A stretch of DNA of 64,000 nucleotides from Tardiphaga sp. 709. Lineage in GTDB: Bacteria > Pseudomonadota > Alphaproteobacteria > Rhizobiales > Xanthobacteraceae. Both the position numbers and the translations under genes were made by a program. The notes under the pieces were generated by a model, which was not told the DNA's origin, searched no databases, and was given only the letters and a program-made list of their open reading frames with translations. The stretch covers positions 3,222,501 to 3,286,500 of the forward strand of contig NZ_CP135529.1 of assembly GCF_032401055.1 (NCBI RefSeq). The letters are read 5' to 3'. Shown here in pieces: positions 1-64,000 of this stretch. Positions within the stretch are counted from its first letter, which is position 1, and each line of letters begins with the position of its first letter.

Positions 1-27
1 GATTCCGGCGCACCGCGCGTTTCAACC

Positions 28-1326
28 TTGGCACCCTCGACAGTCCCTCTGCCCTGCCATAGTAAATCCTTGGGCGCATCGACGCGCCCGAAGATGCAGG
101 ACAGCCCTTTGACTGTGACAGATGTGGCGCCGGGTGCAGGCGAAGCCAACAGCACCATTCGTCAAGCTTCCGCGACGAGCCCCAAGACTGCAAACCAGAC
201 CGCAATCGACGCGATCATCAATTCCTATGCCGGCCGATCGATGCCCATCGATCATCTGCGGACCTTCGTCACGCCCGAGATGAATTTCGCGACGCGCACC
301 ATCAAGGCTGGCGCACCGGTGCGGCCGCTGACTTACGGCAAGCGCACACTGCCGGACTTTCCGATCGTCTCCACCGCCGGCACCTTCGACATCTACGACT
401 ATGTCTCGCGCAACCGTGTCGCCGGACTTCTGGTGATGAAGAATGACGAGGTCCTGCTCGAACATTATGACCTCGGCATCAATGCCGCCACGCGCTGGCT
501 ATCGATGTCGATGGCGAAATCCTTCAGCACCACGCTGGTGGGCGCCGCCATCCAGGACGGCTATATCCAGAGCGTCGACGACCCGCTGACCAGGTATCTT
601 CCCGAATTCTCCGGCACCGCCTTCGAGGGCGTCAGCGTGAAGACGCTGATGCAGATGACGTCGGGCCTGCGCTGGAGCGACGACCAGACCGATGCGAATT
701 CCGAGCGCCGCAAGATGCTCGCATTGCAGGTCGGGCAGGAGCCCGGTGCCGTCATGCGTTACATGGCTGAGCGCCCGCGCGCCGCGGCGCCCGGCACGCA
801 ATGGACCTATTCGACTGGCGATACCCATGTGGTCGGCGCGCTGGTGAAAGCCGCCACCGGCAAATGGCTGAGCGATTATCTCTCGGAGAAGATCTGGTCC
901 AGACTCGGCATGGAGGCCGATGGCGCCTGGTGGCTGGAAGCGCCCGGCGGGCTGGAAGTCGCCGGCAGCGGGATGTTTGCCACCCTGCGCGACTATGCCC
1001 GGTTCGGCCGGTTCATTCTCGATGACGGCGTGATCGATGGCACCCGCGTGCTGCCGGAAGGCTGGGTCCGCGAGGCCGGGGCATCCAGACAGATCAACGG
1101 CCAGCGCGTCGATTACGGCTATATGTGGTGGATCGTGCCGGCGCCCGACGGCACGCTCGATGACGGCGCCTTCGTCGCGCGCGGCATTTTCGGCCAGATG
1201 CTGTACATCAATCCGAAACAGCGCGTGATCTGCGTGGTGCTGAGCGCACGCTCGAAGCCCACGACGCTGAACGCGCCGATTCTGGACAATGATTTCTTCA
1301 ATGCGGTGGTGAAGGCGCTGAGGTGA
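28..1326 (+). CDS. NylB-like serine hydrolase (beta-lactamase family), possibly 5'-truncated
   Basis: Penicillin-binding/beta-lactamase-fold hydrolase of the 6-aminohexanoate-dimer hydrolase (NylB)/EstB group. The nucleophile motif SMAK is seen at Ser161-Lys164, the second-motif tyrosine at Tyr261 in YSTGD, and the third motif is ARGIFGQ near the C-terminus instead of a classic KTG. Members hydrolyse amide or ester bonds; the substrate cannot be read from sequence. No signal peptide is visible, so it is probably cytoplasmic. The reading frame is open to base 1, so the start is uncertain: TTG at 28, ATG at 94, or a start outside the window. The protein at 2788 is a paralogue with the same motif order. 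A dispersed repeat follows the gene. Confidence 0.85.
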   Translation: MAPSTVPLPCHSKSLGASTRPKMQDSPLTVTDVAPGAGEANSTIRQASATSPKTANQTAIDAIINSYAGRSMPIDHLRTFVTPEMNFATRTIKAGAPVRPLTYGKRTLPDFPIVSTAGTFDIYDYVSRNRVAGLLVMKNDEVLLEHYDLGINAATRWLSMSMAKSFSTTLVGAAIQDGYIQSVDDPLTRYLPEFSGTAFEGVSVKTLMQMTSGLRWSDDQTDANSERRKMLALQVGQEPGAVMRYMAERPRAAAPGTQWTYSTGDTHVVGALVKAATGKWLSDYLSEKIWSRLGMEADGAWWLEAPGGLEVAGSGMFATLRDYARFGRFILDDGVIDGTRVLPEGWVREAGASRQINGQRVDYGYMWWIVPAPDGTLDDGAFVARGIFGQMLYINPKQRVICVVLSARSKPTTLNAPILDNDFFNAVVKALR

Positions 1327-1341
1327 TCGGCTGACTTTCTT

Positions 1342-1517
1342 ACCTCTCCCCGCTTGCGGGGAGAGGTCGACTGGAACGCGCGCAGCGCGTGAAAGTCGGG
1401 TGACGGGGACTCACCATTTGCTCGGAGTCGATGGAGACTCCCCTCACCCGTCGTCGCTTCGCGACGCCACCCTCTCCCCGTCTAGCGAAGCTTCGCTTCG
1501 CCGTGCGGGGCGAGGGA
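1342..1517. repeat. Dispersed palindromic intergenic repeat
   Basis: Two linked palindromes fill the gap between the convergent genes. The first is a perfect 12-bp stem at 1342-1353 / 1356-1367 (ACCTCTCCCCGC, loop TT). The second pairs 1470-1480 with 1506-1516 around the 14-bp palindrome AGCGAAGCTTCGCT. Sequences of this type occur in many copies between genes in Bradyrhizobium-like genomes (general knowledge). It could also act as a bidirectional terminator. Confidence 0.7.
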
Positions 1518-1521
1518 AGAA

Positions 1522-2571
1522 CTACCCCACTTTGCTTCGCTTCGCCTGCGCCGCAACGCTCAGTTCGGGCCAGTCTTGCGCGATGGCCTCGATCAGCCAG
1601 TTGCGATAGCGGCGGATCAGTGGCGCATCCCAGCGGTCGGCGCGGGTGATGAAGTAATAGATGCCATCCGAATAAGGCTGAAAGCTCGCATTGTCTTTTC
1701 CGATCTCGACGAGGCGGCCGGATTCCAGCTCATGCGCAACCACCATATGGTTGGACAGCGCTACGCCGCGGCCATGGACCGCTGCATCCAGCGTCATGTG
1801 GCCCTGCCACAGGCGAGGACCGCCGAGGTCGAGTTCGTCATAGATGCCGTGCGCCGCCAGCCAGTGCGCCCAGCTGTCGAAGTCCTCTTCATGCAGCAGG
1901 CGCTGGCTGAGCAGATCGCGCGGCGTCTCGATCGCCGGCATCGAGGCCAGGTAGGCCGGGCTGGCCACCGCGACAATCGGCACCCGCGCGGCCTCGATGC
2001 AGCGCAGGCCGGGGGCGAGCTGCAGCGGATTGCCATAGACCGACTCGAAGCGGATATCGATATCCGTCTCGTGCGAGGCGAAATCCGGCCGGCGATCGGT
2101 GGGGCGCAGCTCGATATCGACGTCGCGATTGGCCTTCTCGAACAATCCGATCTTGCGCGACATCCAGTGCAGCGCGAAGCCCGGCGCGCACCAGATCAGC
2201 AGGCGATGATTATCGCCGCGCCGCATCAGGTCGATGGTGGCATCGGCAATGGCATCCATCGCCGCCGCAATATGCCGGTGATAACGCACGCCGTCATCGG
2301 TCAGCGAGATGCTCGACGACGTCCGGTCGATCAGCTTGGTGCCCGTCCATGATTCCAGCGTGCGCAGATGCCGACTGATCACCGCGTGATCGCGCCCGAG
2401 GCTCTGTGCCGCGCGGCGCACGCCGCCGAGCCGTGCCACCGCATCGAAGGCACGCAGCGCCTCGAAAGGCGGGATCGACTTGCGCGACGGCGGGTTCAGC
2501 GCCGGGGCTGGCGCGGCTCCGCTATCGTCCATCACGACAGGATTGGGGCCTGGACTGGAGACCGGCTTCAT
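1522..2571 (-). CDS. LysR-family transcriptional regulator (GcvA-like)
   Basis: The N-terminal winged helix-turn-helix begins at PPFEALRAFDAVARLGG and continues through QSLGRDHAVISRHLRTLE. A type-2 periplasmic-binding-like effector domain follows. This is the layout of the GcvA/AmpR branch of LysR regulators. It lies divergent from the hydrolase at 2788 with about 220 bp between them, the usual arrangement for a LysR protein controlling its neighbour, so the hydrolase-importer operon is its likely target. The start is not fixed: in-frame ATGs exist at 2691, 2574, 2571 and 2532, none with a strong ribosome site. The HTH begins soon after 2532, so the shorter starts are more natural. Confidence 0.85.
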   Translation of the reverse strand: MKPVSSPGPNPVVMDDSGAAPAPALNPPSRKSIPPFEALRAFDAVARLGGVRRAAQSLGRDHAVISRHLRTLESWTGTKLIDRTSSSISLTDDGVRYHRHIAAAMDAIADATIDLMRRGDNHRLLIWCAPGFALHWMSRKIGLFEKANRDVDIELRPTDRRPDFASHETDIDIRFESVYGNPLQLAPGLRCIEAARVPIVAVASPAYLASMPAIETPRDLLSQRLLHEEDFDSWAHWLAAHGIYDELDLGGPRLWQGHMTLDAAVHGRGVALSNHMVVAHELESGRLVEIGKDNASFQPYSDGIYYFITRADRWDAPLIRRYRNWLIEAIAQDWPELSVAAQAKRSKVG

Positions 2572-2787
2572 CATCCATCCACATTCGGTTGGCGGCACGA
2601 CCGCCAGGCGGATCGTCCCAACGAGACAAGCATTCAGCGAAGCAAGAGACATGCCGGTGTGCACAGAGGCAAGTCGGCAGGGCTGCGGCAAGATGGCAGC
2701 CTAGCACGGTGCGCCCGGTGCACCACCATGCCCCTCATTGGCATCTTCCGAGTCATCTTGATGGCGTTACCCTCGTGAGGTCTAACG

Positions 2788-4035
2788 ATGGCTCATCGCG
2801 CGCTGCGCGGCGGCCGCGGCATGGGGAGCACGACACTGACCGATCTGTTTCAACGGCCACGCTACCGCGACCCGCTCAATCCCGGCGGCCCCCTTCTGCC
2901 GCGCTCCGGCTGGAGCCGGGCGCCGATGCATCGCTGGACCTTCCAGCACATCCGCGAGATGACGCCGACCGCGCAAGTCTGGCGCGGCCCGGGCCCGGTA
3001 ATGCCGATGCGCGAGAATTTTGCGGCGCTGGACGACGTCGCCTTCACCTTCGATGGCCGCGAGCTGAGTTTCGCGCGCTTTCTGACGGACAACGCCACCG
3101 ACGGCATGCTGGTGCTGCACCGTGGCGCCATCGTCTATGAGCGCTACTTCAACGATATGAAGCCGCACAGCCAACACCTGTCGATGTCGATGGCAAAATC
3201 GATGGTCGGCATGGTGGCCGGCATTCTCACCGACCGTGGCGTGCTCGATCCCAAGGCGCCGGTGACGCACTATCTGCCCGAACTCGCGCGCACCGCCTAT
3301 AGCGGCGCGACGGTGCAGCACGTGCTCGACATGACCACCGGTGTCGTGTTCGACGAATCCTACACCACGCCCGGCTCGCATATGGTGAAGCTCGGCTATG
3401 CCTGCGGCTGGCGCGTCAACGACCAGCCGGACTACCCGCGCATCATGTGGGAGCTGATCCTGACGCTGACCGAACAGGACCGCCCGCACGGATCGCTGTT
3501 CCAGTATCGCTCCATCGAGACCGACGTGCTCGGCTTCATCCTCGAACGTGCCACCGCAACTTCGCTCTCCGAGCTCGTCAGCCGCGAATTATGGGCGCCG
3601 ATGGGCGCGCAGGAGGACGGCTATTTCACTGTCGACCACGGCGGCTTCGCGCTGGCCGATGGCGGCTTCTGCGCCAGTTTGCGCGACTATGGCCGCTTCG
3701 CGCAGATGATCATCAATGGCGGGCGGTCCGGCGATCGTCAGGTGATCCCGAAAGCGTGGATCGACGATACCCGCAACAACGGCAACACCGAACTGTTCCA
3801 GGGCTTCTTCCGCGAGACGCTGCCGGAGGGCGCCTATCACAACAAATGGTGGATCGAGGACCCCCGAGGCCGCGCCATGCTGGCACGCGGCATCTTCGGG
3901 CAGCTCATCTATATCGACCCGGAATCCGAATTTGCCTTCGTCAAGCTCTCGACCTGGCCCGAGGTCACCAGCGTGCCGCGCGCCCGCGAGGCCGTCGCCG
4001 CCGCACATGCGATCCGCGATGCACTCACACGATAA
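2788..4035 (+). CDS. NylB-like serine hydrolase (6-aminohexanoate-dimer hydrolase family)
   Basis: 415 residues. The SMAK motif is at Ser134-Lys137 and the motif tyrosine at Tyr240 in FQYRSIETDVLG. The stretch DRPHG-x3-FQYRS-x2-TDVLG-x3-ERAT and the C-terminal ARGIFGQLIYIDP follow the layout I recall for NylB-type amide hydrolases, which cleave linear omega-amino acid dimers and some esters. No signal peptide is seen. GTGAGG precedes ATG 2788 by seven bases and supports this start. The importer permease begins 15 bp downstream, so hydrolase and importer are probably one operon, suggesting that an imported oligomer or amide is cleaved inside the cell. The exact substrate is inference. Confidence 0.88.
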   Translation: MAHRALRGGRGMGSTTLTDLFQRPRYRDPLNPGGPLLPRSGWSRAPMHRWTFQHIREMTPTAQVWRGPGPVMPMRENFAALDDVAFTFDGRELSFARFLTDNATDGMLVLHRGAIVYERYFNDMKPHSQHLSMSMAKSMVGMVAGILTDRGVLDPKAPVTHYLPELARTAYSGATVQHVLDMTTGVVFDESYTTPGSHMVKLGYACGWRVNDQPDYPRIMWELILTLTEQDRPHGSLFQYRSIETDVLGFILERATATSLSELVSRELWAPMGAQEDGYFTVDHGGFALADGGFCASLRDYGRFAQMIINGGRSGDRQVIPKAWIDDTRNNGNTELFQGFFRETLPEGAYHNKWWIEDPRGRAMLARGIFGQLIYIDPESEFAFVKLSTWPEVTSVPRAREAVAAAHAIRDALTR

Positions 4036-4050
4036 CCCAAAGGCAGCGTG

Positions 4051-4992
4051 ATGGGCCGCTTCCTGCTCGGACGTCTGCTGCAGGCGGTGCCGACACTGAT
4101 CATCGTATCGGCGGCGATCTTCTTTGCCATGCGGCTGATCCCCGGCGATCCCGCTTCCGTGATGCTCGGCGATCTCGCGACGCCCGAACAGGTCGAGGCG
4201 CTGCGCCGGGAGATGGGCCTCTCCGGCGCGCTGCCGTCGCAATATCTGACCTGGCTCAGCCACATCTTCTCGGGTGACTTCGGCAAGTCGATCTCGTCAG
4301 GCGAACACGTGCTGCCGCTGATGCTGGACCGCTTCGCTGTCTCCGCAACCATCGTCGTCACAGCCGTGGTGTTTGCCGCGCTCATCGCGGTGCCAGCCGG
4401 CATGTTCGCGGCATGGAAACAGGGCAGCTTCGCCGACTACGGCACCGTCGCGCTCTCGACGCTGCTGCTGTCGATCCCGAGCTTCTGGCTCGGCCTGATG
4501 ATCCTCTTGGTATTCGGCATGTGGCTCGAATGGTTTCCCGTCATCGGCTACGTATCGCTGAGCGAGAGTTTCCGTCAGGGCGTGCTGTTCATCTTCATGC
4601 CGGTGCTGACGCTGATCATGGTCGAACTCGGCCCGATCGTGCGCATGGCGCGCGCCTCCACCATTGAGGTGTCGCGGCTCGAATATATCACCCATGCCCG
4701 CGCCAAGGGCCTGTCGGAATCCGAGGTGATGTGGCGGCACGCGTTTCGTAATGCGTTTGCGCCGACCTGGACATTGATCGGCCTGATCCTCGGCGGGTTG
4801 CTCGGCGGCATCGCCATCACCGAGACGGTATTCACCATTCCCGGCCTTGGCCGCCTGCTGGTCGAGGCGATCTATGCCCGCGACTATCCGGTGGTGCAGG
4901 GCTGCATCCTGTTCATCAGCGTCATCTATGTCATCGTCAATCTGGTCGTCGACATGCTGTACCCGCTGTTCGACCCGAAGATCGCGCAATGA
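4051..4992 (+). CDS. Peptide-type ABC transporter permease (DppB-like)
   Basis: Inner-membrane permease of the dipeptide/oligopeptide/nickel class. It starts with MGRFLLGRLLQAVPTL, the typical first helix of DppB proteins. About six hydrophobic segments are present, and the cytoplasmic EAA-type loop reads EYITHARAKGLSESEV around two thirds of the length. AAAGG lies seven bases before ATG 4051; a GTG at 4048 is also possible. The stop overlaps the start of the next permease, so the two are translationally coupled. It should pair with that permease and the fused ATPase. Confidence 0.92.
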   Translation: MGRFLLGRLLQAVPTLIIVSAAIFFAMRLIPGDPASVMLGDLATPEQVEALRREMGLSGALPSQYLTWLSHIFSGDFGKSISSGEHVLPLMLDRFAVSATIVVTAVVFAALIAVPAGMFAAWKQGSFADYGTVALSTLLLSIPSFWLGLMILLVFGMWLEWFPVIGYVSLSESFRQGVLFIFMPVLTLIMVELGPIVRMARASTIEVSRLEYITHARAKGLSESEVMWRHAFRNAFAPTWTLIGLILGGLLGGIAITETVFTIPGLGRLLVEAIYARDYPVVQGCILFISVIYVIVNLVVDMLYPLFDPKIAQ

Positions 4993-5822
4993 TGCGCTAT
5001 CTCCCCCGCCTCGCGCGCGGCCGCGCCAATCTCCTGATCGGCGGCGGCCTCGTCCTGCTGCTGGCCCTGCTCGCGATCTTCGGGCCGATGCTGGCGCCGT
5101 ATGATCCGCTCAAGCTCAACCTGCGCGCCGTGCTGAAGGCGCCGTCCGCATCGCATCTGTTCGGCGCCGACGAATTCGGCCGCGATGTGCTGAGCCGGCT
5201 GATCTATGGCGCGCGCACCACCGGCTGGATCGCGCTTGCGACCGTTGCCATCGCGGTCTCGCTCGGCCTCTTGTTCGGCATCGTTGCCGGCTTCCTGCGC
5301 GGCTGGACCGACAGGATACTCATGATCCTTAACGACTCGCTGCTGGCCTTTCCCGGCCTGCTGCTGGCGCTGTTCATCATGGCAATCTCCGGCGCCAGCC
5401 GCGAGGCGCTGATCCTCGCACTCAGCGTTGCTTATATGCCCGCCGTGGTGCGCGTTGCACGCGCCAGCGTGCTGTCGGTGCGCGAGCGCGAATATATCGA
5501 GGCGTCGCGCGTGATGGGCAATTCGGAACTGGTAACCATGGTGCGTCACGTGCTGCCGAACTGCATGGCGCCGATCACGGTACTGGCCACCACGATGTTC
5601 GGCTGGGTGATCCTGTCGGAGAGCGCGCTGAGCTTTCTCGGCCTCGGCGTGCCACCACCGGCGCCGAGCTGGGGCAACATGCTGGCCTCGGGCCGCCCGT
5701 TCATTACGCAGGCGCCCTATCTTCTCATTTTGCCCGGCCTGTGCATCTCGCTGACGCTGCTTGGCATCAACATGCTGGGCGATGCGCTGCGCGACTGGCT
5801 CGACCCGAAGATGCAGGCGTAA
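4989..5822 (+). CDS. Peptide-type ABC transporter permease (DppC-like)
   Basis: Second permease of the importer, 277 residues. It has the DppC signature: one N-terminal helix, then the FGADEFGRDVLSRLIYGAR stretch, then five further helices. The EAA loop reads EYIEASRVMGNSELV, and SFLGLGVPPPAPSWG near the C-terminus is typical of the family. The ATG overlaps the stop of the upstream permease by four bases. The ATPase gene starts five bases after its stop. Confidence 0.92.
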   Translation: MMRYLPRLARGRANLLIGGGLVLLLALLAIFGPMLAPYDPLKLNLRAVLKAPSASHLFGADEFGRDVLSRLIYGARTTGWIALATVAIAVSLGLLFGIVAGFLRGWTDRILMILNDSLLAFPGLLLALFIMAISGASREALILALSVAYMPAVVRVARASVLSVREREYIEASRVMGNSELVTMVRHVLPNCMAPITVLATTMFGWVILSESALSFLGLGVPPPAPSWGNMLASGRPFITQAPYLLILPGLCISLTLLGINMLGDALRDWLDPKMQA

Positions 5823-5826
5823 TGCG

Positions 5827-7488
5827 ATGACGATGAAACCCGATCCATCGCAGCCCGTGATCTCAGCCGAGCGCCTGACGGTGACCGTCGGCCCCGACGG
5901 CAACAAGCTCGTTGACGATGCCAGCTTCTCCATCATGCCCGGCAGCATGCTGGCGCTGGTCGGCGAATCCGGCTCCGGCAAGACGATGGCCGCGCGCGCG
6001 GTGCTCGGCCTGTTGCCGACACCGCTGATTGCGGCGCCAGGCAGCAGCATCAGGTTCCGCCACACCGAGCTTGTCGGCATCGCGCCGCCGGCACTGCGCA
6101 AAATTCGCGGCGCGCATATCGGCATGGTGTTCCAGGAGCCGATGGTGTCGCTCAATCCGTCGATGACAATCGGCCGGCAGATGGCCGAGGGCCTCGCGCT
6201 GCATCACCGCCGGCTGTCGCGCGGCGAGATCCGCGAGCGCTGCCTCGCGATGCTGAAGCGTGTCAGCATTCCCAATCCGGTCCATTGCCTCGACGCTTAT
6301 CCGCATGAATTTTCCGGCGGCATGCGCCAGCGCATCATGCTGGCCTCGGTGATGCTGCTGAAGCCGGACCTGTTGATCGCCGACGAGCCGACCACAGCGC
6401 TCGACACGCTGGTGCAACGCGACGTGCTCGACCTGATGGTCGAGCTGACGCAGGAAAACGGCACCGCGGTGCTGCTGATCAGCCACGACCTCGGCATGGT
6501 CTCGCACTACGTGCGCGACGTGGCGGTGATGCTGAAGGGCAAGATTGTCGAACAGGGCCGCAGTCTCGATGTGCTGTCATCTCCACAGCACGACTATACT
6601 AGGCGGCTAGTCGATGCACTGCCGAGGCGAAGCGCCGGCGGATTGCGCAGCGCGCGGACCGCCAAGCCGCTGGTCGAACTGCGCGACGTGGTGATCGACT
6701 ATCCCGGCCGCGCACGCTTGTTCGGCCGTACCGAGGCCAAGCGCGCCGTCGACGGCGTCGATCTTACCATCGGCGAAGGCGAGACGCTGGCGCTGGTCGG
6801 CGGCTCTGGCTCTGGCAAGACCACGCTCGGCCGCGCCACCGTCGGCCTGATCACGCCGACCTCCGGCAGCATCGCCTTCCGCGGCGGCCAGATCATGACC
6901 TGGCGCGGCCGCGCGGCGCGGCTGCAGCGCGAGGAAATGCAGATCATCTTCCAGGATCCGTATTCCTCGCTCGATCCGCGCCAACGCATCGGCGATATCG
7001 TCGGCGAGCCTTTGCGGCTTGACACTACGATGGACGGCAAGGCGCGTGATGCCCGCGTGCGTGAGGTGCTCGATGAGGTCGGTCTGTCCCAAGACTTCCT
7101 GCGCAGGCTGCCGCATCAATTGTCCGGTGGCCAGCGCCAGCGCGTCGCCATCGCACGCGCCATCGCACGGCGCCCGGCCTTCGTGGTCGCCGACGAGCCG
7201 GTGTCGGCGCTCGACATGACCGTGCAGAAGCAGATCCTGAAACTGATCCGCGAGTTGCAGGAGCGCTATGGTTTTGCGTGTCTGTTCGTCTCGCATGATC
7301 TCGGTGCTGTCGAGCAGGTCGCCGACCGTGTCGCCGTCATGCAGAACGGCAAGATCGTCGAAGTCGGGAGCCGGGACGACATCTTCGACCGGCCGCAGCA
7401 TGATTACACAAAGCGGCTGCTGAATGCGGCGATGCTGCTAGACCGGAAGTTTGATGGCGCGGGGGTGGCGGCGGAGACGGTGGTCTAG
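5827..7488 (+). CDS. Fused peptide-type ABC transporter ATP-binding protein (DppD-DppF type)
   Basis: 553 residues with two complete ABC domains in one chain. The first has Walker A GESGSGKT, signature FSGGMRQR and Walker [10 protein letters not shown]. The second has Walker A GGSGSGKT, signature LSGGQRQR and FVVADEPVS. It energises the two permeases encoded just upstream. The start at 5827 is chosen because it follows the permease stop directly; the frame is open further upstream but there it runs through the permease gene. A second fused ATPase of the same design lies at 60889. Confidence 0.92.
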   Translation: MTMKPDPSQPVISAERLTVTVGPDGNKLVDDASFSIMPGSMLALVGESGSGKTMAARAVLGLLPTPLIAAPGSSIRFRHTELVGIAPPALRKIRGAHIGMVFQEPMVSLNPSMTIGRQMAEGLALHHRRLSRGEIRERCLAMLKRVSIPNPVHCLDAYPHEFSGGMRQRIMLASVMLLKPDLLIADEPTTALDTLVQRDVLDLMVELTQENGTAVLLISHDLGMVSHYVRDVAVMLKGKIVEQGRSLDVLSSPQHDYTRRLVDALPRRSAGGLRSARTAKPLVELRDVVIDYPGRARLFGRTEAKRAVDGVDLTIGEGETLALVGGSGSGKTTLGRATVGLITPTSGSIAFRGGQIMTWRGRAARLQREEMQIIFQDPYSSLDPRQRIGDIVGEPLRLDTTMDGKARDARVREVLDEVGLSQDFLRRLPHQLSGGQRQRVAIARAIARRPAFVVADEPVSALDMTVQKQILKLIRELQERYGFACLFVSHDLGAVEQVADRVAVMQNGKIVEVGSRDDIFDRPQHDYTKRLLNAAMLLDRKFDGAGVAAETVV

Positions 7489-7552
7489 CGCCATACACTC
7501 AGGCTTTCATACGCGGGCTTGAACAGCGTACCTATCTTTGCCGGTCACTCCG

Positions 7553-7667
7553 CCCTCATCCTGAGGAGCGGTCGCCTTCGACCGCGTCTCGAAGGATGGC
7601 CGCGAGCTCCGGAGTGCGGCAATCATGGTTCGAGACGCGCGCAAAAGCGCGCTCCTCGCCATGAGGG
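7553..7667. repeat. Dispersed inverted repeat between convergent genes
   Basis: The ends are inverted copies: CCCTCAT at 7553-7559 and ATGAGGG at 7661-7667, with further complementary blocks (GAGGAGCG / GCGCTCCTC) inside. CCTCATCCTGAGGAG-type elements of this kind are widespread between genes in Bradyrhizobium and Rhodopseudomonas relatives (general knowledge). No ORF here looks like a gene. Confidence 0.65.
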
Positions 7668-7675
7668 GGAGTACG

Positions 7676-7706
7676 AAAAAACCCGAGGCCATCGCCGGCC
7701 CCGGGT
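7676..7706 (-). terminator. Rho-independent terminator of the binding-protein gene
   Basis: Read on the minus strand, a 10-bp stem (ACCCGGGGCC pairing with GGCCTCGGGT, one mismatch) is followed directly by a run of six T. It lies 30 bp after the stop of the substrate-binding protein gene. Confidence 0.85.
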
Positions 7707-7735
7707 CTTCAAGTCTGCCGTAACGCTGCGGGCAG

Positions 7736-9319
7736 TTACAGCTTCTTCCACACACCCCAGGCGCGCGGTTTTTCGAGCGGCCACGACTCGTAGTTCACGA
7801 GCTTCGGCGAGACCGCCTCGATCACGGGATAGTAGTAAAGGCCGAGGATCGGCACTTCCTCTTCCATTTTGGCATGAAGCTGCCTGAGGATGGCCTTGCG
7901 CTCCTCGAAACCCGTCGCGTTTAGCGCCTTGAGATACAGCGCCTGCGCCTCCGCATCGTCCCATTGCGACGTCGGCGCCTTGGCCTTGTTGCCGATGATG
8001 GTGCCATACATCAGCATCGGGTCGGCGCGCGACGAATAGCCGAAGGACTGCAGCTGGAACTTGCCGCTCATCCAGTTCTCGAGCTGCGCCGCCCAGTCGA
8101 TCACGTCGAGCTGCACGTTGAAGCCGGCGGCGTTGAGCATGGCCTGCACCACAACGGCATTCTCATACATGCCGATATAGCGCTTGTTGGTCTGCATCTT
8201 GATCGGCTCGCCCTTGTAGCCGGCTTCCTTCAAGAGCTTTTTCGCGGCTTCAGGATCGTATTTCGGCCAGGCCTGGAACGACTTGTCGAAATAGGCCGAG
8301 GATTCCGCAACACCCGACGGATTGAACTCGGTAAGACCCATCAGCTTGGTCTCCGCCATTTCCTTGAAGTCGATCGCATGCGCCAAAGCGCGGCGGATCT
8401 TGACGTTCGACATCAAGGGGTCGGTGGTCTGGATCAGGATCGCCGACAGTGACAGGCCCGGCGCGGTCTTTACGACGGCGCCGCGCTTTCTCATTTCCTC
8501 GATGCGCGAAACCTGAAGATAGGTGACGATGTCGACCTGGCCGGCGAGCAACGCGGTTTCCGCCGCGGTCTTGTCAGGGATGACGACGAAGCGAACCTCG
8601 TCGAAATAGCTGGTGCGGTCGCCGCCGAAGCCGTCGCGCTTCTGCTTCGACGCGACATAGTCCGCGAAGCGCTCCAGCGAGACATATTGCTCCTTGCGCC
8701 ATTCCTTCAGCTTGAACGAGCCTGAACCGATCGCCGATCCTGCAATCCAATTGCCCTCGGCGTCGACATTCTTCGGGCTGGCAATCCAGAAATTGCAGAC
8801 GATGTCGGCGAGCCGCACCAGGAACAGCGTGTTCGGCTTGTCGAGGGTGAAGACTACCGTTCCGTCGTCCGGTGCTTCCACCGACTCGACCTTCATGCCG
8901 CGCGAACCGTCGAAGCTTGCGGCACAGACCCATGGCGCACCGGACTTCGGGGCCGCCATGCGGCGGTCCCACAGCCACTTGACGTCGGCGGCCTTCGCCT
9001 TGTCGCCGTTGTGATAGACTATGCCGTCGCGGAGCTTGAAGCTGTAGGTCTTGCCGTCCGGCGACACGTCCCAGCTCTCGGCTGCGGCGGGGCCGATGGT
9101 CATGTCGTTCCTGTGCGCGACAAGCTGTTCGTAGATGTGATTGAGGACGTGGTCGGTGAGATTGTCGCTGCGCGAGGCGTCGAGCGTGCGGATATCCGCC
9201 GTCATCACGATCCGCATCGTGCCGCCACGGATCGGCTCCTCCGCACGTGCCATGCCGGCGAAGGCGACGCCCGCGGCAATCGCGGCCAGGACGGTGGCGA
9301 AGACAGATCTCATCCTCAT
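7736..9319 (-). CDS. Peptide-type ABC transporter substrate-binding protein (SBP family 5)
   Basis: 527 residues. A signal peptide starts MRMRSVFATVLAAIAAG and is probably cleaved after GMARA, giving a periplasmic protein. The mature part has the family-5 layout: GGTMRIVMTADIRTLD at the N-terminus, then AAESWDVSPDGKTYSFKLRDG. GGAG six bases before ATG 9319 fixes the start; a longer frame to 9421 has no such site. It is convergent with the permease/ATPase operon, so it is transcribed separately, yet it is the obvious binding partner. The aminotransferase gene ends just upstream of it, so both may share a transcript. Ligand unknown; peptides, opines or omega-amino acid amides would fit. Confidence 0.9.
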   Translation of the reverse strand: MRMRSVFATVLAAIAAGVAFAGMARAEEPIRGGTMRIVMTADIRTLDASRSDNLTDHVLNHIYEQLVAHRNDMTIGPAAAESWDVSPDGKTYSFKLRDGIVYHNGDKAKAADVKWLWDRRMAAPKSGAPWVCAASFDGSRGMKVESVEAPDDGTVVFTLDKPNTLFLVRLADIVCNFWIASPKNVDAEGNWIAGSAIGSGSFKLKEWRKEQYVSLERFADYVASKQKRDGFGGDRTSYFDEVRFVVIPDKTAAETALLAGQVDIVTYLQVSRIEEMRKRGAVVKTAPGLSLSAILIQTTDPLMSNVKIRRALAHAIDFKEMAETKLMGLTEFNPSGVAESSAYFDKSFQAWPKYDPEAAKKLLKEAGYKGEPIKMQTNKRYIGMYENAVVVQAMLNAAGFNVQLDVIDWAAQLENWMSGKFQLQSFGYSSRADPMLMYGTIIGNKAKAPTSQWDDAEAQALYLKALNATGFEERKAILRQLHAKMEEEVPILGLYYYPVIEAVSPKLVNYESWPLEKPRAWGVWKKL

Positions 9320-9347
9320 GCGGTTCTCCAAATCACGTTGCCAATAT

Positions 9348-10715
9348 TCATAATCCGAAATGCCGGGCCGTCTCGTCGAGCGCGCGCCTGAGCTTGTCGA
9401 CGAGTTCGTCGATCTCGGCATGGGTGATAACCAGCGATGGGCTGAGCACGATGGACTGGCCGACGGCGCGGACGATCAAGCCCTGATTGTAGGCGGCTTC
9501 GCGGCAGAAGATGCCGGCGCCGTCCTCGACCGTGAAGATCTCGCGGGTGTCCTTGTCCTTGACCAGTTGCAGCGCCGCCAGCGTGCCTACGCCGCGTACC
9601 TCGCCGACCACCGGATGCTGTTCGAACTGCGCCAGCGCCTGATGCAGATAGGGGCCGATGTCGTTACGAACGCGGTCGACCAGGCCTTCGCGTTCAATGA
9701 TGTCGATATTGGCGAGTGCCACCGCGCAGGCGACGGGATGGCCCGAATAGGTATAGCCGTGAGCGAGCAACCCGCCGGCGCCGATGGTCTCGAACACCCG
9801 CTTGTTCATCGCCACCGCGGCGATCGGCAGATAGCCGGAGGACAGCCCCTTGGCCAGCGTCATCAGGTCCGGCGTGACGCCGTAAGTTTGCGCGCCGAAC
9901 CATTCGCCGGTGCGGCCGAAACCGCAGATCACTTCATCCGCAATCAGCAGCACATCGTATTTGCGGCAGATGCGCTGGATTTCCGGCCAATAGGTCGAGG
10001 GCGGATCGATCACGCCGCCGGCACCCTGCACCGGCTCGCCGATGAAGGCCGCGACATTCTCGGCCCCGAGTTCGAGGATCTTCTGCTCGAGCGCTTGCGC
10101 GGCCTGCAGTCCGAATTCCTCCTTGGTCTGCTCACCGCCGAACATGTACCAGTGCGGATGCTGGATATGCGCGAAGCCGGGGAGCGTGCCGCCGTCCATG
10201 GCATGCATATGCGGCATTCCGCACAGGCTCACGGCTGCCAGCGTACTGCCGTGATAGGCCATGGTACGGCTGATGAAGGTGCGCTTGGCCGGCTTGCCCC
10301 GCAGCTTCCAGAAATAGCGCACCATGCGGACGATGGTGTCGTTGGCCTCGGAGCCGGACGAGGTGAACAGGAAATGGTCGAGGCCCTCCGGCGTGAGCTG
10401 AGAGAGCTTGTGTGCGAGCTCCGTCATCGCCGGCGTCGTCGACTGGAAATGGTTGCTGTAGAATGGCAATTCGGTCATTTGCCGGGTAGCGGCATCGACC
10501 AGTTCCTGCCGGCCGTAGCCGACATTGACACACCACAACCCGGCCATGCCGTCGAGGAATCTGCGCCCGTCGCTGTCCCAGATCTGGCAGCCCTCGCCCC
10601 GCACAACCACACGGGTCTTGCCGCTGGCGATCACGGCGGGATCGGTGAAGGAATGGACGTGATGCGCGCCGTCGAGCGCCTGCAAATCGCCGGTTGTTCT
10701 TGTTGTATCGAGCAT
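9348..10715 (-). CDS. Class III (omega) aminotransferase, PLP-dependent
   Basis: 455 residues. Fold-type I aminotransferase of the omega-amino acid:pyruvate / putrescine group. The PLP lysine is Lys289 in TLAKGLSSGYLP, the aspartate that holds the pyridine nitrogen is in LLIADEVICGFGRTG, and FTSSGSEAND is the phosphate-binding loop. It would move the terminal amino group of an omega-amino acid or diamine to pyruvate or a 2-oxoacid. GGAG precedes ATG 10715. It lies upstream of the binding-protein gene on the same strand. Next to NylB-like hydrolases this fits a path from omega-amino amide to semialdehyde, which is inference. Confidence 0.9.
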   Translation of the reverse strand: MLDTTRTTGDLQALDGAHHVHSFTDPAVIASGKTRVVVRGEGCQIWDSDGRRFLDGMAGLWCVNVGYGRQELVDAATRQMTELPFYSNHFQSTTPAMTELAHKLSQLTPEGLDHFLFTSSGSEANDTIVRMVRYFWKLRGKPAKRTFISRTMAYHGSTLAAVSLCGMPHMHAMDGGTLPGFAHIQHPHWYMFGGEQTKEEFGLQAAQALEQKILELGAENVAAFIGEPVQGAGGVIDPPSTYWPEIQRICRKYDVLLIADEVICGFGRTGEWFGAQTYGVTPDLMTLAKGLSSGYLPIAAVAMNKRVFETIGAGGLLAHGYTYSGHPVACAVALANIDIIEREGLVDRVRNDIGPYLHQALAQFEQHPVVGEVRGVGTLAALQLVKDKDTREIFTVEDGAGIFCREAAYNQGLIVRAVGQSIVLSPSLVITHAEIDELVDKLRRALDETARHFGL

Positions 10716-10863
10716 CTTTTTCTCCGACGACGCCGGGCAGCCACGACAGGGCCAGCGTCAACGAAGGGATCATCGAATTGCCCGGACGATTGCGGGAGAT
10801 GCCAAACAGGGGGCCGGTGGTGCGCAGCGCGCACCGTGGCCGCCCAATGCGCGGAGCAAGCCG

Positions 10864-11256
10864 CTAGGTGTGATGCGCGAAATCCGCCGGGGTCAGTTCG
10901 ATCGGCTGGCCATGCGGCGTGCGATCGGCGGCGTGGTCCCAGGCATCGCGATAGCGATGCAGCGCATCCGCCGTCGTCACGCCCTTCTCGGCGATCAGAT
11001 TTTCCAGCGTCGCCAGCCAGTGCCGGTAATAGGTCTCGCCGGTGTCGGCATCGCCGTCCGCCTGGGCGCGCTTGATCTCGGCGGCCAGCGCAGCAGCCCA
11101 TTCCGTCCAGGTGAACACGCCGCGCTCATGCAGCGTCACGGCCATAGCGAAGGCCTGAGCCTCCCACGGCTCGCGAAACACCGGTCCCTCGGCGTCACAG
11201 GGGATGCTCGGGATTTCGGCCGTCGCACGCGTTGCAGCTTGAGTATTGGTCGTCAT
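10864..11256 (-). CDS. Nitrile hydratase accessory-protein-like protein (orphan)
   Basis: About 130 residues. The core F-x2-PWEAQAFAM-x3-LHERGVFTWTEWAAALAAEI followed by YYRHWLATLENLIAEKG matches what I know of nitrile hydratase activators and the beta-subunit N-terminal domain. Accessory proteins of this type help load the metal centre of nitrile hydratase, but no alpha or beta subunit gene is in the window. It could serve an enzyme encoded elsewhere. The start is taken as ATG 11256, preceded by GGAG at eight bases; ATG 11274 also has a plausible site (AGGA). It is divergent from the amidohydrolase at 11501. Confidence 0.72.
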   Translation of the reverse strand: MTTNTQAATRATAEIPSIPCDAEGPVFREPWEAQAFAMAVTLHERGVFTWTEWAAALAAEIKRAQADGDADTGETYYRHWLATLENLIAEKGVTTADALHRYRDAWDHAADRTPHGQPIELTPADFAHHT

Positions 11257-11500
11257 CACACCGGCTCCAGACATCAGGCGAATCCTACACCGACGCGCGC
11301 CTCGCGCAAATGTCGCTGCGTGACGCGCATGGCTGGTGTCTAATTCCTGACCTGCGAGAAAAACTCCAACATAAAGCGCGGTATGCGGCACGTTGCCCCG
11401 TCTGCAGGCTCACACTGCACAATCTGCGATCTTGCTCCGCTGAATAATTTTGGCGTACCCGTCGCTGCACTCGATCCCGTGAATAAAAGGTAGACTTAAG

Positions 11501-13147
11501 ATGGAAAAGCCAAGCCTCATCCTGACCGGAGGACGCGTGTTCTGTGGTCTCAACGAGGGCTTTGTCGAAGCCATCGCGATCGCATCGGGACGCGTGCTGG
11601 CCACCGGTTCGGCTGAAAAGATCGCCGAACTTGCCGGCCCTGAGACCCGCATCATCGAACTCGCCGGTCGCACCGCCATCCCGGGCCTGAACGATGCGCA
11701 TATGCATCTGCTGCCGCTCGGCCTGACCATGACCGAGATCAATCTGCGGCCGGAAACCGGCGCCAACAGCATCGGCGAAATCCTGCGCCGCGTCGCCGAA
11801 AAGGCCAAGACGGCCAAGCCCGGCGAATGGATCAATGGCCGCGGCTATGACCACTACGAGCTCGCGGAAAAGCGACACCCCACCGCCGAAGAGCTCGATC
11901 AGGTTGCGCCAAACAATCCGGTCTATCTCAAGCGCACCTGCGGCCATGTCGCGGTGATCAACACGCAGGCGATGCGCGCGGCCGGCATCGGCCACAACAC
12001 GCCGCAGCCCGATGGCGGCATGATCGAGCGCCGCGACAACAAGCTCACCGGCCTGCTCGCCGAACGCGCGCTGCGCCTGATCGTCGACGCCGCGCCGAAG
12101 CCAAGCGCCGAACGCCTGCGCGACGCGATCGACCGCGCCAGCCGGTTCATGCTCGAGCAAGGCTTCACCAGCGTGATGGACGCCGCGGTCGGCATGGCCG
12201 CAGGCATGGATGAGATCGATGCCTATGAGCATCTGGCCAAATCGAACACGCTGCCGATCCGCACCTGGGTCTGTATCTACGGCAACACCGACGGCATCGG
12301 CGATCAGGCACATGCTGCAGGTTATCGTTTCGGCCGCGAGGTCGGCATGCTGCGCTATGGCGCGATGAAAGTGTTCGGCGACGGCAGCGCCGGCGGCCTC
12401 ACCGCTGCGATGTCGGAGCCCTATCTCGTGGGCGATCCCGATAACCGCGGCATCTTCTGCTACACCGACAAGGAAATGCACGACTATCTCGCGCATTATC
12501 ATGGCCTCGGCTACCAGCTAGCCATCCATGCCATCGGCGATGCCGCCATCGAGCAGGTGCTGTCAGGGATCGAGAAAGCGGGTACGACGGAGAACCCGAT
12601 CCTCGGCCGCCGCCATCGCATCGAGCATTGCGGCTTCCTGAGCGACAGCCAGATCGCACGCATGGCCACCGCGGGCATCGACCCGGTGCCGCAGCCGGTC
12701 TTCATGTATGAATTCGGCGATCTCTACATCACCAATCTCGGCCAGGCGCGTACCGATGTTGCCTATCCCATGCGCAAATGGTTCGACGCCGGTCTGCATC
12801 CGGCCGCAAGCTCGGACGCGCCGGTCTCGACCACCGATCCGTTCAAGAACCTGTTCACGATGACGACGCGCATGTCCAACCGCCACACATTGCTGGGCGA
12901 AGGGCAGAAGCTGTCGATGGCGGAAGCGATCCACGCCTACACCTATTTCGGCGCCTATACGCAGTTCGCCGAGAACAATGTCGGCCGTCTGGTGCCGGGC
13001 CAGCTCGCGGATATCGCCGTGCTCAGCCACGACGTCTTCACCTGCGCGCCCGAGGAAGTCGAGAAAGACACCCGCTGCGACCTCACCATTCTGGGCGGCA
13101 ACGTCGTCTTCGACAGGCTGGGTCAGGTCGCAGTCGCGGCGGAATAA
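11501..13147 (+). CDS. YtcJ-type metal-dependent amidohydrolase
   Basis: 548 residues of the amidohydrolase superfamily, YtcJ/NfdA branch. Metal ligands are visible as the HMH pair in NDAHMHLLPLG, the histidines in AIHAIGDAA and RRHRIEHCG, and a late aspartate in AASSDAPVS. An N-terminal beta-sandwich (ILTGGRVFCGLNEG) and a C-terminal LADIAVLSHD strand frame the barrel. Enzymes of this branch hydrolyse N-formyl or other N-acyl groups; the substrate is not predictable. It closes the catabolic block that starts with the two NylB-like hydrolases. Confidence 0.88.
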   Translation: MEKPSLILTGGRVFCGLNEGFVEAIAIASGRVLATGSAEKIAELAGPETRIIELAGRTAIPGLNDAHMHLLPLGLTMTEINLRPETGANSIGEILRRVAEKAKTAKPGEWINGRGYDHYELAEKRHPTAEELDQVAPNNPVYLKRTCGHVAVINTQAMRAAGIGHNTPQPDGGMIERRDNKLTGLLAERALRLIVDAAPKPSAERLRDAIDRASRFMLEQGFTSVMDAAVGMAAGMDEIDAYEHLAKSNTLPIRTWVCIYGNTDGIGDQAHAAGYRFGREVGMLRYGAMKVFGDGSAGGLTAAMSEPYLVGDPDNRGIFCYTDKEMHDYLAHYHGLGYQLAIHAIGDAAIEQVLSGIEKAGTTENPILGRRHRIEHCGFLSDSQIARMATAGIDPVPQPVFMYEFGDLYITNLGQARTDVAYPMRKWFDAGLHPAASSDAPVSTTDPFKNLFTMTTRMSNRHTLLGEGQKLSMAEAIHAYTYFGAYTQFAENNVGRLVPGQLADIAVLSHDVFTCAPEEVEKDTRCDLTILGGNVVFDRLGQVAVAAE

Positions 13148-13266
13148 AGAGCGCGCGAGATGCTGGGACTCGCGGTCTATGCCCGCTGCTCAGTTGCATC
13201 GGAGCAAAGGATCTGTTTGACGAAGGCCCTTGCCGTAAGGCGCCGCCTCGTCTGTGCATAAAGGTA

Positions 13267-13291
13267 CCGTCGCCAGATGACGTGGCGACGG
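13267..13291. terminator. Stem-loop between convergent genes
   Basis: Perfect 9-bp stem CCGTCGCCA / TGGCGACGG with a 7-base loop. It lies about 120 bp after the amidohydrolase stop and about 30 bp past the convergent DUF3551 gene end. No clear T run follows on either strand, so termination is likely but not proven. Confidence 0.45.
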
Positions 13292-13318
13292 CTGCCGATT
13301 CAAAAACGACACAGTGCC

Positions 13319-13537
13319 TTAACGGACGCGCTTGCGACAGGAGGCACCTGTTCCGCTGACAGCGGCACGGCATTGATCGATCGTGTCATAACTACAGTCG
13401 GTGCCGCGCGACTGTGATTTGGCGCACCACGCCCTTCCCTTGGCCTCGCTCTGCGTGGTGACGAATACCATGCTCGCGCTCGCGACGATCGTGGAAACAA
13501 GCAGGGACAATAAAAAACGCTTCTTCAGGTTCTGCAT
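13319..13537 (-). CDS. DUF3551-like small secreted cysteine-rich protein
   Basis: 72 residues. A signal peptide (KKRFLLSLLVSTIVASASM, cleaved near residue 30) is followed by a short mature part with four cysteines: WCAKSQSRGTDCSYDT, then DQCRAAV and GASCRK. This pattern matches the small DUF3551 proteins common in Bradyrhizobium; function unknown. GGAGG precedes ATG 13537 at a good distance. A copy of the shared near-palindrome lies 53 bp upstream of the start. Confidence 0.8.
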   Translation of the reverse strand: MQNLKKRFLLSLLVSTIVASASMVFVTTQSEAKGRAWCAKSQSRGTDCSYDTIDQCRAAVSGTGASCRKRVR

Positions 13538-13590
13538 CGCATCCTCCTTTTCAATCGTCGAAATAATGGATGACGCGATTGCATCACGAT

Positions 13591-13608
13591 ATCGGGTGTT
13601 GACCTGAT
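13591..13608. promoter_or_regulatory. Shared near-palindrome, copy 1 (one mismatch)
   Basis: ATCGGG-TGTTG-ACCTGAT, the ATC(A)GGG-N5-CCC(T)GAT motif with one changed base, 53 bp upstream of the DUF3551-like gene. The flank (CACGAT just before ATCGGG) is also shared with the copy at 27602. Confidence 0.55.
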
Positions 13609-13697
13609 CCGAGCCGCGGAATCACCCTTGCGATCACAGCGAAAGATCGTGATGCGCTGGAATGGCTATTGCAGGCGCAACGGTGCAATCGTATCGC

Positions 13698-13982
13698 TCA
13701 CCTGCAATAGCGATGCGATACCGGATGAGATCTTCCGTGCGATGTGCGGACCCAGCAACGACCATGGCGCCAGTAATATCGGTTATGCCAATGCCGCCTG
13801 TGACTCCCCACCGCTGCTCCGGTGGCAGCACCGATGGCCGCACCGCGCCGCCCGCCGACAGCGCCGCCGATGATGGCACCGGACACTGCACCGCGCCCTG
13901 CTGCGCTTTGGGCAAGCGCATCCGCCAGCGGAACCACGGCAGACAGCGTGAGTAGAACGAGCAAGGTTGAGATCCGGCGCAT
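13698..13982 (-). CDS. Small secreted glycine-zipper protein
   Basis: 94 residues. A signal peptide (RRISTLLVLLTLSAVVPLADALA) is followed by a glycine-zipper stretch (GAVSGAIIGGAVGG, then GAAIGAATGAAVG) and a tail rich in His, Arg and Tyr. Glycine-zipper segments of this kind insert into or span membranes in small envelope proteins. Function unknown. AGGGAG precedes ATG 13982. A perfect copy of the shared near-palindrome is 68 bp upstream. A longer open frame from 14089 overlaps it in another reading frame and looks like a shadow. Confidence 0.7.
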   Translation of the reverse strand: MRRISTLLVLLTLSAVVPLADALAQSAAGRGAVSGAIIGGAVGGRRGAAIGAATGAAVGSHRRHWHNRYYWRHGRCWVRTSHGRSHPVSHRYCR

Positions 13983-14050
13983 GCGTAACTCCCTGACAAA
14001 TGAGCCCCCTCACCTGCCCCGATTTGAAATGCACTTGCAGAGCCATAGCC

Positions 14051-14068
14051 ATCGGGAAAAACCCTTGG
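14051..14068. promoter_or_regulatory. Shared near-palindrome, copy 2 (perfect)
   Basis: ATCGGG-AAAAA-CCCTTGG lies between the divergent genes at 13982 (68 bp away) and 14156 (87 bp away). It could serve either or both. Confidence 0.65.
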
Positions 14069-14155
14069 TCGGCGTGCGTCACGCGCCACCGCATGTGTCA
14101 GCGCCTTACTAATTATTCACTGGGACACGCCGCTCTTCCGAATTATTGGAGCGCG

Positions 14156-14359
14156 ATGCGATACTTTTTCCATATTCTGGACGGGCCGAAAGTTTTTCCC
14201 GATGAGGTCGGAAGCCGCCTTTCAAATCCGAAGCTTGCGATCACGCAGGCGCAGGCCCTTGCGACGGAATTGAGCAAGGCCGGCGCGCTGTGCAGGTCCC
14301 ATCTGGTGTTTGTTCTCGACGAGAACGGCAACCGCATTTTCAGATGCCGGGCCCACTGA
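14156..14359 (+). CDS. DUF6894-like small protein
   Basis: 67 residues starting MRYFFHILDG and continuing through VFPDEVGSRL. This is the pattern of the short DUF6894 proteins that occur in many copies in rhizobia. They are about this long, with an N-terminal [RP]YFF-H motif and a D-x-G near residue 20. Function unknown, probably cytoplasmic. TTGGAG lies five bases before ATG 14156 and favours it over the longer frame opening at 14000. Confidence 0.75.
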   Translation: MRYFFHILDGPKVFPDEVGSRLSNPKLAITQAQALATELSKAGALCRSHLVFVLDENGNRIFRCRAH

Positions 14360-14530
14360 CGGCTTCGCATATGGCTGCCGTCGTATGCGCGGATCGGGAC
14401 ATCGTCGAAGAAGTTGCCGAGTATCAGGGTAAAGCCCGATACCCGCTCAGGTGCTTTCCCTTATATCTCCCGTCGCGCTTCAAATTTTCCGGGCTATCCT
14501 GCACCACGTCGTCATTTACGAGGTTCGGTC

Positions 14531-16009
14531 GTGCGGGCCAGAATCTTCAGATTTGCAAAGATCCTGATGGCGTTTTTCGGCATCGCGCTGATGACGATCT
14601 TCGCTGTGCGCATCTACGATTCGCAGCGCGGACTGCCACTCGAGACATGGCATACCTACGTTCCGCATGAGCTTCATGCGAGCAAGCTGGATACTGCCGA
14701 CTGGGCGCAGTATATGGCGGCTGAGGCGGTGCTTTTCGACGAAGTCCAGCGCGAGGTATCGCAGAAGCTCGATGCGACAGAACGTGTGCCACCCAATCGG
14801 TATTTCGAAGGCAGCCCGGTCTATCCCCCGCATTTCGTGCAGGATTTCAACCGCTCCTTTGTGCTGGAGCCGAAGGGGAAGCCGATCGGGGCGGTCGTGC
14901 TTCTTCATGGCCTGACGGATTCCCCCTACAGCCAGCGCCATATTGCGCGCTTCTACCGCGACCAAGGCTTCCTGGCGATCGTCCCAAGGCTGCCGGCACA
15001 TGGCACGGTTCCGGCCGCGCTGACCGACGTCGAATGGGAAGATTGGTTGGCTGCAACGCGGCTCGCAGTGCGGGAAGTCAAGAAGCGGATGGATACGCCT
15101 GTGCCGCTGCATCTGGTGGGATTTTCCAATGGCGGTGCACTGGCGATCATGTATGCGCTGGATGCCATCGACGACGAAAAACTGTCGCGACCCGACCGCC
15201 TGATATTGATCTCGCCGATGGTCGGCATCACCAGTTTTGCACGCTTTGCCGGCCTCGCGGGATTTCCGGCAATTCTGCCCGCCTTCGCCAAGGCCGCATG
15301 GCTCGATGTCGTTCCGGAGTTCAATCCCTTCAAGTACAATTCATTCCCGGTGAACGGCGCGCGTCAATCGCATCTTCTGACCAGAGCTCTGCAAGGGAGG
15401 CTCGCGCGCTATGCGAGTGAAGGCAGACTGGACCGGTTTCCACCCATCCTGACATTCCAGTCGCTGATGGATTTCACGGTCAGCACGCGGGCCATCGTCT
15501 CCGATCTCTATGCCCATCTGCCGGCCAATGGGAGCGAACTCGTTCTGTTCGACGTCAATCGCACCGCCCGATTTGGCCCCCTGCTCCGCACCAGCACCGA
15601 TACAGCGCTGGCACGCATTGTACCCGCAGGTCCGCGGCGCTACCGCCTCGCCGTCATTACCAATTCCGGCGACAATAATGACGACGTGATCGAGCGTGTG
15701 ACCGAGGCCGGCACTGTCGCCGAGCATGCTCGCCCGCTCGGCCTGAGCTATCCACGAGGCTTCTATTCGCTGTCACATGTCGCGCTGCCATTTCCGGTCA
15801 GCGATTCTCTCTATGGGGCGGAACCGGACAAATCCGAGGATTTTGGCGAGAACCTCGGCACCCTGGCGCCGCGCGGGGAACGCAATGTGCTGATCGCCAG
15901 CCTGGACTCGCTGATGCGGGCGTCATCAAACCCGTTCTTCCCCTACATGGTCGGCCGGATCGGTGAGAGCATTCTCACCCCCGCAAAGACCGTCCAACCC
16001 GCCCGGTAA
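14531..16009 (+). CDS. Membrane-anchored alpha/beta hydrolase
   Basis: 492 residues from GTG 14531, which has GAGG seven bases upstream. One N-terminal membrane helix (ILMAFFGIALMTIFAV) is followed by an extracytoplasmic alpha/beta-hydrolase domain. HGLTDSPYSQR forms the oxyanion region, the nucleophile is Ser199 in GFSNGG, a late aspartate lies in FQSLMDFTVS and the histidine in SLSHVALPF. It resembles serine carboxylesterase / monoacylglycerol-lipase-type enzymes. Substrate unknown. A longer frame to 14414 exists but has no ribosome site. Confidence 0.82.
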   Translation: MRARIFRFAKILMAFFGIALMTIFAVRIYDSQRGLPLETWHTYVPHELHASKLDTADWAQYMAAEAVLFDEVQREVSQKLDATERVPPNRYFEGSPVYPPHFVQDFNRSFVLEPKGKPIGAVVLLHGLTDSPYSQRHIARFYRDQGFLAIVPRLPAHGTVPAALTDVEWEDWLAATRLAVREVKKRMDTPVPLHLVGFSNGGALAIMYALDAIDDEKLSRPDRLILISPMVGITSFARFAGLAGFPAILPAFAKAAWLDVVPEFNPFKYNSFPVNGARQSHLLTRALQGRLARYASEGRLDRFPPILTFQSLMDFTVSTRAIVSDLYAHLPANGSELVLFDVNRTARFGPLLRTSTDTALARIVPAGPRRYRLAVITNSGDNNDDVIERVTEAGTVAEHARPLGLSYPRGFYSLSHVALPFPVSDSLYGAEPDKSEDFGENLGTLAPRGERNVLIASLDSLMRASSNPFFPYMVGRIGESILTPAKTVQPAR

Positions 16010-16021
16010 AGCGATATCAGC

Positions 16022-16402
16022 CTATTGGACCAGACTGGTTCTGAGGCGGGTGTATTCTGCCTCTGTAATAGATCCCGCCGATTTCAGGCGATCGAGTTTC
16101 TCGATCTCATCGGCAACACTGAATCCCACCACCCGGCGCAAGTCGTCGCGAGCCTCCTTGGCGCGCTCTGCATTTCTCTCGGCCATACTGCGGCCGTGCA
16201 CCAGCAGGTAAGCGAAGATGCCGATATAGGGCAAGACGATGAGCAGGATCACCCAGCAAACCTTGCCAATACCGGACACGTCATGGCGGCGAAACAAATC
16301 GCCGGTGACAACGATAAAGAGCCAGAACCACAGGACAAACATGAACACTGCGAAAACATCGGCCACGAAATTGGCGAACGTGAAGCCACCCTGAAACAGC
16401 AT
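16022..16402 (-). CDS. SHOCT-domain membrane protein with PLDc_N-like helices
   Basis: 126 residues. Two hydrophobic segments (FVADVFAVFMFVLWFWLFIVV and VCWVILLIVLPYIGIFAYLLV) form the two-helix unit seen in cardiolipin-synthase N-termini and in many short stress proteins. The C-terminus carries a SHOCT motif (EIEKLDRLKSAGSITEAEY), a short oligomerisation helix pair. Function unknown. It converges with the hydrolase at 14531, with 12 bp between the stops. Confidence 0.82.
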   Translation of the reverse strand: MLFQGGFTFANFVADVFAVFMFVLWFWLFIVVTGDLFRRHDVSGIGKVCWVILLIVLPYIGIFAYLLVHGRSMAERNAERAKEARDDLRRVVGFSVADEIEKLDRLKSAGSITEAEYTRLRTSLVQ

Positions 16403-16492
16403 GATCAGCCTCCACTCCGAAATTCGCTGGCGATCGCTTTCGTCACCGGAATTCCGATTCCGATACCAGCGATGGCCGATGATAAATGCCGA

Positions 16493-16966
16493 CTATCGAA
16501 GAACGAGATTGGATATGCCCAGCGCCAGATTCAGTCCGATCTGGCCCTCGACGGATAGCGGCTGCAGCGTGATCGTACGGCGTGATCCGCCAACGAGGAC
16601 GTTGGCGCCAAGGCCCAGGCCGAGTGCAACATTTCCGCTTGCCCCGACATAGCTGCCTCTCAACGTGCCGCGGCCGATATTGCTATTCCGCGCAAAGACG
16701 CCCCAGAACAGTGTCCCTCCCCGGGTTACGCCAACATCGAGGCCAACCCGCCTGATCGTGCCTCTGTAGTTATATTGCCGCGCAGCCACGCTGGACAGGA
16801 AGACACATTGCATCTCCTGGCGTGAGCCCAGAACCAGCCCAACCCTCGGACCGGTGCTGCATGTCAGTCCGCCGACGCGGAAAAGCTGCTGCGCGTGAGC
16901 CGGTGCGGATAACATCTGCGGAATCAGGAAGGCACATACCACCGTCAATAAGCGAATGCTGAACAT
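16493..16966 (-). CDS. DUF992 secreted protein, copy A
   Basis: 157 residues. A signal peptide (MFSIRLLTVVCAFLIPQML, cleaved near PAHA) is followed by a glycine-rich beta domain with paired cysteines (GGLTCSTGPRVGLVLGSRQ, then MQCVF). This is the DUF992 layout, periplasmic or surface proteins of rhizobia with no known role. GAGGGA precedes ATG 16966; an ATG at 16987 is less likely. Its paralogue at 39453 shares the whole layout, including GTLRG-x-YVGASG and LVGGSRRT. A perfect shared near-palindrome lies 77 bp upstream. Confidence 0.85.
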   Translation of the reverse strand: MFSIRLLTVVCAFLIPQMLSAPAHAQQLFRVGGLTCSTGPRVGLVLGSRQEMQCVFLSSVAARQYNYRGTIRRVGLDVGVTRGGTLFWGVFARNSNIGRGTLRGSYVGASGNVALGLGLGANVLVGGSRRTITLQPLSVEGQIGLNLALGISNLVLR

Positions 16967-17365
16967 CTGCTTCCCTCTCGAAGCCACGACAAAAATAACC
17001 TCGCATCTGCCGCACGAGGCTAGCCATCAGCACGCAATAGTTAATCGGGAAAAACCCTGAACAGGTCATGATGAGTACCCGGATTGCTCGGGGGAATAAT
17101 GAGCTGGGTTCGGGCGCGCTCTGCGCGCGTGTCCCGTGGAAGATTCCAGGTCATTCGCTGGGACCAGAGCGCCACAAGTGCGGCTGTTTTGCCCCTGTTT
17201 TGGCTGAATCCGAAACTTTAAAGTTCTGTAAGAAAGTTGCAGTGCTGATGGACGAACGCCATTTCCAGGTTGGACGATTGCTCCTCAACTTCCCAGATAT
17301 CGCGGGCCTGGATGGCCAGCCGTCAGAGCAAAGTCATGATCGTCCCTGGAGAGAATGGTCGAGTG
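16967..17365. other. Intergenic region with a shared near-palindrome
   Basis: About 400 bp between DUF992 copy A and the TerB-like gene. It holds the near-palindrome at 17044. A 141-codon frame covering 17068-17493 overlaps the TerB-like gene and has no recognisable content. Nothing else is seen. Confidence 0.5.
17044..17060. promoter_or_regulatory. Shared near-palindrome, copy 3 (perfect)
   Basis: ATCGGG-AAAAA-CCCTGA, 77 bp upstream of DUF992 copy A. Its first 15 bases are identical to the copy at 14051. Confidence 0.65.
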
Positions 17366-17845
17366 ATGTTTGGATCAATCAAGGCGTTCATCTCGCGTGC
17401 GATCGAAGACGCCAATCAACGGAAAAACGTCGAGCAGAGAGAGCTTCTCATCGTGACTGCGGCGTTGCTTATCCGCGTTGCAACCGTCCATAGTGAGCTA
17501 TCGGATATCAGGCGCGCCAGATTGCACGCTATCTTCATATCGCATTATGGGCTGGATGACGCGGCTACGACTCAGCTGCTCGTTGATGCAGATGCAGTCG
17601 CCCGTAGCGCGGTCGATCTTTATCGCTTTACCCGGCAGCTCAATGAGTTCCTCGACGACGATGGACGCCGACGGATCGTTCAACTGATGTGGGAGGTCAT
17701 TTACGCGGATCAGCGGGTCAACGAATTTGAAGAGAATCTGATCTGGCGTGCGGCAGACCTTCTGGGTGTATCGTCCCGGCAGCGTGTTGAACTTCGACAG
17801 CGTGTCGTCGCTGGCATAAAGAATTTGGCCGCAGTGTCAGCCTGA
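17366..17845 (+). CDS. TerB-family protein
   Basis: About 159 residues, all helical. The C-terminal part LMWEVIYADQRVNEFEENLIWRAADLLGV is the TerB/tellurite-resistance fold hallmark: an acidic D-x-R-x3-E metal-binding loop between helices. Proteins of this family are cytoplasmic and linked to stress or membrane-associated complexes; the exact role is unknown. ATG 17366 is chosen because the conserved helices start soon after it; ribosome-site support is weak, and ATG 17336 or 17270 remain possible. It converges with the antiporter operon. Confidence 0.75.
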   Translation: MFGSIKAFISRAIEDANQRKNVEQRELLIVTAALLIRVATVHSELSDIRRARLHAIFISHYGLDDAATTQLLVDADAVARSAVDLYRFTRQLNEFLDDDGRRRIVQLMWEVIYADQRVNEFEENLIWRAADLLGVSSRQRVELRQRVVAGIKNLAAVSA

Positions 17846-17859
17846 CGACACCATCATCG

Positions 17860-17873
17860 CATCTCTAGAGATG
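17860..17873. terminator. 14-bp palindrome between convergent genes
   Basis: CATCTCTAGAGATG is a perfect palindrome midway in the 45-bp gap between the TerB-like gene and the end of the antiporter operon. It would form only a 5-bp stem with a CTAG loop, so a terminator role is weakly supported. Confidence 0.3.
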
Positions 17874-17890
17874 TCGATTGTTCGGCATAC

Positions 17891-19522
17891 TCACTGGGCC
17901 AACAGTGCCGCTCCGAGAGCCAGTGTGAGTGCGAGCAATGAAATTCCTGCCACATGCCATTGACGAAGCATGCCCTCCGCTTGCTCGACGGTCTTGCCCC
18001 AGGCCGGAGCGATCTTCACGCACCTGTCCAGAACGACGACAATATCCCCCTCTGGAATATGTGGCAGGCGCCGCACCCAGCGCCACAGCACTGCCGCCAA
18101 TATCGCGCCCAGCAAAACTGGAAACAGGGCTTTCCATAGCAATTCGGGCGCCAGAGGATTGGGCAGCATCCCTTCGGGGACCGCGAGGAATAGCGCCCAT
18201 GGTACGATGAGCGACGCTACGGCAGTGGACAGCCATGGCCAGAACAGGCTTGGCGCCGCTGTCGCCTCCTGATCTGTTGACACCGTCGTCACCAGGCCTC
18301 GCACGAACTGCAGCATGAGCAGCGTCGTGCCGACAGCAGACAGCGTTGCAACCGTATTGGCGGCCCCGTCTCCGAGCGGTCCGTCGACCACGATTTTTGC
18401 CAGGGCACCGCCGGTCAGCGGCAGCCCGCCAAGGCCGACTGCGATGATCGCCACTGGAAGAAGCATAGGCCACAGATATCGGCGACCGGTCGCGGCGATC
18501 ACACCGATGGAGAGAAACAGCGCGCCTTTGACCAGAACGTGGTTCGCGGAATAGAAGATCGCCGCCAGTGCAGCGCGGCCATCTCCGGCGATCATGCCCA
18601 TGCCAATGACGGCCACGATGAATCCCATCTGGCTGACGCTGGAATAGGCCAGCACAATCTTGGGCCTGCGTTGCGTCATTCCAATGACCACCCCATAGAG
18701 CGCCGCGAACAAGCCTGCAGCTGCGAGTAACGTCCCTGCATGGGGCAATGCTGTATCGAGGGGGAGAAAGCGGATCATTCCGAGGATGCTTGCCTTGACG
18801 GCTGCGCCGCTCAGTACGGCGGCTGCCGGCGTCGGCGCTGCCGCATAGGCCCGTGGCATCCAGACGTGAAACGGAACAAGGCCTGCCTTCATGCCAAAAC
18901 CTGCGATCAACAGGCCGACGATCAGGTCGCGGTGCGGCGATGTCGGTAGTGCGGCAGCGGCATCACCGATTAACAGCCCATCGCCGGGAATATCCATCGC
19001 GAGCAGCACGAAGGCGATGAGCAACAATGTCTCCGCCAGCAATCCAAGGCCGATATAGAGCGCGCCGGCCCGCCACGCATCGGCCGTTTCGTGCTGGATG
19101 ATGAGGCCGCAGGCGCCGAGCGTCAGCATCGCCAGAAACAAATAGAAGCTCACCATATCGGCAGCGAGAAAGACGCCGATGCAACCCGTCAGTGCGGTGA
19201 GCCAGCACACGGCGAACCGCCCGCGGTTCGGCCTGCCCTGCAGATACGGTGACGCATAGGCGCCCGCCGTGATCCACAGCAGCGCAGCAACGCCGAGCAG
19301 CAGCGCCCCGGGGAGATCAAGAGCGAAAGTCAAATGCAGACGGGCCGGGCCGACGACCAGCGGAGAATCGTCGGAGACAAAAAGAACGGCCGCAAATGCA
19401 GGGATCGGAGCAAACGCCAGATACGCAGGCATTCGCAGCAATGCCCTTGGCCAAAGGCATGCCAGCAGCATCCCCAGCGGAAAGAGCAAGGCGCCAGCCA
19501 GCAAGGGATAAGCCTCCATCAT
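17891..19522 (-). CDS. Proton-conducting antiporter subunit (MrpD/ND5-like), last gene of the Mrp-type operon
   Basis: 543 residues with about 14 hydrophobic segments. The central proton-translocating domain of the NuoL/M/N-MrpA/D family is clear: KAGLVPFHVWMPRAYAAAPTP and LAYSSVSQMGFIV. It is a second MrpD-like chain and probably takes the place of the large N-terminal part of MrpA, which is missing as a separate gene. The start is ATG 19522 in an ATGA overlap with the mrpD stop. The frame extends to 19843, but the extra part is a shadow of mrpD. Confidence 0.85.
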   Translation of the reverse strand: MMEAYPLLAGALLFPLGMLLACLWPRALLRMPAYLAFAPIPAFAAVLFVSDDSPLVVGPARLHLTFALDLPGALLLGVAALLWITAGAYASPYLQGRPNRGRFAVCWLTALTGCIGVFLAADMVSFYLFLAMLTLGACGLIIQHETADAWRAGALYIGLGLLAETLLLIAFVLLAMDIPGDGLLIGDAAAALPTSPHRDLIVGLLIAGFGMKAGLVPFHVWMPRAYAAAPTPAAAVLSGAAVKASILGMIRFLPLDTALPHAGTLLAAAGLFAALYGVVIGMTQRRPKIVLAYSSVSQMGFIVAVIGMGMIAGDGRAALAAIFYSANHVLVKGALFLSIGVIAATGRRYLWPMLLPVAIIAVGLGGLPLTGGALAKIVVDGPLGDGAANTVATLSAVGTTLLMLQFVRGLVTTVSTDQEATAAPSLFWPWLSTAVASLIVPWALFLAVPEGMLPNPLAPELLWKALFPVLLGAILAAVLWRWVRRLPHIPEGDIVVVLDRCVKIAPAWGKTVEQAEGMLRQWHVAGISLLALTLALGAALLAQ

Positions 19523-21048
19523 CGCAGCTGAACCATCGGTGCCTCCGGACGACCAACTTGCAAAACATCGATCGGACCGAGCGCCACGAGCCCGAGCATT
19601 ACCGAGAGAAGCGCCAGCCCCAGCGCCGCCACTTCCTGATACTTCGGCACCGCGGCATGCAGCGTCAGCGGCGCGCTCGGTGGGCCCATCGCCCGCGACA
19701 GCACGATGAAGATATATGCGCTCGTGAGCAGCCCTCCTGCGGTGATCACGATTGCCCACCACCACTGCCCCGTTGCGATTGTCGCCTCCAGCAACAGCCA
19801 CTTTGCCAGAAAGCCACCCGTCGGCGGCAACCCGATCAGGCATAGGCCACCGAGACCGAAGGCGAACATCGTCATGGGAAGCGCACGCGCGATCCCGCCA
19901 AGCTCCGAGATCTGGTCATGTCCAAGCGCGGCGTAGACAAGTCCGGCAGCCATGAACATGGCGGCTTTTGCGGTGGCGTGCGAGATGGCTTGGAGCATGC
20001 CTCCCGTCAGGGCATCGCCATACTGGAGGTGCAACGGGTCGGCACTGAAAGCGAGCGGAAACATCAGAAACAAATAGCCAATCTGCGCGACCGTCGAATA
20101 GGCGATCAGCAGCTTAAGCCGCTTCTGTCGGAGCGCGACGATGTTGCCGCAGATAATCGCCGACGCCCCCAGCACCCCAATGAGTTGACTGGCGGCCACA
20201 CTCAAGAGTCCCGGCATGACGTCGAACCAGAGCCGCACAATCAGAAAGAATGATCCCTTCACCACGACTGCTGACAGAACCGCGCTGGCAGCCGCCGGTG
20301 CGCCGGCATGCGCCGGGGGAAGCCAGAGGTGCAGTGGGAAGAGCGCGGTTTTGGCGAACAGCCCGACCGTCATCAACGTCGCGGCAGCGAGCGTCGCTGG
20401 CTCAAGATGCACGCGTTGCGACATCAGGACGATGTCGAGGGTCCCATAGCTGCCATACAGCAACGCCGTTCCGATCAGATAGAGGATCGAGCCCAGCAGC
20501 GCAAAGAGCAAATACCGCAACGCGGCCTGCAAGGTCTCCGCGCGACCATCGAGACAGACCAGCGGCACCGCAGCGAAGGTCAGCAGCTCAAGCGCAACAT
20601 AGAGTGTGAACAGATCGCCACCGATAAAGATCATGTTCATCGCGCCCGAGATCGCCATGAGCATGACCCAGAACACCAACGGTGCTCGGGTTTCAATTGA
20701 CGCTGCGCGACTGCCGAAATTCGCATGCGCGAACACGCCGATGAGGCAGATCACGATGGCCATTGCCACCATCATCGCGACTGAAAGTCCGTCGGCGCGC
20801 AGCGTGATGCCGAGCGGGGGCTGCCAACCACCCACAGTGTAAATCAGCGGCTCTCCGCCTTGCCATACTTTCAGGAAGACGATGCATGCCACGCCAAGGC
20901 CTGCGGGCAACAGAACTCCGGCAATTCTTTCGGCGCACCGTCCGCCAAGGACAAACGACAGCAGGATCCCGACAACCGGCAATACGATAGCCAGAACGAG
21001 AAGCGCGCCGTCGGCAGTTGTCGCGTCGGGCACAGTTGTCGCCGGCAT
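19519..21048 (-). CDS. mrpD: Mrp-type cation/proton antiporter subunit D
   Basis: 509 residues with about 14 membrane helices and the family core KTALFPLHLWLPPAHAGAPAA, containing the lysine of the proton path. LIAYSTVAQIGYLFL follows. It is one of the two proton-channel subunits expected in an Mrp complex and resembles NADH dehydrogenase subunit NuoN/M. Its ATG overlaps the mrpC stop by one base (TGATG), and its stop overlaps the next ATG, so translation is coupled throughout. Confidence 0.88.
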   Translation of the reverse strand: MPATTVPDATTADGALLVLAIVLPVVGILLSFVLGGRCAERIAGVLLPAGLGVACIVFLKVWQGGEPLIYTVGGWQPPLGITLRADGLSVAMMVAMAIVICLIGVFAHANFGSRAASIETRAPLVFWVMLMAISGAMNMIFIGGDLFTLYVALELLTFAAVPLVCLDGRAETLQAALRYLLFALLGSILYLIGTALLYGSYGTLDIVLMSQRVHLEPATLAAATLMTVGLFAKTALFPLHLWLPPAHAGAPAAASAVLSAVVVKGSFFLIVRLWFDVMPGLLSVAASQLIGVLGASAIICGNIVALRQKRLKLLIAYSTVAQIGYLFLMFPLAFSADPLHLQYGDALTGGMLQAISHATAKAAMFMAAGLVYAALGHDQISELGGIARALPMTMFAFGLGGLCLIGLPPTGGFLAKWLLLEATIATGQWWWAIVITAGGLLTSAYIFIVLSRAMGPPSAPLTLHAAVPKYQEVAALGLALLSVMLGLVALGPIDVLQVGRPEAPMVQLR

Positions 21049-21386
21049 CAGGATTTGCCCTCGCCATTTACGGCGCCAGAGCTGTCGGAACTGATCGAGG
21101 CCTGGCCAGTCTCATCCGCAAGACGCTGCACCAGCGCGACGGCCATGGCCGTCGCGGCGAAGGCGACGACAATTGCGGTGATCACCATCGCCTGGGGGAC
21201 CGGGTCACCGCCGAGCCCAGCCGCTGCCGCCCGCCTGGCGATCATACCGAACAGGAGAAACACACCACTCCCGAGCAAATTGAATGCAAGGATCTTGCGT
21301 AGCGGTTCGGGATTCGTGATGAGCCCGTACAGTCCGATGCCCACCAGCGCAGCGCCACACAAGCCGAACAGCGTTGCCGCGTTCAT
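21048..21386 (-). CDS. mrpC: Mrp-type antiporter subunit C (NuoK-like)
   Basis: 112 residues with three membrane helices and the NuoK/MrpC pattern: GIGLYGLITNPEPLRKILAF, then LLGSGVFLLFG, then DPVPQAMVITAIVVAFAATA. It packs next to MrpD in the membrane arm. The start is ATG 21386 in an ATGA overlap with the mrpB stop. The frame opens as far as 22352, but everything before 21386 is a shadow of mrpB. Confidence 0.88.
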   Translation of the reverse strand: MNAATLFGLCGAALVGIGLYGLITNPEPLRKILAFNLLGSGVFLLFGMIARRAAAAGLGGDPVPQAMVITAIVVAFAATAMAVALVQRLADETGQASISSDSSGAVNGEGKS

Positions 21387-22324
21387 TGCTGTTGCGCCCG
21401 TTCCGGCGGTCCTGCGGCCAGCATGCCAAGTGCGACAGCGATCGACAGCGTGAGAGCGCCTTCCACAGCGACAATCAACGGTTTGGCATAGCCTGCCGGG
21501 TAAGCCAGAAAAGCGTCGGCAAATACCCATCCAGCGAGGCCAATAACAAGGAACAGCACCGGTCCGGTAACGAGCAAAACACGCAGCCAGAGCCGACTGA
21601 TCGCAGGGGCTTTTTGCAATCCCGCGACAATGACAAGGAGCCACATCGCAGCCAGCACCGTGCCGCCCTGAAAGGCGCCGCCAGGATCCTTTGCGCCGAC
21701 CCAGCACATATAGATTCCGAACACGATTCCCACCGGCGGCAGAAGCTGAGCCAGAAAGATCAGCGTGGGATCGGGTTTTGCATAAACCTGCAGACCCGGC
21801 GTTCCGCCCCAGGCGCGATCCGGCGCCAGCGACCAAACTCCAAGCAAGGCAAGCAGCACGACCACCTTTTCGAGCAGCGTGTCGAGCGCGCGGAACACAA
21901 ACAACACGCCAGCGACAGGGTTGCCGAGACCACTCGGCGGCAGGTTTTCCATCACCGTCGGTGCGAGCGTGGGGACGGCCGCCGGTGGATGGAACACGGC
22001 GATGGCAAGACCCGCCACGACCAGCGCGCACAATGCACCTGCAGCAAGGCGAACCGGATAGCCGACCCTCACACGATCGACATCGTCGGAGCGGGAACGC
22101 GCAGCGGCGCCGAGCAGCAGCAGGCCGGTCATTCCGCCGCCGATCGCCGCCTCTGTCAGCGCCACATCGACGGCGTGGAGCCGAACCCATGCAATGGACA
22201 GGAGCAGCCCATAGACGGCGAACATGACGACTGCCGCGAACGCCGTGCGCACAAGGATCGTCGAAGCACCGATCGCGAGGATCAACGAGACGAGAGCAAT
22301 ATCGAAGACGGAAGCGATGCTCAT
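21383..22324 (-). CDS. mrpB: Fused MbhD-MbhE-MrpB antiporter subunit
   Basis: 313 residues in three parts. Residues 1-80 are an MbhD/DUF4040-like segment (DVALTEAAIGGGMTG) that normally forms the C-terminus of MrpA. Next is an MbhE-like segment (FVFRALDTLLEKVVVLLALLGV). The last 150 residues are the MrpB domain (LLPPVGIVFGIYMCWVGAKD, PGGAFQGG). The chain therefore carries the MrpA C-terminal modules on MrpB. The start overlaps the mrpG stop (TCAT on the plus strand). Confidence 0.85.
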   Translation of the reverse strand: MSIASVFDIALVSLILAIGASTILVRTAFAAVVMFAVYGLLLSIAWVRLHAVDVALTEAAIGGGMTGLLLLGAAARSRSDDVDRVRVGYPVRLAAGALCALVVAGLAIAVFHPPAAVPTLAPTVMENLPPSGLGNPVAGVLFVFRALDTLLEKVVVLLALLGVWSLAPDRAWGGTPGLQVYAKPDPTLIFLAQLLPPVGIVFGIYMCWVGAKDPGGAFQGGTVLAAMWLLVIVAGLQKAPAISRLWLRVLLVTGPVLFLVIGLAGWVFADAFLAYPAGYAKPLIVAVEGALTLSIAVALGMLAAGPPERAQQQ

Positions 22325-22614
22325 CCGTCTGCTCCGTGCTGGCGTACCGCATTGGCGATCAGCTGGGTGACGACAGCCCCGGACAGCTGGACGAGCAGCC
22401 AGGCAGTCACCAATTTGACCGCGAGCAACAGGCTACCCGTCTGCGGCAGCAAGCCCAGAACGATCAAGCCAAGACCAAGATTGTCAACCTTGGTCAGCGC
22501 GTGCAGACGCGTCAGCGTATCCGGGAAACGCAACAGACCCACCGTGCCCGCAAGGAAGAACAGCGCTCCGGCGGAGACCGCACAAATGGTCAGGATATCC
22601 ATGACGAGGCTCAT
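22321..22614 (-). CDS. mrpG: Mrp-type antiporter subunit G
   Basis: 97 residues with three hydrophobic segments and the family motif GLLRFPDTLTRLHALTKVDNLG after the first helix. It is a small membrane subunit of the Mrp complex, homologous to MbhC. GAGGGG stands just before ATG 22614, which lies seven bases after the mrpF stop; the longer frame to 22683 overlaps mrpF. Confidence 0.87.
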   Translation of the reverse strand: MSLVMDILTICAVSAGALFFLAGTVGLLRFPDTLTRLHALTKVDNLGLGLIVLGLLPQTGSLLLAVKLVTAWLLVQLSGAVVTQLIANAVRQHGADG

Positions 22615-22621
22615 GCGCCCC

Positions 22622-22897
22622 TCACTCCCCTCTGGCTTCACTTGACGCACCGGACGCGCTTCTGACGAATGCGACTGCCGCAAATGCTGCGAATAGCGCG
22701 AGCATCACGGCAACATCCACGATGGGCAGTGTCTCGCTTGCGACCGCGAGCAAAAGAAGGATGGCGACTCCTCCCGTGCCAAGCAGTTGGACGGCCATCA
22801 GGCGGTCCACATCGGCCGGTCGTCGAAGAATGGCGAACAGGCCCAATGCCACCGTCAGCAGTACAAAGACCGAGGCGCCCAACAGCAGGCTAGGCAT
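22622..22897 (-). CDS. mrpF: Mrp-type antiporter subunit F
   Basis: 91 residues with three membrane helices. The pattern LRRPADVDRLMAVQLLGTGG and PIVDVAVMLALFAAFAAVAF is typical of MrpF/PhaF/MbhB. The start overlaps the mrpE stop by eight bases. Confidence 0.87.
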   Translation of the reverse strand: MPSLLLGASVFVLLTVALGLFAILRRPADVDRLMAVQLLGTGGVAILLLLAVASETLPIVDVAVMLALFAAFAAVAFVRSASGASSEARGE

Positions 22898-23420
22898 CGG
22901 ATCTTGCGCTTCCCAGCGCCCCCATGCACAGGGTTTCCTCCATCGACAATTGTTCGACGACGGGCTGTGTCACATCAAGACAATGAATGGCCAGACTGCC
23001 GTCAGTCGACGTTCCGCACGGGAGCGTACCCGGCATCAGGCTCATGATCGCGCAAAACGTATTCCGCTTCCTGCCCGGCGGCAGCTGCGCCTGATAGGCG
23101 ACGAAGCCCGGCTGCAACGGCAGCCGCGGGTGAAGCGCCCGCAGCGCAACGTCCACACCTGCAACAATGGACTGATGGAGGAAGTGCCGGACGAATCCGG
23201 CAAATTTGATCGGGCGAAAGCCCCACTGTTCGACAGGCAGCAGCTTGAGGCTTGCCCAGGTCGCTGCGGCGGCTGCAATCAGACCGGGCCCCAGATCAGC
23301 GGGATCACCGCGCGTCAGCACCAGCCAGAAGCAAAAGAAACCGATAGCGCGGATCACGGCACTGCCCATGACATTCGACCACCTCGCCTCGCCCTTATTG
23401 CCGGCCCCGATCAAGTTCAT
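22890..23420 (-). CDS. mrpE: Mrp-type antiporter subunit E
   Basis: About 176 residues. Two N-terminal hydrophobic segments are followed by the MrpE/MbhA cytoplasmic part: KFAGFVRHFLHQSIVAGVDV, then IMSLMPGTLPCG near residue 135 and ALAIHCLD-like text after it. It is first of the Mrp genes. Start ATG 23420 has AGGGTGG upstream; ATG 23369 is the alternative. The small secreted protein gene ends about 10 bp before it, so the operon probably begins with the outer-membrane protein gene. Confidence 0.83.
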   Translation of the reverse strand: MNLIGAGNKGEARWSNVMGSAVIRAIGFFCFWLVLTRGDPADLGPGLIAAAAATWASLKLLPVEQWGFRPIKFAGFVRHFLHQSIVAGVDVALRALHPRLPLQPGFVAYQAQLPPGRKRNTFCAIMSLMPGTLPCGTSTDGSLAIHCLDVTQPVVEQLSMEETLCMGALGSARSDA

Positions 23421-23430
23421 GGAAGCCACC

Positions 23431-23682
23431 CTAGCGACTGCTGTCTGTGCTCCGCTTCGATTTCTGCTTGGTCTTCGTATTGTAAACGGGCTGCTGGGGC
23501 TCCTCGACGACGATCGGGTGCTGCGGAACCTTCAGACGATCGACGCGCACGTCATCCCGTAAGGCATCCCGGTCCATCCGATCGCCACGCTCAACGGAAT
23601 CGCGTGGCTCCGCACCAGCGGCGAGTGCTGTGCAGATAAGAAGAATTGCTAAGCCTGTCGTCGCAATCAACTGCCGCATCAT
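23431..23682 (-). CDS. Small secreted protein, EPRDSVERG family, copy A
   Basis: 83 residues. A signal peptide (MRQLIATTGLAILLICTALAAGA) is followed by EPRDSVERGDRMDRDALRDD, then VRVDRLKVP, and a basic, glutamine-rich tail. I do not recognise a named family. The gene at 39151 encodes the same arrangement: signal peptide, EPRDSVERG-x-R-x-D-x2-A-x-RDDVR, then RLK-x-P. GAGAGG precedes the ATG pair at 23682/23679. It sits between the outer-membrane protein gene and mrpE with very short gaps, so it is probably co-transcribed with the antiporter. Envelope role inferred. Confidence 0.72.
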   Translation of the reverse strand: MMRQLIATTGLAILLICTALAAGAEPRDSVERGDRMDRDALRDDVRVDRLKVPQHPIVVEEPQQPVYNTKTKQKSKRSTDSSR

Positions 23683-23702
23683 CGCCTCTCGTATCCTGAT
23701 CT

Positions 23703-24515
23703 CTAGAACGCGAAGTCGAGCCGTGGGCCGATCATCCAATCTCTATAATGACGCAGCGCCACATTTGAATTTCGCGCTTCATAGATCACGTTCGTGGTGA
23801 GCGATACGTTGCTGGCGATATTGTATTTCAGGCCGAGAGAGGCCGAATAGATCTGATCCTCCCGGTCGCGGTTCAAGCCATCGGTGAACCAGAATGCCTC
23901 GATGAATGGCGTGCTGACGATGGACCATTTGGAGTTCAGCTCGACCTCGATGCCGACCAGCGCATCGAAACGCCAGCGCCTGGCCTCGGCGAGATCAGAG
24001 AACCGATAAGTGAGCTGGAGGAGCGGCGAGAGCGTGACATTGTCGAAGGTGAAATCGCGTGCGATGGCACCCGTCACGTCGTGAGAGGTGAAGGCGAGAT
24101 CGCGAAACACGCCGTCGTAGTCATATCTGTTTTCGTAGGTTGCGCTTATTCTCCAGCCATACAGATTCTTCGTCAGCCGCGCCCCCAGGCGCGCAATGGC
24201 GGCATTGCCGTCGTGCTCTCTGGAGAATGCTTCGAACTGCGCACGTGCAAAAATGCGGTAGGACAGGTCCGGCGCAAGCTCGCCGTCCAGCCGCAAGCTC
24301 ACATCAGGCTCATAGTAAAAATCCCCACGCCGGTCATCGCGCGAAAACAGAGCATTGGCCGTGTAGGTGGGCGACAGGGATCCAACAACGCTCCATGTCG
24401 GGCTCATCGACGTGTATTCGACCTTTCTGAGCTCGGTCAGATCTATGTCGGCAGCTATTGCCCCGCTGGCATAAAGGAAGCTTGTTGCTGCCAGGACAAT
24501 TCTGGATCCACGCAT
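23703..24515 (-). CDS. Outer-membrane beta-barrel protein
   Basis: 270 residues. A signal peptide (MRGSRIVLAATSFLYASGAIA) is followed by alternating-residue strands such as YRIFARAQFEAF and RISATYENRYDYDG. The last residue is phenylalanine (LDFAF), the usual C-terminal signature for outer-membrane insertion. The number of strands looks like 10-12. It resembles uncharacterised OmpL-type or DUF2860/MtrB-like barrels, but I cannot name it. GGGGAG before ATG 24515 sets the start. It heads the gene string leading into the small secreted protein and the Mrp genes. Confidence 0.75.
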   Translation of the reverse strand: MRGSRIVLAATSFLYASGAIAADIDLTELRKVEYTSMSPTWSVVGSLSPTYTANALFSRDDRRGDFYYEPDVSLRLDGELAPDLSYRIFARAQFEAFSREHDGNAAIARLGARLTKNLYGWRISATYENRYDYDGVFRDLAFTSHDVTGAIARDFTFDNVTLSPLLQLTYRFSDLAEARRWRFDALVGIEVELNSKWSIVSTPFIEAFWFTDGLNRDREDQIYSASLGLKYNIASNVSLTTNVIYEARNSNVALRHYRDWMIGPRLDFAF

Positions 24516-24617
24516 TGCACACTCCCCAGACAATTACTCTCCGTCGGTCGGTGGTTCTGGCTTCGATGATAACAGTCCCACGATCTCGCTCCCCCGAGCG
24601 GAGAATGGCCGATTACG

Positions 24618-25871
24618 TCAGTAATCTACGGCATCGCGGATGATCGGACAGGTCATACAGTGACCGCCGCCACGGCCGCGACCGAGTTCGGCGCCGACAA
24701 TCGTGATCACCTCGATGCCTTCCTTGCGCAGCAGCGTGTTGGTGTAAGTGTTGCGATCGTAAGCATAGACGACACCTGGCGATGCGCAAACGAGATTGGC
24801 ACCGCTGTCCCATTGGGTTCGTTCCCGCTGGTAGTCACTGCCACCCGCTTCGACCACACGCAGCTTCTTGAGGCCCAGTGCTTCCTCGACAACGCCGACG
24901 AATGACTTCTTCTCCGCATGCAACTCGACACCGCTCGGATGGTCGCTCGGACGATAGGAATAGGTACGTGTCTGGTTCATGAAGTCCGGCGCGAGCAGCA
25001 CGCAGTCGCGGTCGGCGAATGTGAAAACAGTATCGAGATGCATGGCCGCGCGGATCTTCGGCATTGCCGCAACGATCACGCGCTCCGCAGCCTTCTTTTT
25101 AAACAAAGTCGCTGCAAGCTGGCTGATCGCCTGACGGGAGGTGCGCTCGCTCATGCCGATCAGCACCACCCCCTTGCCGATGGGCATCACATCGCCCCCC
25201 TCCAGCGTAGCCAGTCCATGGTCCTCTGTAGGGTCGCCCCACCAGACATTGACGTTGCCGGCAAAATCGGGATGAAACTTGTAGATCGCGGTGGTGAGGA
25301 TCGTTTCCTCATGTCGCGCGGGCCAGTACAGCGCGTTGAGAGTGACACCGCCATAAATCCAGCAGGTCGTGTCGCGCGTATAGAGCGTGTTCGGCAGGGG
25401 CGGCAGAAGGTATTCAGTCGCCCCCGCGGCCTCCTTCACCATCCTGAGTGCAGCGCCACCATGGGCTTCGGGAAAGTCATGAGTCGACAGGCCACCGATC
25501 AGCGTTTCCGCGAGTTTTCGATTGTCCAGCCCGGACAGGTAGCTTTTGAGCTCATCGATGAAGCCAAGGCCGACCTGGTTCGGCACCACCTGATTATCGA
25601 GGATCCAGGCCTTGCCCTCCGGGACTGCCAGCGTCTCGGCGAGCAGGTTATGCATCTCAACGACATCGACCCCGCGGTCCCGCATCTTGGTGACGAAATC
25701 GAAGTGGTCGCGCTTCGCATTATCGACCCAGAGCACATCGTCAAACAGCAACTGGTCGCAATTGGACGGGGTCAAGCGTGTATGGGCAAGGCCCGGAGCA
25801 CAGACCAGGACCTTCCGCAGCTGGCCAACTTCGGAGTGCACACCAAACGGGACTTTTTTTGCACTGGCCAT
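24618..25871 (-). CDS. arcA: Arginine deiminase
   Basis: 417 residues, the normal length for ArcA. It converts arginine to citrulline and ammonia in the cytoplasm. The nucleophile cysteine is about residue 405 in [10 protein letters not shown]; the N-terminal [18 protein letters not shown] and the [14 protein letters not shown] stretch are also typical, and EGGDV with HLDTVF supply substrate-binding residues. GGGAG precedes the ATG pair at 25874/25871. An ArcD-like exchanger gene lies just upstream. No ornithine carbamoyltransferase or carbamate kinase gene is present here, so energy-yielding fermentation cannot be completed from this locus; ammonia release or acid defence is more likely. Confidence 0.93.
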
Positions 25872-25891
25872 CATGAACTCCCATCGATTTC

Positions 25892-27322
25892 CTAGATGCT
25901 GATATAGCCGGTGGCGAGGCCGTGGATGCCGACTACGCATCCGACGACAGCGATGCCGAACAGGACCCATTCTGCCGGAGTGAAGAGCTGCTTGTTGAGC
26001 TCCCTCCGTGTGATGAAATACAGGATTGTGCCGGGTGCGTAGATGATGAAGCCAAGCAGCAGAAATTTCATACCGCCAGCGAACAGCAGGAAGATCGTGT
26101 AGGCTGTCGCCAGAACAGCGATGATCGTGTCCTTGCGAAGATCGCTCGGATCGGTCTCGTAAGTCTCCTTGCGGTAGACCAGCATCAGCGCGAAAGCTGC
26201 CGAAAGAAAATAGGGAATCAGCGACAGGTGGCTGCACAGCGACAGAGCGAAGGTGAAGGCATCGTCGGAAAACAACGTCGCGATGAGCACAGCCTGAACA
26301 AGTAGCGTGCTCATCAGGAGCGCCATTGATGGGACCTGGTTTGCGTTTTCGCGCGCCAGGAATGCCGGCATGTCTTGCCGCTTCGCCGCAACCGACAGCA
26401 CTTCGGCAGCCATCAGGGTCCAGGCAAGATAGGCCCCGAGCACCGAGATAATCACACCGATGCCGATGAAGATGGCACCCCAATGACCAACGGCGGCTTC
26501 GAGCACGCCGCCAACCGAGGGCTGGCGCAATTGCGCCAGTTCTTCGCGGGCGAGGATGCCATATGCAAGAATGGAGACGGACGCGAACAAGGCCAGCACG
26601 GCCAGAAATCCCGTCACGGTCGCAATACCAACGTCCTCGCGCCGCTGCGCGAACCGCGAATAGTTGCTGGCGCCTTCGATGCCGAGAAACACGAAGACCG
26701 TGACCAGCATCGTCGCCTTGATCTGCGCGAAGAGATTTCCGTAGTCCCCGCTTGCGCCGCCCCAGAGGTTGCCGACGAACACATCGGGCTTGAGGAAGAA
26801 GATCGCCAGGACCACGAACAGCAGCAGCGGAATGAGTTTGGCGATCGTCACGATCTTGTTGATCGCAGCCGCCTCCTTGACGCCGCGCAGCACAAGGAAA
26901 TGAAACGCCCAGACACCGACCGACGATAGTGCGATGGCAGTGACCGTATTGCCCTGACCGAGCGCGGGGAACAACGCGCCGAGCGTCGACTTGATCAGAA
27001 TCCAATAGGATACGTTGCCGACGCAGGCACTGGCCCAGTAGCCAAAGGCGGAGAAGAAGCCGACATAGGGCCCGAACCCCTCCCGCGCATAGGCGTAAAC
27101 GCCCGCATCGAGATCCGGCTTGCGGTTGGCCAGCGTCTGAAACACAAATCCCAGCATCAGCATGCCGGCACCGGCGACGGCCCACGCGATCAGCGCTCCA
27201 TAGATGCCGGTGGCCTGAGCAAAGTTACGCGGTATCGAAAACACGCCGGCGCCGACCATCCCGCCGACCACCATGGCCGTGAGCGTCCAAAGCGGCAATT
27301 TCTGGTCGCCTGCATTGCTCAT
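25892..27322 (-). CDS. ArcD-like basic amino acid/polyamine antiporter (APC family)
   Basis: 476 residues with about 12 membrane helices. The first helix carries the APC motif [15 protein letters not shown], and [14 protein letters not shown] and [16 protein letters not shown] match ArcD/LysP-type arginine:ornithine exchangers. It is followed 20 bp later by arginine deiminase, so arginine uptake coupled to export of ornithine or citrulline is the natural role. ATG 27322 is chosen (GGGAG ten bases upstream). Two tandem copies of the shared near-palindrome lie 280-320 bp upstream. A second ArcD-like gene is at 35864. Confidence 0.88.
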
Positions 27323-27601
27323 GGCCAAAGCACTCCCATGTGCAGATGCGGTCGGCCCGGAGCAAATGGGACATGCAGGCGACCACCTGCGACCGGGGCC
27401 CGCAAGACGCGGCGACGGGATTGAGGAATGATTGACCGCAAAGGACGTGCGCATCGATTGTATTGCGCAGCCTCATACGGCGGGCGCAACGCCGGTGCGC
27501 GCAAGGCGCGGGCAGATGCAAATAACATCAGGTCTTGCACCATGCGCCCCCTTCCAACATCAACTGCTGGAAAGAAGAGCACATTCGGGATGCACCACGA
27601 T

Positions 27602-27619
27602 ATCGGGTGATGCCCTAGG
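27602..27619. promoter_or_regulatory. Shared near-palindrome, copy 4 (perfect)
   Basis: ATCGGG-TGATG-CCCTAGG, 279 bp upstream of the arcD-like start. It is preceded by CACGAT, as is the copy at 13591; the two flanks agree over about 20 bases. Confidence 0.65.
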
Positions 27620-27625
27620 TTGAAG

Positions 27626-27643
27626 ACGGGGAGTTACCCTAGG
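27626..27643. promoter_or_regulatory. Shared near-palindrome, copy 5 (variant)
   Basis: ACGGGG-AGTTA-CCCTAGG. It repeats the right half of the copy at 27602 exactly (CCCTAGGT), with the centres 24 bp apart, so the two sites may bind protein side by side. Confidence 0.5.
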
Positions 27644-27678
27644 TGCCGAAGCGGGGCCGGCACCCACGCACGATCCGA

Positions 27679-30600
27679 CTATGCTGGCGTCGATAGGAGC
27701 GGGTCCGCCGCCCCTTCTTTGCCCCTGAACCATGCCACATACAATGTCGGCAGGAAGATCAGGGTGAGAAGCGTCGCAACCAAGAGCCCACCCATGATCG
27801 CAAAGGCCATCGGTCCCCAGAACACCGTCGGAGCGATCGGGATCATGCCAAGCACAGTCGACACGGCCGTCAGCATGATCGGGCGAAAACGTGAGCTCGA
27901 GGCATCGAGCGCAGCGTCCCACACGCTTTTCCCTTCATCGCGTTCAGCATCGATCTGACCGATCAGGATCACCGCATTTTTTGTGATCATGCCGAGCAGC
28001 GCGAGAATGCCCAGAATCGCAACGAAGCCGAGCGGTCGGCCTGACAGCAGAAGGGCGGCGACCACGCCGATGAGCCCAAGGGGCGCCACGCTCAGGACCA
28101 GAAACAGCCGCTGAAAACTCTGGAGCTGAATCATGAGGACCGTAAACATGATCAGCAGCATCACCGGCACAACGGCGATGACCGACGCCTGCGATTTCTG
28201 ACTTTCTTCGACAGTGCCCCCAACCACGATGCTGTAGGATGCTGGAATGGTCTTCGCCAGGGCAGCAATGGCCGGCGTCAACGAATTGACGACGGATTCC
28301 GGAATTGCACCGGCGGTGATATCCGTCTGCACCGTCAGGGTCGGGACACGGTCGCGCCGCCAGATCAGCGGATATTCCTGCTCGTATTCGAAAGTTGCAA
28401 ACTGGCTGAGCGAAACCGTCTGCCCGCCTGGCAGCGGAACTTGCAAATTACGCAGGTTGGGCAACGAGACGCGCTGCTCATCGATCGCGCGCGCAACGAT
28501 ATCGATCAAATAGATATCATCGCGAACCTGGGTGACCGTGGTGCCTGAGATGACCGTATTCAGCACGCCTGCCAGGGCTTGAGAACTCAGCCCGAGCAAC
28601 CGGGCCTTGTCCTGATTGACCCGAATACGCACCTGCCTTGCCGGCTCGATCCAGTCGAAATTGACACCATTCGCCTTGGGATTGGCGGCGATGACCTGGG
28701 CAAGCTTGAACGCAATTTCGCGCACCATGCCTGCGTCAGGACCGCTGACGCGATATTGAACGGGCCAGCCGACCGGAGGCCCAAGCTCGAGAGGCGAAAC
28801 CCGTGCAATAGCACCGGGAAAATCATTGGCCAGAAGCGTCTCAAGCTTTGCGCGAATGCGTTCACGCGCTGCGACATCCTTTGCGACAACCACTGACTGG
28901 GTAAAGAAATCATTCGGCAGCTGAACATTGAGCGGAAGATAGAACCGGATAGCACCGCGACCCACATAAGTGCTCCAGCGCGCAACATCCGGATCACCCT
29001 GTAGCGCGGCATCGAATCTCTGTGCCGCAGTCTGGCTGGCATAAATGGATGCGTTCTGCGGCAGACTGATATCGACGAGCAACTCCGGACGATCGGACGA
29101 TGGAAAGAATTGCCGGGGGATGAACGGGAGAAGAAGAAACGAGCCGACGAAAAGCACCAGCGAGAGCGCGATGGTCAGCCATTTCGCCCGCATGGCGAAT
29201 ATCAGGAAGCCGCAATACCACCTGAAAACTCTGCCGGGGGCGTCTGTCCCGCGTTGCTTCGGCGGCTTGAGAATGACAACGCCCATCAGCGGCGCGAAGA
29301 TCACGGCAACGAACCATGAGACGATCAGCGCGATACTGACAACGGCAAAGAGGGAGAACGTGTATTCTCCCGCAGAACTCGCGGCGAAGCCGACGGGCAC
29401 AAAGCCCGCGATGGTCACCAGTGTTCCTGCCAGCATGGCGAACGCGTAGGTGCGAAAGGCAAAGCTGGCGGCTTGAACCTTGTCGTCGCCTTCAGCCAGG
29501 CGATTCAGGGTAGCATCCGTGGTGGTCATGGCATCATCGACGAGAAGCGCGAGGGCGATAATGAGTGCGCCGAGCGATATGCGCTGCATGTCGATTCCCG
29601 CGAGCTTCATGATCGGGAAGACGATGGCGAGCGTCAGCGGTATGGACAGCGCAATGATCAGACCCGGGCGCACGCCGAGGCTGATAAAACTCACCACGAG
29701 AATGATGGCAATGGCCTGCAGCAGCGACATCATGAATTCGGAGATCGCGCTCTCGACCGTGACAGCCTGATCGGCAATGAGCTTCGGTTCAATACCAATC
29801 GGAAGATCCGCCGTGATCGCAGCCATCGCCCGCTTGAGACTCTTGCCGAGCGCGAGAATATCTCCGCCGTCACGCATCGAGATGGCCAGGCCAATGGCCG
29901 GCTCGCCGTTGACGCGAAAGAGGGGTTGCGGCGGATCGGAATAGCCGCGCGTAATCCGGGCGATATCACTCAGGCGGATCATGCGCCCGCCGGCAACGAA
30001 ATTGATATCAGCAACATCCTGCTCGGACTGAAATGAGCCTGACACCCGAAGCGATAACGTCTCGTCGCCCGTTTGAATCGTGCCGGCTGGCCTTATGATA
30101 TTCTGCGTCTGGAGAGCAGACAGCAGTGCCGTGCGGTCGATGCCAAGGCTTGCCAGTTCCTTCATCGAGAATTCGACGAAGATCCGCTCGTCCTGGGCTC
30201 CCAGCAACTCGATCTTCGATACGTCGGGGACAAGAAGAAGCTTCGAGCGGACGTCTTCCACATAGTCGCGAAGCGCGCGGTGCGTGAAGCCATCGCTCGT
30301 GAAGCCATAGATAATCCCGAACGTATCGCCGAAATCATCGTTAAACCCCGGTCCGACCACCCCTGCCGGCAGCGTATGGCGGATGTCGCCAATGTTCTTG
30401 CGGACCTGATACCAGGTGTCGGCGACCTGTTTGGCGTTCGCGTTCCCCTGCAGGTTTACGAAGATTGTGGTGACGCCTGCCCGCGTGAAACTGCGCAGGA
30501 AATCCAGATGCGGTGTTTCCTGCAGCTTGCGCTCGAGCCGCTCCGTAACCTGCTTGACGGTCTCCTCGACCGTTGCTCCGGGCCATGCCGCCTGAACGAC

Positions 30601-30744
30601 CATCGTCTTGATGATGAACGACGGGTCCTCGCTGCGACCGAGCCGGAAATAGGACAGGACACCGAAGATAACGGCAACAATCATGACATAGATCACCAGG
30701 GAACGGTGCTTAAGTGCCCATTCCGAGAGATTGAAGCCGGTCAT
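27679..30744 (-). CDS. RND efflux pump inner-membrane permease
   Basis: 1021 residues, the usual size. Twelve membrane helices and two large periplasmic loops of the AcrB/MexF fold are recognisable. The TM4 aspartate pair is in ALLVDDAMTTTD, and GMITKNAVILIGQID lies in the TM10 region. It is the proton-driven part of a tripartite exporter. The start ATGA overlaps the stop of the adaptor gene. No outer-membrane channel gene is beside it, so a TolC-like partner from elsewhere is needed. Substrates cannot be read from sequence; the N-terminus (RSLVIYVMIVAVIFG) is like drug-type rather than heavy-metal pumps. Confidence 0.92.
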   Translation of the reverse strand: MTGFNLSEWALKHRSLVIYVMIVAVIFGVLSYFRLGRSEDPSFIIKTMVVQAAWPGATVEETVKQVTERLERKLQETPHLDFLRSFTRAGVTTIFVNLQGNANAKQVADTWYQVRKNIGDIRHTLPAGVVGPGFNDDFGDTFGIIYGFTSDGFTHRALRDYVEDVRSKLLLVPDVSKIELLGAQDERIFVEFSMKELASLGIDRTALLSALQTQNIIRPAGTIQTGDETLSLRVSGSFQSEQDVADINFVAGGRMIRLSDIARITRGYSDPPQPLFRVNGEPAIGLAISMRDGGDILALGKSLKRAMAAITADLPIGIEPKLIADQAVTVESAISEFMMSLLQAIAIILVVSFISLGVRPGLIIALSIPLTLAIVFPIMKLAGIDMQRISLGALIIALALLVDDAMTTTDATLNRLAEGDDKVQAASFAFRTYAFAMLAGTLVTIAGFVPVGFAASSAGEYTFSLFAVVSIALIVSWFVAVIFAPLMGVVILKPPKQRGTDAPGRVFRWYCGFLIFAMRAKWLTIALSLVLFVGSFLLLPFIPRQFFPSSDRPELLVDISLPQNASIYASQTAAQRFDAALQGDPDVARWSTYVGRGAIRFYLPLNVQLPNDFFTQSVVVAKDVAARERIRAKLETLLANDFPGAIARVSPLELGPPVGWPVQYRVSGPDAGMVREIAFKLAQVIAANPKANGVNFDWIEPARQVRIRVNQDKARLLGLSSQALAGVLNTVISGTTVTQVRDDIYLIDIVARAIDEQRVSLPNLRNLQVPLPGGQTVSLSQFATFEYEQEYPLIWRRDRVPTLTVQTDITAGAIPESVVNSLTPAIAALAKTIPASYSIVVGGTVEESQKSQASVIAVVPVMLLIMFTVLMIQLQSFQRLFLVLSVAPLGLIGVVAALLLSGRPLGFVAILGILALLGMITKNAVILIGQIDAERDEGKSVWDAALDASSSRFRPIMLTAVSTVLGMIPIAPTVFWGPMAFAIMGGLLVATLLTLIFLPTLYVAWFRGKEGAADPLLSTPA

Positions 30745-31862
30745 TGCTCAGACCCAAGCAGGCGTATTTTCTGGCCGGGGTGGAGTGCCTGCACACCCGC
30801 GGTCACGACGACCTCCCCCGTGTCGAGACCCTGCGACACGACGACCTGCGCTTGCTCGAAGCGCAAGACGTCCACGTTTCGGATCGAAACCGTGCGGCTC
30901 GCGGGATCGACGATCCAGACCGCGGGCTGTTGATTGGCCCTCGTCAATGCCGATGCCGGGATCTCTATGATGGGGACGGCATCCATTTCCATGCGCCCCA
31001 CGACGGTCGCGCCAAGCCGCATGGCCGCCGGCGGATTCGTCAGGCCAACCTTGATTTCAAAGGTGCGCGTGACGGGATCGGCCTGGGCGCCAACCTCACG
31101 GATACGACCATGAGCCGTCACCTCGGGATCGTCCGTCAGGCTTACGGCTATTTGCGGATCGCTCGGTGCCGATCGGAAAAATTGGGCCGGCACGTCAAAA
31201 ACTGCGTCGCGGCCATCCTGACGCGCCAGCCGGAGAATCATTTGCCCGGCCTGGACAACTTCTCCAGCGCCAGGTCCGACAGCGGTTATGACGCCCGGTG
31301 CGTCGACCTTCAGCTCGGTAAAGCTCACCAGATCATGTGCCGTCTTGAGCTGGGCCTCAGCGGCATCGACCTGCGATTGAGCGGTTTGTTGCGCCTGCGT
31401 TGCCTGGTCGTAGTTGACGCGGGTGGTCCAGCCCTGTGCAAGCAGTGTCTGCTGGCGATCGAAATGGTTGCGGGCCTGGGTCAGTTGCCCCTGCGCGGCC
31501 GCGACTGCCGCCTGGGCCTGGCGCAACGTGTTCAACTCATTCTGGGATTCAAGCCGCGCGATGACCTGACCGGGCTGCACTCGGTCTCCGGTTTTCCCGT
31601 TGTTTTCGATGAGCCGGCCCGAGATGCGAAATGCCAGCGCCACCTCGTCTTCCGCTTCGATACGGCCGGTGAATGAAAGCGGCGCGCCCGCAACGCTCTT
31701 CGCAACAGTGATGGTACGCACGGGCCGCACGACAGGAGCAGTCTCAGCGGCCTCTCTTCCACACGCCGCCAGCAGAAGCGCCGGCACAATTGTTAGAATA
31801 ATTATAATCGTCCGATATCGTGCCACTCGGCATAGGTAGGTATGACGAGCATACGCAGGCAT
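30741..31862 (-). CDS. RND efflux periplasmic adaptor lipoprotein
   Basis: 373 residues. A lipoprotein signal ends in LLLAACG (lipidated Cys34). The barrel-sandwich part (RIEAEDEVALAFRISGRL) is split by a coiled-coil hairpin rich in Ala and Gln (AAVAAAQGQLTQARNHFDRQ), then a beta-barrel and a C-terminal domain follow. This is the HlyD/AcrA membrane-fusion design. GAGGG seven bases upstream supports ATG 31862. It is the first gene of the pump operon, and a variant near-palindrome lies 145 bp upstream. Confidence 0.9.
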   Translation of the reverse strand: MPAYARHTYLCRVARYRTIIIILTIVPALLLAACGREAAETAPVVRPVRTITVAKSVAGAPLSFTGRIEAEDEVALAFRISGRLIENNGKTGDRVQPGQVIARLESQNELNTLRQAQAAVAAAQGQLTQARNHFDRQQTLLAQGWTTRVNYDQATQAQQTAQSQVDAAEAQLKTAHDLVSFTELKVDAPGVITAVGPGAGEVVQAGQMILRLARQDGRDAVFDVPAQFFRSAPSDPQIAVSLTDDPEVTAHGRIREVGAQADPVTRTFEIKVGLTNPPAAMRLGATVVGRMEMDAVPIIEIPASALTRANQQPAVWIVDPASRTVSIRNVDVLRFEQAQVVVSQGLDTGEVVVTAGVQALHPGQKIRLLGSEQ

Positions 31863-32331
31863 GAAGAAACCCTCACTGAGCAAAATTGCACGCCAGATTC
31901 GCTGACCGCCTCGCAAAAGCAGATAGCTGGCTTTTGCCTGCGTGATCGCTTGCCCGCCAATTCTTCTGTGACTGAGAGTATTCTGGGGGTGCGGATATCT
32001 ACCGGGTATCGGGGAAACTACTGATCACACCAACGATTCTCCGGCGCCCTGCTGGACACTCTCGAACCGCAGCAAGATCCATGCGCCAGTTGAAAGGCGA
32101 TGAGTTCCTTGTGCAAAGCAAACGCGGCAATTAACTGAAATTACTTCTATTGTTACTTCGTATATTTTCAGACTGAGTATAGTCAGTCGCGACATCGGAC
32201 GATTTGCGACATCTTACTTGACGCTGATTCAATCAGAGGTATTTAGTAGGCCTAACTTCGTGCAGAAGAACGATGGCATTTAACCTTAGTGGTTATCTGA
32301 CACATCGCTCGACCCAGATGCATCGGACTAC
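31863..32331. other. Divergent intergenic region between the RND operon and the histidine kinase gene
   Basis: About 470 bp, clearly richer in A and T than the neighbouring genes around 32120-32290. It holds the near-palindrome variant at 32008. No small gene or RNA is recognised. Confidence 0.45.
32008..32025. promoter_or_regulatory. Shared near-palindrome, copy 6 (variant)
   Basis: ATCGGG-GAAAC-TACTGAT, two changes in the right half, 145 bp upstream of the RND adaptor gene and about 300 bp upstream of the histidine kinase gene. TACCGGGTA lies directly before it. Confidence 0.45.
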
Positions 32332-33189
32332 ATGATGGCCCACAAGGCTCACGTAGACGAATCGTGTCGAATTCATGTTCGGGCAAAGGTCGTAGGTCAC
32401 GACACTTTCGACGGCACTGCTAGTGCGCGAACAAAATCGAAACTTGGCAAATCAAGCCTTGGTATCCAGCTTTTGGCGCTGCAAGAGGATATGCAGCAGC
32501 GGATTGCATCAGACCTTCACGATTCGACTTGCCAGCATCTGCTGGCCGCGAGTTTGAATATGATGCGAATGAGGTGCGCTGTCGCTGGCATCGGCAGCGC
32601 CATAGACATTTGCGATGAGATCGACGCGTCGATCTGTGAGGCCCTTAGGGAAATCAGGGCTTTCACCTACCTCCTGCATCCCCAGAATTTGCTCGACGGC
32701 GGATTGAAGTCGGCGATCGAGGAGTTTGTGGTGGGGCTTTCATCGCGGACATCGCTGGAAACGCGTCTCAAGATCGATGCTGCGGTCGATGCATTGCCTA
32801 ACGAAACGCAGCGCTCATTGCTGAGAGTTGTCCAGGAAGCGCTCGCGAACGTCTTCAGGCACGCGAAAGCGACGCAGGTAAGTATCTCGATCAAGGCCAC
32901 AGACACCAACGTCACGCTTCGGATTAGCGATAACGGCTGCGGAATGCCGATTTCTCGAGCGAGAGATGGCTATAAAGCAGTGCCGCTTGGTGTTGGAATT
33001 CCGGCCATGAGAGCGAGACTGGATCAGATGGGAGGCACGTTTGAGATCCACTCGTCATCCACAGCGGTATGTAGCGGGACAACGGTGTACGCGACTATTC
33101 CACGAGCCATCTCGCGCAAAGGAAACAAGCCAGTGAATATCCACCAGGGCGGCCGAGGATCGGCGAAGATCCGACCGTCGCATGGCTAA
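32332..33189 (+). CDS. Cytosolic NarX/UhpB-type histidine kinase without sensor domain
   Basis: 285 residues. A HisKA_3 dimerisation domain carries the phospho-accepting His63 in RIASDLHDSTCQHLL. A HATPase domain follows: N box VVQEALANVFRHAKA, G1 ISDNGCGMP, G2 GVGIPAMRARLDQMGG. There are no membrane helices and no recognisable PAS or GAF domain; only about 45 residues precede the DHp helix. It could be driven by a partner sensor or act mainly as a phosphatase. Start support is poor (ATGs at 32332 and 32335 without a clear ribosome site). The two downstream NarL-type regulators are the likely partners. Codon and base use are less GC-rich than in the flanking operons. Confidence 0.85.
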   Translation: MMAHKAHVDESCRIHVRAKVVGHDTFDGTASARTKSKLGKSSLGIQLLALQEDMQQRIASDLHDSTCQHLLAASLNMMRMRCAVAGIGSAIDICDEIDASICEALREIRAFTYLLHPQNLLDGGLKSAIEEFVVGLSSRTSLETRLKIDAAVDALPNETQRSLLRVVQEALANVFRHAKATQVSISIKATDTNVTLRISDNGCGMPISRARDGYKAVPLGVGIPAMRARLDQMGGTFEIHSSSTAVCSGTTVYATIPRAISRKGNKPVNIHQGGRGSAKIRPSHG

Positions 33190-33310
33190 AGGTCAGCTAA
33201 CGGATGCAACAATTTGACGCTCAGCGAGAGCAATGAACTCCAGGGGTTGGATCTTCTCGATGAAAGTATTTTGCCGCCCGTAAGGAAATGACATCGGAGT
33301 ACTGAGGACC

Positions 33311-33940
33311 ATGAAGCAGATTATGATAGCCGATGATCATGACGCGGTGCGGGCTGGAATTCGTGCAGTTCTGGAACGACGTCCCGGATGGGAGGTCGTT
33401 GCCGAGGCCCGCGATGGAAAAGAGGCCGTTGCTTGCGCCATCGAGAAGCATCCGGATGTCGCTATCGTTGATTACTCGATGCCATTCATGACCGGCCTCG
33501 AAGTTGCAAGGCGGATGAAGGAGTACAAGCTCGCAACAGAGGTGCTCATCTTCACGATGCACGACTCGATCGCGCTCGAGCTACAAGCATCTCAAGTTGG
33601 CGTTCGCGCATTCCTACGAAAATCCGATGCCAACAAAATGCTTCTCGCGGCCGTTGAATCACTGATGCATCACAGATCGTTTTATGCCGGCGAGGCTTGC
33701 GACACGATGGTCGGATCGGCTGACGGAAATATTGGCACAGGCCGATCGCTTTCGCCGCGAGAGAAGACAGTCGTAAAACTGGTTGCCGAGGGTTACAGCA
33801 ACAAGCGTGTAAGCGAGACCTTGAATTTGAGTATCAAAACGACCGAGACCCACCGAGCTGCGGCGATGCGCAAGCTCAACGTAAAATCGACTGCAGGTCT
33901 GGTTCGGTACGCCGTTCGAAATAATCTGGTAGAAGCATGA
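33311..33940 (+). CDS. NarL/FixJ-type response regulator 1
   Basis: 209 residues. The receiver domain (1-120) has acidic pair Asp8-Asp9, phospho-acceptor Asp54 in VAIVDYSMP, Thr in FTMHDS and Lys in FLRKSD. A LuxR-type helix-turn-helix (SLSPREKTVVKLVAEGYSNK, then LNLSIKTTETHRAAAMRKL) fills the C-terminus. The start has GAGG three bases upstream. It is 120 bp after the kinase gene. The protein at 34072 is close to it along its whole length, so the pair arose by duplication. Confidence 0.9.
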   Translation: MKQIMIADDHDAVRAGIRAVLERRPGWEVVAEARDGKEAVACAIEKHPDVAIVDYSMPFMTGLEVARRMKEYKLATEVLIFTMHDSIALELQASQVGVRAFLRKSDANKMLLAAVESLMHHRSFYAGEACDTMVGSADGNIGTGRSLSPREKTVVKLVAEGYSNKRVSETLNLSIKTTETHRAAAMRKLNVKSTAGLVRYAVRNNLVEA

Positions 33941-34071
33941 TTGCGCAACCATAATCGACGGCCTTCACGGAATTGGCAGTCGTGACGCATATCATTTCAA
34001 GACGGTCGTTCTAGCGAGCTGCTTTCGTCAATTGGATATGGCCAGTGGTTCCAACGAATGGGAACGGCACT

Positions 34072-34707
34072 GTGAAGCAGATCTTGATTGCAGACGATCA
34101 TGAAGTGGTGCGATCCGGACTACGCGCGATCGTCGAAAGCCGCGCGGACTGGGCCGTGAGCGGAGAAGCGAGCGATGGCAGGGCCGCGGTCGCCATGATC
34201 AGGGAGTTGAAGCCGGATATAGCAATTATCGACTACTCCATGCCCGTCCTGAACGGTCTGGAGGTGAGCCGTCAGATCAAGTTGCATCACCCCCGGACGG
34301 AGGTGCTCATCCTGACAATGCATGAAAGCAATGAAATCCTCACCGAATCCCTCCTGGCGGGGATACGAGGCTTCTTGCTGAAGTCAGATGCGAGACATCA
34401 TCTCATTGCAGCGATCGATGCACTACTCAATCACCGGCCTTACTTCACCGGTGTGGTCGTGGAAAAATTACTTCACGACTACCTGGCCAGCAAGAAGGAC
34501 AAATCGAAAGTCCTGCTGTCGTTACGCGAGCAGAACGTTGTTCAGCTGATCGCCGAAGGACACACCAACAAGTCCGTCGGCACGGTACTGAATCTCAGCG
34601 TGAAAACTGTCGAAGCCCACCGCGCATCCGCCATGCGCAAGCTTGGAGTTTCCTCCACTGCCGAACTGGTCCGGTATGCAATTCGCATGAAACTGATTGG
34701 ACCCTAG
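34072..34707 (+). CDS. NarL/FixJ-type response regulator 2
   Basis: About 211 residues from GTG 34072, chosen because it aligns with the start of regulator 1 (VKQILIADDHE against MKQIMIADDHD); GTG 34045 is an alternative. The receiver has Asp54 in IAIIDYSMP, Thr in LTMHES and Lys in FLLKSD. The LuxR helix-turn-helix reads SLREQNVVQLIAEGHTNKSV, then LNLSVKTVEAHRASAMRKLG. The recognition helices of the two regulators are nearly the same, so they may bind the same DNA. The transporter at 34732 follows after 24 bp. Confidence 0.9.
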   Translation: MKQILIADDHEVVRSGLRAIVESRADWAVSGEASDGRAAVAMIRELKPDIAIIDYSMPVLNGLEVSRQIKLHHPRTEVLILTMHESNEILTESLLAGIRGFLLKSDARHHLIAAIDALLNHRPYFTGVVVEKLLHDYLASKKDKSKVLLSLREQNVVQLIAEGHTNKSVGTVLNLSVKTVEAHRASAMRKLGVSSTAELVRYAIRMKLIGP

Positions 34708-34731
34708 TTGCTATGGAAGATGTGGGGGACC

Positions 34732-35847
34732 ATGCCTGAGCCGAGAGTGGATCAAGCCATCCTAGCCAAGGACGTTCGAAGTCGGGATCTTCCAACGGCA
34801 GGCGCGAACGCTGGCCGGCGGCTGACCCTCGGGGGAGCGCTCGTTATTCTGGGGGTTGCCAGCGGCATCTTCCTCGCATGGCGCGCGTCGTCCAGCCTTC
34901 TCATCATATTTGCGGCGATCTTGCTTGCATCGCTTCTCGATGCCTGCGCTCGATCGCTTGGTCGATACATTCCGATCGGGCGCGCGTGGCGGCTAGCCAT
35001 CGTGATCGTCATCCTGACTGCAGTGATCGTGCTAGGGACAATATGGGGGATTGGAAAAATCCCTGAGCAGGCCCGGATCCTGATGCGCGTCATGGACGCC
35101 CAACTGGACGTCCTGCAACAACGCCTGCTGGCTTTTGGTGTGGATCTGTTCGGCCCGGACGGAGGGCGCGACTTTTCCCGCTGGTTTCCCGATCACGACA
35201 AGCTCTTTGGCCACGCGCAATCGGCCGTCGGGACCGCCTCGAGCTTTCTTGCCAATACGCTCGTCATCATATTTCTCGGCCTTCTCTTTTCGCTCGATCC
35301 GCAGGCCTATCGCGACGGCGTCGTATTGCTGGTCAAACCCTCCTCGCGCGAGCGCATGCGTTCTGTTCTAGATGAAATGGGCGCCGTGCTGCGCTCATGG
35401 CTCATGGGGCAACTGATCCGGATCGTCCTGATGACCGCCTGCGTGTGGCTGGCGCTCTATTTACTCGGCCTTCCAAGCGCCTTTCTGCTCGGCCTGCAGG
35501 CCGGTCTGTCGAACTTCGTGCCTTATCTCGGCCCGATATTGGCCAGTATCCCCGTGGGATTGGTCGCCATGCCGCTTGGTCCCTCGATGGTGATCTGGGC
35601 CATCGGGATCTACACCGTTATTCAATCCATCGAGGGATATGTGATCGGCCCGCTCATTCAGCGGCGCGCGGTGGAGCTGCCCCCCGCATGGACACTGGTC
35701 GCCATCGTCCTGCTCGGCTCTCTGTTCGGCGTCCTGGGAATTGCGCTTGCGATGCCGCTATTCGCGATCGGGCGCGTCGCCGTTCTTCGACTCTATGTGG
35801 AGGACTGCCTGGGAGATAACCTGAACGACGATCCCGAGCTTAGGTAG
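34732..35847 (+). CDS. AI-2E family transporter
   Basis: 371 residues with seven to eight hydrophobic segments. The family pattern is seen in GLLFSLDPQAYRDGVVLLV and, in the second half, in FLLGLQAGLSNFVPYLGPIL plus IEGYVIGPLIQRRAVELPP. The family (TqsA/YdiK/PerM) exports small molecules or exchanges ions; the substrate here is unknown. GGGGGA before ATG 34732 sets the start; the frame also opens at TTG 34708. It follows response regulator 2 closely and may be co-transcribed. It converges with the permease at 35864, with 16 bp between the stops. Confidence 0.9.
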   Translation: MPEPRVDQAILAKDVRSRDLPTAGANAGRRLTLGGALVILGVASGIFLAWRASSSLLIIFAAILLASLLDACARSLGRYIPIGRAWRLAIVIVILTAVIVLGTIWGIGKIPEQARILMRVMDAQLDVLQQRLLAFGVDLFGPDGGRDFSRWFPDHDKLFGHAQSAVGTASSFLANTLVIIFLGLLFSLDPQAYRDGVVLLVKPSSRERMRSVLDEMGAVLRSWLMGQLIRIVLMTACVWLALYLLGLPSAFLLGLQAGLSNFVPYLGPILASIPVGLVAMPLGPSMVIWAIGIYTVIQSIEGYVIGPLIQRRAVELPPAWTLVAIVLLGSLFGVLGIALAMPLFAIGRVAVLRLYVEDCLGDNLNDDPELR

Positions 35848-35863
35848 AGGCGGGAAACTCTGA

Positions 35864-37303
35864 CTAGATTGAAATATTGCCCATCGCAAGATTGTAGAGG
35901 CCAGCGGCAGCTGCCACGAGGATCGCTCCGAACAGGATTCCCTCGGCAGACGCAAAGACCGTCGCTTTCTGTTCCCGCCGCGCGATCACGAACAGGATCG
36001 TGACCGGTGCATAGAGAAGTGCCGAAAGCAGCAGGAAGGTGAGACCGCCTGCGTAAATCATCACAGCCGCGTAAATCGTGGCAAGCGCACCGCGCACCCA
36101 GTCGATGGCGCGGCTATGCGGCTCCGTCTGATAGGTTTCCCCGGTCCATGCGAGTTTAAGCCCGTATGCCGCGACGAACAGATAGGGAATGAGCGTCATT
36201 GAACTCGTCATCTTCAGTGCCAGCGTGAAGGCATATTCAGCAAAATAGGTGACGACCAGGAAAAGCTGAATCAGGCAGTTGGTAAGCCACAGCGCGCCCG
36301 AGGGCACCTTATTGACGTTCTCGCGCGTGAGGAAGCGCGGCATCGTGCCATTGACGGCTGCGGAATGCAGAACCTCGGCGGCAAGCAATGACCAGGACAG
36401 ATAATTTCCGAGCACGGAGATCAGCAGGCCGATGCTGATGAACACCTTGCCCCAAGGCCCAACGATCGCTTCGAGTACGCCTGCCATCGAGGGCGTCGCG
36501 AGCGCACCCAGCTCCTGGCGCAGCAGGATTCCGTAGGACAGCATGGTGACCAAGACAAGCAAGGCAAGCACACCAAGAAAACCGAGAACCGTCGCGATCC
36601 CGACATCGTTGCGGTCCTTTGCGTAGCGCGAGTAGACGCTTGCTCCTTCGATTCCCACGAACACGAATACGGTGACAAGCATCGTGTTGCGCACCTGGTT
36701 CGACACGCTGGCGAAGCTCGGCTCCTCACCACCCCAGAAATTATGCGCGAAGACGTCAGCCTTGAACGCAAAGGCAGCAACGATGATGAATAGGAGTATC
36801 GGTATCATCTTCGCGAACGTCGCAATCGTATTAAGCGCAGCAGCTTCCTTGATGCCCCGGAGAATAAGGACATGAACGCTCCAGAGCAGCAACGACGCGG
36901 CTACGATCGCGACGGGCGTGGTGCCATCACCAAACACCGGAAAGAACTGTCCCAATGTCGCTTTGATCAGCACAAGACAGGCAACATCCGCAAGACAGCA
37001 TCCGATCCAGTAACCCGCCGCAGATGCGAAGCCGGCATATTCGCCAAAGCCAGCCTCAGCATAGGCGAAAATGCCAGTATCGAGATCGGGCCGACGCCGG
37101 GACAGCGTCTGAAAGACGAAAGCGAGCATCAGCATTCCGGTGCCGGCGATGCACCAGGCAATCAGGGCCCCGAGACCGCCCGTGGCGCGCCCGAATGCCG
37201 ATGGCAATGCAAAGATCCCGGAGCCGACCATCGAGCCGACCACGAGCGCAATCAACGCGCCACGCGAGAGCTTCTGATCGGATGAATTGGATGATGTTCC
37301 CAT
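35864..37303 (-). CDS. ArcD-like basic amino acid antiporter (APC family), second copy
   Basis: 479 residues with about 12 helices. It is a paralogue of the protein at 25892: VGSMVGSGIFALPSAFG against [40 protein letters not shown] in the middle, and the same last residues NISI against YISI. The ligand is probably arginine, ornithine or a related cation. ATG 37303 is used because the first helix follows soon after; the ribosome site is weak, and the frame is open to 37558. It has no deiminase gene beside it. The gene at 37410 lies upstream on the same strand. Confidence 0.86.
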   Translation of the reverse strand: MGTSSNSSDQKLSRGALIALVVGSMVGSGIFALPSAFGRATGGLGALIAWCIAGTGMLMLAFVFQTLSRRRPDLDTGIFAYAEAGFGEYAGFASAAGYWIGCCLADVACLVLIKATLGQFFPVFGDGTTPVAIVAASLLLWSVHVLILRGIKEAAALNTIATFAKMIPILLFIIVAAFAFKADVFAHNFWGGEEPSFASVSNQVRNTMLVTVFVFVGIEGASVYSRYAKDRNDVGIATVLGFLGVLALLVLVTMLSYGILLRQELGALATPSMAGVLEAIVGPWGKVFISIGLLISVLGNYLSWSLLAAEVLHSAAVNGTMPRFLTRENVNKVPSGALWLTNCLIQLFLVVTYFAEYAFTLALKMTSSMTLIPYLFVAAYGLKLAWTGETYQTEPHSRAIDWVRGALATIYAAVMIYAGGLTFLLLSALLYAPVTILFVIARREQKATVFASAEGILFGAILVAAAAGLYNLAMGNISI

Positions 37304-37409
37304 TTCTACTGAACCTGACGCTCGAAGACGATCGGTCGAATGAAGAAGGACCAACATTGGCGCAGCAATAGGAGGGTACCGTTTCCAGGCCCCTCCGAGA
37401 TCGTTCCGG

Positions 37410-38000
37410 CTATCCGTTCGCACCTTCTGCAATCGACGACACGGTGTCGTCCACATCGAGCAGAACAGCCGCCCTGGAAAGCCGGTCGAAGAGTTTTCTG
37501 CGAGCTGCAATGGGTGGCCAGGCGTAAAGAAAGATCTCCGAAGGCTTCCAGATCGCAACCCAGCCCAGAATAAGAAAGCTCTCTGAAAGAACCCTTGAAA
37601 ACGGTCCCTCCGTCATTCGCTGAGCAAAGACCCAGCCGAGCAAGAGGCAGATGAAAAGAATTACCATTCCAACGACGAGCGACAGCCGGCCGGTCTTGAA
37701 CAACTCACTGAGTTCACGTGAGACGGCCTGGCTTCGAAGGCCGAAGTAGTATCGGACCGCGGCAGCGATATCGGATACATGCGTTTTCCGGAGTTCGTCT
37801 GGCGGCAGATAGATGGCGATTTCAATTGGGACACGGTCGGAAAACTCCAGCGCGCGATCAACGATATAATCTTCAGCCTGTAGCGCTAGATCGGTCTCGC
37901 GGAACGGAGACGGATCGAGCGTATCGAAGAGCTGCGATACCTTGCGAAGCTTCATCTCTATTCGTCCGACTTGTGCACTTTCGGTCGAACCGTTTCTCAT
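37410..38000 (-). CDS. Conserved membrane protein of unknown function
   Basis: About 196 residues. The N-terminal 110 residues are soluble and start with LRKVSQLFDTLDPSPFRETDL, followed by AEDYIVDRALEF and IEIAIYLPPDELRK. Two hydrophobic segments follow (LSLVVGMVILFICLLLGWVF and ESFLILGWVAIWKPSEIFLYA). I recognise the LDPSPFRE start as a recurrent rhizobial hypothetical but cannot name a function. ATG 38000 is chosen, with AGAAAGG just upstream. It lies 106 bp upstream of the ArcD-like gene on the same strand, and the near-palindrome variant at 38110 is 109 bp before it. Confidence 0.72.
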   Translation of the reverse strand: MRNGSTESAQVGRIEMKLRKVSQLFDTLDPSPFRETDLALQAEDYIVDRALEFSDRVPIEIAIYLPPDELRKTHVSDIAAAVRYYFGLRSQAVSRELSELFKTGRLSLVVGMVILFICLLLGWVFAQRMTEGPFSRVLSESFLILGWVAIWKPSEIFLYAWPPIAARRKLFDRLSRAAVLLDVDDTVSSIAEGANG

Positions 38001-38109
38001 AGCCTTTCTCGATCGCCTTCGAGCAGCGAGACGTGCTGGCGCGGCCGTCGCAGGAAACGTCCGACGAGCCGAGAAGTCCCAGCAGATCATTGACGCTGTC
38101 ACCAGTACA

Positions 38110-38128
38110 ATCAGGTGTTTCCCCTAGG
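38110..38128. promoter_or_regulatory. Shared near-palindrome, copy 7 (variant)
   Basis: ATCAGGT-GTTTC-CCCTAGG, 109 bp upstream of the gene at 38000. The left half is the ATCAGGG form; the right half CCCTAGG equals the copies at 27602 and 27626. Confidence 0.5.
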
Positions 38129-38230
38129 GCGAGGCGCTGGATCCAGATTAGGGAACGCCGATCGCGCCAGCATTTGTTGCGCCCGGCTGCGCCTCACCCA
38201 AACCGGAAACGAACTGGGGCCTGCGAACTC

Positions 38231-38248
38231 ATCGGGAAATCCCCTGGG
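38231..38248. promoter_or_regulatory. Shared near-palindrome, copy 8 (perfect)
   Basis: ATCGGG-AAATC-CCCTGGG, 119 bp upstream of the gene at 38368 and 230 bp upstream of the gene at 38000. Confidence 0.6.
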
Positions 38249-38367
38249 TCCCCTAAGGTGATCATCCGATATCGCATCGGCCTCGCAGAGGCCTAGGCTA
38301 GCTTTTTGAAGGAGGCCGCGACGTTTCGGAATTCGCGACAGCGGACAGAATTACGACTGGATCGTCG

Positions 38368-39051
38368 ATGAGTGAGCTGGATCTGCCACCGGGTCGGCAT
38401 ACTGAAGACCTTCACTTCAGAACGAGAAGCATCGTCCTCAGGCAGCTACCCTTTCTTGCCATTCTCGCGCTTGCAATTGCGGGCGTGGCCTATACGAATT
38501 TTTCAGGCAAACCGCTCATTGGCTATTGGGAGTTCCTTGCCCTCGCAATTGGTGTTGTATGCGTCGTGACCGAATGGACCGAGCTCGATGACAGGCAGGC
38601 TCGGGTTCGATTGGTGTGGACCCAAGCGCTTCACTGGATCGCGGTTCTTGTTACGATGAACATCATGCTGCTGGCGGGCGTTCAACAGCTTCTGCCCGCG
38701 CCTGCGACGAGTCTCGTGCTTCTGATGCTGCTGGCACTCGGCACCTTTCTCGCCGGGCTGAACCTTATGTCGCTGCAAATGGGATTCCTTGGCCTCTCGA
38801 TGGCCCTGGCAGTTCCCGCGATCTCCTGGATCAAGCAATCGGCACTCTTCCTGATTCTGGTTGTGGTCTTCGTGATCGGCCTTGCCATGGCTTTCTGGTC
38901 GCTCCGGACGGATACGCGTCGATCTGAGCGAACAGCGTCTTCACGGCCCGCCTCGCCGGGCGATCCGGTTGCCGATCACGAAGACACATCGGATGAAGAT
39001 ACATCGGACATCGAAGCGGCTCGCCGGCGCCTTGGGCTAAGCGACGATTAG
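38368..39051 (+). CDS. Multi-pass membrane protein of unknown function
   Basis: 227 residues. Five to six hydrophobic segments (for example LPFLAILALAIAGVAYTNF, FLALAIGVVCVV, SALFLILVVVFVIGLAMAF) are followed by an acidic cytoplasmic tail with a short repeat, EDTSDEDTSDIE, before a basic end. Not recognised. It is divergent from the gene at 38000. Next on the same strand is the small secreted protein at 39151. Confidence 0.75.
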   Translation: MSELDLPPGRHTEDLHFRTRSIVLRQLPFLAILALAIAGVAYTNFSGKPLIGYWEFLALAIGVVCVVTEWTELDDRQARVRLVWTQALHWIAVLVTMNIMLLAGVQQLLPAPATSLVLLMLLALGTFLAGLNLMSLQMGFLGLSMALAVPAISWIKQSALFLILVVVFVIGLAMAFWSLRTDTRRSERTASSRPASPGDPVADHEDTSDEDTSDIEAARRRLGLSDD

Positions 39052-39150
39052 CGTATCTGACAAACCAGGAAGCTACGTTTAGGCCGCATGGAGATGCGCA
39101 GCTTTTTCATTTATGAGTTTTCGTTCGAGCGGTCCTCAACAGGAGATGTC

Positions 39151-39450
39151 ATGAAGCGCTTTATTACTGCGGCAGGTTCGGGACTGATTTTCTTGTGCGC
39201 TGCGTTATCCGCAATCGCAGAGCCTCGCGATTCCGTCGAGCGTGGTCAGAGGCTGGATTCCGAAGCAATTCGGGACGATGTCCGCACCAACCGCCTGAAG
39301 ACACCAGCGTCCCCGCTCAACGTAGAACAACCGCGACAACCTCAAGGACAGACACTGCACCGCAGAGGGCGACCACGCTTGCACGCCATGCCGCGACCTC
39401 CGAGCGAGCGACAGTTGCGGCTGCGCCGACAACAAAAATCAGTTGAGTGA
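39151..39450 (+). CDS. Small secreted protein, EPRDSVERG family, copy B
   Basis: 99 residues. A signal peptide (MKRFITAAGSGLIFLCAALS) is followed by EPRDSVERGQRLDSEAIRDD, then VRTNRLKTP and a strongly basic, Arg/Pro/Gln-rich tail. The mature start matches copy A at 23431 almost residue for residue, while the tails differ. AGGAG five bases before ATG 39151 fixes the start. It converges with DUF992 copy B, with two bases between the stops. Function unknown. Confidence 0.75.
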   Translation: MKRFITAAGSGLIFLCAALSAIAEPRDSVERGQRLDSEAIRDDVRTNRLKTPASPLNVEQPRQPQGQTLHRRGRPRLHAMPRPPSERQLRLRRQQKSVE

Positions 39451-39452
39451 CG

Positions 39453-39923
39453 CTAGCGTAACGTCAGCGTCGCTATTCCCGCAGCAAGGCTCACACCAAT
39501 CTGGCGCTCAAGCGACAGTGGCTGGAGCATCACGGTCCTGCGGGATCCCCCGATCAGAACATTCGCCCCCAGACCCGGGCCAAACGCCACACTGCCACTC
39601 GCGCCGACGTAATTTCCACGGAGCGTACCGCGGCCGACCTGTGAGTTTCGGGCGAAGACCCGCCAGACCAGCGCGCTCGACGGAGTCACGCCGAGATCCA
39701 GGCCGATGCGGCGCACCGTTCCCTCATAGATGTACTGCCGTGACGCATTTCGTACCCTGAACACGCATCGCAGCGTCTGACGCGAGCCGATAATCAGTCC
39801 AATCCGGGGATTGCTCATACATGTCAGCGTTCCCGCCCTGAATGCGGCAGAGGAAGCCGGCGGCGATGAGACGCAAAGCAAAAGGGATGCGCCGAAAAGT
39901 CCAAGCAGGGCCTTCTTGATCAT
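39453..39923 (-). CDS. DUF992 secreted protein, copy B
   Basis: 156 residues. A signal peptide (MIKKALLGLFGASLLLCVS) is followed by the DUF992 domain: GTLTCMSNPRIGLIIGSRQ, LRCVFRV, RRIGLDLGVT, RGTLRGNYVGASG and NVLIGGSRRTVML. It is the paralogue of the gene at 16493. GGAGG precedes ATG 39923. No good match to the shared near-palindrome is seen upstream, unlike copy A. Confidence 0.85.
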   Translation of the reverse strand: MIKKALLGLFGASLLLCVSSPPASSAAFRAGTLTCMSNPRIGLIIGSRQTLRCVFRVRNASRQYIYEGTVRRIGLDLGVTPSSALVWRVFARNSQVGRGTLRGNYVGASGSVAFGPGLGANVLIGGSRRTVMLQPLSLERQIGVSLAAGIATLTLR

Positions 39924-40097
39924 GGGAGCCTCCACTTTCTGCGCGGGAATATGACAGCGGTCACTCGGCGCCGCAAGATCGCCACCTCAGGCACAACTCG
40001 CAAGCTGACTCGATTTCGATTCGAATAGTTACGACGCGATGCGGCTCGGCGCGCTTTCTGGTCGAGCCATTTCTGCCGACGATTGCGAGTGATAGCA

Positions 40098-41924
40098 TTA
40101 CGCGATCGATGATCTGGCGGTCGCATCCTCCGCCGCATCCGTACGGTCACTCGCGCCCGCCAGCACGTCGATCCGCTCCGGCTCAAGCAAGCAAAGCTGC
40201 TCATCCGGCCCCGCCGCAAGTCTGTGAATATAGAAGTGCGTGCTGGCTGCATCAGCAGCGGCCATGACCGGTGACGGCGCCGAAATGACCTTCAACGATC
40301 CAAAGGTGCCGATCCAGTCGATATGGCGATGCCCGTGCATGACGACGGCCCGATCGGCAAAGGCCTTCAGCCGACGTACAAACCAGCTGCCGTTGATCAC
40401 GGCCGTTCCGATGCGTTCCGCGAAAGCGGTCACTGGCATCGGATACTCCATCAGGTGATGGTGCAACGCGATTATCCAGCGCGCTTTCGGGAACTCAGCG
40501 ATAAAAGCCTCCAGCCGGCGGGTCTGCTCGATCGAGACGAGGCCAAGTGCATTGGTAAAGGAGAAATGTGTTTCAGCATTGGAATTGAGCAGCGCTATGC
40601 CGAGTCCATTCTCCTCCAGAGGCGGGACCACCATCGGGTACAGGTCATCGAAGACCCCACGCAACCGGGCTGCACGCTGCAGGCCACCGAGATCCGCGAA
40701 ATCCGCCATCTGACGGCGATAGGGAACCAATGCGTCATTCAGTGTCGTTGTATGACCTTTCCCGTCTTTCACAACAAACGCACGATCGCCCTGAATGGCA
40801 GCGATTGTCGAAATCGTGCGAACCTGCCGCAACCGTTTGCCCGGACTGAACGGGAGATCCAGCCGCGCCGGATTCGCCCGGTCCACGATGTTGATATCGT
40901 GATTTCCGGGCAGCACGAACATGCGCGCGACGAGGTCCGGATAGCGCGACAGGACGTCCAGAAACTCCGCCCATTCGGTCGCCCGTCCAGCATCGGTCAT
41001 GTCGCCGCTGATCAGCACATGGTCGAGCGGATCAACGGCGTGAATAGCGGCCAGCCGCGCCATCACCTGCTGCAGACGCTCATTTCCCCGCGCCCCGGCG
41101 CGCCCGCTTTCAATGCGAAAACCGTAACGTTCGCCAACCACATGGAGGTCCGACAAATGAGCCACGCGCCAGATCCTGGCATGCGCCGGCGCTGCATCGA
41201 AAGCGACGAGATCAACAGGCTGCGCCATGCGGGCATCCGCCAGACCCCAGACAAGCGATGCCCCGGCAAGGTAGCCGCATATCAAGACTGCGGCATTTGC
41301 CAGCGTCGGAATGATCAAACGATGAGGAACACCAAGATCTTCCAGGCTTCCTGTCCAGCGCGAGGCCGGCCAGGCCCATATCGCGACCGCCACGGCGCAA
41401 ATAGAGATGGCGATTCCGGCCGCGGCCGAATTCACCGCGCGGAGCCGCGCTCTTCCGTGCACGGCCAGATGTTTTCCCAGCACCTTCTCCGTCAGATGCT
41501 GCAGCCCTTCGCGGCCGAAGACGTATCCCGGCTGGATGGTAAGTGCATTGAGAGACCAGAAGTTGACCTCAGCGACCCGAAACAGAGGCTTCCAGCCGAT
41601 CCACCCCAGCGCGACAATCCCGATTGCCACCAGGAACGCACCGATCTCCGTCAGTACGAGAACCTTGTCCGACAGAGTTGAGAGCCACGCAGAAGCAACC
41701 AATGCCGCGAGGCCCAACGACACCGCCGGCAGCAACAACGATACGGTCCAGGCAAACAGGAGCTTTGGCAGACTGACTTCAACAAGCAGGCTCCCGGCCA
41801 TCGAGAGCAGGGTTCGCTGGTCAGGGCTGGCGGCATCATCCTCGATATCGCCCCGCCGCGGGTCGATTGTTTCTTCGTTCCACCCCCTCGCCGGTTTGCC
41901 TCCTCCCGCATCCCCTCTGTTCAT
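40098..41924 (-). CDS. Membrane metallophosphoesterase
   Basis: 608 residues. The N-terminal third has five or so hydrophobic segments (LLFAWTVSLLLPAVSLGLAAL, VLTEIGAFLVAIGIVALGWI and others). A calcineurin-like phosphoesterase domain follows with all metal-binding motifs: HLSDLHV, SGDMTD, LPGNHD, LHHHLME and MHGHRH. It would cleave a phosphodiester or phosphomonoester; the substrate is unknown, and the topology puts the active site either in the cytoplasm or the periplasm. AGAGG precedes ATG 41924. A perfect near-palindrome lies 75 bp upstream. Confidence 0.88.
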   Translation of the reverse strand: MNRGDAGGGKPARGWNEETIDPRRGDIEDDAASPDQRTLLSMAGSLLVEVSLPKLLFAWTVSLLLPAVSLGLAALVASAWLSTLSDKVLVLTEIGAFLVAIGIVALGWIGWKPLFRVAEVNFWSLNALTIQPGYVFGREGLQHLTEKVLGKHLAVHGRARLRAVNSAAAGIAISICAVAVAIWAWPASRWTGSLEDLGVPHRLIIPTLANAAVLICGYLAGASLVWGLADARMAQPVDLVAFDAAPAHARIWRVAHLSDLHVVGERYGFRIESGRAGARGNERLQQVMARLAAIHAVDPLDHVLISGDMTDAGRATEWAEFLDVLSRYPDLVARMFVLPGNHDINIVDRANPARLDLPFSPGKRLRQVRTISTIAAIQGDRAFVVKDGKGHTTTLNDALVPYRRQMADFADLGGLQRAARLRGVFDDLYPMVVPPLEENGLGIALLNSNAETHFSFTNALGLVSIEQTRRLEAFIAEFPKARWIIALHHHLMEYPMPVTAFAERIGTAVINGSWFVRRLKAFADRAVVMHGHRHIDWIGTFGSLKVISAPSPVMAAADAASTHFYIHRLAAGPDEQLCLLEPERIDVLAGASDRTDAAEDATARSSIA

Positions 41925-42509
41925 GGCACCGCCTCTTGTGAGCAGGCACAGCCCCGTCACCAGAGTGATACTATCACACCTTCGACAGTATCCACGCGCA
42001 TCAGGGTTTGACCCGATGCAACATCACCGCTCGTATCATGTAATTACTAAGACATGGCGAGAGACGCCCACGACAAATACGGACAGGTAACTGAAAATTG
42101 CGACATGCCGATCTAATCAAGCGGCTTAAGATTCCTGCAAATTGAGACAGCGAGGCATACCCATCTTTCTGTTCCGATTGACGGACTACACCTTTGGTAA
42201 TATCCATTCGCCCTGTGCGATATCAAAAATCAGGCTGACAAAAAGCCGGAACGGAGTCCCATGGACCCGCAGTCGATCGCAACACAGGCTGGGCTGCCTG
42301 ATGTCCCGACCGGGCAATCGACCTGGTCGGAGACTGTTCAAGGGCTGGCGCCTGAAACCCAAAATCGCTTCACAATAGCTTTCATTGGCGAACTATCATT
42401 CGTGCGCCCATGCACGCCTGTGCTCCGCCATTACCGGCTCTGCCGCGCAACTCCGGTGCCTCCTTATATCTCTGACGTTCCTTTTCCTATCCGTGAAAGG
42501 AGAAGTCCT
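41925..42509. other. Divergent intergenic region, about 585 bp
   Basis: Holds the near-palindrome at 42000 near its left end. The rest has no gene-like frame apart from an upstream extension of the small gene at 42510, which lacks a recognisable protein. Confidence 0.45.
42000..42017. promoter_or_regulatory. Shared near-palindrome, copy 9 (perfect, most symmetrical)
   Basis: ATCAGGG-TTTGA-CCCGAT; with flanks it reads GCATC...GATGC, an inverted repeat of five outer bases. It lies 75 bp upstream of the metallophosphoesterase gene. Confidence 0.65.
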
Positions 42510-42788
42510 ATGGAAGTGATGGATCGGCGAAACCTCTTGCAGGGCCTTCTGTTTAGCGCGGTCGCCACGGGCCTTGGCACAAGCGTCTTTCTGACGACAG
42601 CCAAGGCCGCGCCAATCCCGCTGGAGAAAGACCTTGCCAACAAGTTGGAGCCGCTCACCGAAAACGCCCAGGTGACTGTGGCCGGGCGCCCGGCGCGCAG
42701 GGTCCTTCACCACCCGCATCGATCGTCGCGACGTCGTCGCCGTGTGTGCTGGTGGCGTCATGGTCGCCGCGTCTGCGCGTGGCGCTGA
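42510..42788 (+). CDS. Small exported protein with basic Trp/Cys tail
   Basis: 92 residues. A twin-arginine-like signal (MDRRNLLQGLLFSAVATGLG, cleaved after AKA) is followed by IPLEKDLANKLEPLTENAQ and a tail very rich in Arg, His, Trp and Cys (RRRRRVCWWRHGRRVCAWR). I have seen similar small proteins in Bradyrhizobium genomes without known function. AAGGAG before ATG 42510 sets the start; the frame runs back to 42261 without a plausible protein. Confidence 0.68.
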   Translation: MEVMDRRNLLQGLLFSAVATGLGTSVFLTTAKAAPIPLEKDLANKLEPLTENAQVTVAGRPARRVLHHPHRSSRRRRRVCWWRHGRRVCAWR

Positions 42789-42865
42789 TGGTGTGACGAA
42801 AAATGCGCAGTGATACGGCGGCCTCGAATCATAGCGCACAAGCAGCGCAGGAGCGGGAGAACAGG

Positions 42866-43429
42866 ATGACGACGTATGGCAATAGTTCCTCGGTGAGCGT
42901 CACCGGCTTGCCTTCCCCGCCGCTCTGGATGTGCGTGCTGCTTGGCATCGTTCTGATTCTGGCCGGGCTCCTGATCCTCGGCGATGTCGTTCTCGCCACT
43001 GTCATCAGCACGCTGTTCATCGGCTGGACGGCCATTGTCGCTGGTGTATTCGAAATGATCCATGCGTTCTGGACCAAGGGCTGGGGAGGATTTCTGTGGC
43101 AAATCCTTCTCGCCGTTCTCTACGTCGCATTCGGCATCGTTCTGGTGCAGCAGCCTGTCGCCGGCGCGATCATCCTCACCTATGTCCTCGGCATATTGCT
43201 GCTGGTTTCCGGCTTCATTCGCATGCTGCTTGGATTTAGCCGCTGGAGCAAAGGGGGTTGGATCATGCAGGCTTCAGGACTCTTCGGCATTCTGGCAGGC
43301 CTGGTCATTCTGACCGGCTTTCCCAGGACAGGCTTGTGGGTTCTCGGCTCTCTGCTGGCCGTCGACATGATCTCCCACGGATTGGCGTGGCTCGCTTACG
43401 CGTGGCAGCTGAGAACCAAGGCAGCATAG
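42866..43429 (+). CDS. HdeD/DUF308-type membrane protein
   Basis: 187 residues with six membrane helices in three repeats of the DUF308 unit (LGIVLILAGLLILGDVVLATV, then VLYVAFGIVLVQQPVAGAIIL, and LFGILAGLVILTGFP). E. coli HdeD is an acid-resistance protein of this type. ATG 42866 has GGGAG shortly upstream. It is followed 70 bp later by the DUF1269 gene on the same strand, and both are stress-linked families. Confidence 0.88.
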   Translation: MTTYGNSSSVSVTGLPSPPLWMCVLLGIVLILAGLLILGDVVLATVISTLFIGWTAIVAGVFEMIHAFWTKGWGGFLWQILLAVLYVAFGIVLVQQPVAGAIILTYVLGILLLVSGFIRMLLGFSRWSKGGWIMQASGLFGILAGLVILTGFPRTGLWVLGSLLAVDMISHGLAWLAYAWQLRTKAA

Positions 43430-43499
43430 CCGCAGAAGGAACCTTCAACGAAGCAGGCCACGTGGCGGAATAGAAATCTCTCAGTCAGGAGGATTGGAA

Positions 43500-44051
43500 A
43501 TGTCAGATCTCGTCGCGATCATCTATCCATCTGAAGCAAAAGCCGAAGAGGTACGGCAGCGTCTGTTCAAGCTGCAAAAGGAATATCTGATCACGATCAG
43601 CGATGCCGTTATCGCGGTGAAAACCGAAGCCGGCCCCGTCAAGCTGAACCAGTTGATGAATACCACCATGGCCGGCGCGGCTTCCGGCAGCTTCTGGGGA
43701 TTACTGATCGGCGTGCTGTTCCTGAATCCCCTTCTCGGCGTGGCACTGGGCGCCGCATCCGGTGCATTGGGCGGTGCACTGACGGACTATGGCATCAACG
43801 ACGACTTCATGAAGGAGCTATCGGCAAGCCTTCAGCCGGGAAATGCAGCGCTGTTCGTTCTCATCAAGAGCATCACTGCAGACAAGGTCCTCAAGGAAAT
43901 CCAGGACGCCGGCGGCACCGTGTTGAAGACGTCCCTCGACGATGCCAAGGAGCAGGCGCTCAGGAATGCGCTCGCCAAGGCCACAACCGAGCCCCAGGCT
44001 CAGGCAGCGCCAGCGGCATCGACGACCACGGCATCCAAGCCCGCTGCCTGA
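43500..44051 (+). CDS. DUF1269 membrane protein
   Basis: 183 residues starting MSDLVAIIYPSEAKAEEVRQ, the family's standard N-terminus. A glycine-rich membrane stretch (GSFWGLLIGVLFLNPLLGVA, then GAASGALGGALTDYGI) and ALFVLIKSITADKV follow, then an Ala/Thr/Pro tail. Function unknown; the family is widespread near stress genes. GGAGG before ATG 43500 fixes the start. Confidence 0.87.
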   Translation: MSDLVAIIYPSEAKAEEVRQRLFKLQKEYLITISDAVIAVKTEAGPVKLNQLMNTTMAGAASGSFWGLLIGVLFLNPLLGVALGAASGALGGALTDYGINDDFMKELSASLQPGNAALFVLIKSITADKVLKEIQDAGGTVLKTSLDDAKEQALRNALAKATTEPQAQAAPAASTTTASKPAA

Positions 44052-44075
44052 GTCTTGCAAGACTGGCACAGATGC

Positions 44076-44112
44076 AACAGGAGCGCCCGGCGCGGGTATC
44101 TGCGCTCCTGTT
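44076..44112 (+). terminator. Stem-loop after the DUF1269 gene
   Basis: Perfect 11-bp stem AACAGGAGCGC / GCGCTCCTGTT with a 15-base loop, 25 bp after the stop. There is no T run directly after, so its strength as a terminator is uncertain. Confidence 0.5.
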
Positions 44113-44216
44113 CGTATCGTCGGGGTAAACAGAAAAGTCCGCTTGATCTTGTGCAGATCGAGCGGACTGGAGCAGCAGAAAGGGCCGTCTCAAGTGGCCA
44201 GCGTTATGCTGACGAC

Positions 44217-44621
44217 CTACTCGACCTTGCCCATTTCCTTGAGCACTTCGTTGGCGGCCTTGAACGCATCGAGACCAGCCGGGATGCCGCAATAGACCGT
44301 GGCGTGCAGCAGCACTTCCTTGATCTCGTCGACGGTAACGCCGTTGGTGATTGCGCCGCGGGTGTGCAACTTGATTTCCGGCGCGCGGTTCAGGGCCGTC
44401 AGCATTGCGAGGTTCAGCATACTGCGGGTCTTGCGATCGAGACCCGGACGATTCCAGGCATAGCCCCAGCACCATTCGGTGGTGATGTGCTGGAACGACA
44501 TCATGAAATCATTGGTCGACTGCATCGACTTATCGACATAGGCGGCACCAAGCACTTCGCGCCGTGCGGCAAGACCGATGTCGAACATCCCGCCGAGGGT
44601 GATCGTCTGATCGTAGCTCAT
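44217..44621 (-). CDS. Carboxymuconolactone-decarboxylase-like (AhpD-fold) protein
   Basis: 134 residues. The helical CMD fold is seen in SMLNLAMLTALNRAPEIKLH, then RGAITNGVTVDEIKEVLLHA and YCGIPAGLDAFKAANEV. The family includes 4-carboxymuconolactone decarboxylase (PcaC) and peroxidase-like proteins; no CxxC pair of the AhpD type is present, so a decarboxylase or isomerase-like role fits better. AAGGA lies before ATG 44621. It is 58 bp after the livF stop on the same strand, so it is probably the last gene of the Liv-type operon. Confidence 0.85.
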   Translation of the reverse strand: MSYDQTITLGGMFDIGLAARREVLGAAYVDKSMQSTNDFMMSFQHITTEWCWGYAWNRPGLDRKTRSMLNLAMLTALNRAPEIKLHTRGAITNGVTVDEIKEVLLHATVYCGIPAGLDAFKAANEVLKEMGKVE

Positions 44622-44679
44622 ATTTATTCCTTCCGTTTGCGATTGCCAGGGTTCGACGTCGTTCGCGCGTCTGCCTCGA

Positions 44680-45402
44680 TCATATGCCGAGATAGGCCGC
44701 GCGAACGGCAGGATTTTCATTCAATTCTGCAGACGTGCCCTGCAGTGCGATGCGACCGCTCTCCAGCACATAACCGCGTGTCGCCACATCCAGCGCCAGC
44801 CCGACATTCTGCTCCACCAGCAGGATCGACGTTCCACCGCTGTGGATCTTGGTGAAGGCATCGTGCATCTCTTCGACGACCTTCGGCGCCAGACCGTGGC
44901 TCGGCTCGTCCAGCAGCAACAGCTTCGGCTGCAGCATGAGCGCGCGCCCGACAGCGACCATCTGCTGTTCGCCACCCGACAGCGTGCCCGCCAATTGCCC
45001 GCGCCGCTCGCGCAGACGCGGGAACAGCTCGAAGATGCCTTCCATGCGCGACGACAGGTCCTTGGCATGCCGCGCGGTGAAGGCCCCGAGCATCAGGTTT
45101 TCTTCCACCATCATGTCCGAAAACACATGGCGCCCTTCCGGAACATGCGCGATACCCAACGTGGGGATGTCATGCGAGGCGCGGCTCGACAGATCACTGC
45201 CTGCAAAACGCAACGTGCCGGTGACATGCGGCACCAGGCGCGAGATCGCGCGCAGGATCGTGCTCTTGCCGGCGGTATTGGCGCCGATGATGCAGACGAA
45301 CTCGCCTTCGAACATCTGCAGATCGATGCCGTGCAGAACTTCGATCTCACCGTAGCCGGCATTGAGGCCCTTGATCTCGAGCAATGGCTGAGACGCGCTC
45401 AT
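44680..45402 (-). CDS. livF: Branched-chain-type ABC transporter ATP-binding protein LivF
   Basis: 240 residues. Walker A reads GANTAGKST (Thr where most LivF proteins have Gly), the signature is LSGGEQQMV, Walker B is LLLLDEPSHGL and the switch histidine follows in ILLVEQNV. It energises the importer together with LivG. The start overlaps the livG stop (ATGA). Confidence 0.9.
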   Translation of the reverse strand: MSASQPLLEIKGLNAGYGEIEVLHGIDLQMFEGEFVCIIGANTAGKSTILRAISRLVPHVTGTLRFAGSDLSSRASHDIPTLGIAHVPEGRHVFSDMMVEENLMLGAFTARHAKDLSSRMEGIFELFPRLRERRGQLAGTLSGGEQQMVAVGRALMLQPKLLLLDEPSHGLAPKVVEEMHDAFTKIHSGGTSILLVEQNVGLALDVATRGYVLESGRIALQGTSAELNENPAVRAAYLGI

Positions 45403-46124
45403 TTGTGGGCCTCCATCGAACGGCCGAGATAGGCTTCGACCACCACCGGATCGTTCGCCACCTGCTCCGGCGTGCCATCGGCCAGAAGACGCCCGAAATT
45501 CAGCACCAGGATGCGATCACAGATCGTCATGATCGCGCGCATATGATGTTCGACGACCAGCAGCGTGATGCCGTCGTCGCGCAGCGAGCGGATCAGGTCC
45601 ATGATCTCCTGCATCTCGACCGGATTGAGCGCGGCCATCACCTCATCGAGCAGCAATACCTTGGGGCCGGTGCACAATGCACGTGCCAGTTCGACACGCG
45701 CGCGCTCCGGGAATGAGAGATTGCCGGCGAGCTTGTGGGCAACGGATTTGAGCCCGACGCGGTCGAGGCAGATCAATGCCTCCTTGCGCGCCGTCTCCAC
45801 ATCATGACGCAACAGGCCTGCGGTCAGCACGTTGTCGAGCACCGAGCTTTCGGCAAACAGCGCCACGTTCTGGAACGTCTTGGTCATGCCAAGCGCGGCG
45901 ACCTTGTGCGGCTTCTGGCCGACCACACTGGTGCCATCGAGCTGGATGGAGCCACTGTCCGGGCGAATGAGGCCGACCAGCGTGCTGAAGAACGTCGTCT
46001 TGCCGGCACCGTTCGGCCCGATCAAGCCGACGATCTGTCCCTTCGACACCGAGAACGTCACGTCGGACAGCGCCTGAAGCCCGCCGAAGCGACGCGAGAT
46101 GCCACGCACATCGAGAATCGTCAT
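45399..46124 (-). CDS. livG: Branched-chain-type ABC transporter ATP-binding protein LivG
   Basis: 241 residues. Walker A GPNGAGKTT, signature LSFPERARVELARAL (a divergent form without the common SGGQ), Walker B VLLLDEVMAAL and switch LLVVEHHM. The divergent signature loop is common in LivG-like proteins of aromatic or amide importers. The start overlaps the livM stop. Confidence 0.88.
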   Translation of the reverse strand: MTILDVRGISRRFGGLQALSDVTFSVSKGQIVGLIGPNGAGKTTFFSTLVGLIRPDSGSIQLDGTSVVGQKPHKVAALGMTKTFQNVALFAESSVLDNVLTAGLLRHDVETARKEALICLDRVGLKSVAHKLAGNLSFPERARVELARALCTGPKVLLLDEVMAALNPVEMQEIMDLIRSLRDDGITLLVVEHHMRAIMTICDRILVLNFGRLLADGTPEQVANDPVVVEAYLGRSMEAHK

Positions 46125-47092
46125 GGGCGTGCCTTGTTCGAAAAACGTGCCATTAGCGAGTCAAACACGGTGATGAAGCCGCGTGGCCGCCACAGAATGA
46201 CAGCGATCAAAATGACGCCGAAGATCAGTTGCGAAAGACCCGCCGCGCCCGACGAGAACAGATCGTTCATTAGCTCCTCGACCGGAATGATGAACAGCGC
46301 GCCGAGGATCGGACCAATCGCCGTACCGACGCCGCCCAAAATGGCGATCAATGCGACGCGGATGGAGATGGACGCGGCGCTGAACACCGTATCCGGATCG
46401 AAGAACACGGCGACTTGCGCATAGAGCGTGCCCAGCATGGCCATCAGCACGCCGGAGATCACGGCGGTCTGCAGCTTCACCTTGGTGGTGTCGATGCCGA
46501 TCACTTCCGCAGCGGCAGGGTTTTCCTTGATGGCGCGCAGCCGATAGCCCATGGCACTGCGCCTAATCCATTCAAAGATGACCGTCACAATGATCAAGGC
46601 GATCAGCGCGATATAGGCATGCGGCAACAGCTGCTTGAACGAATAGGCGGCAATGCTCGGCGGCACGAACGGCACCGAGAGGCCGACCGGCCCGCCGGTG
46701 AGCGACGTCCAGACATTGGCGATGACGCGCATCACTTCGCCGAACGCCAGCGTGGCCAAAGCAAAGTAATGCCCCTGCAGTCGCATGGTCGGAACGGCAA
46801 TGATCAGCGCGGCGACGCCGCCGAGGATGCCGCCGGCGAACATGCCGATCCACGGGCTGATGCCGAATTTCAGCACCAGGATCGTGGACGTATAGGCTCC
46901 GATGCCGAAGAAGGCGGCGTGGCCGAGTGACGTCTGGTTGGCCAGACCACCAATGATGTTCCAGACCTGCGCCATCGCCGCGAACAGAAGCGTGAAGGTA
47001 AGCACGCGGATCCAGTATCCGGTCGGACTGAGCAGCAGCGGCAGCACCGCGGCAATGGCGATCACTGCCAGAATTGCGATCCAGCGTTTCAT
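46121..47092 (-). CDS. livM: Branched-chain-type ABC transporter permease LivM
   Basis: 323 residues with about ten helices. The family markers are NIIGGLANQTSLGHAAFFGI near residue 50, RLQGHYFALATLAFGEV in the middle, and RAIKENPAAAEVIGID, the cytoplasmic coupling loop. The start at 47092 overlaps the livH stop; the open frame to 47488 is a shadow of livH. Confidence 0.92.
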   Translation of the reverse strand: MKRWIAILAVIAIAAVLPLLLSPTGYWIRVLTFTLLFAAMAQVWNIIGGLANQTSLGHAAFFGIGAYTSTILVLKFGISPWIGMFAGGILGGVAALIIAVPTMRLQGHYFALATLAFGEVMRVIANVWTSLTGGPVGLSVPFVPPSIAAYSFKQLLPHAYIALIALIIVTVIFEWIRRSAMGYRLRAIKENPAAAEVIGIDTTKVKLQTAVISGVLMAMLGTLYAQVAVFFDPDTVFSAASISIRVALIAILGGVGTAIGPILGALFIIPVEELMNDLFSSGAAGLSQLIFGVILIAVILWRPRGFITVFDSLMARFSNKARP

Positions 47093-47949
47093 CGAGATGC
47101 TCCCACAAGGCCTTGCGGCCTCACCGCGAGCACGAAAATAAAGACGATGAACAGAATGAGGTTCTGCAACTGGATCGGAAAGAACAGCGACGACAGCGCC
47201 TGAATGACGCCCACCGCGAGCCCGCCAACGACGGCGCCCGCGACGCTGCCGAGACCGCCGAGAACAACGACGGTGAACATCAGCACGACGAACTGGCCGC
47301 CGACCCCGGGGAACACCGTGACATAAGGCAGGATCACCGCACCGCCGAAGGCCGTGAGGCCGACGCCGAGCGCGAAGGCGATCTTGTACATCAGCGCCGT
47401 ATCGATCCCCATCAGCTGCGCAGCCATTGGATTCTGCGCAGTCGCGCGCATCGCGCGGCCGAACCAGCTCGTGCGCATGAACCACCAAAGGGCTAGGCCA
47501 CAGGCCAGCGACATGCCGAAGGCGATCAGATACGGCACGCTGATGAACAGCGCGCCGAGCGACAGCGACATGGTCTGATAGGACGTGGTCACCGAACGGA
47601 ACTGCGAGCCGAACAGCAGCAGCGATCCGTTTTCGATCACGATGAGCAGTCCGACGGTGAGGAAGATCTGCGCCACCGACGGCGCCTTCAGCACGCGTGC
47701 GATCAACTGCCCCTGTACCAGCCAGCCGATGCCGAACGCTACCGCGAAGGACAGCGGCGCAGCCAGCACCGGATCAAGGCCGAGATAGGCCCAGGCGAAC
47801 CAGGACACGAACATGCCGATCATCAGGAATTCCGCCTGCGCGAAATTCACGATGCCCATCACGCCATAGACCAGCGTCAGGCCGATGGAGATGACGGCGT
47901 AGACGCCGCCCACCAGCAGCCCGTCGATTATTGCTTGTAGAAATGACAC
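47089..47949 (-). CDS. livH: Branched-chain-type ABC transporter permease LivH
   Basis: 286 residues with about eight helices. Markers are GVYAVISIGLTLVYGVMGIV at the start, MRATAQNPMAAQLMGID in the coupling loop, and GGLGSVAGAVVGGLAVGV near the end. It starts with GTG 47949 and only a weak ribosome site. It is the first membrane subunit after the binding protein, with a 20-bp gap. Confidence 0.92.
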   Translation of the reverse strand: MSFLQAIIDGLLVGGVYAVISIGLTLVYGVMGIVNFAQAEFLMIGMFVSWFAWAYLGLDPVLAAPLSFAVAFGIGWLVQGQLIARVLKAPSVAQIFLTVGLLIVIENGSLLLFGSQFRSVTTSYQTMSLSLGALFISVPYLIAFGMSLACGLALWWFMRTSWFGRAMRATAQNPMAAQLMGIDTALMYKIAFALGVGLTAFGGAVILPYVTVFPGVGGQFVVLMFTVVVLGGLGSVAGAVVGGLAVGVIQALSSLFFPIQLQNLILFIVFIFVLAVRPQGLVGASR

Positions 47950-47969
47950 TGCGATCTTTCTTCAGTTCG

Positions 47970-49193
47970 TCAGGACTTCCAGACCGCGGTCCCCTTGGCG
48001 ACGTCCTTCGGCCAGACAGTGACGAGCTCCTTATTGCGCCACTGCGCCATGACGGGAACGGACAAGGTATTGAGGCCGGTGCTGTCGAATTCGACGGCGC
48101 CGCCGGTCATCGCCTTGGTCCAGCCACCGGTGAACTTCGCACCGCGCAGCGCCATGGTGACGTCCTCGGCCTTGGCCGACTTCGCCTTCTCGATCGCCTG
48201 CACCAGCACGTCGAGCGCGACGGCGTGTTCCAGCGCCTCATGCACCATGAAGTAGCCGAAGCGCTTGCGGAAACGCTCGGTGAGATCGGGGGCGAGATCG
48301 TAATTGGCGGGCGCGATCGACAGCACGTTCTCCGCGAATTCGCCGAGACCCTTCTCGAAATCCGGAATGACATAACCGGCCGCGCCGCCGATGGCTGGGA
48401 TCGTGATGCGCTGCTGGCGCATGGTGCGGATCAGCAGCAGGCTGTCATTGAGATAGGACACCGGGAAGACGGCCTGGGCGCCGGATGCACGCAGCTTGTT
48501 GATCAACGGCGTGGTGTCGGTGATCCCCAGCGGATAGGCATCGTCCATCGCAATGTCGATATTGGCCGCCTTGGCAGCGGCACGAAGGCCGGCCGCCTGC
48601 GCGGTGCCATAGGCGGTGTCTTCATACATGATCGCGATCTTGTCGATCTTGGCGCCGGACGCCTGCGCAATCGCCAGCGTGTAGTCGAGCTGCGCCTTAC
48701 CGAGCGCCGACGCCTTGGCGACAATCTGGAAGATGTTCTTGAAGCCACGGCCGGTGATCTGGTCCGCGAAGGACATGGTGAGCAGCGGAATGTCGCGACG
48801 CTCCGTGACTTCCGAAATGGCAATGGTCAGCGATGACGCGAATGCGCCGAGGATCGCCGTCACTTCGTTCTGGGTGATGAGGCGCTGCGCGACAGTGCCC
48901 GCGGTGGTCGGTGTCGAGGTCGCGTCCGCCACGATCAGATTGATCTTGGCACCGCCGAGCGCCTTGATGCCGCCGGCTGCGTTGATCTCATCGGCAACCA
49001 GCTCGATGCCGTTACGCGAATTGATGCCGAACTGCGCATTGGCGCCCGACAACGGCATGATCACGCCGATATTGACCGGCTTCGCCTGCGCGCGCGCCGA
49101 CGACACAATCATCGGGCTCGCCAGCAGCGACGCGGTTCCGGCGAGCAGCGTACGGCGGCTCAGGTCACCACGATGGGAGGTTGTCTTGGACAT
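47970..49193 (-). CDS. Branched-chain-type ABC transporter binding protein (LivJ-like)
   Basis: 407 residues. A twin-arginine signal (SRRTLLAGTASLLASPM) ends near ARAQAKP, so the protein should be exported folded to the periplasm. The periplasmic-binding fold type I is clear: NIGVIMPLSGANAQFG, NGIELVADEINAAGG and AILGAFASSLTIAISEV. The ligand is not predictable; companions suggest a branched or aromatic acid. GGAG lies before ATG 49193. The gene is divergent from the GntR regulator. Confidence 0.9.
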   Translation of the reverse strand: MSKTTSHRGDLSRRTLLAGTASLLASPMIVSSARAQAKPVNIGVIMPLSGANAQFGINSRNGIELVADEINAAGGIKALGGAKINLIVADATSTPTTAGTVAQRLITQNEVTAILGAFASSLTIAISEVTERRDIPLLTMSFADQITGRGFKNIFQIVAKASALGKAQLDYTLAIAQASGAKIDKIAIMYEDTAYGTAQAAGLRAAAKAANIDIAMDDAYPLGITDTTPLINKLRASGAQAVFPVSYLNDSLLLIRTMRQQRITIPAIGGAAGYVIPDFEKGLGEFAENVLSIAPANYDLAPDLTERFRKRFGYFMVHEALEHAVALDVLVQAIEKAKSAKAEDVTMALRGAKFTGGWTKAMTGGAVEFDSTGLNTLSVPVMAQWRNKELVTVWPKDVAKGTAVWKS

Positions 49194-49262
49194 GGGCGTT
49201 TTCTCCGAATGCAGAACGGCCTTTGCGGCTTCCTCGGCAATTCGACATAAAACAGACGAGCG

Positions 49263-49277
49263 GTCAAGCTGCTTGAC
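49263..49277. promoter_or_regulatory. Perfect 15-bp palindrome, first of a pair
   Basis: GTCAAGC-T-GCTTGAC, centred at 49270 in the divergent promoter region between the binding-protein gene and the GntR gene. Its partner is centred exactly 30 bp away. Likely operator of the GntR protein. Confidence 0.65.
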
Positions 49278-49294
49278 AGATTGTCTGATAGGCG

Positions 49295-49305
49295 GTCAAC
49301 TTGAC
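49295..49305. promoter_or_regulatory. Perfect 11-bp palindrome, second of a pair
   Basis: GTCAA-C-TTGAC, centred at 49300 and only three bases before the GntR start codon, where a ribosome site would normally be. It shares the outer GTCAA/TTGAC arms with the palindrome at 49263. Confidence 0.6.
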
Positions 49306-49307
49306 GC

Positions 49308-49991
49308 ATGGTAAAGATCGAATCGGACCTGAATGTCTCGCGGGAATCGACCAGCCTGCGACTGCTGGTTGAAAACAGACTACGCTCTGCAATCGGTAGC
49401 GGGCTGTTCAAGCCTGGCCAGCGGCTGATCGAGCGTGAGCTGTGCGAGCAGGTCGGCGTCGGCCGCACCTCGATCCGCGAGGCGTTGCGACAACTGGAGG
49501 CAGAGGGCCTCGTCACCACGATCCCGCATCGCGGCCCGATCGTCAGCACCATCAGCGTCGAGGAAGCCGAGCAGCTCTATGATTTGCGCGCGCTGCTGGA
49601 GGGCTATGCCGGCCGTGAATGTGCGCGGCTGCGCGACCCGGTGATCATCGAACGATTGCGCAAACAGTTCGTCCAGATGGGCGCGGTAGCCGGTCAGGAA
49701 GACCGCAGTGACCTGTTGGCCGCCAAGACTGAATTCTATGCCGCACTGCTCGAAGGCTGCGGCAATGTTTTCGTCGAACGCTTCCTGAAAATGCTGCTGA
49801 ACCGCGTCACGGTGCTGCGCATGACATCGATGACCCAGTCCAATCGCATCGGCCGCAGTCTTGCCGAAATCGAGACCATCCTTGTCGCGATCGAGGCCGG
49901 CGACGAAGATGGCGCCGAGCAGGCTTGCGTCCAGCACATCAAGAATGCCGCCGCGATAGCGCTGGAAGCGCTGCGGCGCGATAATCCCTGA
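49308..49991 (+). CDS. GntR-family regulator with FCD domain
   Basis: 227 residues. The N-terminal winged helix reads LRSAIGSGLFKPGQRLIERE then GVGRTSIREALRQLEAEGLV. The C-terminal FCD (FadR-type) domain starts at QLYDLRALLEGYAGRE and is all helical. Regulators of this type usually repress catabolic genes and bind an acid ligand. It lies divergent from the Liv importer and upstream of the dehydrogenase, so it probably controls both. The start has no visible ribosome site, and an operator palindrome touches it. Confidence 0.88.
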   Translation: MVKIESDLNVSRESTSLRLLVENRLRSAIGSGLFKPGQRLIERELCEQVGVGRTSIREALRQLEAEGLVTTIPHRGPIVSTISVEEAEQLYDLRALLEGYAGRECARLRDPVIIERLRKQFVQMGAVAGQEDRSDLLAAKTEFYAALLEGCGNVFVERFLKMLLNRVTVLRMTSMTQSNRIGRSLAEIETILVAIEAGDEDGAEQACVQHIKNAAAIALEALRRDNP

Positions 49992-50052
49992 CAAGCGCGA
50001 TCACCTGCCGCGCCAGATATCGAATAAAATAAGAACTTGAAGAGGAACGCCC

Positions 50053-50943
50053 GTGTCGAATTCAGCCGCCATCAATCCGCCCGCCAAGATCGCAGTCATC
50101 GGCCTCGGCAATATGGGACGTCCCATGGCCGCATGCATTGCGCGCGCGGGCTATCAGGTGGTTGGCTTCGATACGTTTGCAGAAGCCCGCGCCAAATATA
50201 CCGAAGCCGGCGGCACGTCGGCGGCCACCGTCGATGAAGCCGTCAAGGATGCAGCCGCCGTCATCACGCTGCTGCCCGACGGCAAGATCGTGCGCGCCGC
50301 GGTCGAAGGCTTCAAGGCCAAGCTCGCACCGGGCACGGTGGTGATCGACATGAGCTCGTCCGCTCCGATGGGCACGCGCGCGCTCGGCGAAGAACTGATC
50401 GCGGCAGGTCTCGCGTTCATCGACGCGCCGGTATCGGGCGGTGTGAAACGCGCCGTCGACGGCACGCTGGCGATCATGGCCGGCGGCGACGGCAAGACCA
50501 TCGATCGCGCCGATCCCGTGCTGAATGCCATGGGCAAGTCGGTGTTCCGCACCGGTCCGCTCGGCTCCGGCCACGCCGCCAAGGCGCTGAACAACTATGT
50601 TTCGGCCGCGGGCCTCGCGGCTGCCGCCGAAGCCGTTGCTATCGGTGGACAGTTCGGCATCGATCCGAATGTCCTTGTCGACGTGCTGAACGCCTCCACC
50701 GGACGCAACAACTCGACCGAAAACAAGCTCAAGCAATTCGTCATTCCCGAAAAGTACACCTCGGGCTTTGCGATGGCCCTGATGGCGAAGGATATCCGCA
50801 CCGCCGGCGAACTCGCCCACCAGATCGGCGTCAATGCGCCGCTGGCAGACGAAGTCGCTGCACTGTGGGATGCCGCGCTGGAGAAGCTTGGACCATCGGC
50901 CGACCATGTCGAGATTGGCCGCTATCTCACTGCCAGGAAGTAG
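50053..50943 (+). CDS. 3-hydroxyisobutyrate-dehydrogenase-family oxidoreductase
   Basis: 296 residues. The Rossmann motif is VIGLGNMGRPMA near the N-terminus, followed by SSSAPMGTRALGEEL and DAPVSGGVKRAVDG, the substrate-binding loop. The catalytic lysine is in GSGHAAKALNNYV. The family includes 3-hydroxyisobutyrate dehydrogenase and tartronate semialdehyde reductase; the substrate is uncertain. The start is GTG 50053 with GAGGA six bases upstream. It is 61 bp after the GntR gene and is followed at once by the hydrolase gene. Confidence 0.9.
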   Translation: MSNSAAINPPAKIAVIGLGNMGRPMAACIARAGYQVVGFDTFAEARAKYTEAGGTSAATVDEAVKDAAAVITLLPDGKIVRAAVEGFKAKLAPGTVVIDMSSSAPMGTRALGEELIAAGLAFIDAPVSGGVKRAVDGTLAIMAGGDGKTIDRADPVLNAMGKSVFRTGPLGSGHAAKALNNYVSAAGLAAAAEAVAIGGQFGIDPNVLVDVLNASTGRNNSTENKLKQFVIPEKYTSGFAMALMAKDIRTAGELAHQIGVNAPLADEVAALWDAALEKLGPSADHVEIGRYLTARK

Positions 50944-52182
50944 GTGACGTTGGGCATGGGCCTGATCGACGAGCTTCGCAATCGACTTGCGGTCGCGATC
51001 ACCGCGCCGGAGGTAGAGTCCTTTGCGCGCGGACTGGATCTTGAAATTCAGTTTGGGATCGACGAGGCCGCCGTCGCGATCGCTTGTCGCAACAACCAGC
51101 CGGTTGTCAGTATACCCAGCCATGCGCCAGACATCGTGCTATCCGGACCAGCCATAGCATGGCTGAAGGTGCTGGCGCCCTGCCCGCCGCCGACCTATCA
51201 TTCGTTTTCATCGATCCAACTGCGCAACACCAGTTTCACCGTGACCGGCAATGCGCTGGTCATTGCGCAGGCCCGCGCATTCCTCGAGGCCGTGTTCGCG
51301 AATCTCACGACGCCGGCCGCGCATGCGGTCGAAGTCGATCTCACGCGCCTTGAGGGCCGCTATCACCGCGTGCACAGCGCCGGCGGACAGATTGCCGAAA
51401 TCTATTCAGAAGCCACGGGCACTGGTAGGCCAGTGCTGTGCCTCCACACAGCCGGCGCGGATACGCGGCAGTTTCACGGCGTGATGTGCGATCCCGAACT
51501 CGGGCGCGACTGGCGCCTGATCGGCTTCGACATGCCGCATCACGGCCGCTCGATGCCGCCCGTCGGCTGGGATGGCAGCATCTATCAGCTCGATCAGCCG
51601 ACCTATCTTGACTGGTGTGCGAGCTTCATCGAACAGGCGATCGGCGAACCCGTTGTGGTGATGGGTTGCTCGATGGGCGCCGGCATCGCCATGGCGCTCG
51701 CCGCAGAGCGACCTGATCTCGTGAAGGCCGTGATCGCGCTCGAAGCGCCCTTGCGCCCACGCGGCCGTCGTAACGACTATCTCACCCATGCGGGCGTCAA
51801 TGGCGGCTGGCATTCGGCAGCCTATGTGCGCGGATTGATGAGCCCGTCCAGCCCCGCAGAGGATCGCCGACGCGCCGCATGGATCTATTCGCAGGGTGCG
51901 CCGGGCATCTATGACGGCGATCTGGCTTTCTATTCGGACGAGTTCGACGGCGAACAGACCGCCAAGCTCATCGATGGCCACAAGATCCCCGTACATCTTC
52001 TGATCGGTCACTACGACTTCTCCGCCACCGTGAGCGATGCCTATGCGCTCGCCGAATGGATCGAGGGCGCCGTGGTGACAGAGATGCCGGAGCTCGGGCA
52101 TTTTCCGATGACGGAGAACCCGCCAAAAATGCTGGACTATCTGCGTCCCGTCTTCCAGGCACTGCGGAGTTTGCCGCTCTGA
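50944..52182 (+). CDS. Alpha/beta hydrolase with an N-terminal SCP2-like domain
   Basis: 412 residues. Residues 1-120 resemble a sterol-carrier/SCP2-like lipid-binding domain (LEIQFGIDEAAVAIACRNNQ, IVLSGPAIAWLKVLAP, then FTVTGNALVIAQARAFLEAV). The remaining part is an alpha/beta hydrolase: LCLHTAGADTRQFHG, GFDMPHHGRS, nucleophile Ser243 in GCSMGAG and His386 in ELGHFPM. The fusion suggests that a hydrophobic acyl substrate is held and hydrolysed. GTG 50944 directly follows the dehydrogenase stop and has AGGAAG upstream; ATG 50956 is the alternative. Confidence 0.83.
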   Translation: MTLGMGLIDELRNRLAVAITAPEVESFARGLDLEIQFGIDEAAVAIACRNNQPVVSIPSHAPDIVLSGPAIAWLKVLAPCPPPTYHSFSSIQLRNTSFTVTGNALVIAQARAFLEAVFANLTTPAAHAVEVDLTRLEGRYHRVHSAGGQIAEIYSEATGTGRPVLCLHTAGADTRQFHGVMCDPELGRDWRLIGFDMPHHGRSMPPVGWDGSIYQLDQPTYLDWCASFIEQAIGEPVVVMGCSMGAGIAMALAAERPDLVKAVIALEAPLRPRGRRNDYLTHAGVNGGWHSAAYVRGLMSPSSPAEDRRRAAWIYSQGAPGIYDGDLAFYSDEFDGEQTAKLIDGHKIPVHLLIGHYDFSATVSDAYALAEWIEGAVVTEMPELGHFPMTENPPKMLDYLRPVFQALRSLPL

Positions 52183-52193
52183 CTGCGCCGGAA

Positions 52194-52361
52194 TTAATCC
52201 GGGGGTTGCAGTCCCGGTGACGCCACCCAATTTTCGACCTTCGCGTAAAACCGAAACTGCTGTGCTTTCTTGAGCAACTCGTCTCTCTTCGGGCCGGGCT
52301 CCAAGGCGTCAGCTCGCTCAGCGCAATTTTTCGCCATTCGCGCGTAGTCACTGGGTGTCAT
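52194..52361 (-). CDS. Short conserved-looking protein, 55 residues
   Basis: Read directly from the minus strand: start ATG 52361, stop TAA 52194-52196. The peptide begins MTPSDYARMAKNCAERADAL and ends SPGLQPPD. It is helical, charged, with one cysteine, and contains PGPKRDELLKKAQQF and YAKVENW. Short proteins with an ARMA-x-C-x-E-A start and an RDELL-x2-A core are common in Bradyrhizobium relatives; function unknown. GGGGGA lies about eight bases before the start. The gene converges with the hydrolase gene, with 11 bp between the stops. Confidence 0.62.
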   Translation of the reverse strand: MTPSDYARMAKNCAERADALEPGPKRDELLKKAQQFRFYAKVENWVASPGLQPPD

Positions 52362-52480
52362 ATGCGAATCCCCCGATTCGGCGTTGGCACACTACCAATC
52401 TAAATCTGGGCGAAAATTAGTTCTGAAGATCAATCTCGAGCCGAAGTGCGATAGCTGAGTACTCACAGACACGGCTATAT

Positions 52481-53452
52481 CTACGTCTTTTGTGCCACCA
52501 TGACGGTCGGATCGGTCAGGCTCGGTACGACGATCAATCGCTTCACGGCACCTGCTTTGTAAGCCTGCAAGAACGTTGCGTAGTCCTTGAACGATACGCA
52601 ACCGTTCGAATCTCCCTTTGGTCCCATCAGGTAGCTGTGCGTGAGCAATCCGGCGCGGCCAAATAGATCACCCTGACCCACCGGCTTCATTCGCAATGCT
52701 TCAACGCCGTGGAACGGCTTCTCTCGCTTGCTCAGTTCATATATCTGCGGTGGCGTCGCACCTCGATCATGGACGTGGACTTGCGTTGGATCGTCCATCA
52801 GTTCGCCAAGTCCGGAGTGAGCCTCGAGCCTCGTTCCGTCGGGCATGTAAACGGTGCGCGCGGAAATGTCGTAAAGCGCCGCCCGCGTTTCCGCCAATGT
52901 TGGAGGTGCACTATCCTTTCCGTCGCCGGAGATTCCACCGTCGGGTGACGCAGATGCCAAAACAGTTTCAGACGGCTGTAGCATCGCGAAGACTTTTCTG
53001 AGTGCCGCGCTTACGTTGGACAAAGGATCAGACGGTGTTGACGCTGGATCGGGCAGAGACACGGCAATCAAATTGGCCGCCGACGGTCGGACTCTCGGTA
53101 GCGGCACTTTTCCATTCGACGCCGGGATTTCGGGCGAACTGTCGGCGGGAAGCACTGGCTGCGATCGCATGGCTTGCGCGAGCTGCGACTTAGCCCGCTG
53201 AACTTCTAATTCGGCATGAGAAGCCGACACTTCAAAATCAAACGCTTGCGGAAAACGCTGAACGAACGAGACGTCGTCGAGCTGGGGACCACTTGGATTT
53301 TTGGCCTTAAAGAAGCTCAGTACATTTTGAGGCTCTCGAACATACGCGCATAACGTCAAAGCCGCAGCGAGAGCTCCGACAGACGCAGCAGCGATCACAA
53401 TTCGAGATCTACGCAATTGATGCCCCGGACACGACGCAAAAAGGCTACCCAA
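52481..53452 (-). CDS. DUF2778 protein (L,D-transpeptidase-like, Tlde1-type)
   Basis: 323 residues. One N-terminal membrane helix (RIVIAAASVGALAAALTLCAY) is followed by a long disordered Ser/Pro/Ala region and a C-terminal DUF2778 domain. Its active-site residues are visible as the histidine in EAHSGLGE, the second histidine in LTHSYLMGP and the cysteine in SNGCVSFKDYATFL. The fold cuts or exchanges peptidoglycan cross-links; type VI effectors of this fold are known, but here the anchor suggests a housekeeping wall enzyme. It starts with TTG 53452, weakly supported. Base composition is clearly less GC-rich than in the neighbouring operons. Confidence 0.78.
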   Translation of the reverse strand: MGSLFASCPGHQLRRSRIVIAAASVGALAAALTLCAYVREPQNVLSFFKAKNPSGPQLDDVSFVQRFPQAFDFEVSASHAELEVQRAKSQLAQAMRSQPVLPADSSPEIPASNGKVPLPRVRPSAANLIAVSLPDPASTPSDPLSNVSAALRKVFAMLQPSETVLASASPDGGISGDGKDSAPPTLAETRAALYDISARTVYMPDGTRLEAHSGLGELMDDPTQVHVHDRGATPPQIYELSKREKPFHGVEALRMKPVGQGDLFGRAGLLTHSYLMGPKGDSNGCVSFKDYATFLQAYKAGAVKRLIVVPSLTDPTVMVAQKT

Positions 53453-53691
53453 TAACTCAAGCTCAAATCAAGCCAACGAGCCTGACGTATTAGGCCATTT
53501 TGGCCTTGCCAGACTTTGCACCATTCAGGAAGGCCCGTCTCCCGGAGCGAGGGCTTCCTTTCCAACCCAGCCTGCCGATACAAGCTCGCTAAAAACCTAG
53601 CCATCGACGCAGACGTCATCCTGTTACCGCGGGGCGAGCGGGAGGGACGACGGCCGGCTCACAAATGGGAGATCTAGTTAGGAGGGCCTGC

Positions 53692-53781
53692 TGGCGGAGA
53701 GAGTGGGATTCGAACCCACGGTACGGTTTCCCGCACACACGCTTTCCAAGCGTGCGCCTTAAGCCACTCGGCCATCTCTCC
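53692..53781 (-). tRNA. tRNA-Ser (anticodon GGA)
   Basis: 90 nt including an encoded CCA end. The acceptor stem pairs GGAGAGA with TCTCTCC. The anticodon arm reads CGCTTGGAAAGCG with anticodon GGA (reads UCC), and a long variable arm typical of serine tRNAs follows. The T arm contains GGTTCGAATCC. The left neighbours, on the 3' side of the tRNA, are less GC-rich. Confidence 0.95.
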
Positions 53782-53824
53782 GGCGCGCCTTCTCATGACG
53801 GGCCGGAGCGAGATTTGCAAGGGA

Positions 53825-53850
53825 CCGCCGGCTCGGCCCGGCGGTTTTTC
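53825..53850 (+). terminator. Terminator-like hairpin beside the tRNA gene
   Basis: Plus-strand 7-bp stem CCGCCGG / CCGGCGG, 6-base loop, then TTTTTC. It is oriented against the tRNA and otsA genes and has no plus-strand gene nearby, so it may guard the tRNA promoter or be a remnant. Confidence 0.5.
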
Positions 53851-54004
53851 TCAAATTATTGAAGGATATAGGGAATTCCGGTGAGCCTTGGCGCCACCTG
53901 CTCGCCCTGGCGAGCGGCGAATCGGCTTGCGAAGCGTCGGCACAGCAATCCCCGCGCCAGCGCGCCGCGGGGACCTCCCCATTTCGCCTGGCTGGCGCCG
54001 CGGC

Positions 54005-55477
54005 TCAGTGGAACCGGCTACCGACCCCAGCGCCCAGCGATTGGACCGGCCAGAGTACGGCCGGCTGAACCGGCAGCGTCTCCACCGGCGTCTTGTCATT
54101 GGCGACATGGGCTTGCTGAAGCGCATCGACGAAATCGGCGAACCAGTCCTGGATCGTGCCAGCGCGCAGCTTCGCCATCATGGCTTCCCAGCGCATACGG
54201 CGCTCCAGCAACGGCATCGACAATGCGGTCGCGATGGTGCGCGCCATGCCGTCCACATCATGCGGATTGACCAGCAGGGCAGTATCGAGCTCGTTGGCGG
54301 CGCCGGCATATTTCGACAGCACCAGCACACCGGGATCGACCGGGTTCTGCGCAGCGACATATTCCTTGGCAACCAGATTCATGCCGTCATGCAGCGGCGT
54401 CACCAGACCGACCTGCGCGGTGCGATAGAGGCCAGCGAGCACAGTCTGGCTGAAGCCCTTGTTGAGATAGCGGATCGGCGTCCAGTCAACTTCGCCGTGA
54501 CGCCCGTTAATATCGCTCACCAGCTTCGCAAGCTGGTTCTGTAGGTCACCATAGGCCTCGATCGTACCACGCGACAGCGTCGCGATCTGCAGCAACGAGA
54601 CCGAGCGCTTCAACTGCGGCTGCAGCTCAAGCATGCGGTCAAACGCATCGAGACGATTGACGAGGCCCTTGGAGTAATCGACGCGATCGACGCCGATGGC
54701 GAGCTTCTCGCCGTTCAGGCTGCGGCGCAGCCGCGACACATCGGGATGCGACGCCGCCTTGGCAGCATGCGCAGCAAACTTCGCGGGATCGATGCCGATC
54801 GGAAATACCGCGCAACGCGACGCGCCGTAACGCGACATCACCACGCCACCCGTCGTGTCCAGACTGAGCTCGCCATCGACATAAGACAGGAAGTTGTCGC
54901 GATCACCTTCGGTCTGGAAGCCGATCAGATCGTAAGCAAGCATTGCCTCGACCAGCTCGCGATGATGCGGCACGCCGCCAAAAATATCGCGTGCCGGCCA
55001 CGGCGTATGCAGGAAAAAGCCGAGCGGATGCGTCACGCCAAGCGCGCGCAATTCTGCGCCGAGCGCAAGGAAATGGTAATCCTGAATCCAGAACGCGGTA
55101 TCGGGCTTGCGGAACCGCAGCAGCGCGCGCGCGAAGAACGAATTCACTTCACGATACGACTGATAATCATCGTGCGACGTGCAGATCAGATCGGTGCGGG
55201 AATGCAGTGCAGGCCAAAGCGCCGAATTGGCGAAGCCTTCGTAATAGCCACCGTAATGCGCGGCAGGCAGATCGAGCATGGCCAACGCGCCGGCGCCCAG
55301 CGCTTCAATTTCGGCGAACGGTTCCTTTTGCGCGCCGTCGCGCACGCGGCCGCTGGAACCCACCCAAATCGCGCCAGATTTCTCCACCACGGGCAGCAAG
55401 GCTGCTGCCAGACCGCCGGTCATCGGCTCATTCGCCGAAGCGCGCGATACTCGGTTTGAGACTACGACGAGATTCAC
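54005..55477 (-). CDS. otsA: Trehalose-6-phosphate synthase
   Basis: 490 residues, the normal OtsA length. It joins UDP-glucose (or a related donor) and glucose-6-phosphate in the cytoplasm. Markers are VVSNRVS and MTGGLAAAL at the N-terminus, IWVGSSGR, FWIQDYHFLALGAELR, the phosphate-binding GVDRVDYSKGLVNRLDAF, and the donor-binding HDGMNLVAKEYVAAQ. The start is GTG 55477 with AGGAGG seven bases upstream; the GTG at 55498 is too far from any site. A 22-bp near-palindrome sits 24 bp upstream, and otsB lies 155 bp further up. Confidence 0.95.
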   Translation of the reverse strand: MNLVVVSNRVSRASANEPMTGGLAAALLPVVEKSGAIWVGSSGRVRDGAQKEPFAEIEALGAGALAMLDLPAAHYGGYYEGFANSALWPALHSRTDLICTSHDDYQSYREVNSFFARALLRFRKPDTAFWIQDYHFLALGAELRALGVTHPLGFFLHTPWPARDIFGGVPHHRELVEAMLAYDLIGFQTEGDRDNFLSYVDGELSLDTTGGVVMSRYGASRCAVFPIGIDPAKFAAHAAKAASHPDVSRLRRSLNGEKLAIGVDRVDYSKGLVNRLDAFDRMLELQPQLKRSVSLLQIATLSRGTIEAYGDLQNQLAKLVSDINGRHGEVDWTPIRYLNKGFSQTVLAGLYRTAQVGLVTPLHDGMNLVAKEYVAAQNPVDPGVLVLSKYAGAANELDTALLVNPHDVDGMARTIATALSMPLLERRMRWEAMMAKLRAGTIQDWFADFVDALQQAHVANDKTPVETLPVQPAVLWPVQSLGAGVGSRFH

Positions 55478-55501
55478 AGGGTCCCCTCCTGATTGCACAC
55501 A

Positions 55502-55523
55502 TTGATAAACGTCCGTTCATCAA
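55502..55523. promoter_or_regulatory. 22-bp near-perfect palindrome before otsA
   Basis: TTGATAAACG-TC-CGTTCATCAA: ten-base arms with one mismatch around a 2-base centre. It ends 24 bp before the otsA start codon. The AACG-N2-CGTT core is like operators of TetR-type repressors; no candidate binding protein is adjacent. Confidence 0.55.
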
Positions 55524-55576
55524 TATGGTTCCTCGTCACCATTCGACCCAATTGAAACCAAATTCGGGCACGCGAC

Positions 55577-55606
55577 GATGGAACTCACCTTTCAGTGAGT
55601 TCCATC
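55577..55606 (-). terminator. Stem-loop between otsB and otsA
   Basis: Perfect 12-bp stem GATGGAACTCAC / GTGAGTTCCATC with a 6-base loop, 27 bp after the otsB stop. No T run follows, so it may be a weak terminator, attenuator or RNA-processing site that lowers otsA read-through. Confidence 0.55.
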
Positions 55607-55632
55607 TGCATCGGTATCAACAATGAGGTGAA

Positions 55633-56454
55633 TCACTTCGATTTCGCTGCATCGTCGATCAGCAAGCGCGCGAGCCATGCGCGCACATCGCGCGGCTCGT
55701 CGAAGTGACCCGACACACCTTGCGCACGGCGACCGACGGAGAATGCGAGACCATTCATGCCGGGCATGATCGCAAATACAGATTCATCGGTGACATCATC
55801 GCCGATGAAGATTGGACGGCGTCCGCTGAACGGCTCATGCGTCATCAATTCGATCACGCCCGTCGCCTTGGTCACACCAGCGGGCTTGATCTCGCAGACA
55901 GCCTTGCCGGGCAGCACTTCGATCGGCGCATTCGGCAGATCGGCACGGATCGCGGAGACCGCATCATAGATCGCCTTCTCCGCATGCGGCGCGAGACGGT
56001 AATGCAGCGCGAGCGCATAGCCCTTGTCTTCGAGCAGAATACCCGGACTCAACTTCGCAATGGCAGCAAGGCGACGCTTCAATTCCTTGTCCATCGGCGG
56101 CGCGCCTGACGCCACCGATTCATTGTCGCCTGACAATCGCATTTCGGCGCCATGACCGCCGACGGCAGGAAACTGCATCGGCGCAAAGATCAGATCGATA
56201 TCGTTGATCGAGCGGCCCGAAACGAGCGCCATGGCGCCATTCGTGCGCTGCAGCAGCTTACCCATGGACGTCGCCAGATCCGGTGGCACCCACACTTCAC
56301 GCGGCGTCGGCGCCAGATCGAGCAGCGTACCGTCGATATCGAGCAGCAGCGCACATTCGCTAAGCCGCGGCAATTCCGCACCCGGATACAGTACCTCTTC
56401 GGAGTGCGGCGCATCGTCGACAGGAATTTCGATAATTTTCTGAGACATGTTCAT
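55633..56454 (-). CDS. otsB: Trehalose-6-phosphate phosphatase
   Basis: 273 residues of the HAD superfamily. The nucleophile motif is LLLDIDGTLLD, motif II is ALVSGRSI, GGHGAEMRL lies in the cap region, and the final acidic motif is FIGDDVTDESVF. It removes phosphate from trehalose-6-phosphate made by OtsA. GGAG seven bases before ATG 56454 sets the start, four bases after the MFS gene stop. Confidence 0.95.
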   Translation of the reverse strand: MNMSQKIIEIPVDDAPHSEEVLYPGAELPRLSECALLLDIDGTLLDLAPTPREVWVPPDLATSMGKLLQRTNGAMALVSGRSINDIDLIFAPMQFPAVGGHGAEMRLSGDNESVASGAPPMDKELKRRLAAIAKLSPGILLEDKGYALALHYRLAPHAEKAIYDAVSAIRADLPNAPIEVLPGKAVCEIKPAGVTKATGVIELMTHEPFSGRRPIFIGDDVTDESVFAIMPGMNGLAFSVGRRAQGVSGHFDEPRDVRAWLARLLIDDAAKSK

Positions 56455-56458
56455 GAAG

Positions 56459-57952
56459 TCACTCCACCACGGCCAGCGGCCGTGCAACTGTTTCAAGCGG
56501 CTGGCGTTCCGCCGCGATGGCATAGCGCCAGCCGACAATCGCAGCCACGATCATCAGAACAGCGCCAAGAAGATAGCCGGCAAACACACTATTGCGCGAC
56601 CCGGTATCGATCAGCACGCCAAACAGCGCCGGGCCGGCAACGCCGCCGATCCCGGTGCCGATCGCGTAGAAGACAGCGATCGCCAATGCGCGAACCTCGA
56701 TCGGGAACGTCTCACTGACGGTGAGATAGGCCGCACTCGCCGCCGGCGACGCAAAGAAGAAGATGATCATCCAGGCGATGGTCTGGGTCTGTGCACTCAA
56801 CACATCGATCGAGAACAGATAACCGGAGATCGCAAGCAATATGCCCGACATCCCGTAGGTCACCGCGATCATCACGCGGCGGCCCAGCGTATCGAACAGC
56901 CGGCCGAGCAACAGCGGTCCGAGAAAATTACCCGCGGCAAACGGTAGGATATACCAGCCGACATGATTGGACGGGATGCCGAAGAAATCCGTCAGTACCA
57001 GCGCATAGGTGAAGAAGATCGCGTTGTAGAAAAACGCCTGCGATGCCATCAGCACGAGTCCGACCAGCGACCGCTGGCGATACAGCACGAACAGTGTCTG
57101 CGCGACCTCCTTCAGCGGCGTGTGATCGCGCATCGTCAGCCTGATCTTCGGCAGCGCGGCCAGAACCGACGGCTTGGCCTTCTGATGCGCGGAGATTTCG
57201 ATATCGGCCACGATCTCTTCGGCGCGCTGCGGCTGACCATGGATCATCAGCCAGCGCGGGCTTTCCGGAATCCACATCCGCATGAACAGCACGATGAGAC
57301 CAAGAATAGCGCCGGTGAAATATGCGAGGCGCCAGCCATAGGACTGAGAAATGATAGCTGGATCGAGCAGAACGATGGCACAGACCGCGCCCATCGCCGC
57401 GCCGAGCCAGAAACTGCCGTTGATCACCAGATCGGTCCAGCCGCGATAACGCGCCGGGACAAGCTCCTGAATTGTTGAATTGATCGCGGTATATTCCCCG
57501 CCAATGCCGGCCCCCGTCAGGAATCGAAACACGGCATAGCTGGCAAGATTCCATGACAGCGCCGTCGCGGCAGTCGCCGTGAGATAAAGCGCTAGCGTAA
57601 TGAAGAACAGCTTCTTCCGACCGATGCGATCAGTCAGCCAGCCGAAGCCCAGCGCGCCGATCACGGCACCTGCGAGATAAGCGCTGTTGGCAAAGCCCAC
57701 GTCGAAGTTCGAGAACCGCAGCGCCGGATCTTCCTTCAGCGCGCCGGACAGCGCCCCCGCCAGAGTCACCTCAAGGCCATCGAGAATCCATGTAATTCCG
57801 AGCGCCACGACAACCCGTGTGTGAAAGCCACTCCAGCGCAGCGCATCCAGGCGCGCAGGAATGTCGGTTTCGATGATACGATCCGAGTCGGAAGCTGGCG
57901 TCTGGCCCGGCACAGGCGAGGTCACGATATCCGCGCTGCTCGGATAAGCCAT
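56459..57952 (-). CDS. MFS transporter, sugar/organic-acid porter type
   Basis: 497 residues with 12 membrane helices. The loop 2-3 motif is GFGWLTDRIGRKKLFF and the TM5-6 region has RFLTGAGIGGEYTAINS; a central loop carries IPESPRWLMIHGQPQRAEE, typical of metabolite:proton symporters of the sugar-porter/aromatic-acid group. AGGAG lies nine bases before ATG 57952. It is the first gene of the string MFS-otsB-otsA with tiny gaps to otsB. Whether it moves trehalose or a precursor is unknown. Confidence 0.87.
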   Translation of the reverse strand: MAYPSSADIVTSPVPGQTPASDSDRIIETDIPARLDALRWSGFHTRVVVALGITWILDGLEVTLAGALSGALKEDPALRFSNFDVGFANSAYLAGAVIGALGFGWLTDRIGRKKLFFITLALYLTATAATALSWNLASYAVFRFLTGAGIGGEYTAINSTIQELVPARYRGWTDLVINGSFWLGAAMGAVCAIVLLDPAIISQSYGWRLAYFTGAILGLIVLFMRMWIPESPRWLMIHGQPQRAEEIVADIEISAHQKAKPSVLAALPKIRLTMRDHTPLKEVAQTLFVLYRQRSLVGLVLMASQAFFYNAIFFTYALVLTDFFGIPSNHVGWYILPFAAGNFLGPLLLGRLFDTLGRRVMIAVTYGMSGILLAISGYLFSIDVLSAQTQTIAWMIIFFFASPAASAAYLTVSETFPIEVRALAIAVFYAIGTGIGGVAGPALFGVLIDTGSRNSVFAGYLLGAVLMIVAAIVGWRYAIAAERQPLETVARPLAVVE

Positions 57953-58079
57953 GCCGCTTTGCTCCTGAGCATTTGTTCGCTACCCCCACGGATAAGCGGA
58001 AATCGACATTAACGCCAAAAGCCCGAAACCTTGCGGTGACGGGTGATTCAGCGCCAGAGGGTTACATTCTCCGTGAAAC

Positions 58080-58104
58080 AACCCACGAAGAACGCGTTGG
58101 TTCC
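58080..58104 (-). promoter_or_regulatory. Possible EcfG-type stress promoter before MFS-otsB-otsA
   Basis: Minus-strand GGAAC at 58104-58100, then 17 bases, then GTT at 58082-58080 (with GG before it; consensus CGTT). Alphaproteobacterial general-stress sigma factors (EcfG) use GGAAC-N16/17-CGTT, and trehalose genes are often in that regulon. It lies 128 bp upstream of the MFS start codon. One base differs from consensus. Confidence 0.4.
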
Positions 58105-58128
58105 CGTTTTATGCGGGAGAAGTGGGAC

Positions 58129-58869
58129 TTAGAGTGAAACGGCGTAATGCTCGTATTCGCCGCGCACCAGCTCGATATGGGCGCGCATCGCCGCGGCGGC
58201 GCCGTTGCGATCGCCGCGCATGATGGCGACGACGACGCGGTCATGCTCGGCCTGCGACTTGGCAAGACGGCCGAGATTGCGAAACTGCGCGCGCCGGAAC
58301 GGCTGCACGCGCACCCGGGTCGCGAGCGTGATCTCGGCGATATATTCGTTCTGCGAGCCCGCATAGATCGCGTTGTGAAAACGTTCGTTCACTTCGTGAA
58401 AGCGATCCGGGTTGCCATCATAGCTCAGCACCCGCAACTCTTCGTGGATGGCCTCTAATTCGTGACGCTGTACGGCCGGCATCCGTTCGGCGGCGAGACC
58501 GGCACATATCGCTTCGAGCTCCGCCATCGCTTCGAACATGCCGGTGAGACGATCGATCGATGGCTGCGCCACGACGGCGCCACGATGCGCACGCGAGTCG
58601 ACAAGTCCGCTCGCCGTAAGCTGACGCAGCGCTTCGCGGACCGGCGTGCGCGAGACATTGAAGCGTTGCGCCAAGTCTGTCTCGTCGAGTGAGGTACCGG
58701 GGGCCAGCACGCCGCGCACGATCTCGTCGGCCAGTTGCAAGCGGAGTTCTTCAGCGCGCGTCAGTTTGCCGGTGGTCGCACCAGCGCGGTCAACCCGGCT
58801 GACCGGCCCGGTGATGCCCGCCTTGCGGCGTGGCTTGCCAGGCTGGATCAGCATGTCGTCGAAACTCAT
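58129..58869 (-). CDS. GntR-family regulator with FCD domain
   Basis: 246 residues. The winged helix reads LADEIVRGVLAPGTSLDETD then FNVSRTPVREALRQLTASGLV. The FCD domain follows with FEAMAELEAICAGLAAE and the metal-binding histidines in VNERFHNAIY and AEHDRVVVAI. It is the last gene of the amidase-importer operon: its ATG overlaps the stop of the HpxZ-like gene. It probably controls that operon in response to the substrate. The frame continues to 58947 but overlaps the upstream gene. Confidence 0.88.
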   Translation of the reverse strand: MSFDDMLIQPGKPRRKAGITGPVSRVDRAGATTGKLTRAEELRLQLADEIVRGVLAPGTSLDETDLAQRFNVSRTPVREALRQLTASGLVDSRAHRGAVVAQPSIDRLTGMFEAMAELEAICAGLAAERMPAVQRHELEAIHEELRVLSYDGNPDRFHEVNERFHNAIYAGSQNEYIAEITLATRVRVQPFRRAQFRNLGRLAKSQAEHDRVVVAIMRGDRNGAAAAMRAHIELVRGEYEHYAVSL

Positions 58870-59264
58870 CCCTTGGCGCCCTGCGGTTCGTCGATCAGGC
58901 TGACAGACGCCGCCACGATTCGCCAGCCTTCCGGAAAGCGGATCCACGTCTGCATCTGTCGACCAACCTTACCCGGAGCCGTGTCGCGATAAAATAGCGT
59001 CGAGGCCACCGCAGTGTCGCGGCCATAGGAGGAAATCACCGTGCGCGCAGTGCGGCGCATCAATCCGACCGGCGAGCGTGCACCGCGAAAGGCCTGGATC
59101 TCGTCATAACCGTAAAGGTTTTCACCCATGCCGTAGCGCAGCGTTCGGGGATCGTTGCGAAACAACTCGCCGAGCACCGCCGTGTCATTGGTCGTCAACG
59201 CTTTCTCATAGCGTGCGAAAGCGGCGCCCACTTCGGCGATGACGTCCGGCAGATCAATGTCCAT
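58866..59264 (-). CDS. hpxZ: HpxZ/AtzH-like protein (NTF2-like fold)
   Basis: 132 residues. Features of the HpxZ/AtzH (DUF3225) group are RYEKALTTNDTAVLGELFRN, TLRYGMGENLYGYDEIQAFR and MQTWIRFPEGWRIVAASVSL. The group is always found beside AtzE-type amidases. HpxZ was named from oxalurate use; AtzH was described as an amidase of the cyanuric-acid path. AAGGG seven bases before ATG 59264 sets the start, one base after the amidase stop codon. Confidence 0.86.
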   Translation of the reverse strand: MDIDLPDVIAEVGAAFARYEKALTTNDTAVLGELFRNDPRTLRYGMGENLYGYDEIQAFRGARSPVGLMRRTARTVISSYGRDTAVASTLFYRDTAPGKVGRQMQTWIRFPEGWRIVAASVSLIDEPQGAKG

Positions 59265-59265
59265 G

Positions 59266-60696
59266 TCAGAACCCTTTTGCGCGGGGCGCAGCAACCACGC
59301 CGGCCCGCTCCAAAGCATAAGCGACCCGCAGCGCGATGTCTTCCCGCCACGGCGCCGCAATGATCTGCACACCGACCGGCATCGGATCGAGCGGCACCGG
59401 CACGGCGACGACGGGCAGGCCGATAAAGGAGATCGGCTGGGTGTGGATGCCGATATTGGCGCGCACGGGCAGTTCGACGCCGTCGAGCACGAAAGTCGCC
59501 TGCCCCAGTTTCGGCGCGATGCAAGGCGTCGCCGGCGCGATGATCACTTCGACATCCCCAAACAGTTCGAGCACCTTGGCGCGGTACCAGCGACGGAATT
59601 TCTGCGCGCGATCAACCAGCGGCGCCGGCACCATGGCGCCGGCGAGCAAGCGGTCTCGCACCGCCGGGTCGAAGTCATTGGGCCGCGTGCGCAAGCGATC
59701 CAGATGCAGCGAGGCGCCTTCAACCGTCGAGATGACATAGGCCGCCGACCGCGCGCGGGCGACCTCGGGCAGCTCAATATCGCGTGTGACGTCGAGCGCC
59801 TTCGTGACACGCGCAACCGCCGCCTGGGCCTCCGGAAACAGGTTCTTGCGGAAGTATCCGCCGGCCGCAGCGATGCGGAGAGAGCCGATATCCTGTCCGA
59901 GCAGCGCCGTCACAGACTCGATGGCGCGGGTTGAACACGCGGCATCCTCGGCATCCGGTCCCTGCATGGCGTCGTAGGACAGCGCGAGGTCCTCGACCGA
60001 TCGTGCGAATGGGCCGAGATGATCGAAGCTCGCGACAAACGGAAACGAGCGCGCCCGCGACAGCCGGCCATAGGTCGGCTTCAAGCCGAAGATACCGCAA
60101 AACGACGACGGCACGCGGATCGATCCGTTGGTGTCCGACCCCAAGGCAATCGGCACGAGACTGCCGCCGACTGCGCCGCCGGAACCGCCCGATGAGCCGC
60201 CGGTCATCCGGGTCACGTCATGCGGATTCCGCGACGGCCCGTCATGAATATTCTCGCCCGTAAAATCATAGGCGTATTCGCCCATATTGAGCGTGCCGAC
60301 CAAGACGGCGCCCGCGGCTTCCATGCGTTCGACCAGCGTCGCATCGCGGGTTGAAGCCGGACGATCGTGATTGATCTTGGAACCGGCGCGGGTCGGCAGG
60401 CCGGTGACATCGAACAGATTCTTCACCGCAAACGGCACGCCTGCAAGCGGGCCGACGCTTTGACCGGCGGCAATCGCGGCATCCAGCGCCTTCGCCGTGG
60501 CGCGCGCGCGATCGGCAGTGACATCGGTGAATGCGTTCAGGACCGGATTGTGCTGCGCGATCCGCGCGAGCGCCGCTTCGGTGACGGCGAGCGCCGAGAT
60601 TTTCTTCGCGGCAACCGCCTGCGCAATGTCCGACGCCGGGCGCCAATCGCCATTGGTTTGAAAAATATGGGCCATGATGACGGGGTCAAGCTGCAT
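59266..60696 (-). CDS. AtzE-family amidase (amidase-signature enzyme)
   Basis: 476 residues. The Ser-cisSer-Lys triad is Lys92 in PFAVKNLF, Ser168 in MTGGSSGGS and Ser192 in GSDTNGSIR; the spacings 76 and 24 are those of the family. AtzE hydrolyses 1-carboxybiuret and related HpxY proteins act in oxalurate breakdown; the actual substrate here is open. The start at ATG 60696 overlaps the end of the small DUF4089 gene; ATG 60675 is possible. With the small partner (AtzG-like) and the HpxZ-like protein it makes a three-part module fed by the ABC importer upstream. Confidence 0.92.
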   Translation of the reverse strand: MQLDPVIMAHIFQTNGDWRPASDIAQAVAAKKISALAVTEAALARIAQHNPVLNAFTDVTADRARATAKALDAAIAAGQSVGPLAGVPFAVKNLFDVTGLPTRAGSKINHDRPASTRDATLVERMEAAGAVLVGTLNMGEYAYDFTGENIHDGPSRNPHDVTRMTGGSSGGSGGAVGGSLVPIALGSDTNGSIRVPSSFCGIFGLKPTYGRLSRARSFPFVASFDHLGPFARSVEDLALSYDAMQGPDAEDAACSTRAIESVTALLGQDIGSLRIAAAGGYFRKNLFPEAQAAVARVTKALDVTRDIELPEVARARSAAYVISTVEGASLHLDRLRTRPNDFDPAVRDRLLAGAMVPAPLVDRAQKFRRWYRAKVLELFGDVEVIIAPATPCIAPKLGQATFVLDGVELPVRANIGIHTQPISFIGLPVVAVPVPLDPMPVGVQIIAAPWREDIALRVAYALERAGVVAAPRAKGF

Positions 60697-60883
60697 AGAT
60701 GCTCGCCGGCTCGGTTTCGTCGGGGAGCGGAAATTCGTCCACCATTTTAGCCATTTTCAGCGTCACCGCGAGATTGGCACGGACGGATGGCTTCCACGCG
60801 TCTTCAATCGGCAGTCCCAACGCCCCGGCGACGGCGTGGATATAGTCATCAAGCGGTTCGGCCACGGTCCCTCTCTCAATCAT
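60686..60883 (-). CDS. DUF4089 small protein (AtzG/HpxX-like)
   Basis: 65 residues: LDDYIHAVAGALGLPIEDAW, then VRANLAVTLKMAKMVDEFPL and PDETEPASIYAA. This is the DUF4089 pattern of AtzG/HpxX, a small partner that binds the AtzE amidase and gives it stability and the right shape. The start is ATG 60883, but GTG 60865 has a better ribosome site (GAGAGGG). It overlaps the amidase start by 11 bases. Confidence 0.85.
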   Translation of the reverse strand: MIERGTVAEPLDDYIHAVAGALGLPIEDAWKPSVRANLAVTLKMAKMVDEFPLPDETEPASIYAA

Positions 60884-60888
60884 TCGTA

Positions 60889-62610
60889 TCAGTGAACCGG
60901 CAGCGGCGGATGCGGGATCGCCGACAGCAGCTCCTTCGTATAGGCGTCTTGCGGCGCATCGAGCACGGCCTCGGTCAGGCCCTGCTCGACGATCCGCCCG
61001 GTGCGCATCACGATGACACGATCGCACAGCAAACGCACCACATTCAAATCGTGCGACACGAACAAATAGCTCATCCCCATCGACTGCTTCAGGTCCTGCA
61101 ACAGGTTCAGCACCACCGCCTGAACGGAGACGTCGAGCGCAGCGGTCGGCTCATCCAGGATGATCAGCTTCGGCTGCAGCGCGATGGCCCGCGCGATGCC
61201 GACGCGCGCCTTCTGGCCGCCGGACATCTGGTGCGGAAAGCGATCGAGCAATTCGAGCGGCAAGCCAACCTGCCGCGCGAGGTCCTCGCATTTTGCACGT
61301 AATGCATCGCCGCCCTTGATGTCGCCAAGCTGCATGATCGGATCGGCAATGGCGCGCGCCGCCGTGAAACGGGGATTCAGGCTGTCGGTGGGATCCTGAA
61401 ATACCATCTGGATGCTCTTGCGCAGCGGCAACCGCGCAAAGGAGTTCGGCGCGATCTCGCCGATCTCGTCGCCATCGAACGAGATACGGCCCGAGGTCTT
61501 GTCGATCAGCCGCATCACCATCATCGACGTGGTGGACTTGCCGCAGCCGGATTCGCCGACAAGGCCGACGCTCTCGCCGTGACCAACCGTAAAGCTGATA
61601 CCATCGACAGCACGAAACTTGTCCGGCTCGGTCGGTGGCTTGCGCGAGAACAGTTTTGCCAGAGAGGCTGTCGCACCCTGGCGGGCATACTCCTTGACCA
61701 GATTGTCGACCACCAGCAGCGGCTTTGCCTCGGCGGGCGCGCCGGCGCTATCGGCAATCGTCGGCTGCACCGGCATTGCAGCGCGTTCTTCGGCCGGCAG
61801 GAGATCACGCAGCGAGACACCGAGCCGCGGCGTCGCCTGCATCAGCTTCTTCGTATAGGCGTGCTTCGGATTGGCGAAGATATCGGCCGACAGCGCCGTC
61901 TCGACCACCCTGCCCTTTTCCATCACCACGACACGGTCGCAATAGGCAGCGGCAAGGCCGAGATCATGAGTGATCAGGATGGTCGACATGCCGCGGCTCT
62001 TGGTGAGCTCGACGACCAGATCCATCACGGCTTTCTGGGTCGTGACATCGAGGCCGGTGGTCGGCTCGTCAGCTATCAGGAGCTGCGGATTACACGCCAG
62101 CGCCAGTGCGATCACCACGCGCTGGCACATGCCGCCGGAGAGTTCGAACGGATAGGCGTGATAACGCTCGCGCGGGCGTGCGATCTTGACTTGCTCGAGC
62201 GCCTCGATGGCTTTCTCGGCACGATCGGCGCTACCGGCCTGCGCATGCTGGCGCAACACGTCCTCGATCTGATCGCCGACCTTGCGAATTGGGTTGAGCG
62301 CCGCCCGCGGGTTCTGGAAGATCATCGAGATTTCGCGGCCACGCAGGTCGCGCATCTGGTTCTCGGTTGCACCCTTGATGTCGACACCAGAGAACATCAC
62401 CGAGCCTTCTGCGATCTTGCCGGCGCGGTCGAGAATGCGCATCACCGCATAGGACGTCACCGACTTGCCCGAGCCGGACTCGCCGACGATGCCGAGTGTT
62501 TCGCCCTTGGCCACGGAAATATTGACGTGTTGCACGGCCTTGACGATGCCGCGCCGCGTGGCGAATTCGACAGTGAGGTCGCTGACGTCGAGAAGCGGTT
62601 GAGCTGTCAT
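60889..62610 (-). CDS. Fused peptide-type ABC transporter ATP-binding protein (DppD-DppF type)
   Basis: 573 residues with two ABC domains. The first has Walker A GESGSGKS, signature LSGGMCQRV and LLIADEPTT. The second has Walker [10 protein letters not shown], signature MSGGQKARV and [11 protein letters not shown]. It drives the permeases at 62621 and 63552. GAGGG lies before ATG 62610, and the stop lies six bases before the DUF4089 start. Same design as the protein at 5827, but the sequence is clearly different. Confidence 0.92.
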
Positions 62611-62620
62611 GTCCGGGCCC

Positions 62621-63541
62621 TCAGGTGCGTCGCTGCGGATCGACGATGTCGCGCAAACCGTCGCCCAACAGATTGAAGCAGAACACCGCGATCATCAGCG
62701 CCAGACCGGGGAACAATGCGATCCACCATTCGCCGGACACCATGAAGGACGCCCCTTCGGCGACCATGATGCCCCATTCCGCGGTCGGCGGACGGACACC
62801 GAGACCGATGAAGGAGAGGCCAGCGGCATTGAGGATCGCGTAACCCATGGTCAGCGACATCTGCACGATCATGATCGGCATGATGTTCGGCAGGATATGC
62901 ACCAGCAGGATGCGCATCTCGCTATTGCCCGACAGTCGGGCCGCCTGCACGAAGCCCGCTTCGCGGCGGACGTTCGCCTCGGCCCGCGCGACGCGCGCAT
63001 AGAGCGGGAAGTTTACAATGGCCGTGGCAATGATGATGTTCTGCACGGTGTTACCGAGTGCTGCGACGATACCCATGGCCAGCACGAACAGTGGAAACGC
63101 CATGATCGTATCGGCGATGCGGCCAACGATGCGATCAGTCCAGCCACCGAAATAGCCCGACGCGATACCGGCGAGGCCGCCCATGGCGAAGACGAGCGCC
63201 ACCGAGGCAATCGCGATGAAGAAGTCGAGCCGGGTCGCCACGATGACGCGGCTGAAAATGTCACGCCCGAGCTGATCAGTGCCGAACCAGTGCGCCGCAG
63301 ACGGCGCCTTCAGCGCCTGGGCCGTGTCGCTGGCGAGCGGATCGTAAGGCACGATGTAGGGGCCGAACAGCGCTGCGAACACGATCAGCATTAGCAGGCC
63401 GAACGCAAACGCCGTCACGCGGTTCTCGCCGAGAATGTAACGCGTGTGCTGCAGCGTCGCGGTAAAGCCGGAAGTGCGTTTTGCGGGCGCAGGCTTCGGC
63501 GCGGGAACGGCTTCGGAATCGACAGGCGTGACAGCGTTCAT
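62621..63541 (-). CDS. Peptide-type ABC transporter permease (DppC-like)
   Basis: 306 residues. The family text is FGTDQLGRDIFSRVIVATR and AARLSGNSEMRILLVHILPN (the EAA loop), then SFIGLGVRPPTAEWGIM. An extra N-terminal helix precedes the transport core. ATG 63541 has GAGG eight bases upstream; the GTG at 63550 is an alternative that would overlap the previous gene's stop. Confidence 0.92.
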   Translation of the reverse strand: MNAVTPVDSEAVPAPKPAPAKRTSGFTATLQHTRYILGENRVTAFAFGLLMLIVFAALFGPYIVPYDPLASDTAQALKAPSAAHWFGTDQLGRDIFSRVIVATRLDFFIAIASVALVFAMGGLAGIASGYFGGWTDRIVGRIADTIMAFPLFVLAMGIVAALGNTVQNIIIATAIVNFPLYARVARAEANVRREAGFVQAARLSGNSEMRILLVHILPNIMPIMIVQMSLTMGYAILNAAGLSFIGLGVRPPTAEWGIMVAEGASFMVSGEWWIALFPGLALMIAVFCFNLLGDGLRDIVDPQRRT

Positions 63542-63551
63542 GGTTTCCACC

Positions 63552-64000
63552 TCACCCTTCCAACCGCACGCGTGGATCGATCACGCCGTAGAGAATGTCG
63601 ATGATCAGATTGATCAGCACATACATGACGGCCATGGTCAGAACGAAGCCCTGCACCGGCGCGAAATCCGACGAGATCAGGGCTTCGACCGCGTAGGAGC
63701 CGATGCCCGGCCAGGCAAAAACCTTCTCGACCAGCACATTCGCACCGAGCAGGAACGAGAACGTCATCGACAGCGTGGTGATGACCGGCAGCATGGCGTT
63801 ACGGAACGCGTAGGTCACGATCACGGCGCGTGGCGACAGGCCGCTGGCGCGAGCCGTACGCACGAAATCGGACGACAGGATCGCCAGCATCGACGCGCGC
63901 GTCATGCGCGCGATCGGCGCGAGTGAAAATATCGCCAGCGTCGCCGTCGGCAGGATCAATTGGTTGAAGGCAGACCTGAAGGCTTCCCAGTCACGCGCGA
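63552..64000 (-). CDS. Peptide-type ABC transporter permease (DppB-like), 5' part outside the window
   Basis: C-terminal part, about 149 residues visible. The frame is open to the right edge, so the start lies outside. The EAA loop is near the beginning (DFVRTARASGLSPRAV), the last helices include LLGANVLVEKVFAWPGIGSY, and the chain ends DILYGVIDPRVRLEG. It pairs with the DppC-like permease at 62621. The binding-protein gene of this importer should lie beyond the edge. Confidence 0.9.
   Translation of the reverse strand, partial: ARDWEAFRSAFNQLILPTATLAIFSLAPIARMTRASMLAILSSDFVRTARASGLSPRAVIVTYAFRNAMLPVITTLSMTFSFLLGANVLVEKVFAWPGIGSYAVEALISSDFAPVQGFVLTMAVMYVLINLIIDILYGVIDPRVRLEG

Follow-up and report, generated by a model that had tools for sequence, protein, structure and literature searches.

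We found that a 64-kb window of Tardiphaga sp. 709 DNA (the whole stretch that was analysed, 64,000 nucleotides) probably carries a new regulon of an already known type, marked by conserved 18-bp sites that tend to point at particular genes and are linked to a histidine kinase and two response regulators, RR1 and RR2. In the reading that we prefer, with a probability of roughly 0.8, this two-component system (kinase at 32332, RR1 and RR2) binds the 18-bp site and activates a local stress regulon. We infer the binding by RR1 and/or RR2, the activation and the signal from sequence. The binder is proposed from linkage, by which RR1 and RR2 are indistinguishable.

The operator in the window and in the host genome

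The earlier note had described a near-palindrome, ATCGGG-N5-CCCT, at nine places in the window. All five of its exact copies and all four of its close variants (13591, 27626, 32008 and 38110) were present, while a sixth exact copy, at 14426-14440 on the minus strand, had been overlooked. Genome-wide statements come from pattern searches and from a 400-kb sample of the host genome. The pattern search found six exact copies within the window, compared to 0.16 copies expected from dinucleotide shuffles (the largest count in 100 shuffles was 1), and 10 in the 6.36-Mb genome. Six of the 10 genomic copies fell inside a 28-kb island, which has a Poisson probability of about 1e-11 at the genome's own mean density. 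When the spacer was allowed to vary from 0 to 14, ATCGGG-N(0-14)-CCCT had 136 matches in the genome; among the matches listed, which span the island, all six island matches had a spacing of 5.

The symmetric form suggested earlier, ATCAGGG-N5-CCCTGAT, proved to be wrong, with at least three mismatches in its best match in the window. The actual operator form is an 18-bp imperfect palindrome, ATCRGG-N6-CCYGAT. By gene coordinates, some of them approximate, all 10 sites tested (13591, 14051, 14423, 17044, 27602, 32008, 38110, 38231, 38253 and 42000) were intergenic, compared to a non-coding share of about 9% of the island span. In the remainder of the window, at 1-13000 and 43501-64000, no site scored 14 or more.

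The sites and the genes concerned are listed in Table 1. Two of the sites, at 14423 and 38253, were absent from the earlier list; the second lies 22 bp from the 38231 site. Conservation was scored over four genomes, the host and three of the same genus, by counting invariant columns in each 18-bp site and in 160 flank columns. In most cases the sites were more conserved than their flanks.

Table 1. Operator sites, predicted targets and regulatory genes in the window. Conservation is given as invariant columns in the site and in the flank.
Feature	Coordinates	Strand	Predicted target or other details	Conservation
Operator site ATCAGGTCAACACCCGAT	13591..13608	-	DUF3551-like gene 13319-13537 (-)	16/18, but flank 141/160
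Operator site CCAAGGGTTTTTCCCGAT	14051..14068	-	Glycine-zipper gene 13698-13982 (-)	17/18 vs 75/160
Operator site ATCAGGGTAAAGCCCGAT	14423..14440	+	Alpha/beta hydrolase 14531-16009 (+)	18/18 vs 116/160
Operator site TTCAGGGTTTTTCCCGAT	17044..17061	-	DUF992 gene 16493-16987 (-)	18/18 vs 111/160
Operator site CCTAGGGCATCACCCGAT	27602..27619	-	Proximal site of arcD-arcA	17/18 vs 116/160
Second upstream site of arcD tandem pair	27626..27643	-	24 bp from the 27602 site	15/18
Operator site ATCAGTAGTTTCCCCGAT	32008..32025	-	MFP-RND operon 31916-27679 (-)	17/18 vs 108/160
Variant operator site CTAGGGGAAACACCTGAT	38110..38127	-	Upstream of membrane protein/arcD2 genes (-)	16/18 vs 79/160
Operator site CCCAGGGGATTTCCCGAT	38231..38248	-	38102-35864 (-)	15/18 vs 106/160
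Operator site CTAAGGTGATCATCCGAT	38253..38270	+	Membrane protein 38368-39051 (+)	17/18 vs 99/160
Operator site ATCAGGGTTTGACCCGAT	42000..42017	+	42261 and HdeD-like 42803-43429 (+)	16/18 vs 91/160
Arginine deiminase ArcA	24618..25865	-
Basic amino acid antiporter, ArcD-like	25892..27454	-
RND efflux pump and membrane fusion protein operon	27679..31916	-	Fusion protein identified from its sequence, without family search
Histidine kinase	32332..33189	+	HisKA_3 and HATPase_c, both above Pfam cut-off
Response regulator RR1	33311..33940	+	Response_reg and GerE
Response regulator RR2	34072..34707	+	Response_reg and GerE
DUF308/HdeD-like membrane protein	42803..43429	+	Below NCBIfam HdeD cut-off

Two side analyses were given no weight. 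The sequence model R1, with 150 of its 999 first-look candidates scored, placed all eight of its genomic matches in the island; these are not independent evidence since all eight sites belonged to its training set. Genome counts with two mismatches (213, compared to 24 for the backward pattern) were not used, as the backward pattern contains TAG and controls poorly for composition; the spacing control took their place.

The held-out test in Bradyrhizobium

A matrix built from 19 Tardiphaga sites only was tested, at a score of at least 14, on 40 Bradyrhizobium loci with the same kinase (791 kb). It found 100 sites, with 39 of the 40 loci having a site. Control DNA of 400 kb, taken from 13 of the same kinase-locus genomes, gave four sites, one of them outside genes, and the 400-kb sample from the rest of the host genome gave two. 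For 200 column-permuted matrices the mean was 7.4 sites and the maximum 35, compared to 100 for the true matrix. Genome G104, examined separately, had four sites at this threshold.

Two checks proposed in the earlier note, intergenic enrichment and conservation upstream of orthologous genes, came out in favor of the motif in the loci covered. In the Bradyrhizobium kinase loci, where called genes take up about 90% of the sequence, 71 of the 100 sites lay outside them. The sites were kept in the same-genus genomes and preceded orthologous genes in Bradyrhizobium. For example, ACTAGGTAATCACCCGAT is the form of the site at many Bradyrhizobium arcD genes. An unbiased search for trinucleotide dyads in Bradyrhizobium intergenic DNA did not pick out ATCRGG-N6-CCYGAT, and related species have unselected DNA in common; GGT-N6-CTA ranked third there among distinct dyads.

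The kinase and the response regulators

Of 195 Bradyrhizobium genomes sampled, 56 had the kinase, and kinase, RR1 and RR2 were collinear in 36 of the 40 loci. RR2 was the most conserved of the three with respect to Bradyrhizobium. By eye, the acidic pair and the aspartate of the phosphoacceptor region were kept in the RR1 and RR2 consensus (37 and 38 relatives, respectively). Among 12 families present in at least 12 loci, the response regulators were the sole DNA-binding family recognised; one of the 12, of 85 aa, had no Pfam match. A second kinase-RR1-RR2 set, with 73-75% identity and three sites in 40 kb that were outside the training set, lies on the second contig of the host (99.8 kb), which is probably a plasmid. 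With all 10 window sites intergenic, the sites conserved and the kinase-RR1-RR2 set recurring alongside, the earlier proposal of a new regulon marked by an intergenic near-palindrome, with the regulators at 33311 and 34072 as possible binders, was supported.

Target families, site direction and promoter spacing

For each gene of the Bradyrhizobium kinase loci we counted a best upstream site scoring at least 13. Such sites preceded ArcD in 26 of 34 cases, MFP in 14 of 14, BaxI in 13 of 21, DUF1269 in 14 of 21, DUF6894 in 7 of 8, DUF3551 in 3 of 3 and HdeD in 2 of 3. The background was 24 of 451 other genes, and none of the 106 genes of seven other conserved families had a site. DUF992 (0/12) and the 38368-type membrane protein (0/7) lacked a site in Bradyrhizobium, though both are targets in the window.

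The sites appeared to be directional. Among 75 Bradyrhizobium sites outside genes, 64 had a gene beginning no more than 300 bp away on the predicted side, compared to 37 with one in the opposite direction (four had the opposite alone and seven had neither). The best site was oriented toward the gene in 23 of 26 cases for ArcD, 11 of 13 for BaxI, 8 of 14 for MFP, 5 of 14 for DUF1269 and none of 7 for DUF6894; the rule is imperfect, in part owing to gaps shared by divergent genes. One target of the earlier note, the metallophosphoesterase (40098-41960, minus strand) at the 42000 site, had to be revised: given the direction, the likely targets lie on the plus strand, at 42261 and 42803 (HdeD-like), with the metallophosphoesterase as the alternative.

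A -10-like hexamer, TANNNT, was located exactly 22 nt past the gene-proximal half-site in 16 of 55 Bradyrhizobium sites, while any other offset from 0 to 45, apart from 21-23, had at most two. In the window the spacing was looser: of 10 sites, two had TANNNT at a distance of 21-23 nt. A combined pattern of site and -10 hexamer was too strict for Tardiphaga (four genomic matches, one in the island) and was rejected. The second upstream site was weak, and 4 of 54 scored above 4 at -22.

In the mechanism that we propose, a phosphorylated regulator would bind as a dimer to the 18-bp imperfect palindrome, with the CCCGAT half toward the target promoter and abutting the -35 region, so that the site centre would lie near -43.5. 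A weaker second site would often be found 22-24 bp, or two helical turns, farther upstream. In class II promoters the activator replaces the -35 contact, and the -43.5 placement together with the second upstream site makes a class II activator most likely. A site that ends near -35, as follows from the 22-nt spacing, would also suit a repressor that occludes RNA polymerase; we regard repression by the response regulators as unlikely, since the fixed distance from site to -10 and the weak tandem site two turns upstream fit an activator. The activated regulon would comprise arginine deiminase, ArcD antiporters, an RND pump and HdeD-like, Bax-inhibitor-like, DUF1269, DUF992, DUF3551 and glycine-zipper proteins, and its theme may be acid, low-oxygen or envelope stress.

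Distant relatives and loci without the kinase

More distant relatives of the kinase within the bacterial family had a site at or above 14 in two of five loci (L083 and L084); L085, L086 and L239 had none at that score. Sites of that score were present in three of five Microvirga kinase loci, and a Microvirga hydrolase 59% identical to the 14531-16009 product had a site scoring 14.6 about 100 bp upstream.

We also considered 16 genomes thought to be without the kinase. A search for arcD in these genomes at an E-value of 1e-80 returned nothing, and arcD was therefore unusable as a kinase-free test. One of the 16, G012, carries the whole kinase and response regulator set. The DUF992 loci from these genomes were mostly distant paralogs, and the 30 that were scanned held two distinct sites at or above 14, one of 14.3 in G012 and one of 14.0 in G011. 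The latter was near a DUF992 paralog pair, and no kinase match was found in G011. In G164, a single genome with DUF992-TMP2, the kinase had no match and no site scored higher than 11.5.

These loci bear on whether the sites could be genuine operators of a different, unlinked regulator, with the kinase set a mere co-member of the island. The G011 site, the five of 10 more distant kinase loci that lack a site of 14, and the rarity of sites of at least 13 at the kinase and response regulator genes themselves (1/39 and 1/75) would all fit such a regulator. On the other hand, the sites gather near this set both in Tardiphaga, including the second contig, and in the Bradyrhizobium loci, they are sparse in the 400-kb sample from the rest of the host genome, and 10 exact copies genome-wide are unlike a global regulator. 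We consider an unlinked regulator distinctly improbable.

Clustered and near-palindromic copies could also suggest a mobile or structural element (a small repeat, an inverted repeat or an RNA structure), but the flanks differ from copy to copy, with about 18 bp in common, the sites precede particular gene families and none of the seven others, and they keep a preferred distance to the -10-like hexamer, which leaves this explanation scarcely credible. Chance or base composition, conceivable for a count made by eye in a single GC-rich genome, was refuted by the held-out Bradyrhizobium test and is further countered by the spacing control, the dinucleotide shuffles and the permuted matrices.

Comparison with known systems

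The two-component system resembles the NarL/FixJ-family regulons (VraR, RcsB, DevR/DosR and NarL) in having a HisKA_3 kinase and Response_reg/GerE regulators, and differs in having two regulators per kinase. Proteins of known structure that match RR2 best include VraR, RcsB, DevR and NarL. Regulators of this family bind as dimers to palindromic sites. The DosR/DevR regulon has a GGGAC-type operator and a dormancy gene set; we know of no VraR, RcsB, DevR/DosR or NarL site that matches ATCRGG-N6-CCYGAT. Scores for the NarL equivalog were 94.1 and 100.8 (NCBIfam cut-off, 250 bits), and RcsB was also below its cut-off.

MctSR was the best-scoring named NCBIfam family for all three proteins, at scores far below the equivalog cut-offs (RR2 174/300, RR1 144/300, kinase 125/700). 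The name suggests monocarboxylate transport, and the predicted targets here differ from those it implies. The FixLJ-FixK2 cascade of Bradyrhizobium shares the bacterial family, FixJ-type regulators and a possible low-oxygen link via arginine deiminase. However, RR1 and RR2 scored 92.6 and 77.2 for the FixJ equivalog (cut-off, 255 bits), and the FixK box, TTGAT-N4-ATCAA, differs from the operator. Enterobacterial acid-fitness regulons (EvgA/RcsB, HdeD and arginine systems) are alike in NarL-family regulators, an HdeD-like protein, arginine-dependent acid tolerance and an RND pump; the scores were 90/251 for RR2 as EvgA and 37/189 for HdeD, both below the NCBIfam cut-offs.

A broader reading, tentative and on balance doubtful as a whole, is a self-contained Hyphomicrobiales stress module of a kinase, two paralogous response regulators and their own operator code. 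The asymmetry of its half-sites, with CCCGAT on the proximal and CTNAGG on the distal side, and its tandem site might then reflect an RR1/RR2 heterodimer or two different dimers per promoter. The module might duplicate or move as a unit, as on the chromosome and the second contig, and recruit stress genes that gain the 18-bp site. No PAS domain was found in the 32332 kinase, while a Bradyrhizobium relative has one; the Tardiphaga kinase may have lost its PAS sensor, in which case its input would come from elsewhere.

A search of mainly open-access literature returned no description of the motif or the system among the matches listed. For a system in Bradyrhizobium and Tardiphaga, with hints of it in Microvirga, our results offer a defined operator, two regulators that probably act on it and a set of predicted targets. 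Among these are many uncharacterised proteins (DUF992, DUF1269, DUF3551 and Bax-inhibitor-like), for which a common regulator would give a functional handle. Arginine deiminase and an ArcD antiporter also belong to the set, and a report on Sinorhizobium, another rhizobium, describes arginine-dependent acid tolerance as important for symbiosis (PMC7268258).

Form and location of the site in the host genome

The window has six copies of the motif ATCGGG-N5-CCCT (at 14051+, 14426-, 17044+, 27602+, 38231+ and 42003-), compared to 0.16 in shuffled sequences. The five exact copies claimed in the earlier note were all present, while the one at 14426 had been overlooked. Genome-wide (6,359,564 bases in two contigs, with the window at C1:3222501-3286500) there were ten copies, six of them inside the window; at the genome's mean density, the Poisson probability of six copies in the 28.4-kb island is ~1e-11. 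With the spacing left free, ATCGGG-N(0-14)-CCCT had 136 matches genome-wide. In the first part of these matches by position, a stretch that includes the whole island, each of the six island matches had a spacing of 5.

The symmetrical form proposed before, ATCAGGG-N5-CCCTGAT, did not hold, as its best match in the window still had three mismatches. Judged from the aligned sites of four genomes, the true form is an 18-bp imperfect palindrome, ATCRGG-N6-CCYGAT; of its six perfect copies in the genome, three lie in the window (13591, 14423 and 42000). The non-coding location of the sites was borne out: all 10 tested sites were intergenic, with non-coding sequence making up only ~9% of the span (by our own, partly approximate, gene coordinates).

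When the window sites were aligned with their counterparts in three same-genus genomes (four genomes in total), the sites kept 15 to 18 of 18 columns and most flanks 75 to 116 of 160, so that conservation in these relatives exceeded that of the flanks at most sites. At 13591 the flank itself kept 141/160, and the contrast is therefore uninformative there. Two further candidates were set aside, 14186 for its coding position and 33924 because it was conserved no better than its own flank.

Two-component genes of the island and flank conservation around three sites
Feature	Position in window	Domains	Location	Flank columns kept
Histidine kinase	32332-33189	HisKA_3	mid-island	
Regulators RR1 and RR2	33311-33940, 34072-34707	Response_reg + GerE	mid-island	
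Site	14051			75/160
Site	38110			79/160
Site	42000			91/160

Kinase and regulator genes in related genomes

Orthologs of the kinase were found at 89-93% identity in the same-genus genomes G001, G005 and G010. The host's second contig (99.8 kb), which is probably a plasmid, bears a kinase paralog of 75% identity within a whole second kinase-RR1-RR2 set (G000:C2:36000-39000, loci L070/L071; RR1 73% and RR2 75% identity), with three untrained sites of score ≥14 in 40 kb. Sites of this set lie near DUF1269 and autotransporter genes. The same contig encodes a protein of 2545 aa in which animal haem peroxidase and RTX repeat domains are combined (L070:1246-8883).

Kinase matches with E of 1e-50 or better were present in 56 of 195 sampled Bradyrhizobium genomes, at 61 places among the matches listed, and the order kinase-RR1-RR2 was collinear in 36 of 40 loci. 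A PAS_4 domain is present in a Bradyrhizobium kinase, and the corresponding N-terminal region recurs in the consensus built from the 39 aligned relatives. The Tardiphaga kinase of the window is without this region; therefore, its signal may differ from that of the Bradyrhizobium kinases or may arrive through another protein.

Held-out test in Bradyrhizobium

The scoring matrix was trained on 19 Tardiphaga sites, with no Bradyrhizobium DNA. It was applied to up to 20 kb around the 40 best-scoring of the 61 kinase places (791 kb in total), leaving out G104 (read separately), G222 and the second G340 copy; the control consisted of arbitrary stretches, 400 kb in all, of 13 of the same genomes. At a score of at least 14, there were 100 sites in 39 of the 40 loci, of which 71 fell outside called genes, in line with the intergenic placement described in the earlier note, compared to four sites (one outside called genes) in the control. 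By base, the Fisher P was ~2e-13, a value that overstates independence since the loci are kin by descent. At score 16 the numbers were 64 and 0. Column-permuted matrices gave a mean of 7.4 sites and a maximum of 35 in 200 trials. A 400-kb control from the host's own genome had two sites; the island count of 12 positions includes training sites and hence is not independent.

Target genes

For the genes of the Bradyrhizobium kinase loci, we took the best upstream site of score 13 or more. Such a site preceded 26 of 34 ArcD genes (23 with the CCGAT half facing the gene), 14/14 genes for the membrane fusion protein (MFP) of the RND operon (8 facing), 13/21 Bax inhibitor genes (11 facing), 14/21 DUF1269 genes (5 facing), 3/3 DUF3551 genes (3 facing) and 2/3 HdeD-like genes (2 facing). 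A site stood before 7/8 DUF6894 genes with none facing the gene, and probably belongs to a divergent gene. Seven other conserved families had no such site before any of 106 genes (OMP 22, AI-2E transporter 18, ArcA 18, RND 17, DUF992 12, an 85-aa protein 12, and TMP2, the family of the window membrane protein at 38368-39051, 7). The remaining genes had one in 24 of 451 cases, kinase genes in 1/39 and regulator genes in 1/75.

Sites before orthologous genes were thus seen in both genera for ArcD, the MFP-RND operon and DUF3551, which are the predicted targets common to Tardiphaga and Bradyrhizobium, while the sites that precede DUF992 and TMP2 in the window were without an equivalent in the Bradyrhizobium set. 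The HdeD region is probably a target in both genera as well.

A TTATCCCGC(A/G)AAACCC-type sequence is conserved between the RR1 and RR2 genes of Bradyrhizobium (L066 11520, L067 11502, L068 11532); it scored under the threshold and is possibly a variant autoregulatory site. The island also holds Mrp-type antiporter/NADH-dehydrogenase-like genes (window 17891-22352, minus strand), with no listed site directly upstream.

Promoter architecture

Oriented to the gene, the site reads NNNAGG-N6-CCCGAT and tends to be directional. Among 105 Bradyrhizobium sites of 13.5 or more, 75 were outside genes; a gene start lay within 300 bp in the predicted direction for 64 of these and in the opposite direction for 37 (for 4 in the opposite direction alone, for 7 in neither).

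After near-identical downstream sequences were dropped, 55 sites were left for the -10 count. TANNNT started exactly 22 nt past the site in 16/55, and 36/55 matched two or all three of its key bases there; at all other offsets from 0 to 45 except 21-23, the highest counts were 2 and 11, respectively. On the other side of the 55 sites there was no peak at 22, and partial hexamer matches (21/55 at offset 10, 20/55 at offset 13) fell within the second-site region. With TANNNT at 22 nt, the site would therefore span about -52 to -35 and be centred close to -43.5, where class II activators sit. The window spacing was looser, with TANNNT at 21-23 nt in 2/10 sites and at least two key bases at 23 nt in 7/10. 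A strict combined pattern of site and -10 had four genome-wide matches, one of them an island site.

At 22 and 23 bp upstream, the mean matrix score climbed to -8 and -11 from a level of about -20, which marks a weak second site in tandem, with only 4/54 above score 4 at -22; a comparable increase at +8 is at a position overlapping the site itself. The tandem is visible in the window arcD promoter as the 27602/27626 pair.

Predicted mechanism and function

We consider it likely, with a probability of roughly 0.8, that the palindrome is the site of the linked RR1/RR2 two-component system, which would activate neighbouring genes. The linked kinase would phosphorylate RR1 and/or RR2, and, as the simplest explanation, one or both are predicted to bind the palindrome as a dimer. 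A second dimer would sit two turns upstream of the first, and the bound regulator would recruit polymerase.

With arginine deiminase, ArcD antiporters, HdeD-like proteins, the RND pump and small envelope proteins among the targets, the set suggests a role in acid, low-oxygen or envelope stress. ArcA scored above its own NCBIfam cut-off; HdeD (37 of 189) and the arginine-ornithine antiporter (552 of 591) were below theirs. Arginine deiminase is reportedly part of the acid tolerance required for Sinorhizobium symbiosis (PMC7268258), and B. diazoefficiens is described as having it, unlike B. japonicum (PMC4070871).

Among the named NCBIfam regulator families that scored best (the top 25 of 92 for RR1, the top 25 of 90 for RR2), none reached its cut-off. 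The open full-text literature searched yielded nothing on the motif strings, on DUF992 together with a response regulator or on Tardiphaga regulons, and none of the listed titles and abstract beginnings on related subjects describes such a system. The predicted regulon would be a new example of a familiar type of system.

More distant kinase relatives and partial natural controls

Bradyrhizobium G164, without a kinase match, retains DUF992-TMP2 (62 and 70% identity), and the 20-kb stretch bearing them in this single genome had no site above 11.5. In the same-genus genome G012, which has the kinase set, four sites fell within 20 kb, one inside an RND gene. A single contrary case, G011, had no kinase match, yet a 14.0 site near a DUF992 paralog pair.

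Five remoter kinase loci of the family were scanned (G039, G093, G075, G087 and the second kinase of G005). Sites of 14 or more occurred in two of them (one in L083, two in L084) and in none of L085, L086 and L239; the remoter loci without sites slightly lower our confidence in the RR1/RR2 reading. On Microvirga plasmids (kinases of ~37-41% identity), five of six places were scanned and had a raw count of five sites of 14.0 or more; two of the five places had none. A single locus of M. lotononidis accounts for three of the five sites, which neighbour an RR2 relative and an alpha/beta hydrolase with 59% identity to the predicted window target at 14531. A perfect 22-bp palindrome, CTATCGGGTCTAGACCCGATAG, lies at L084:12318-12339, close to one of the remoter kinase relatives (39-43% identity), which belongs to a different genus of the family.
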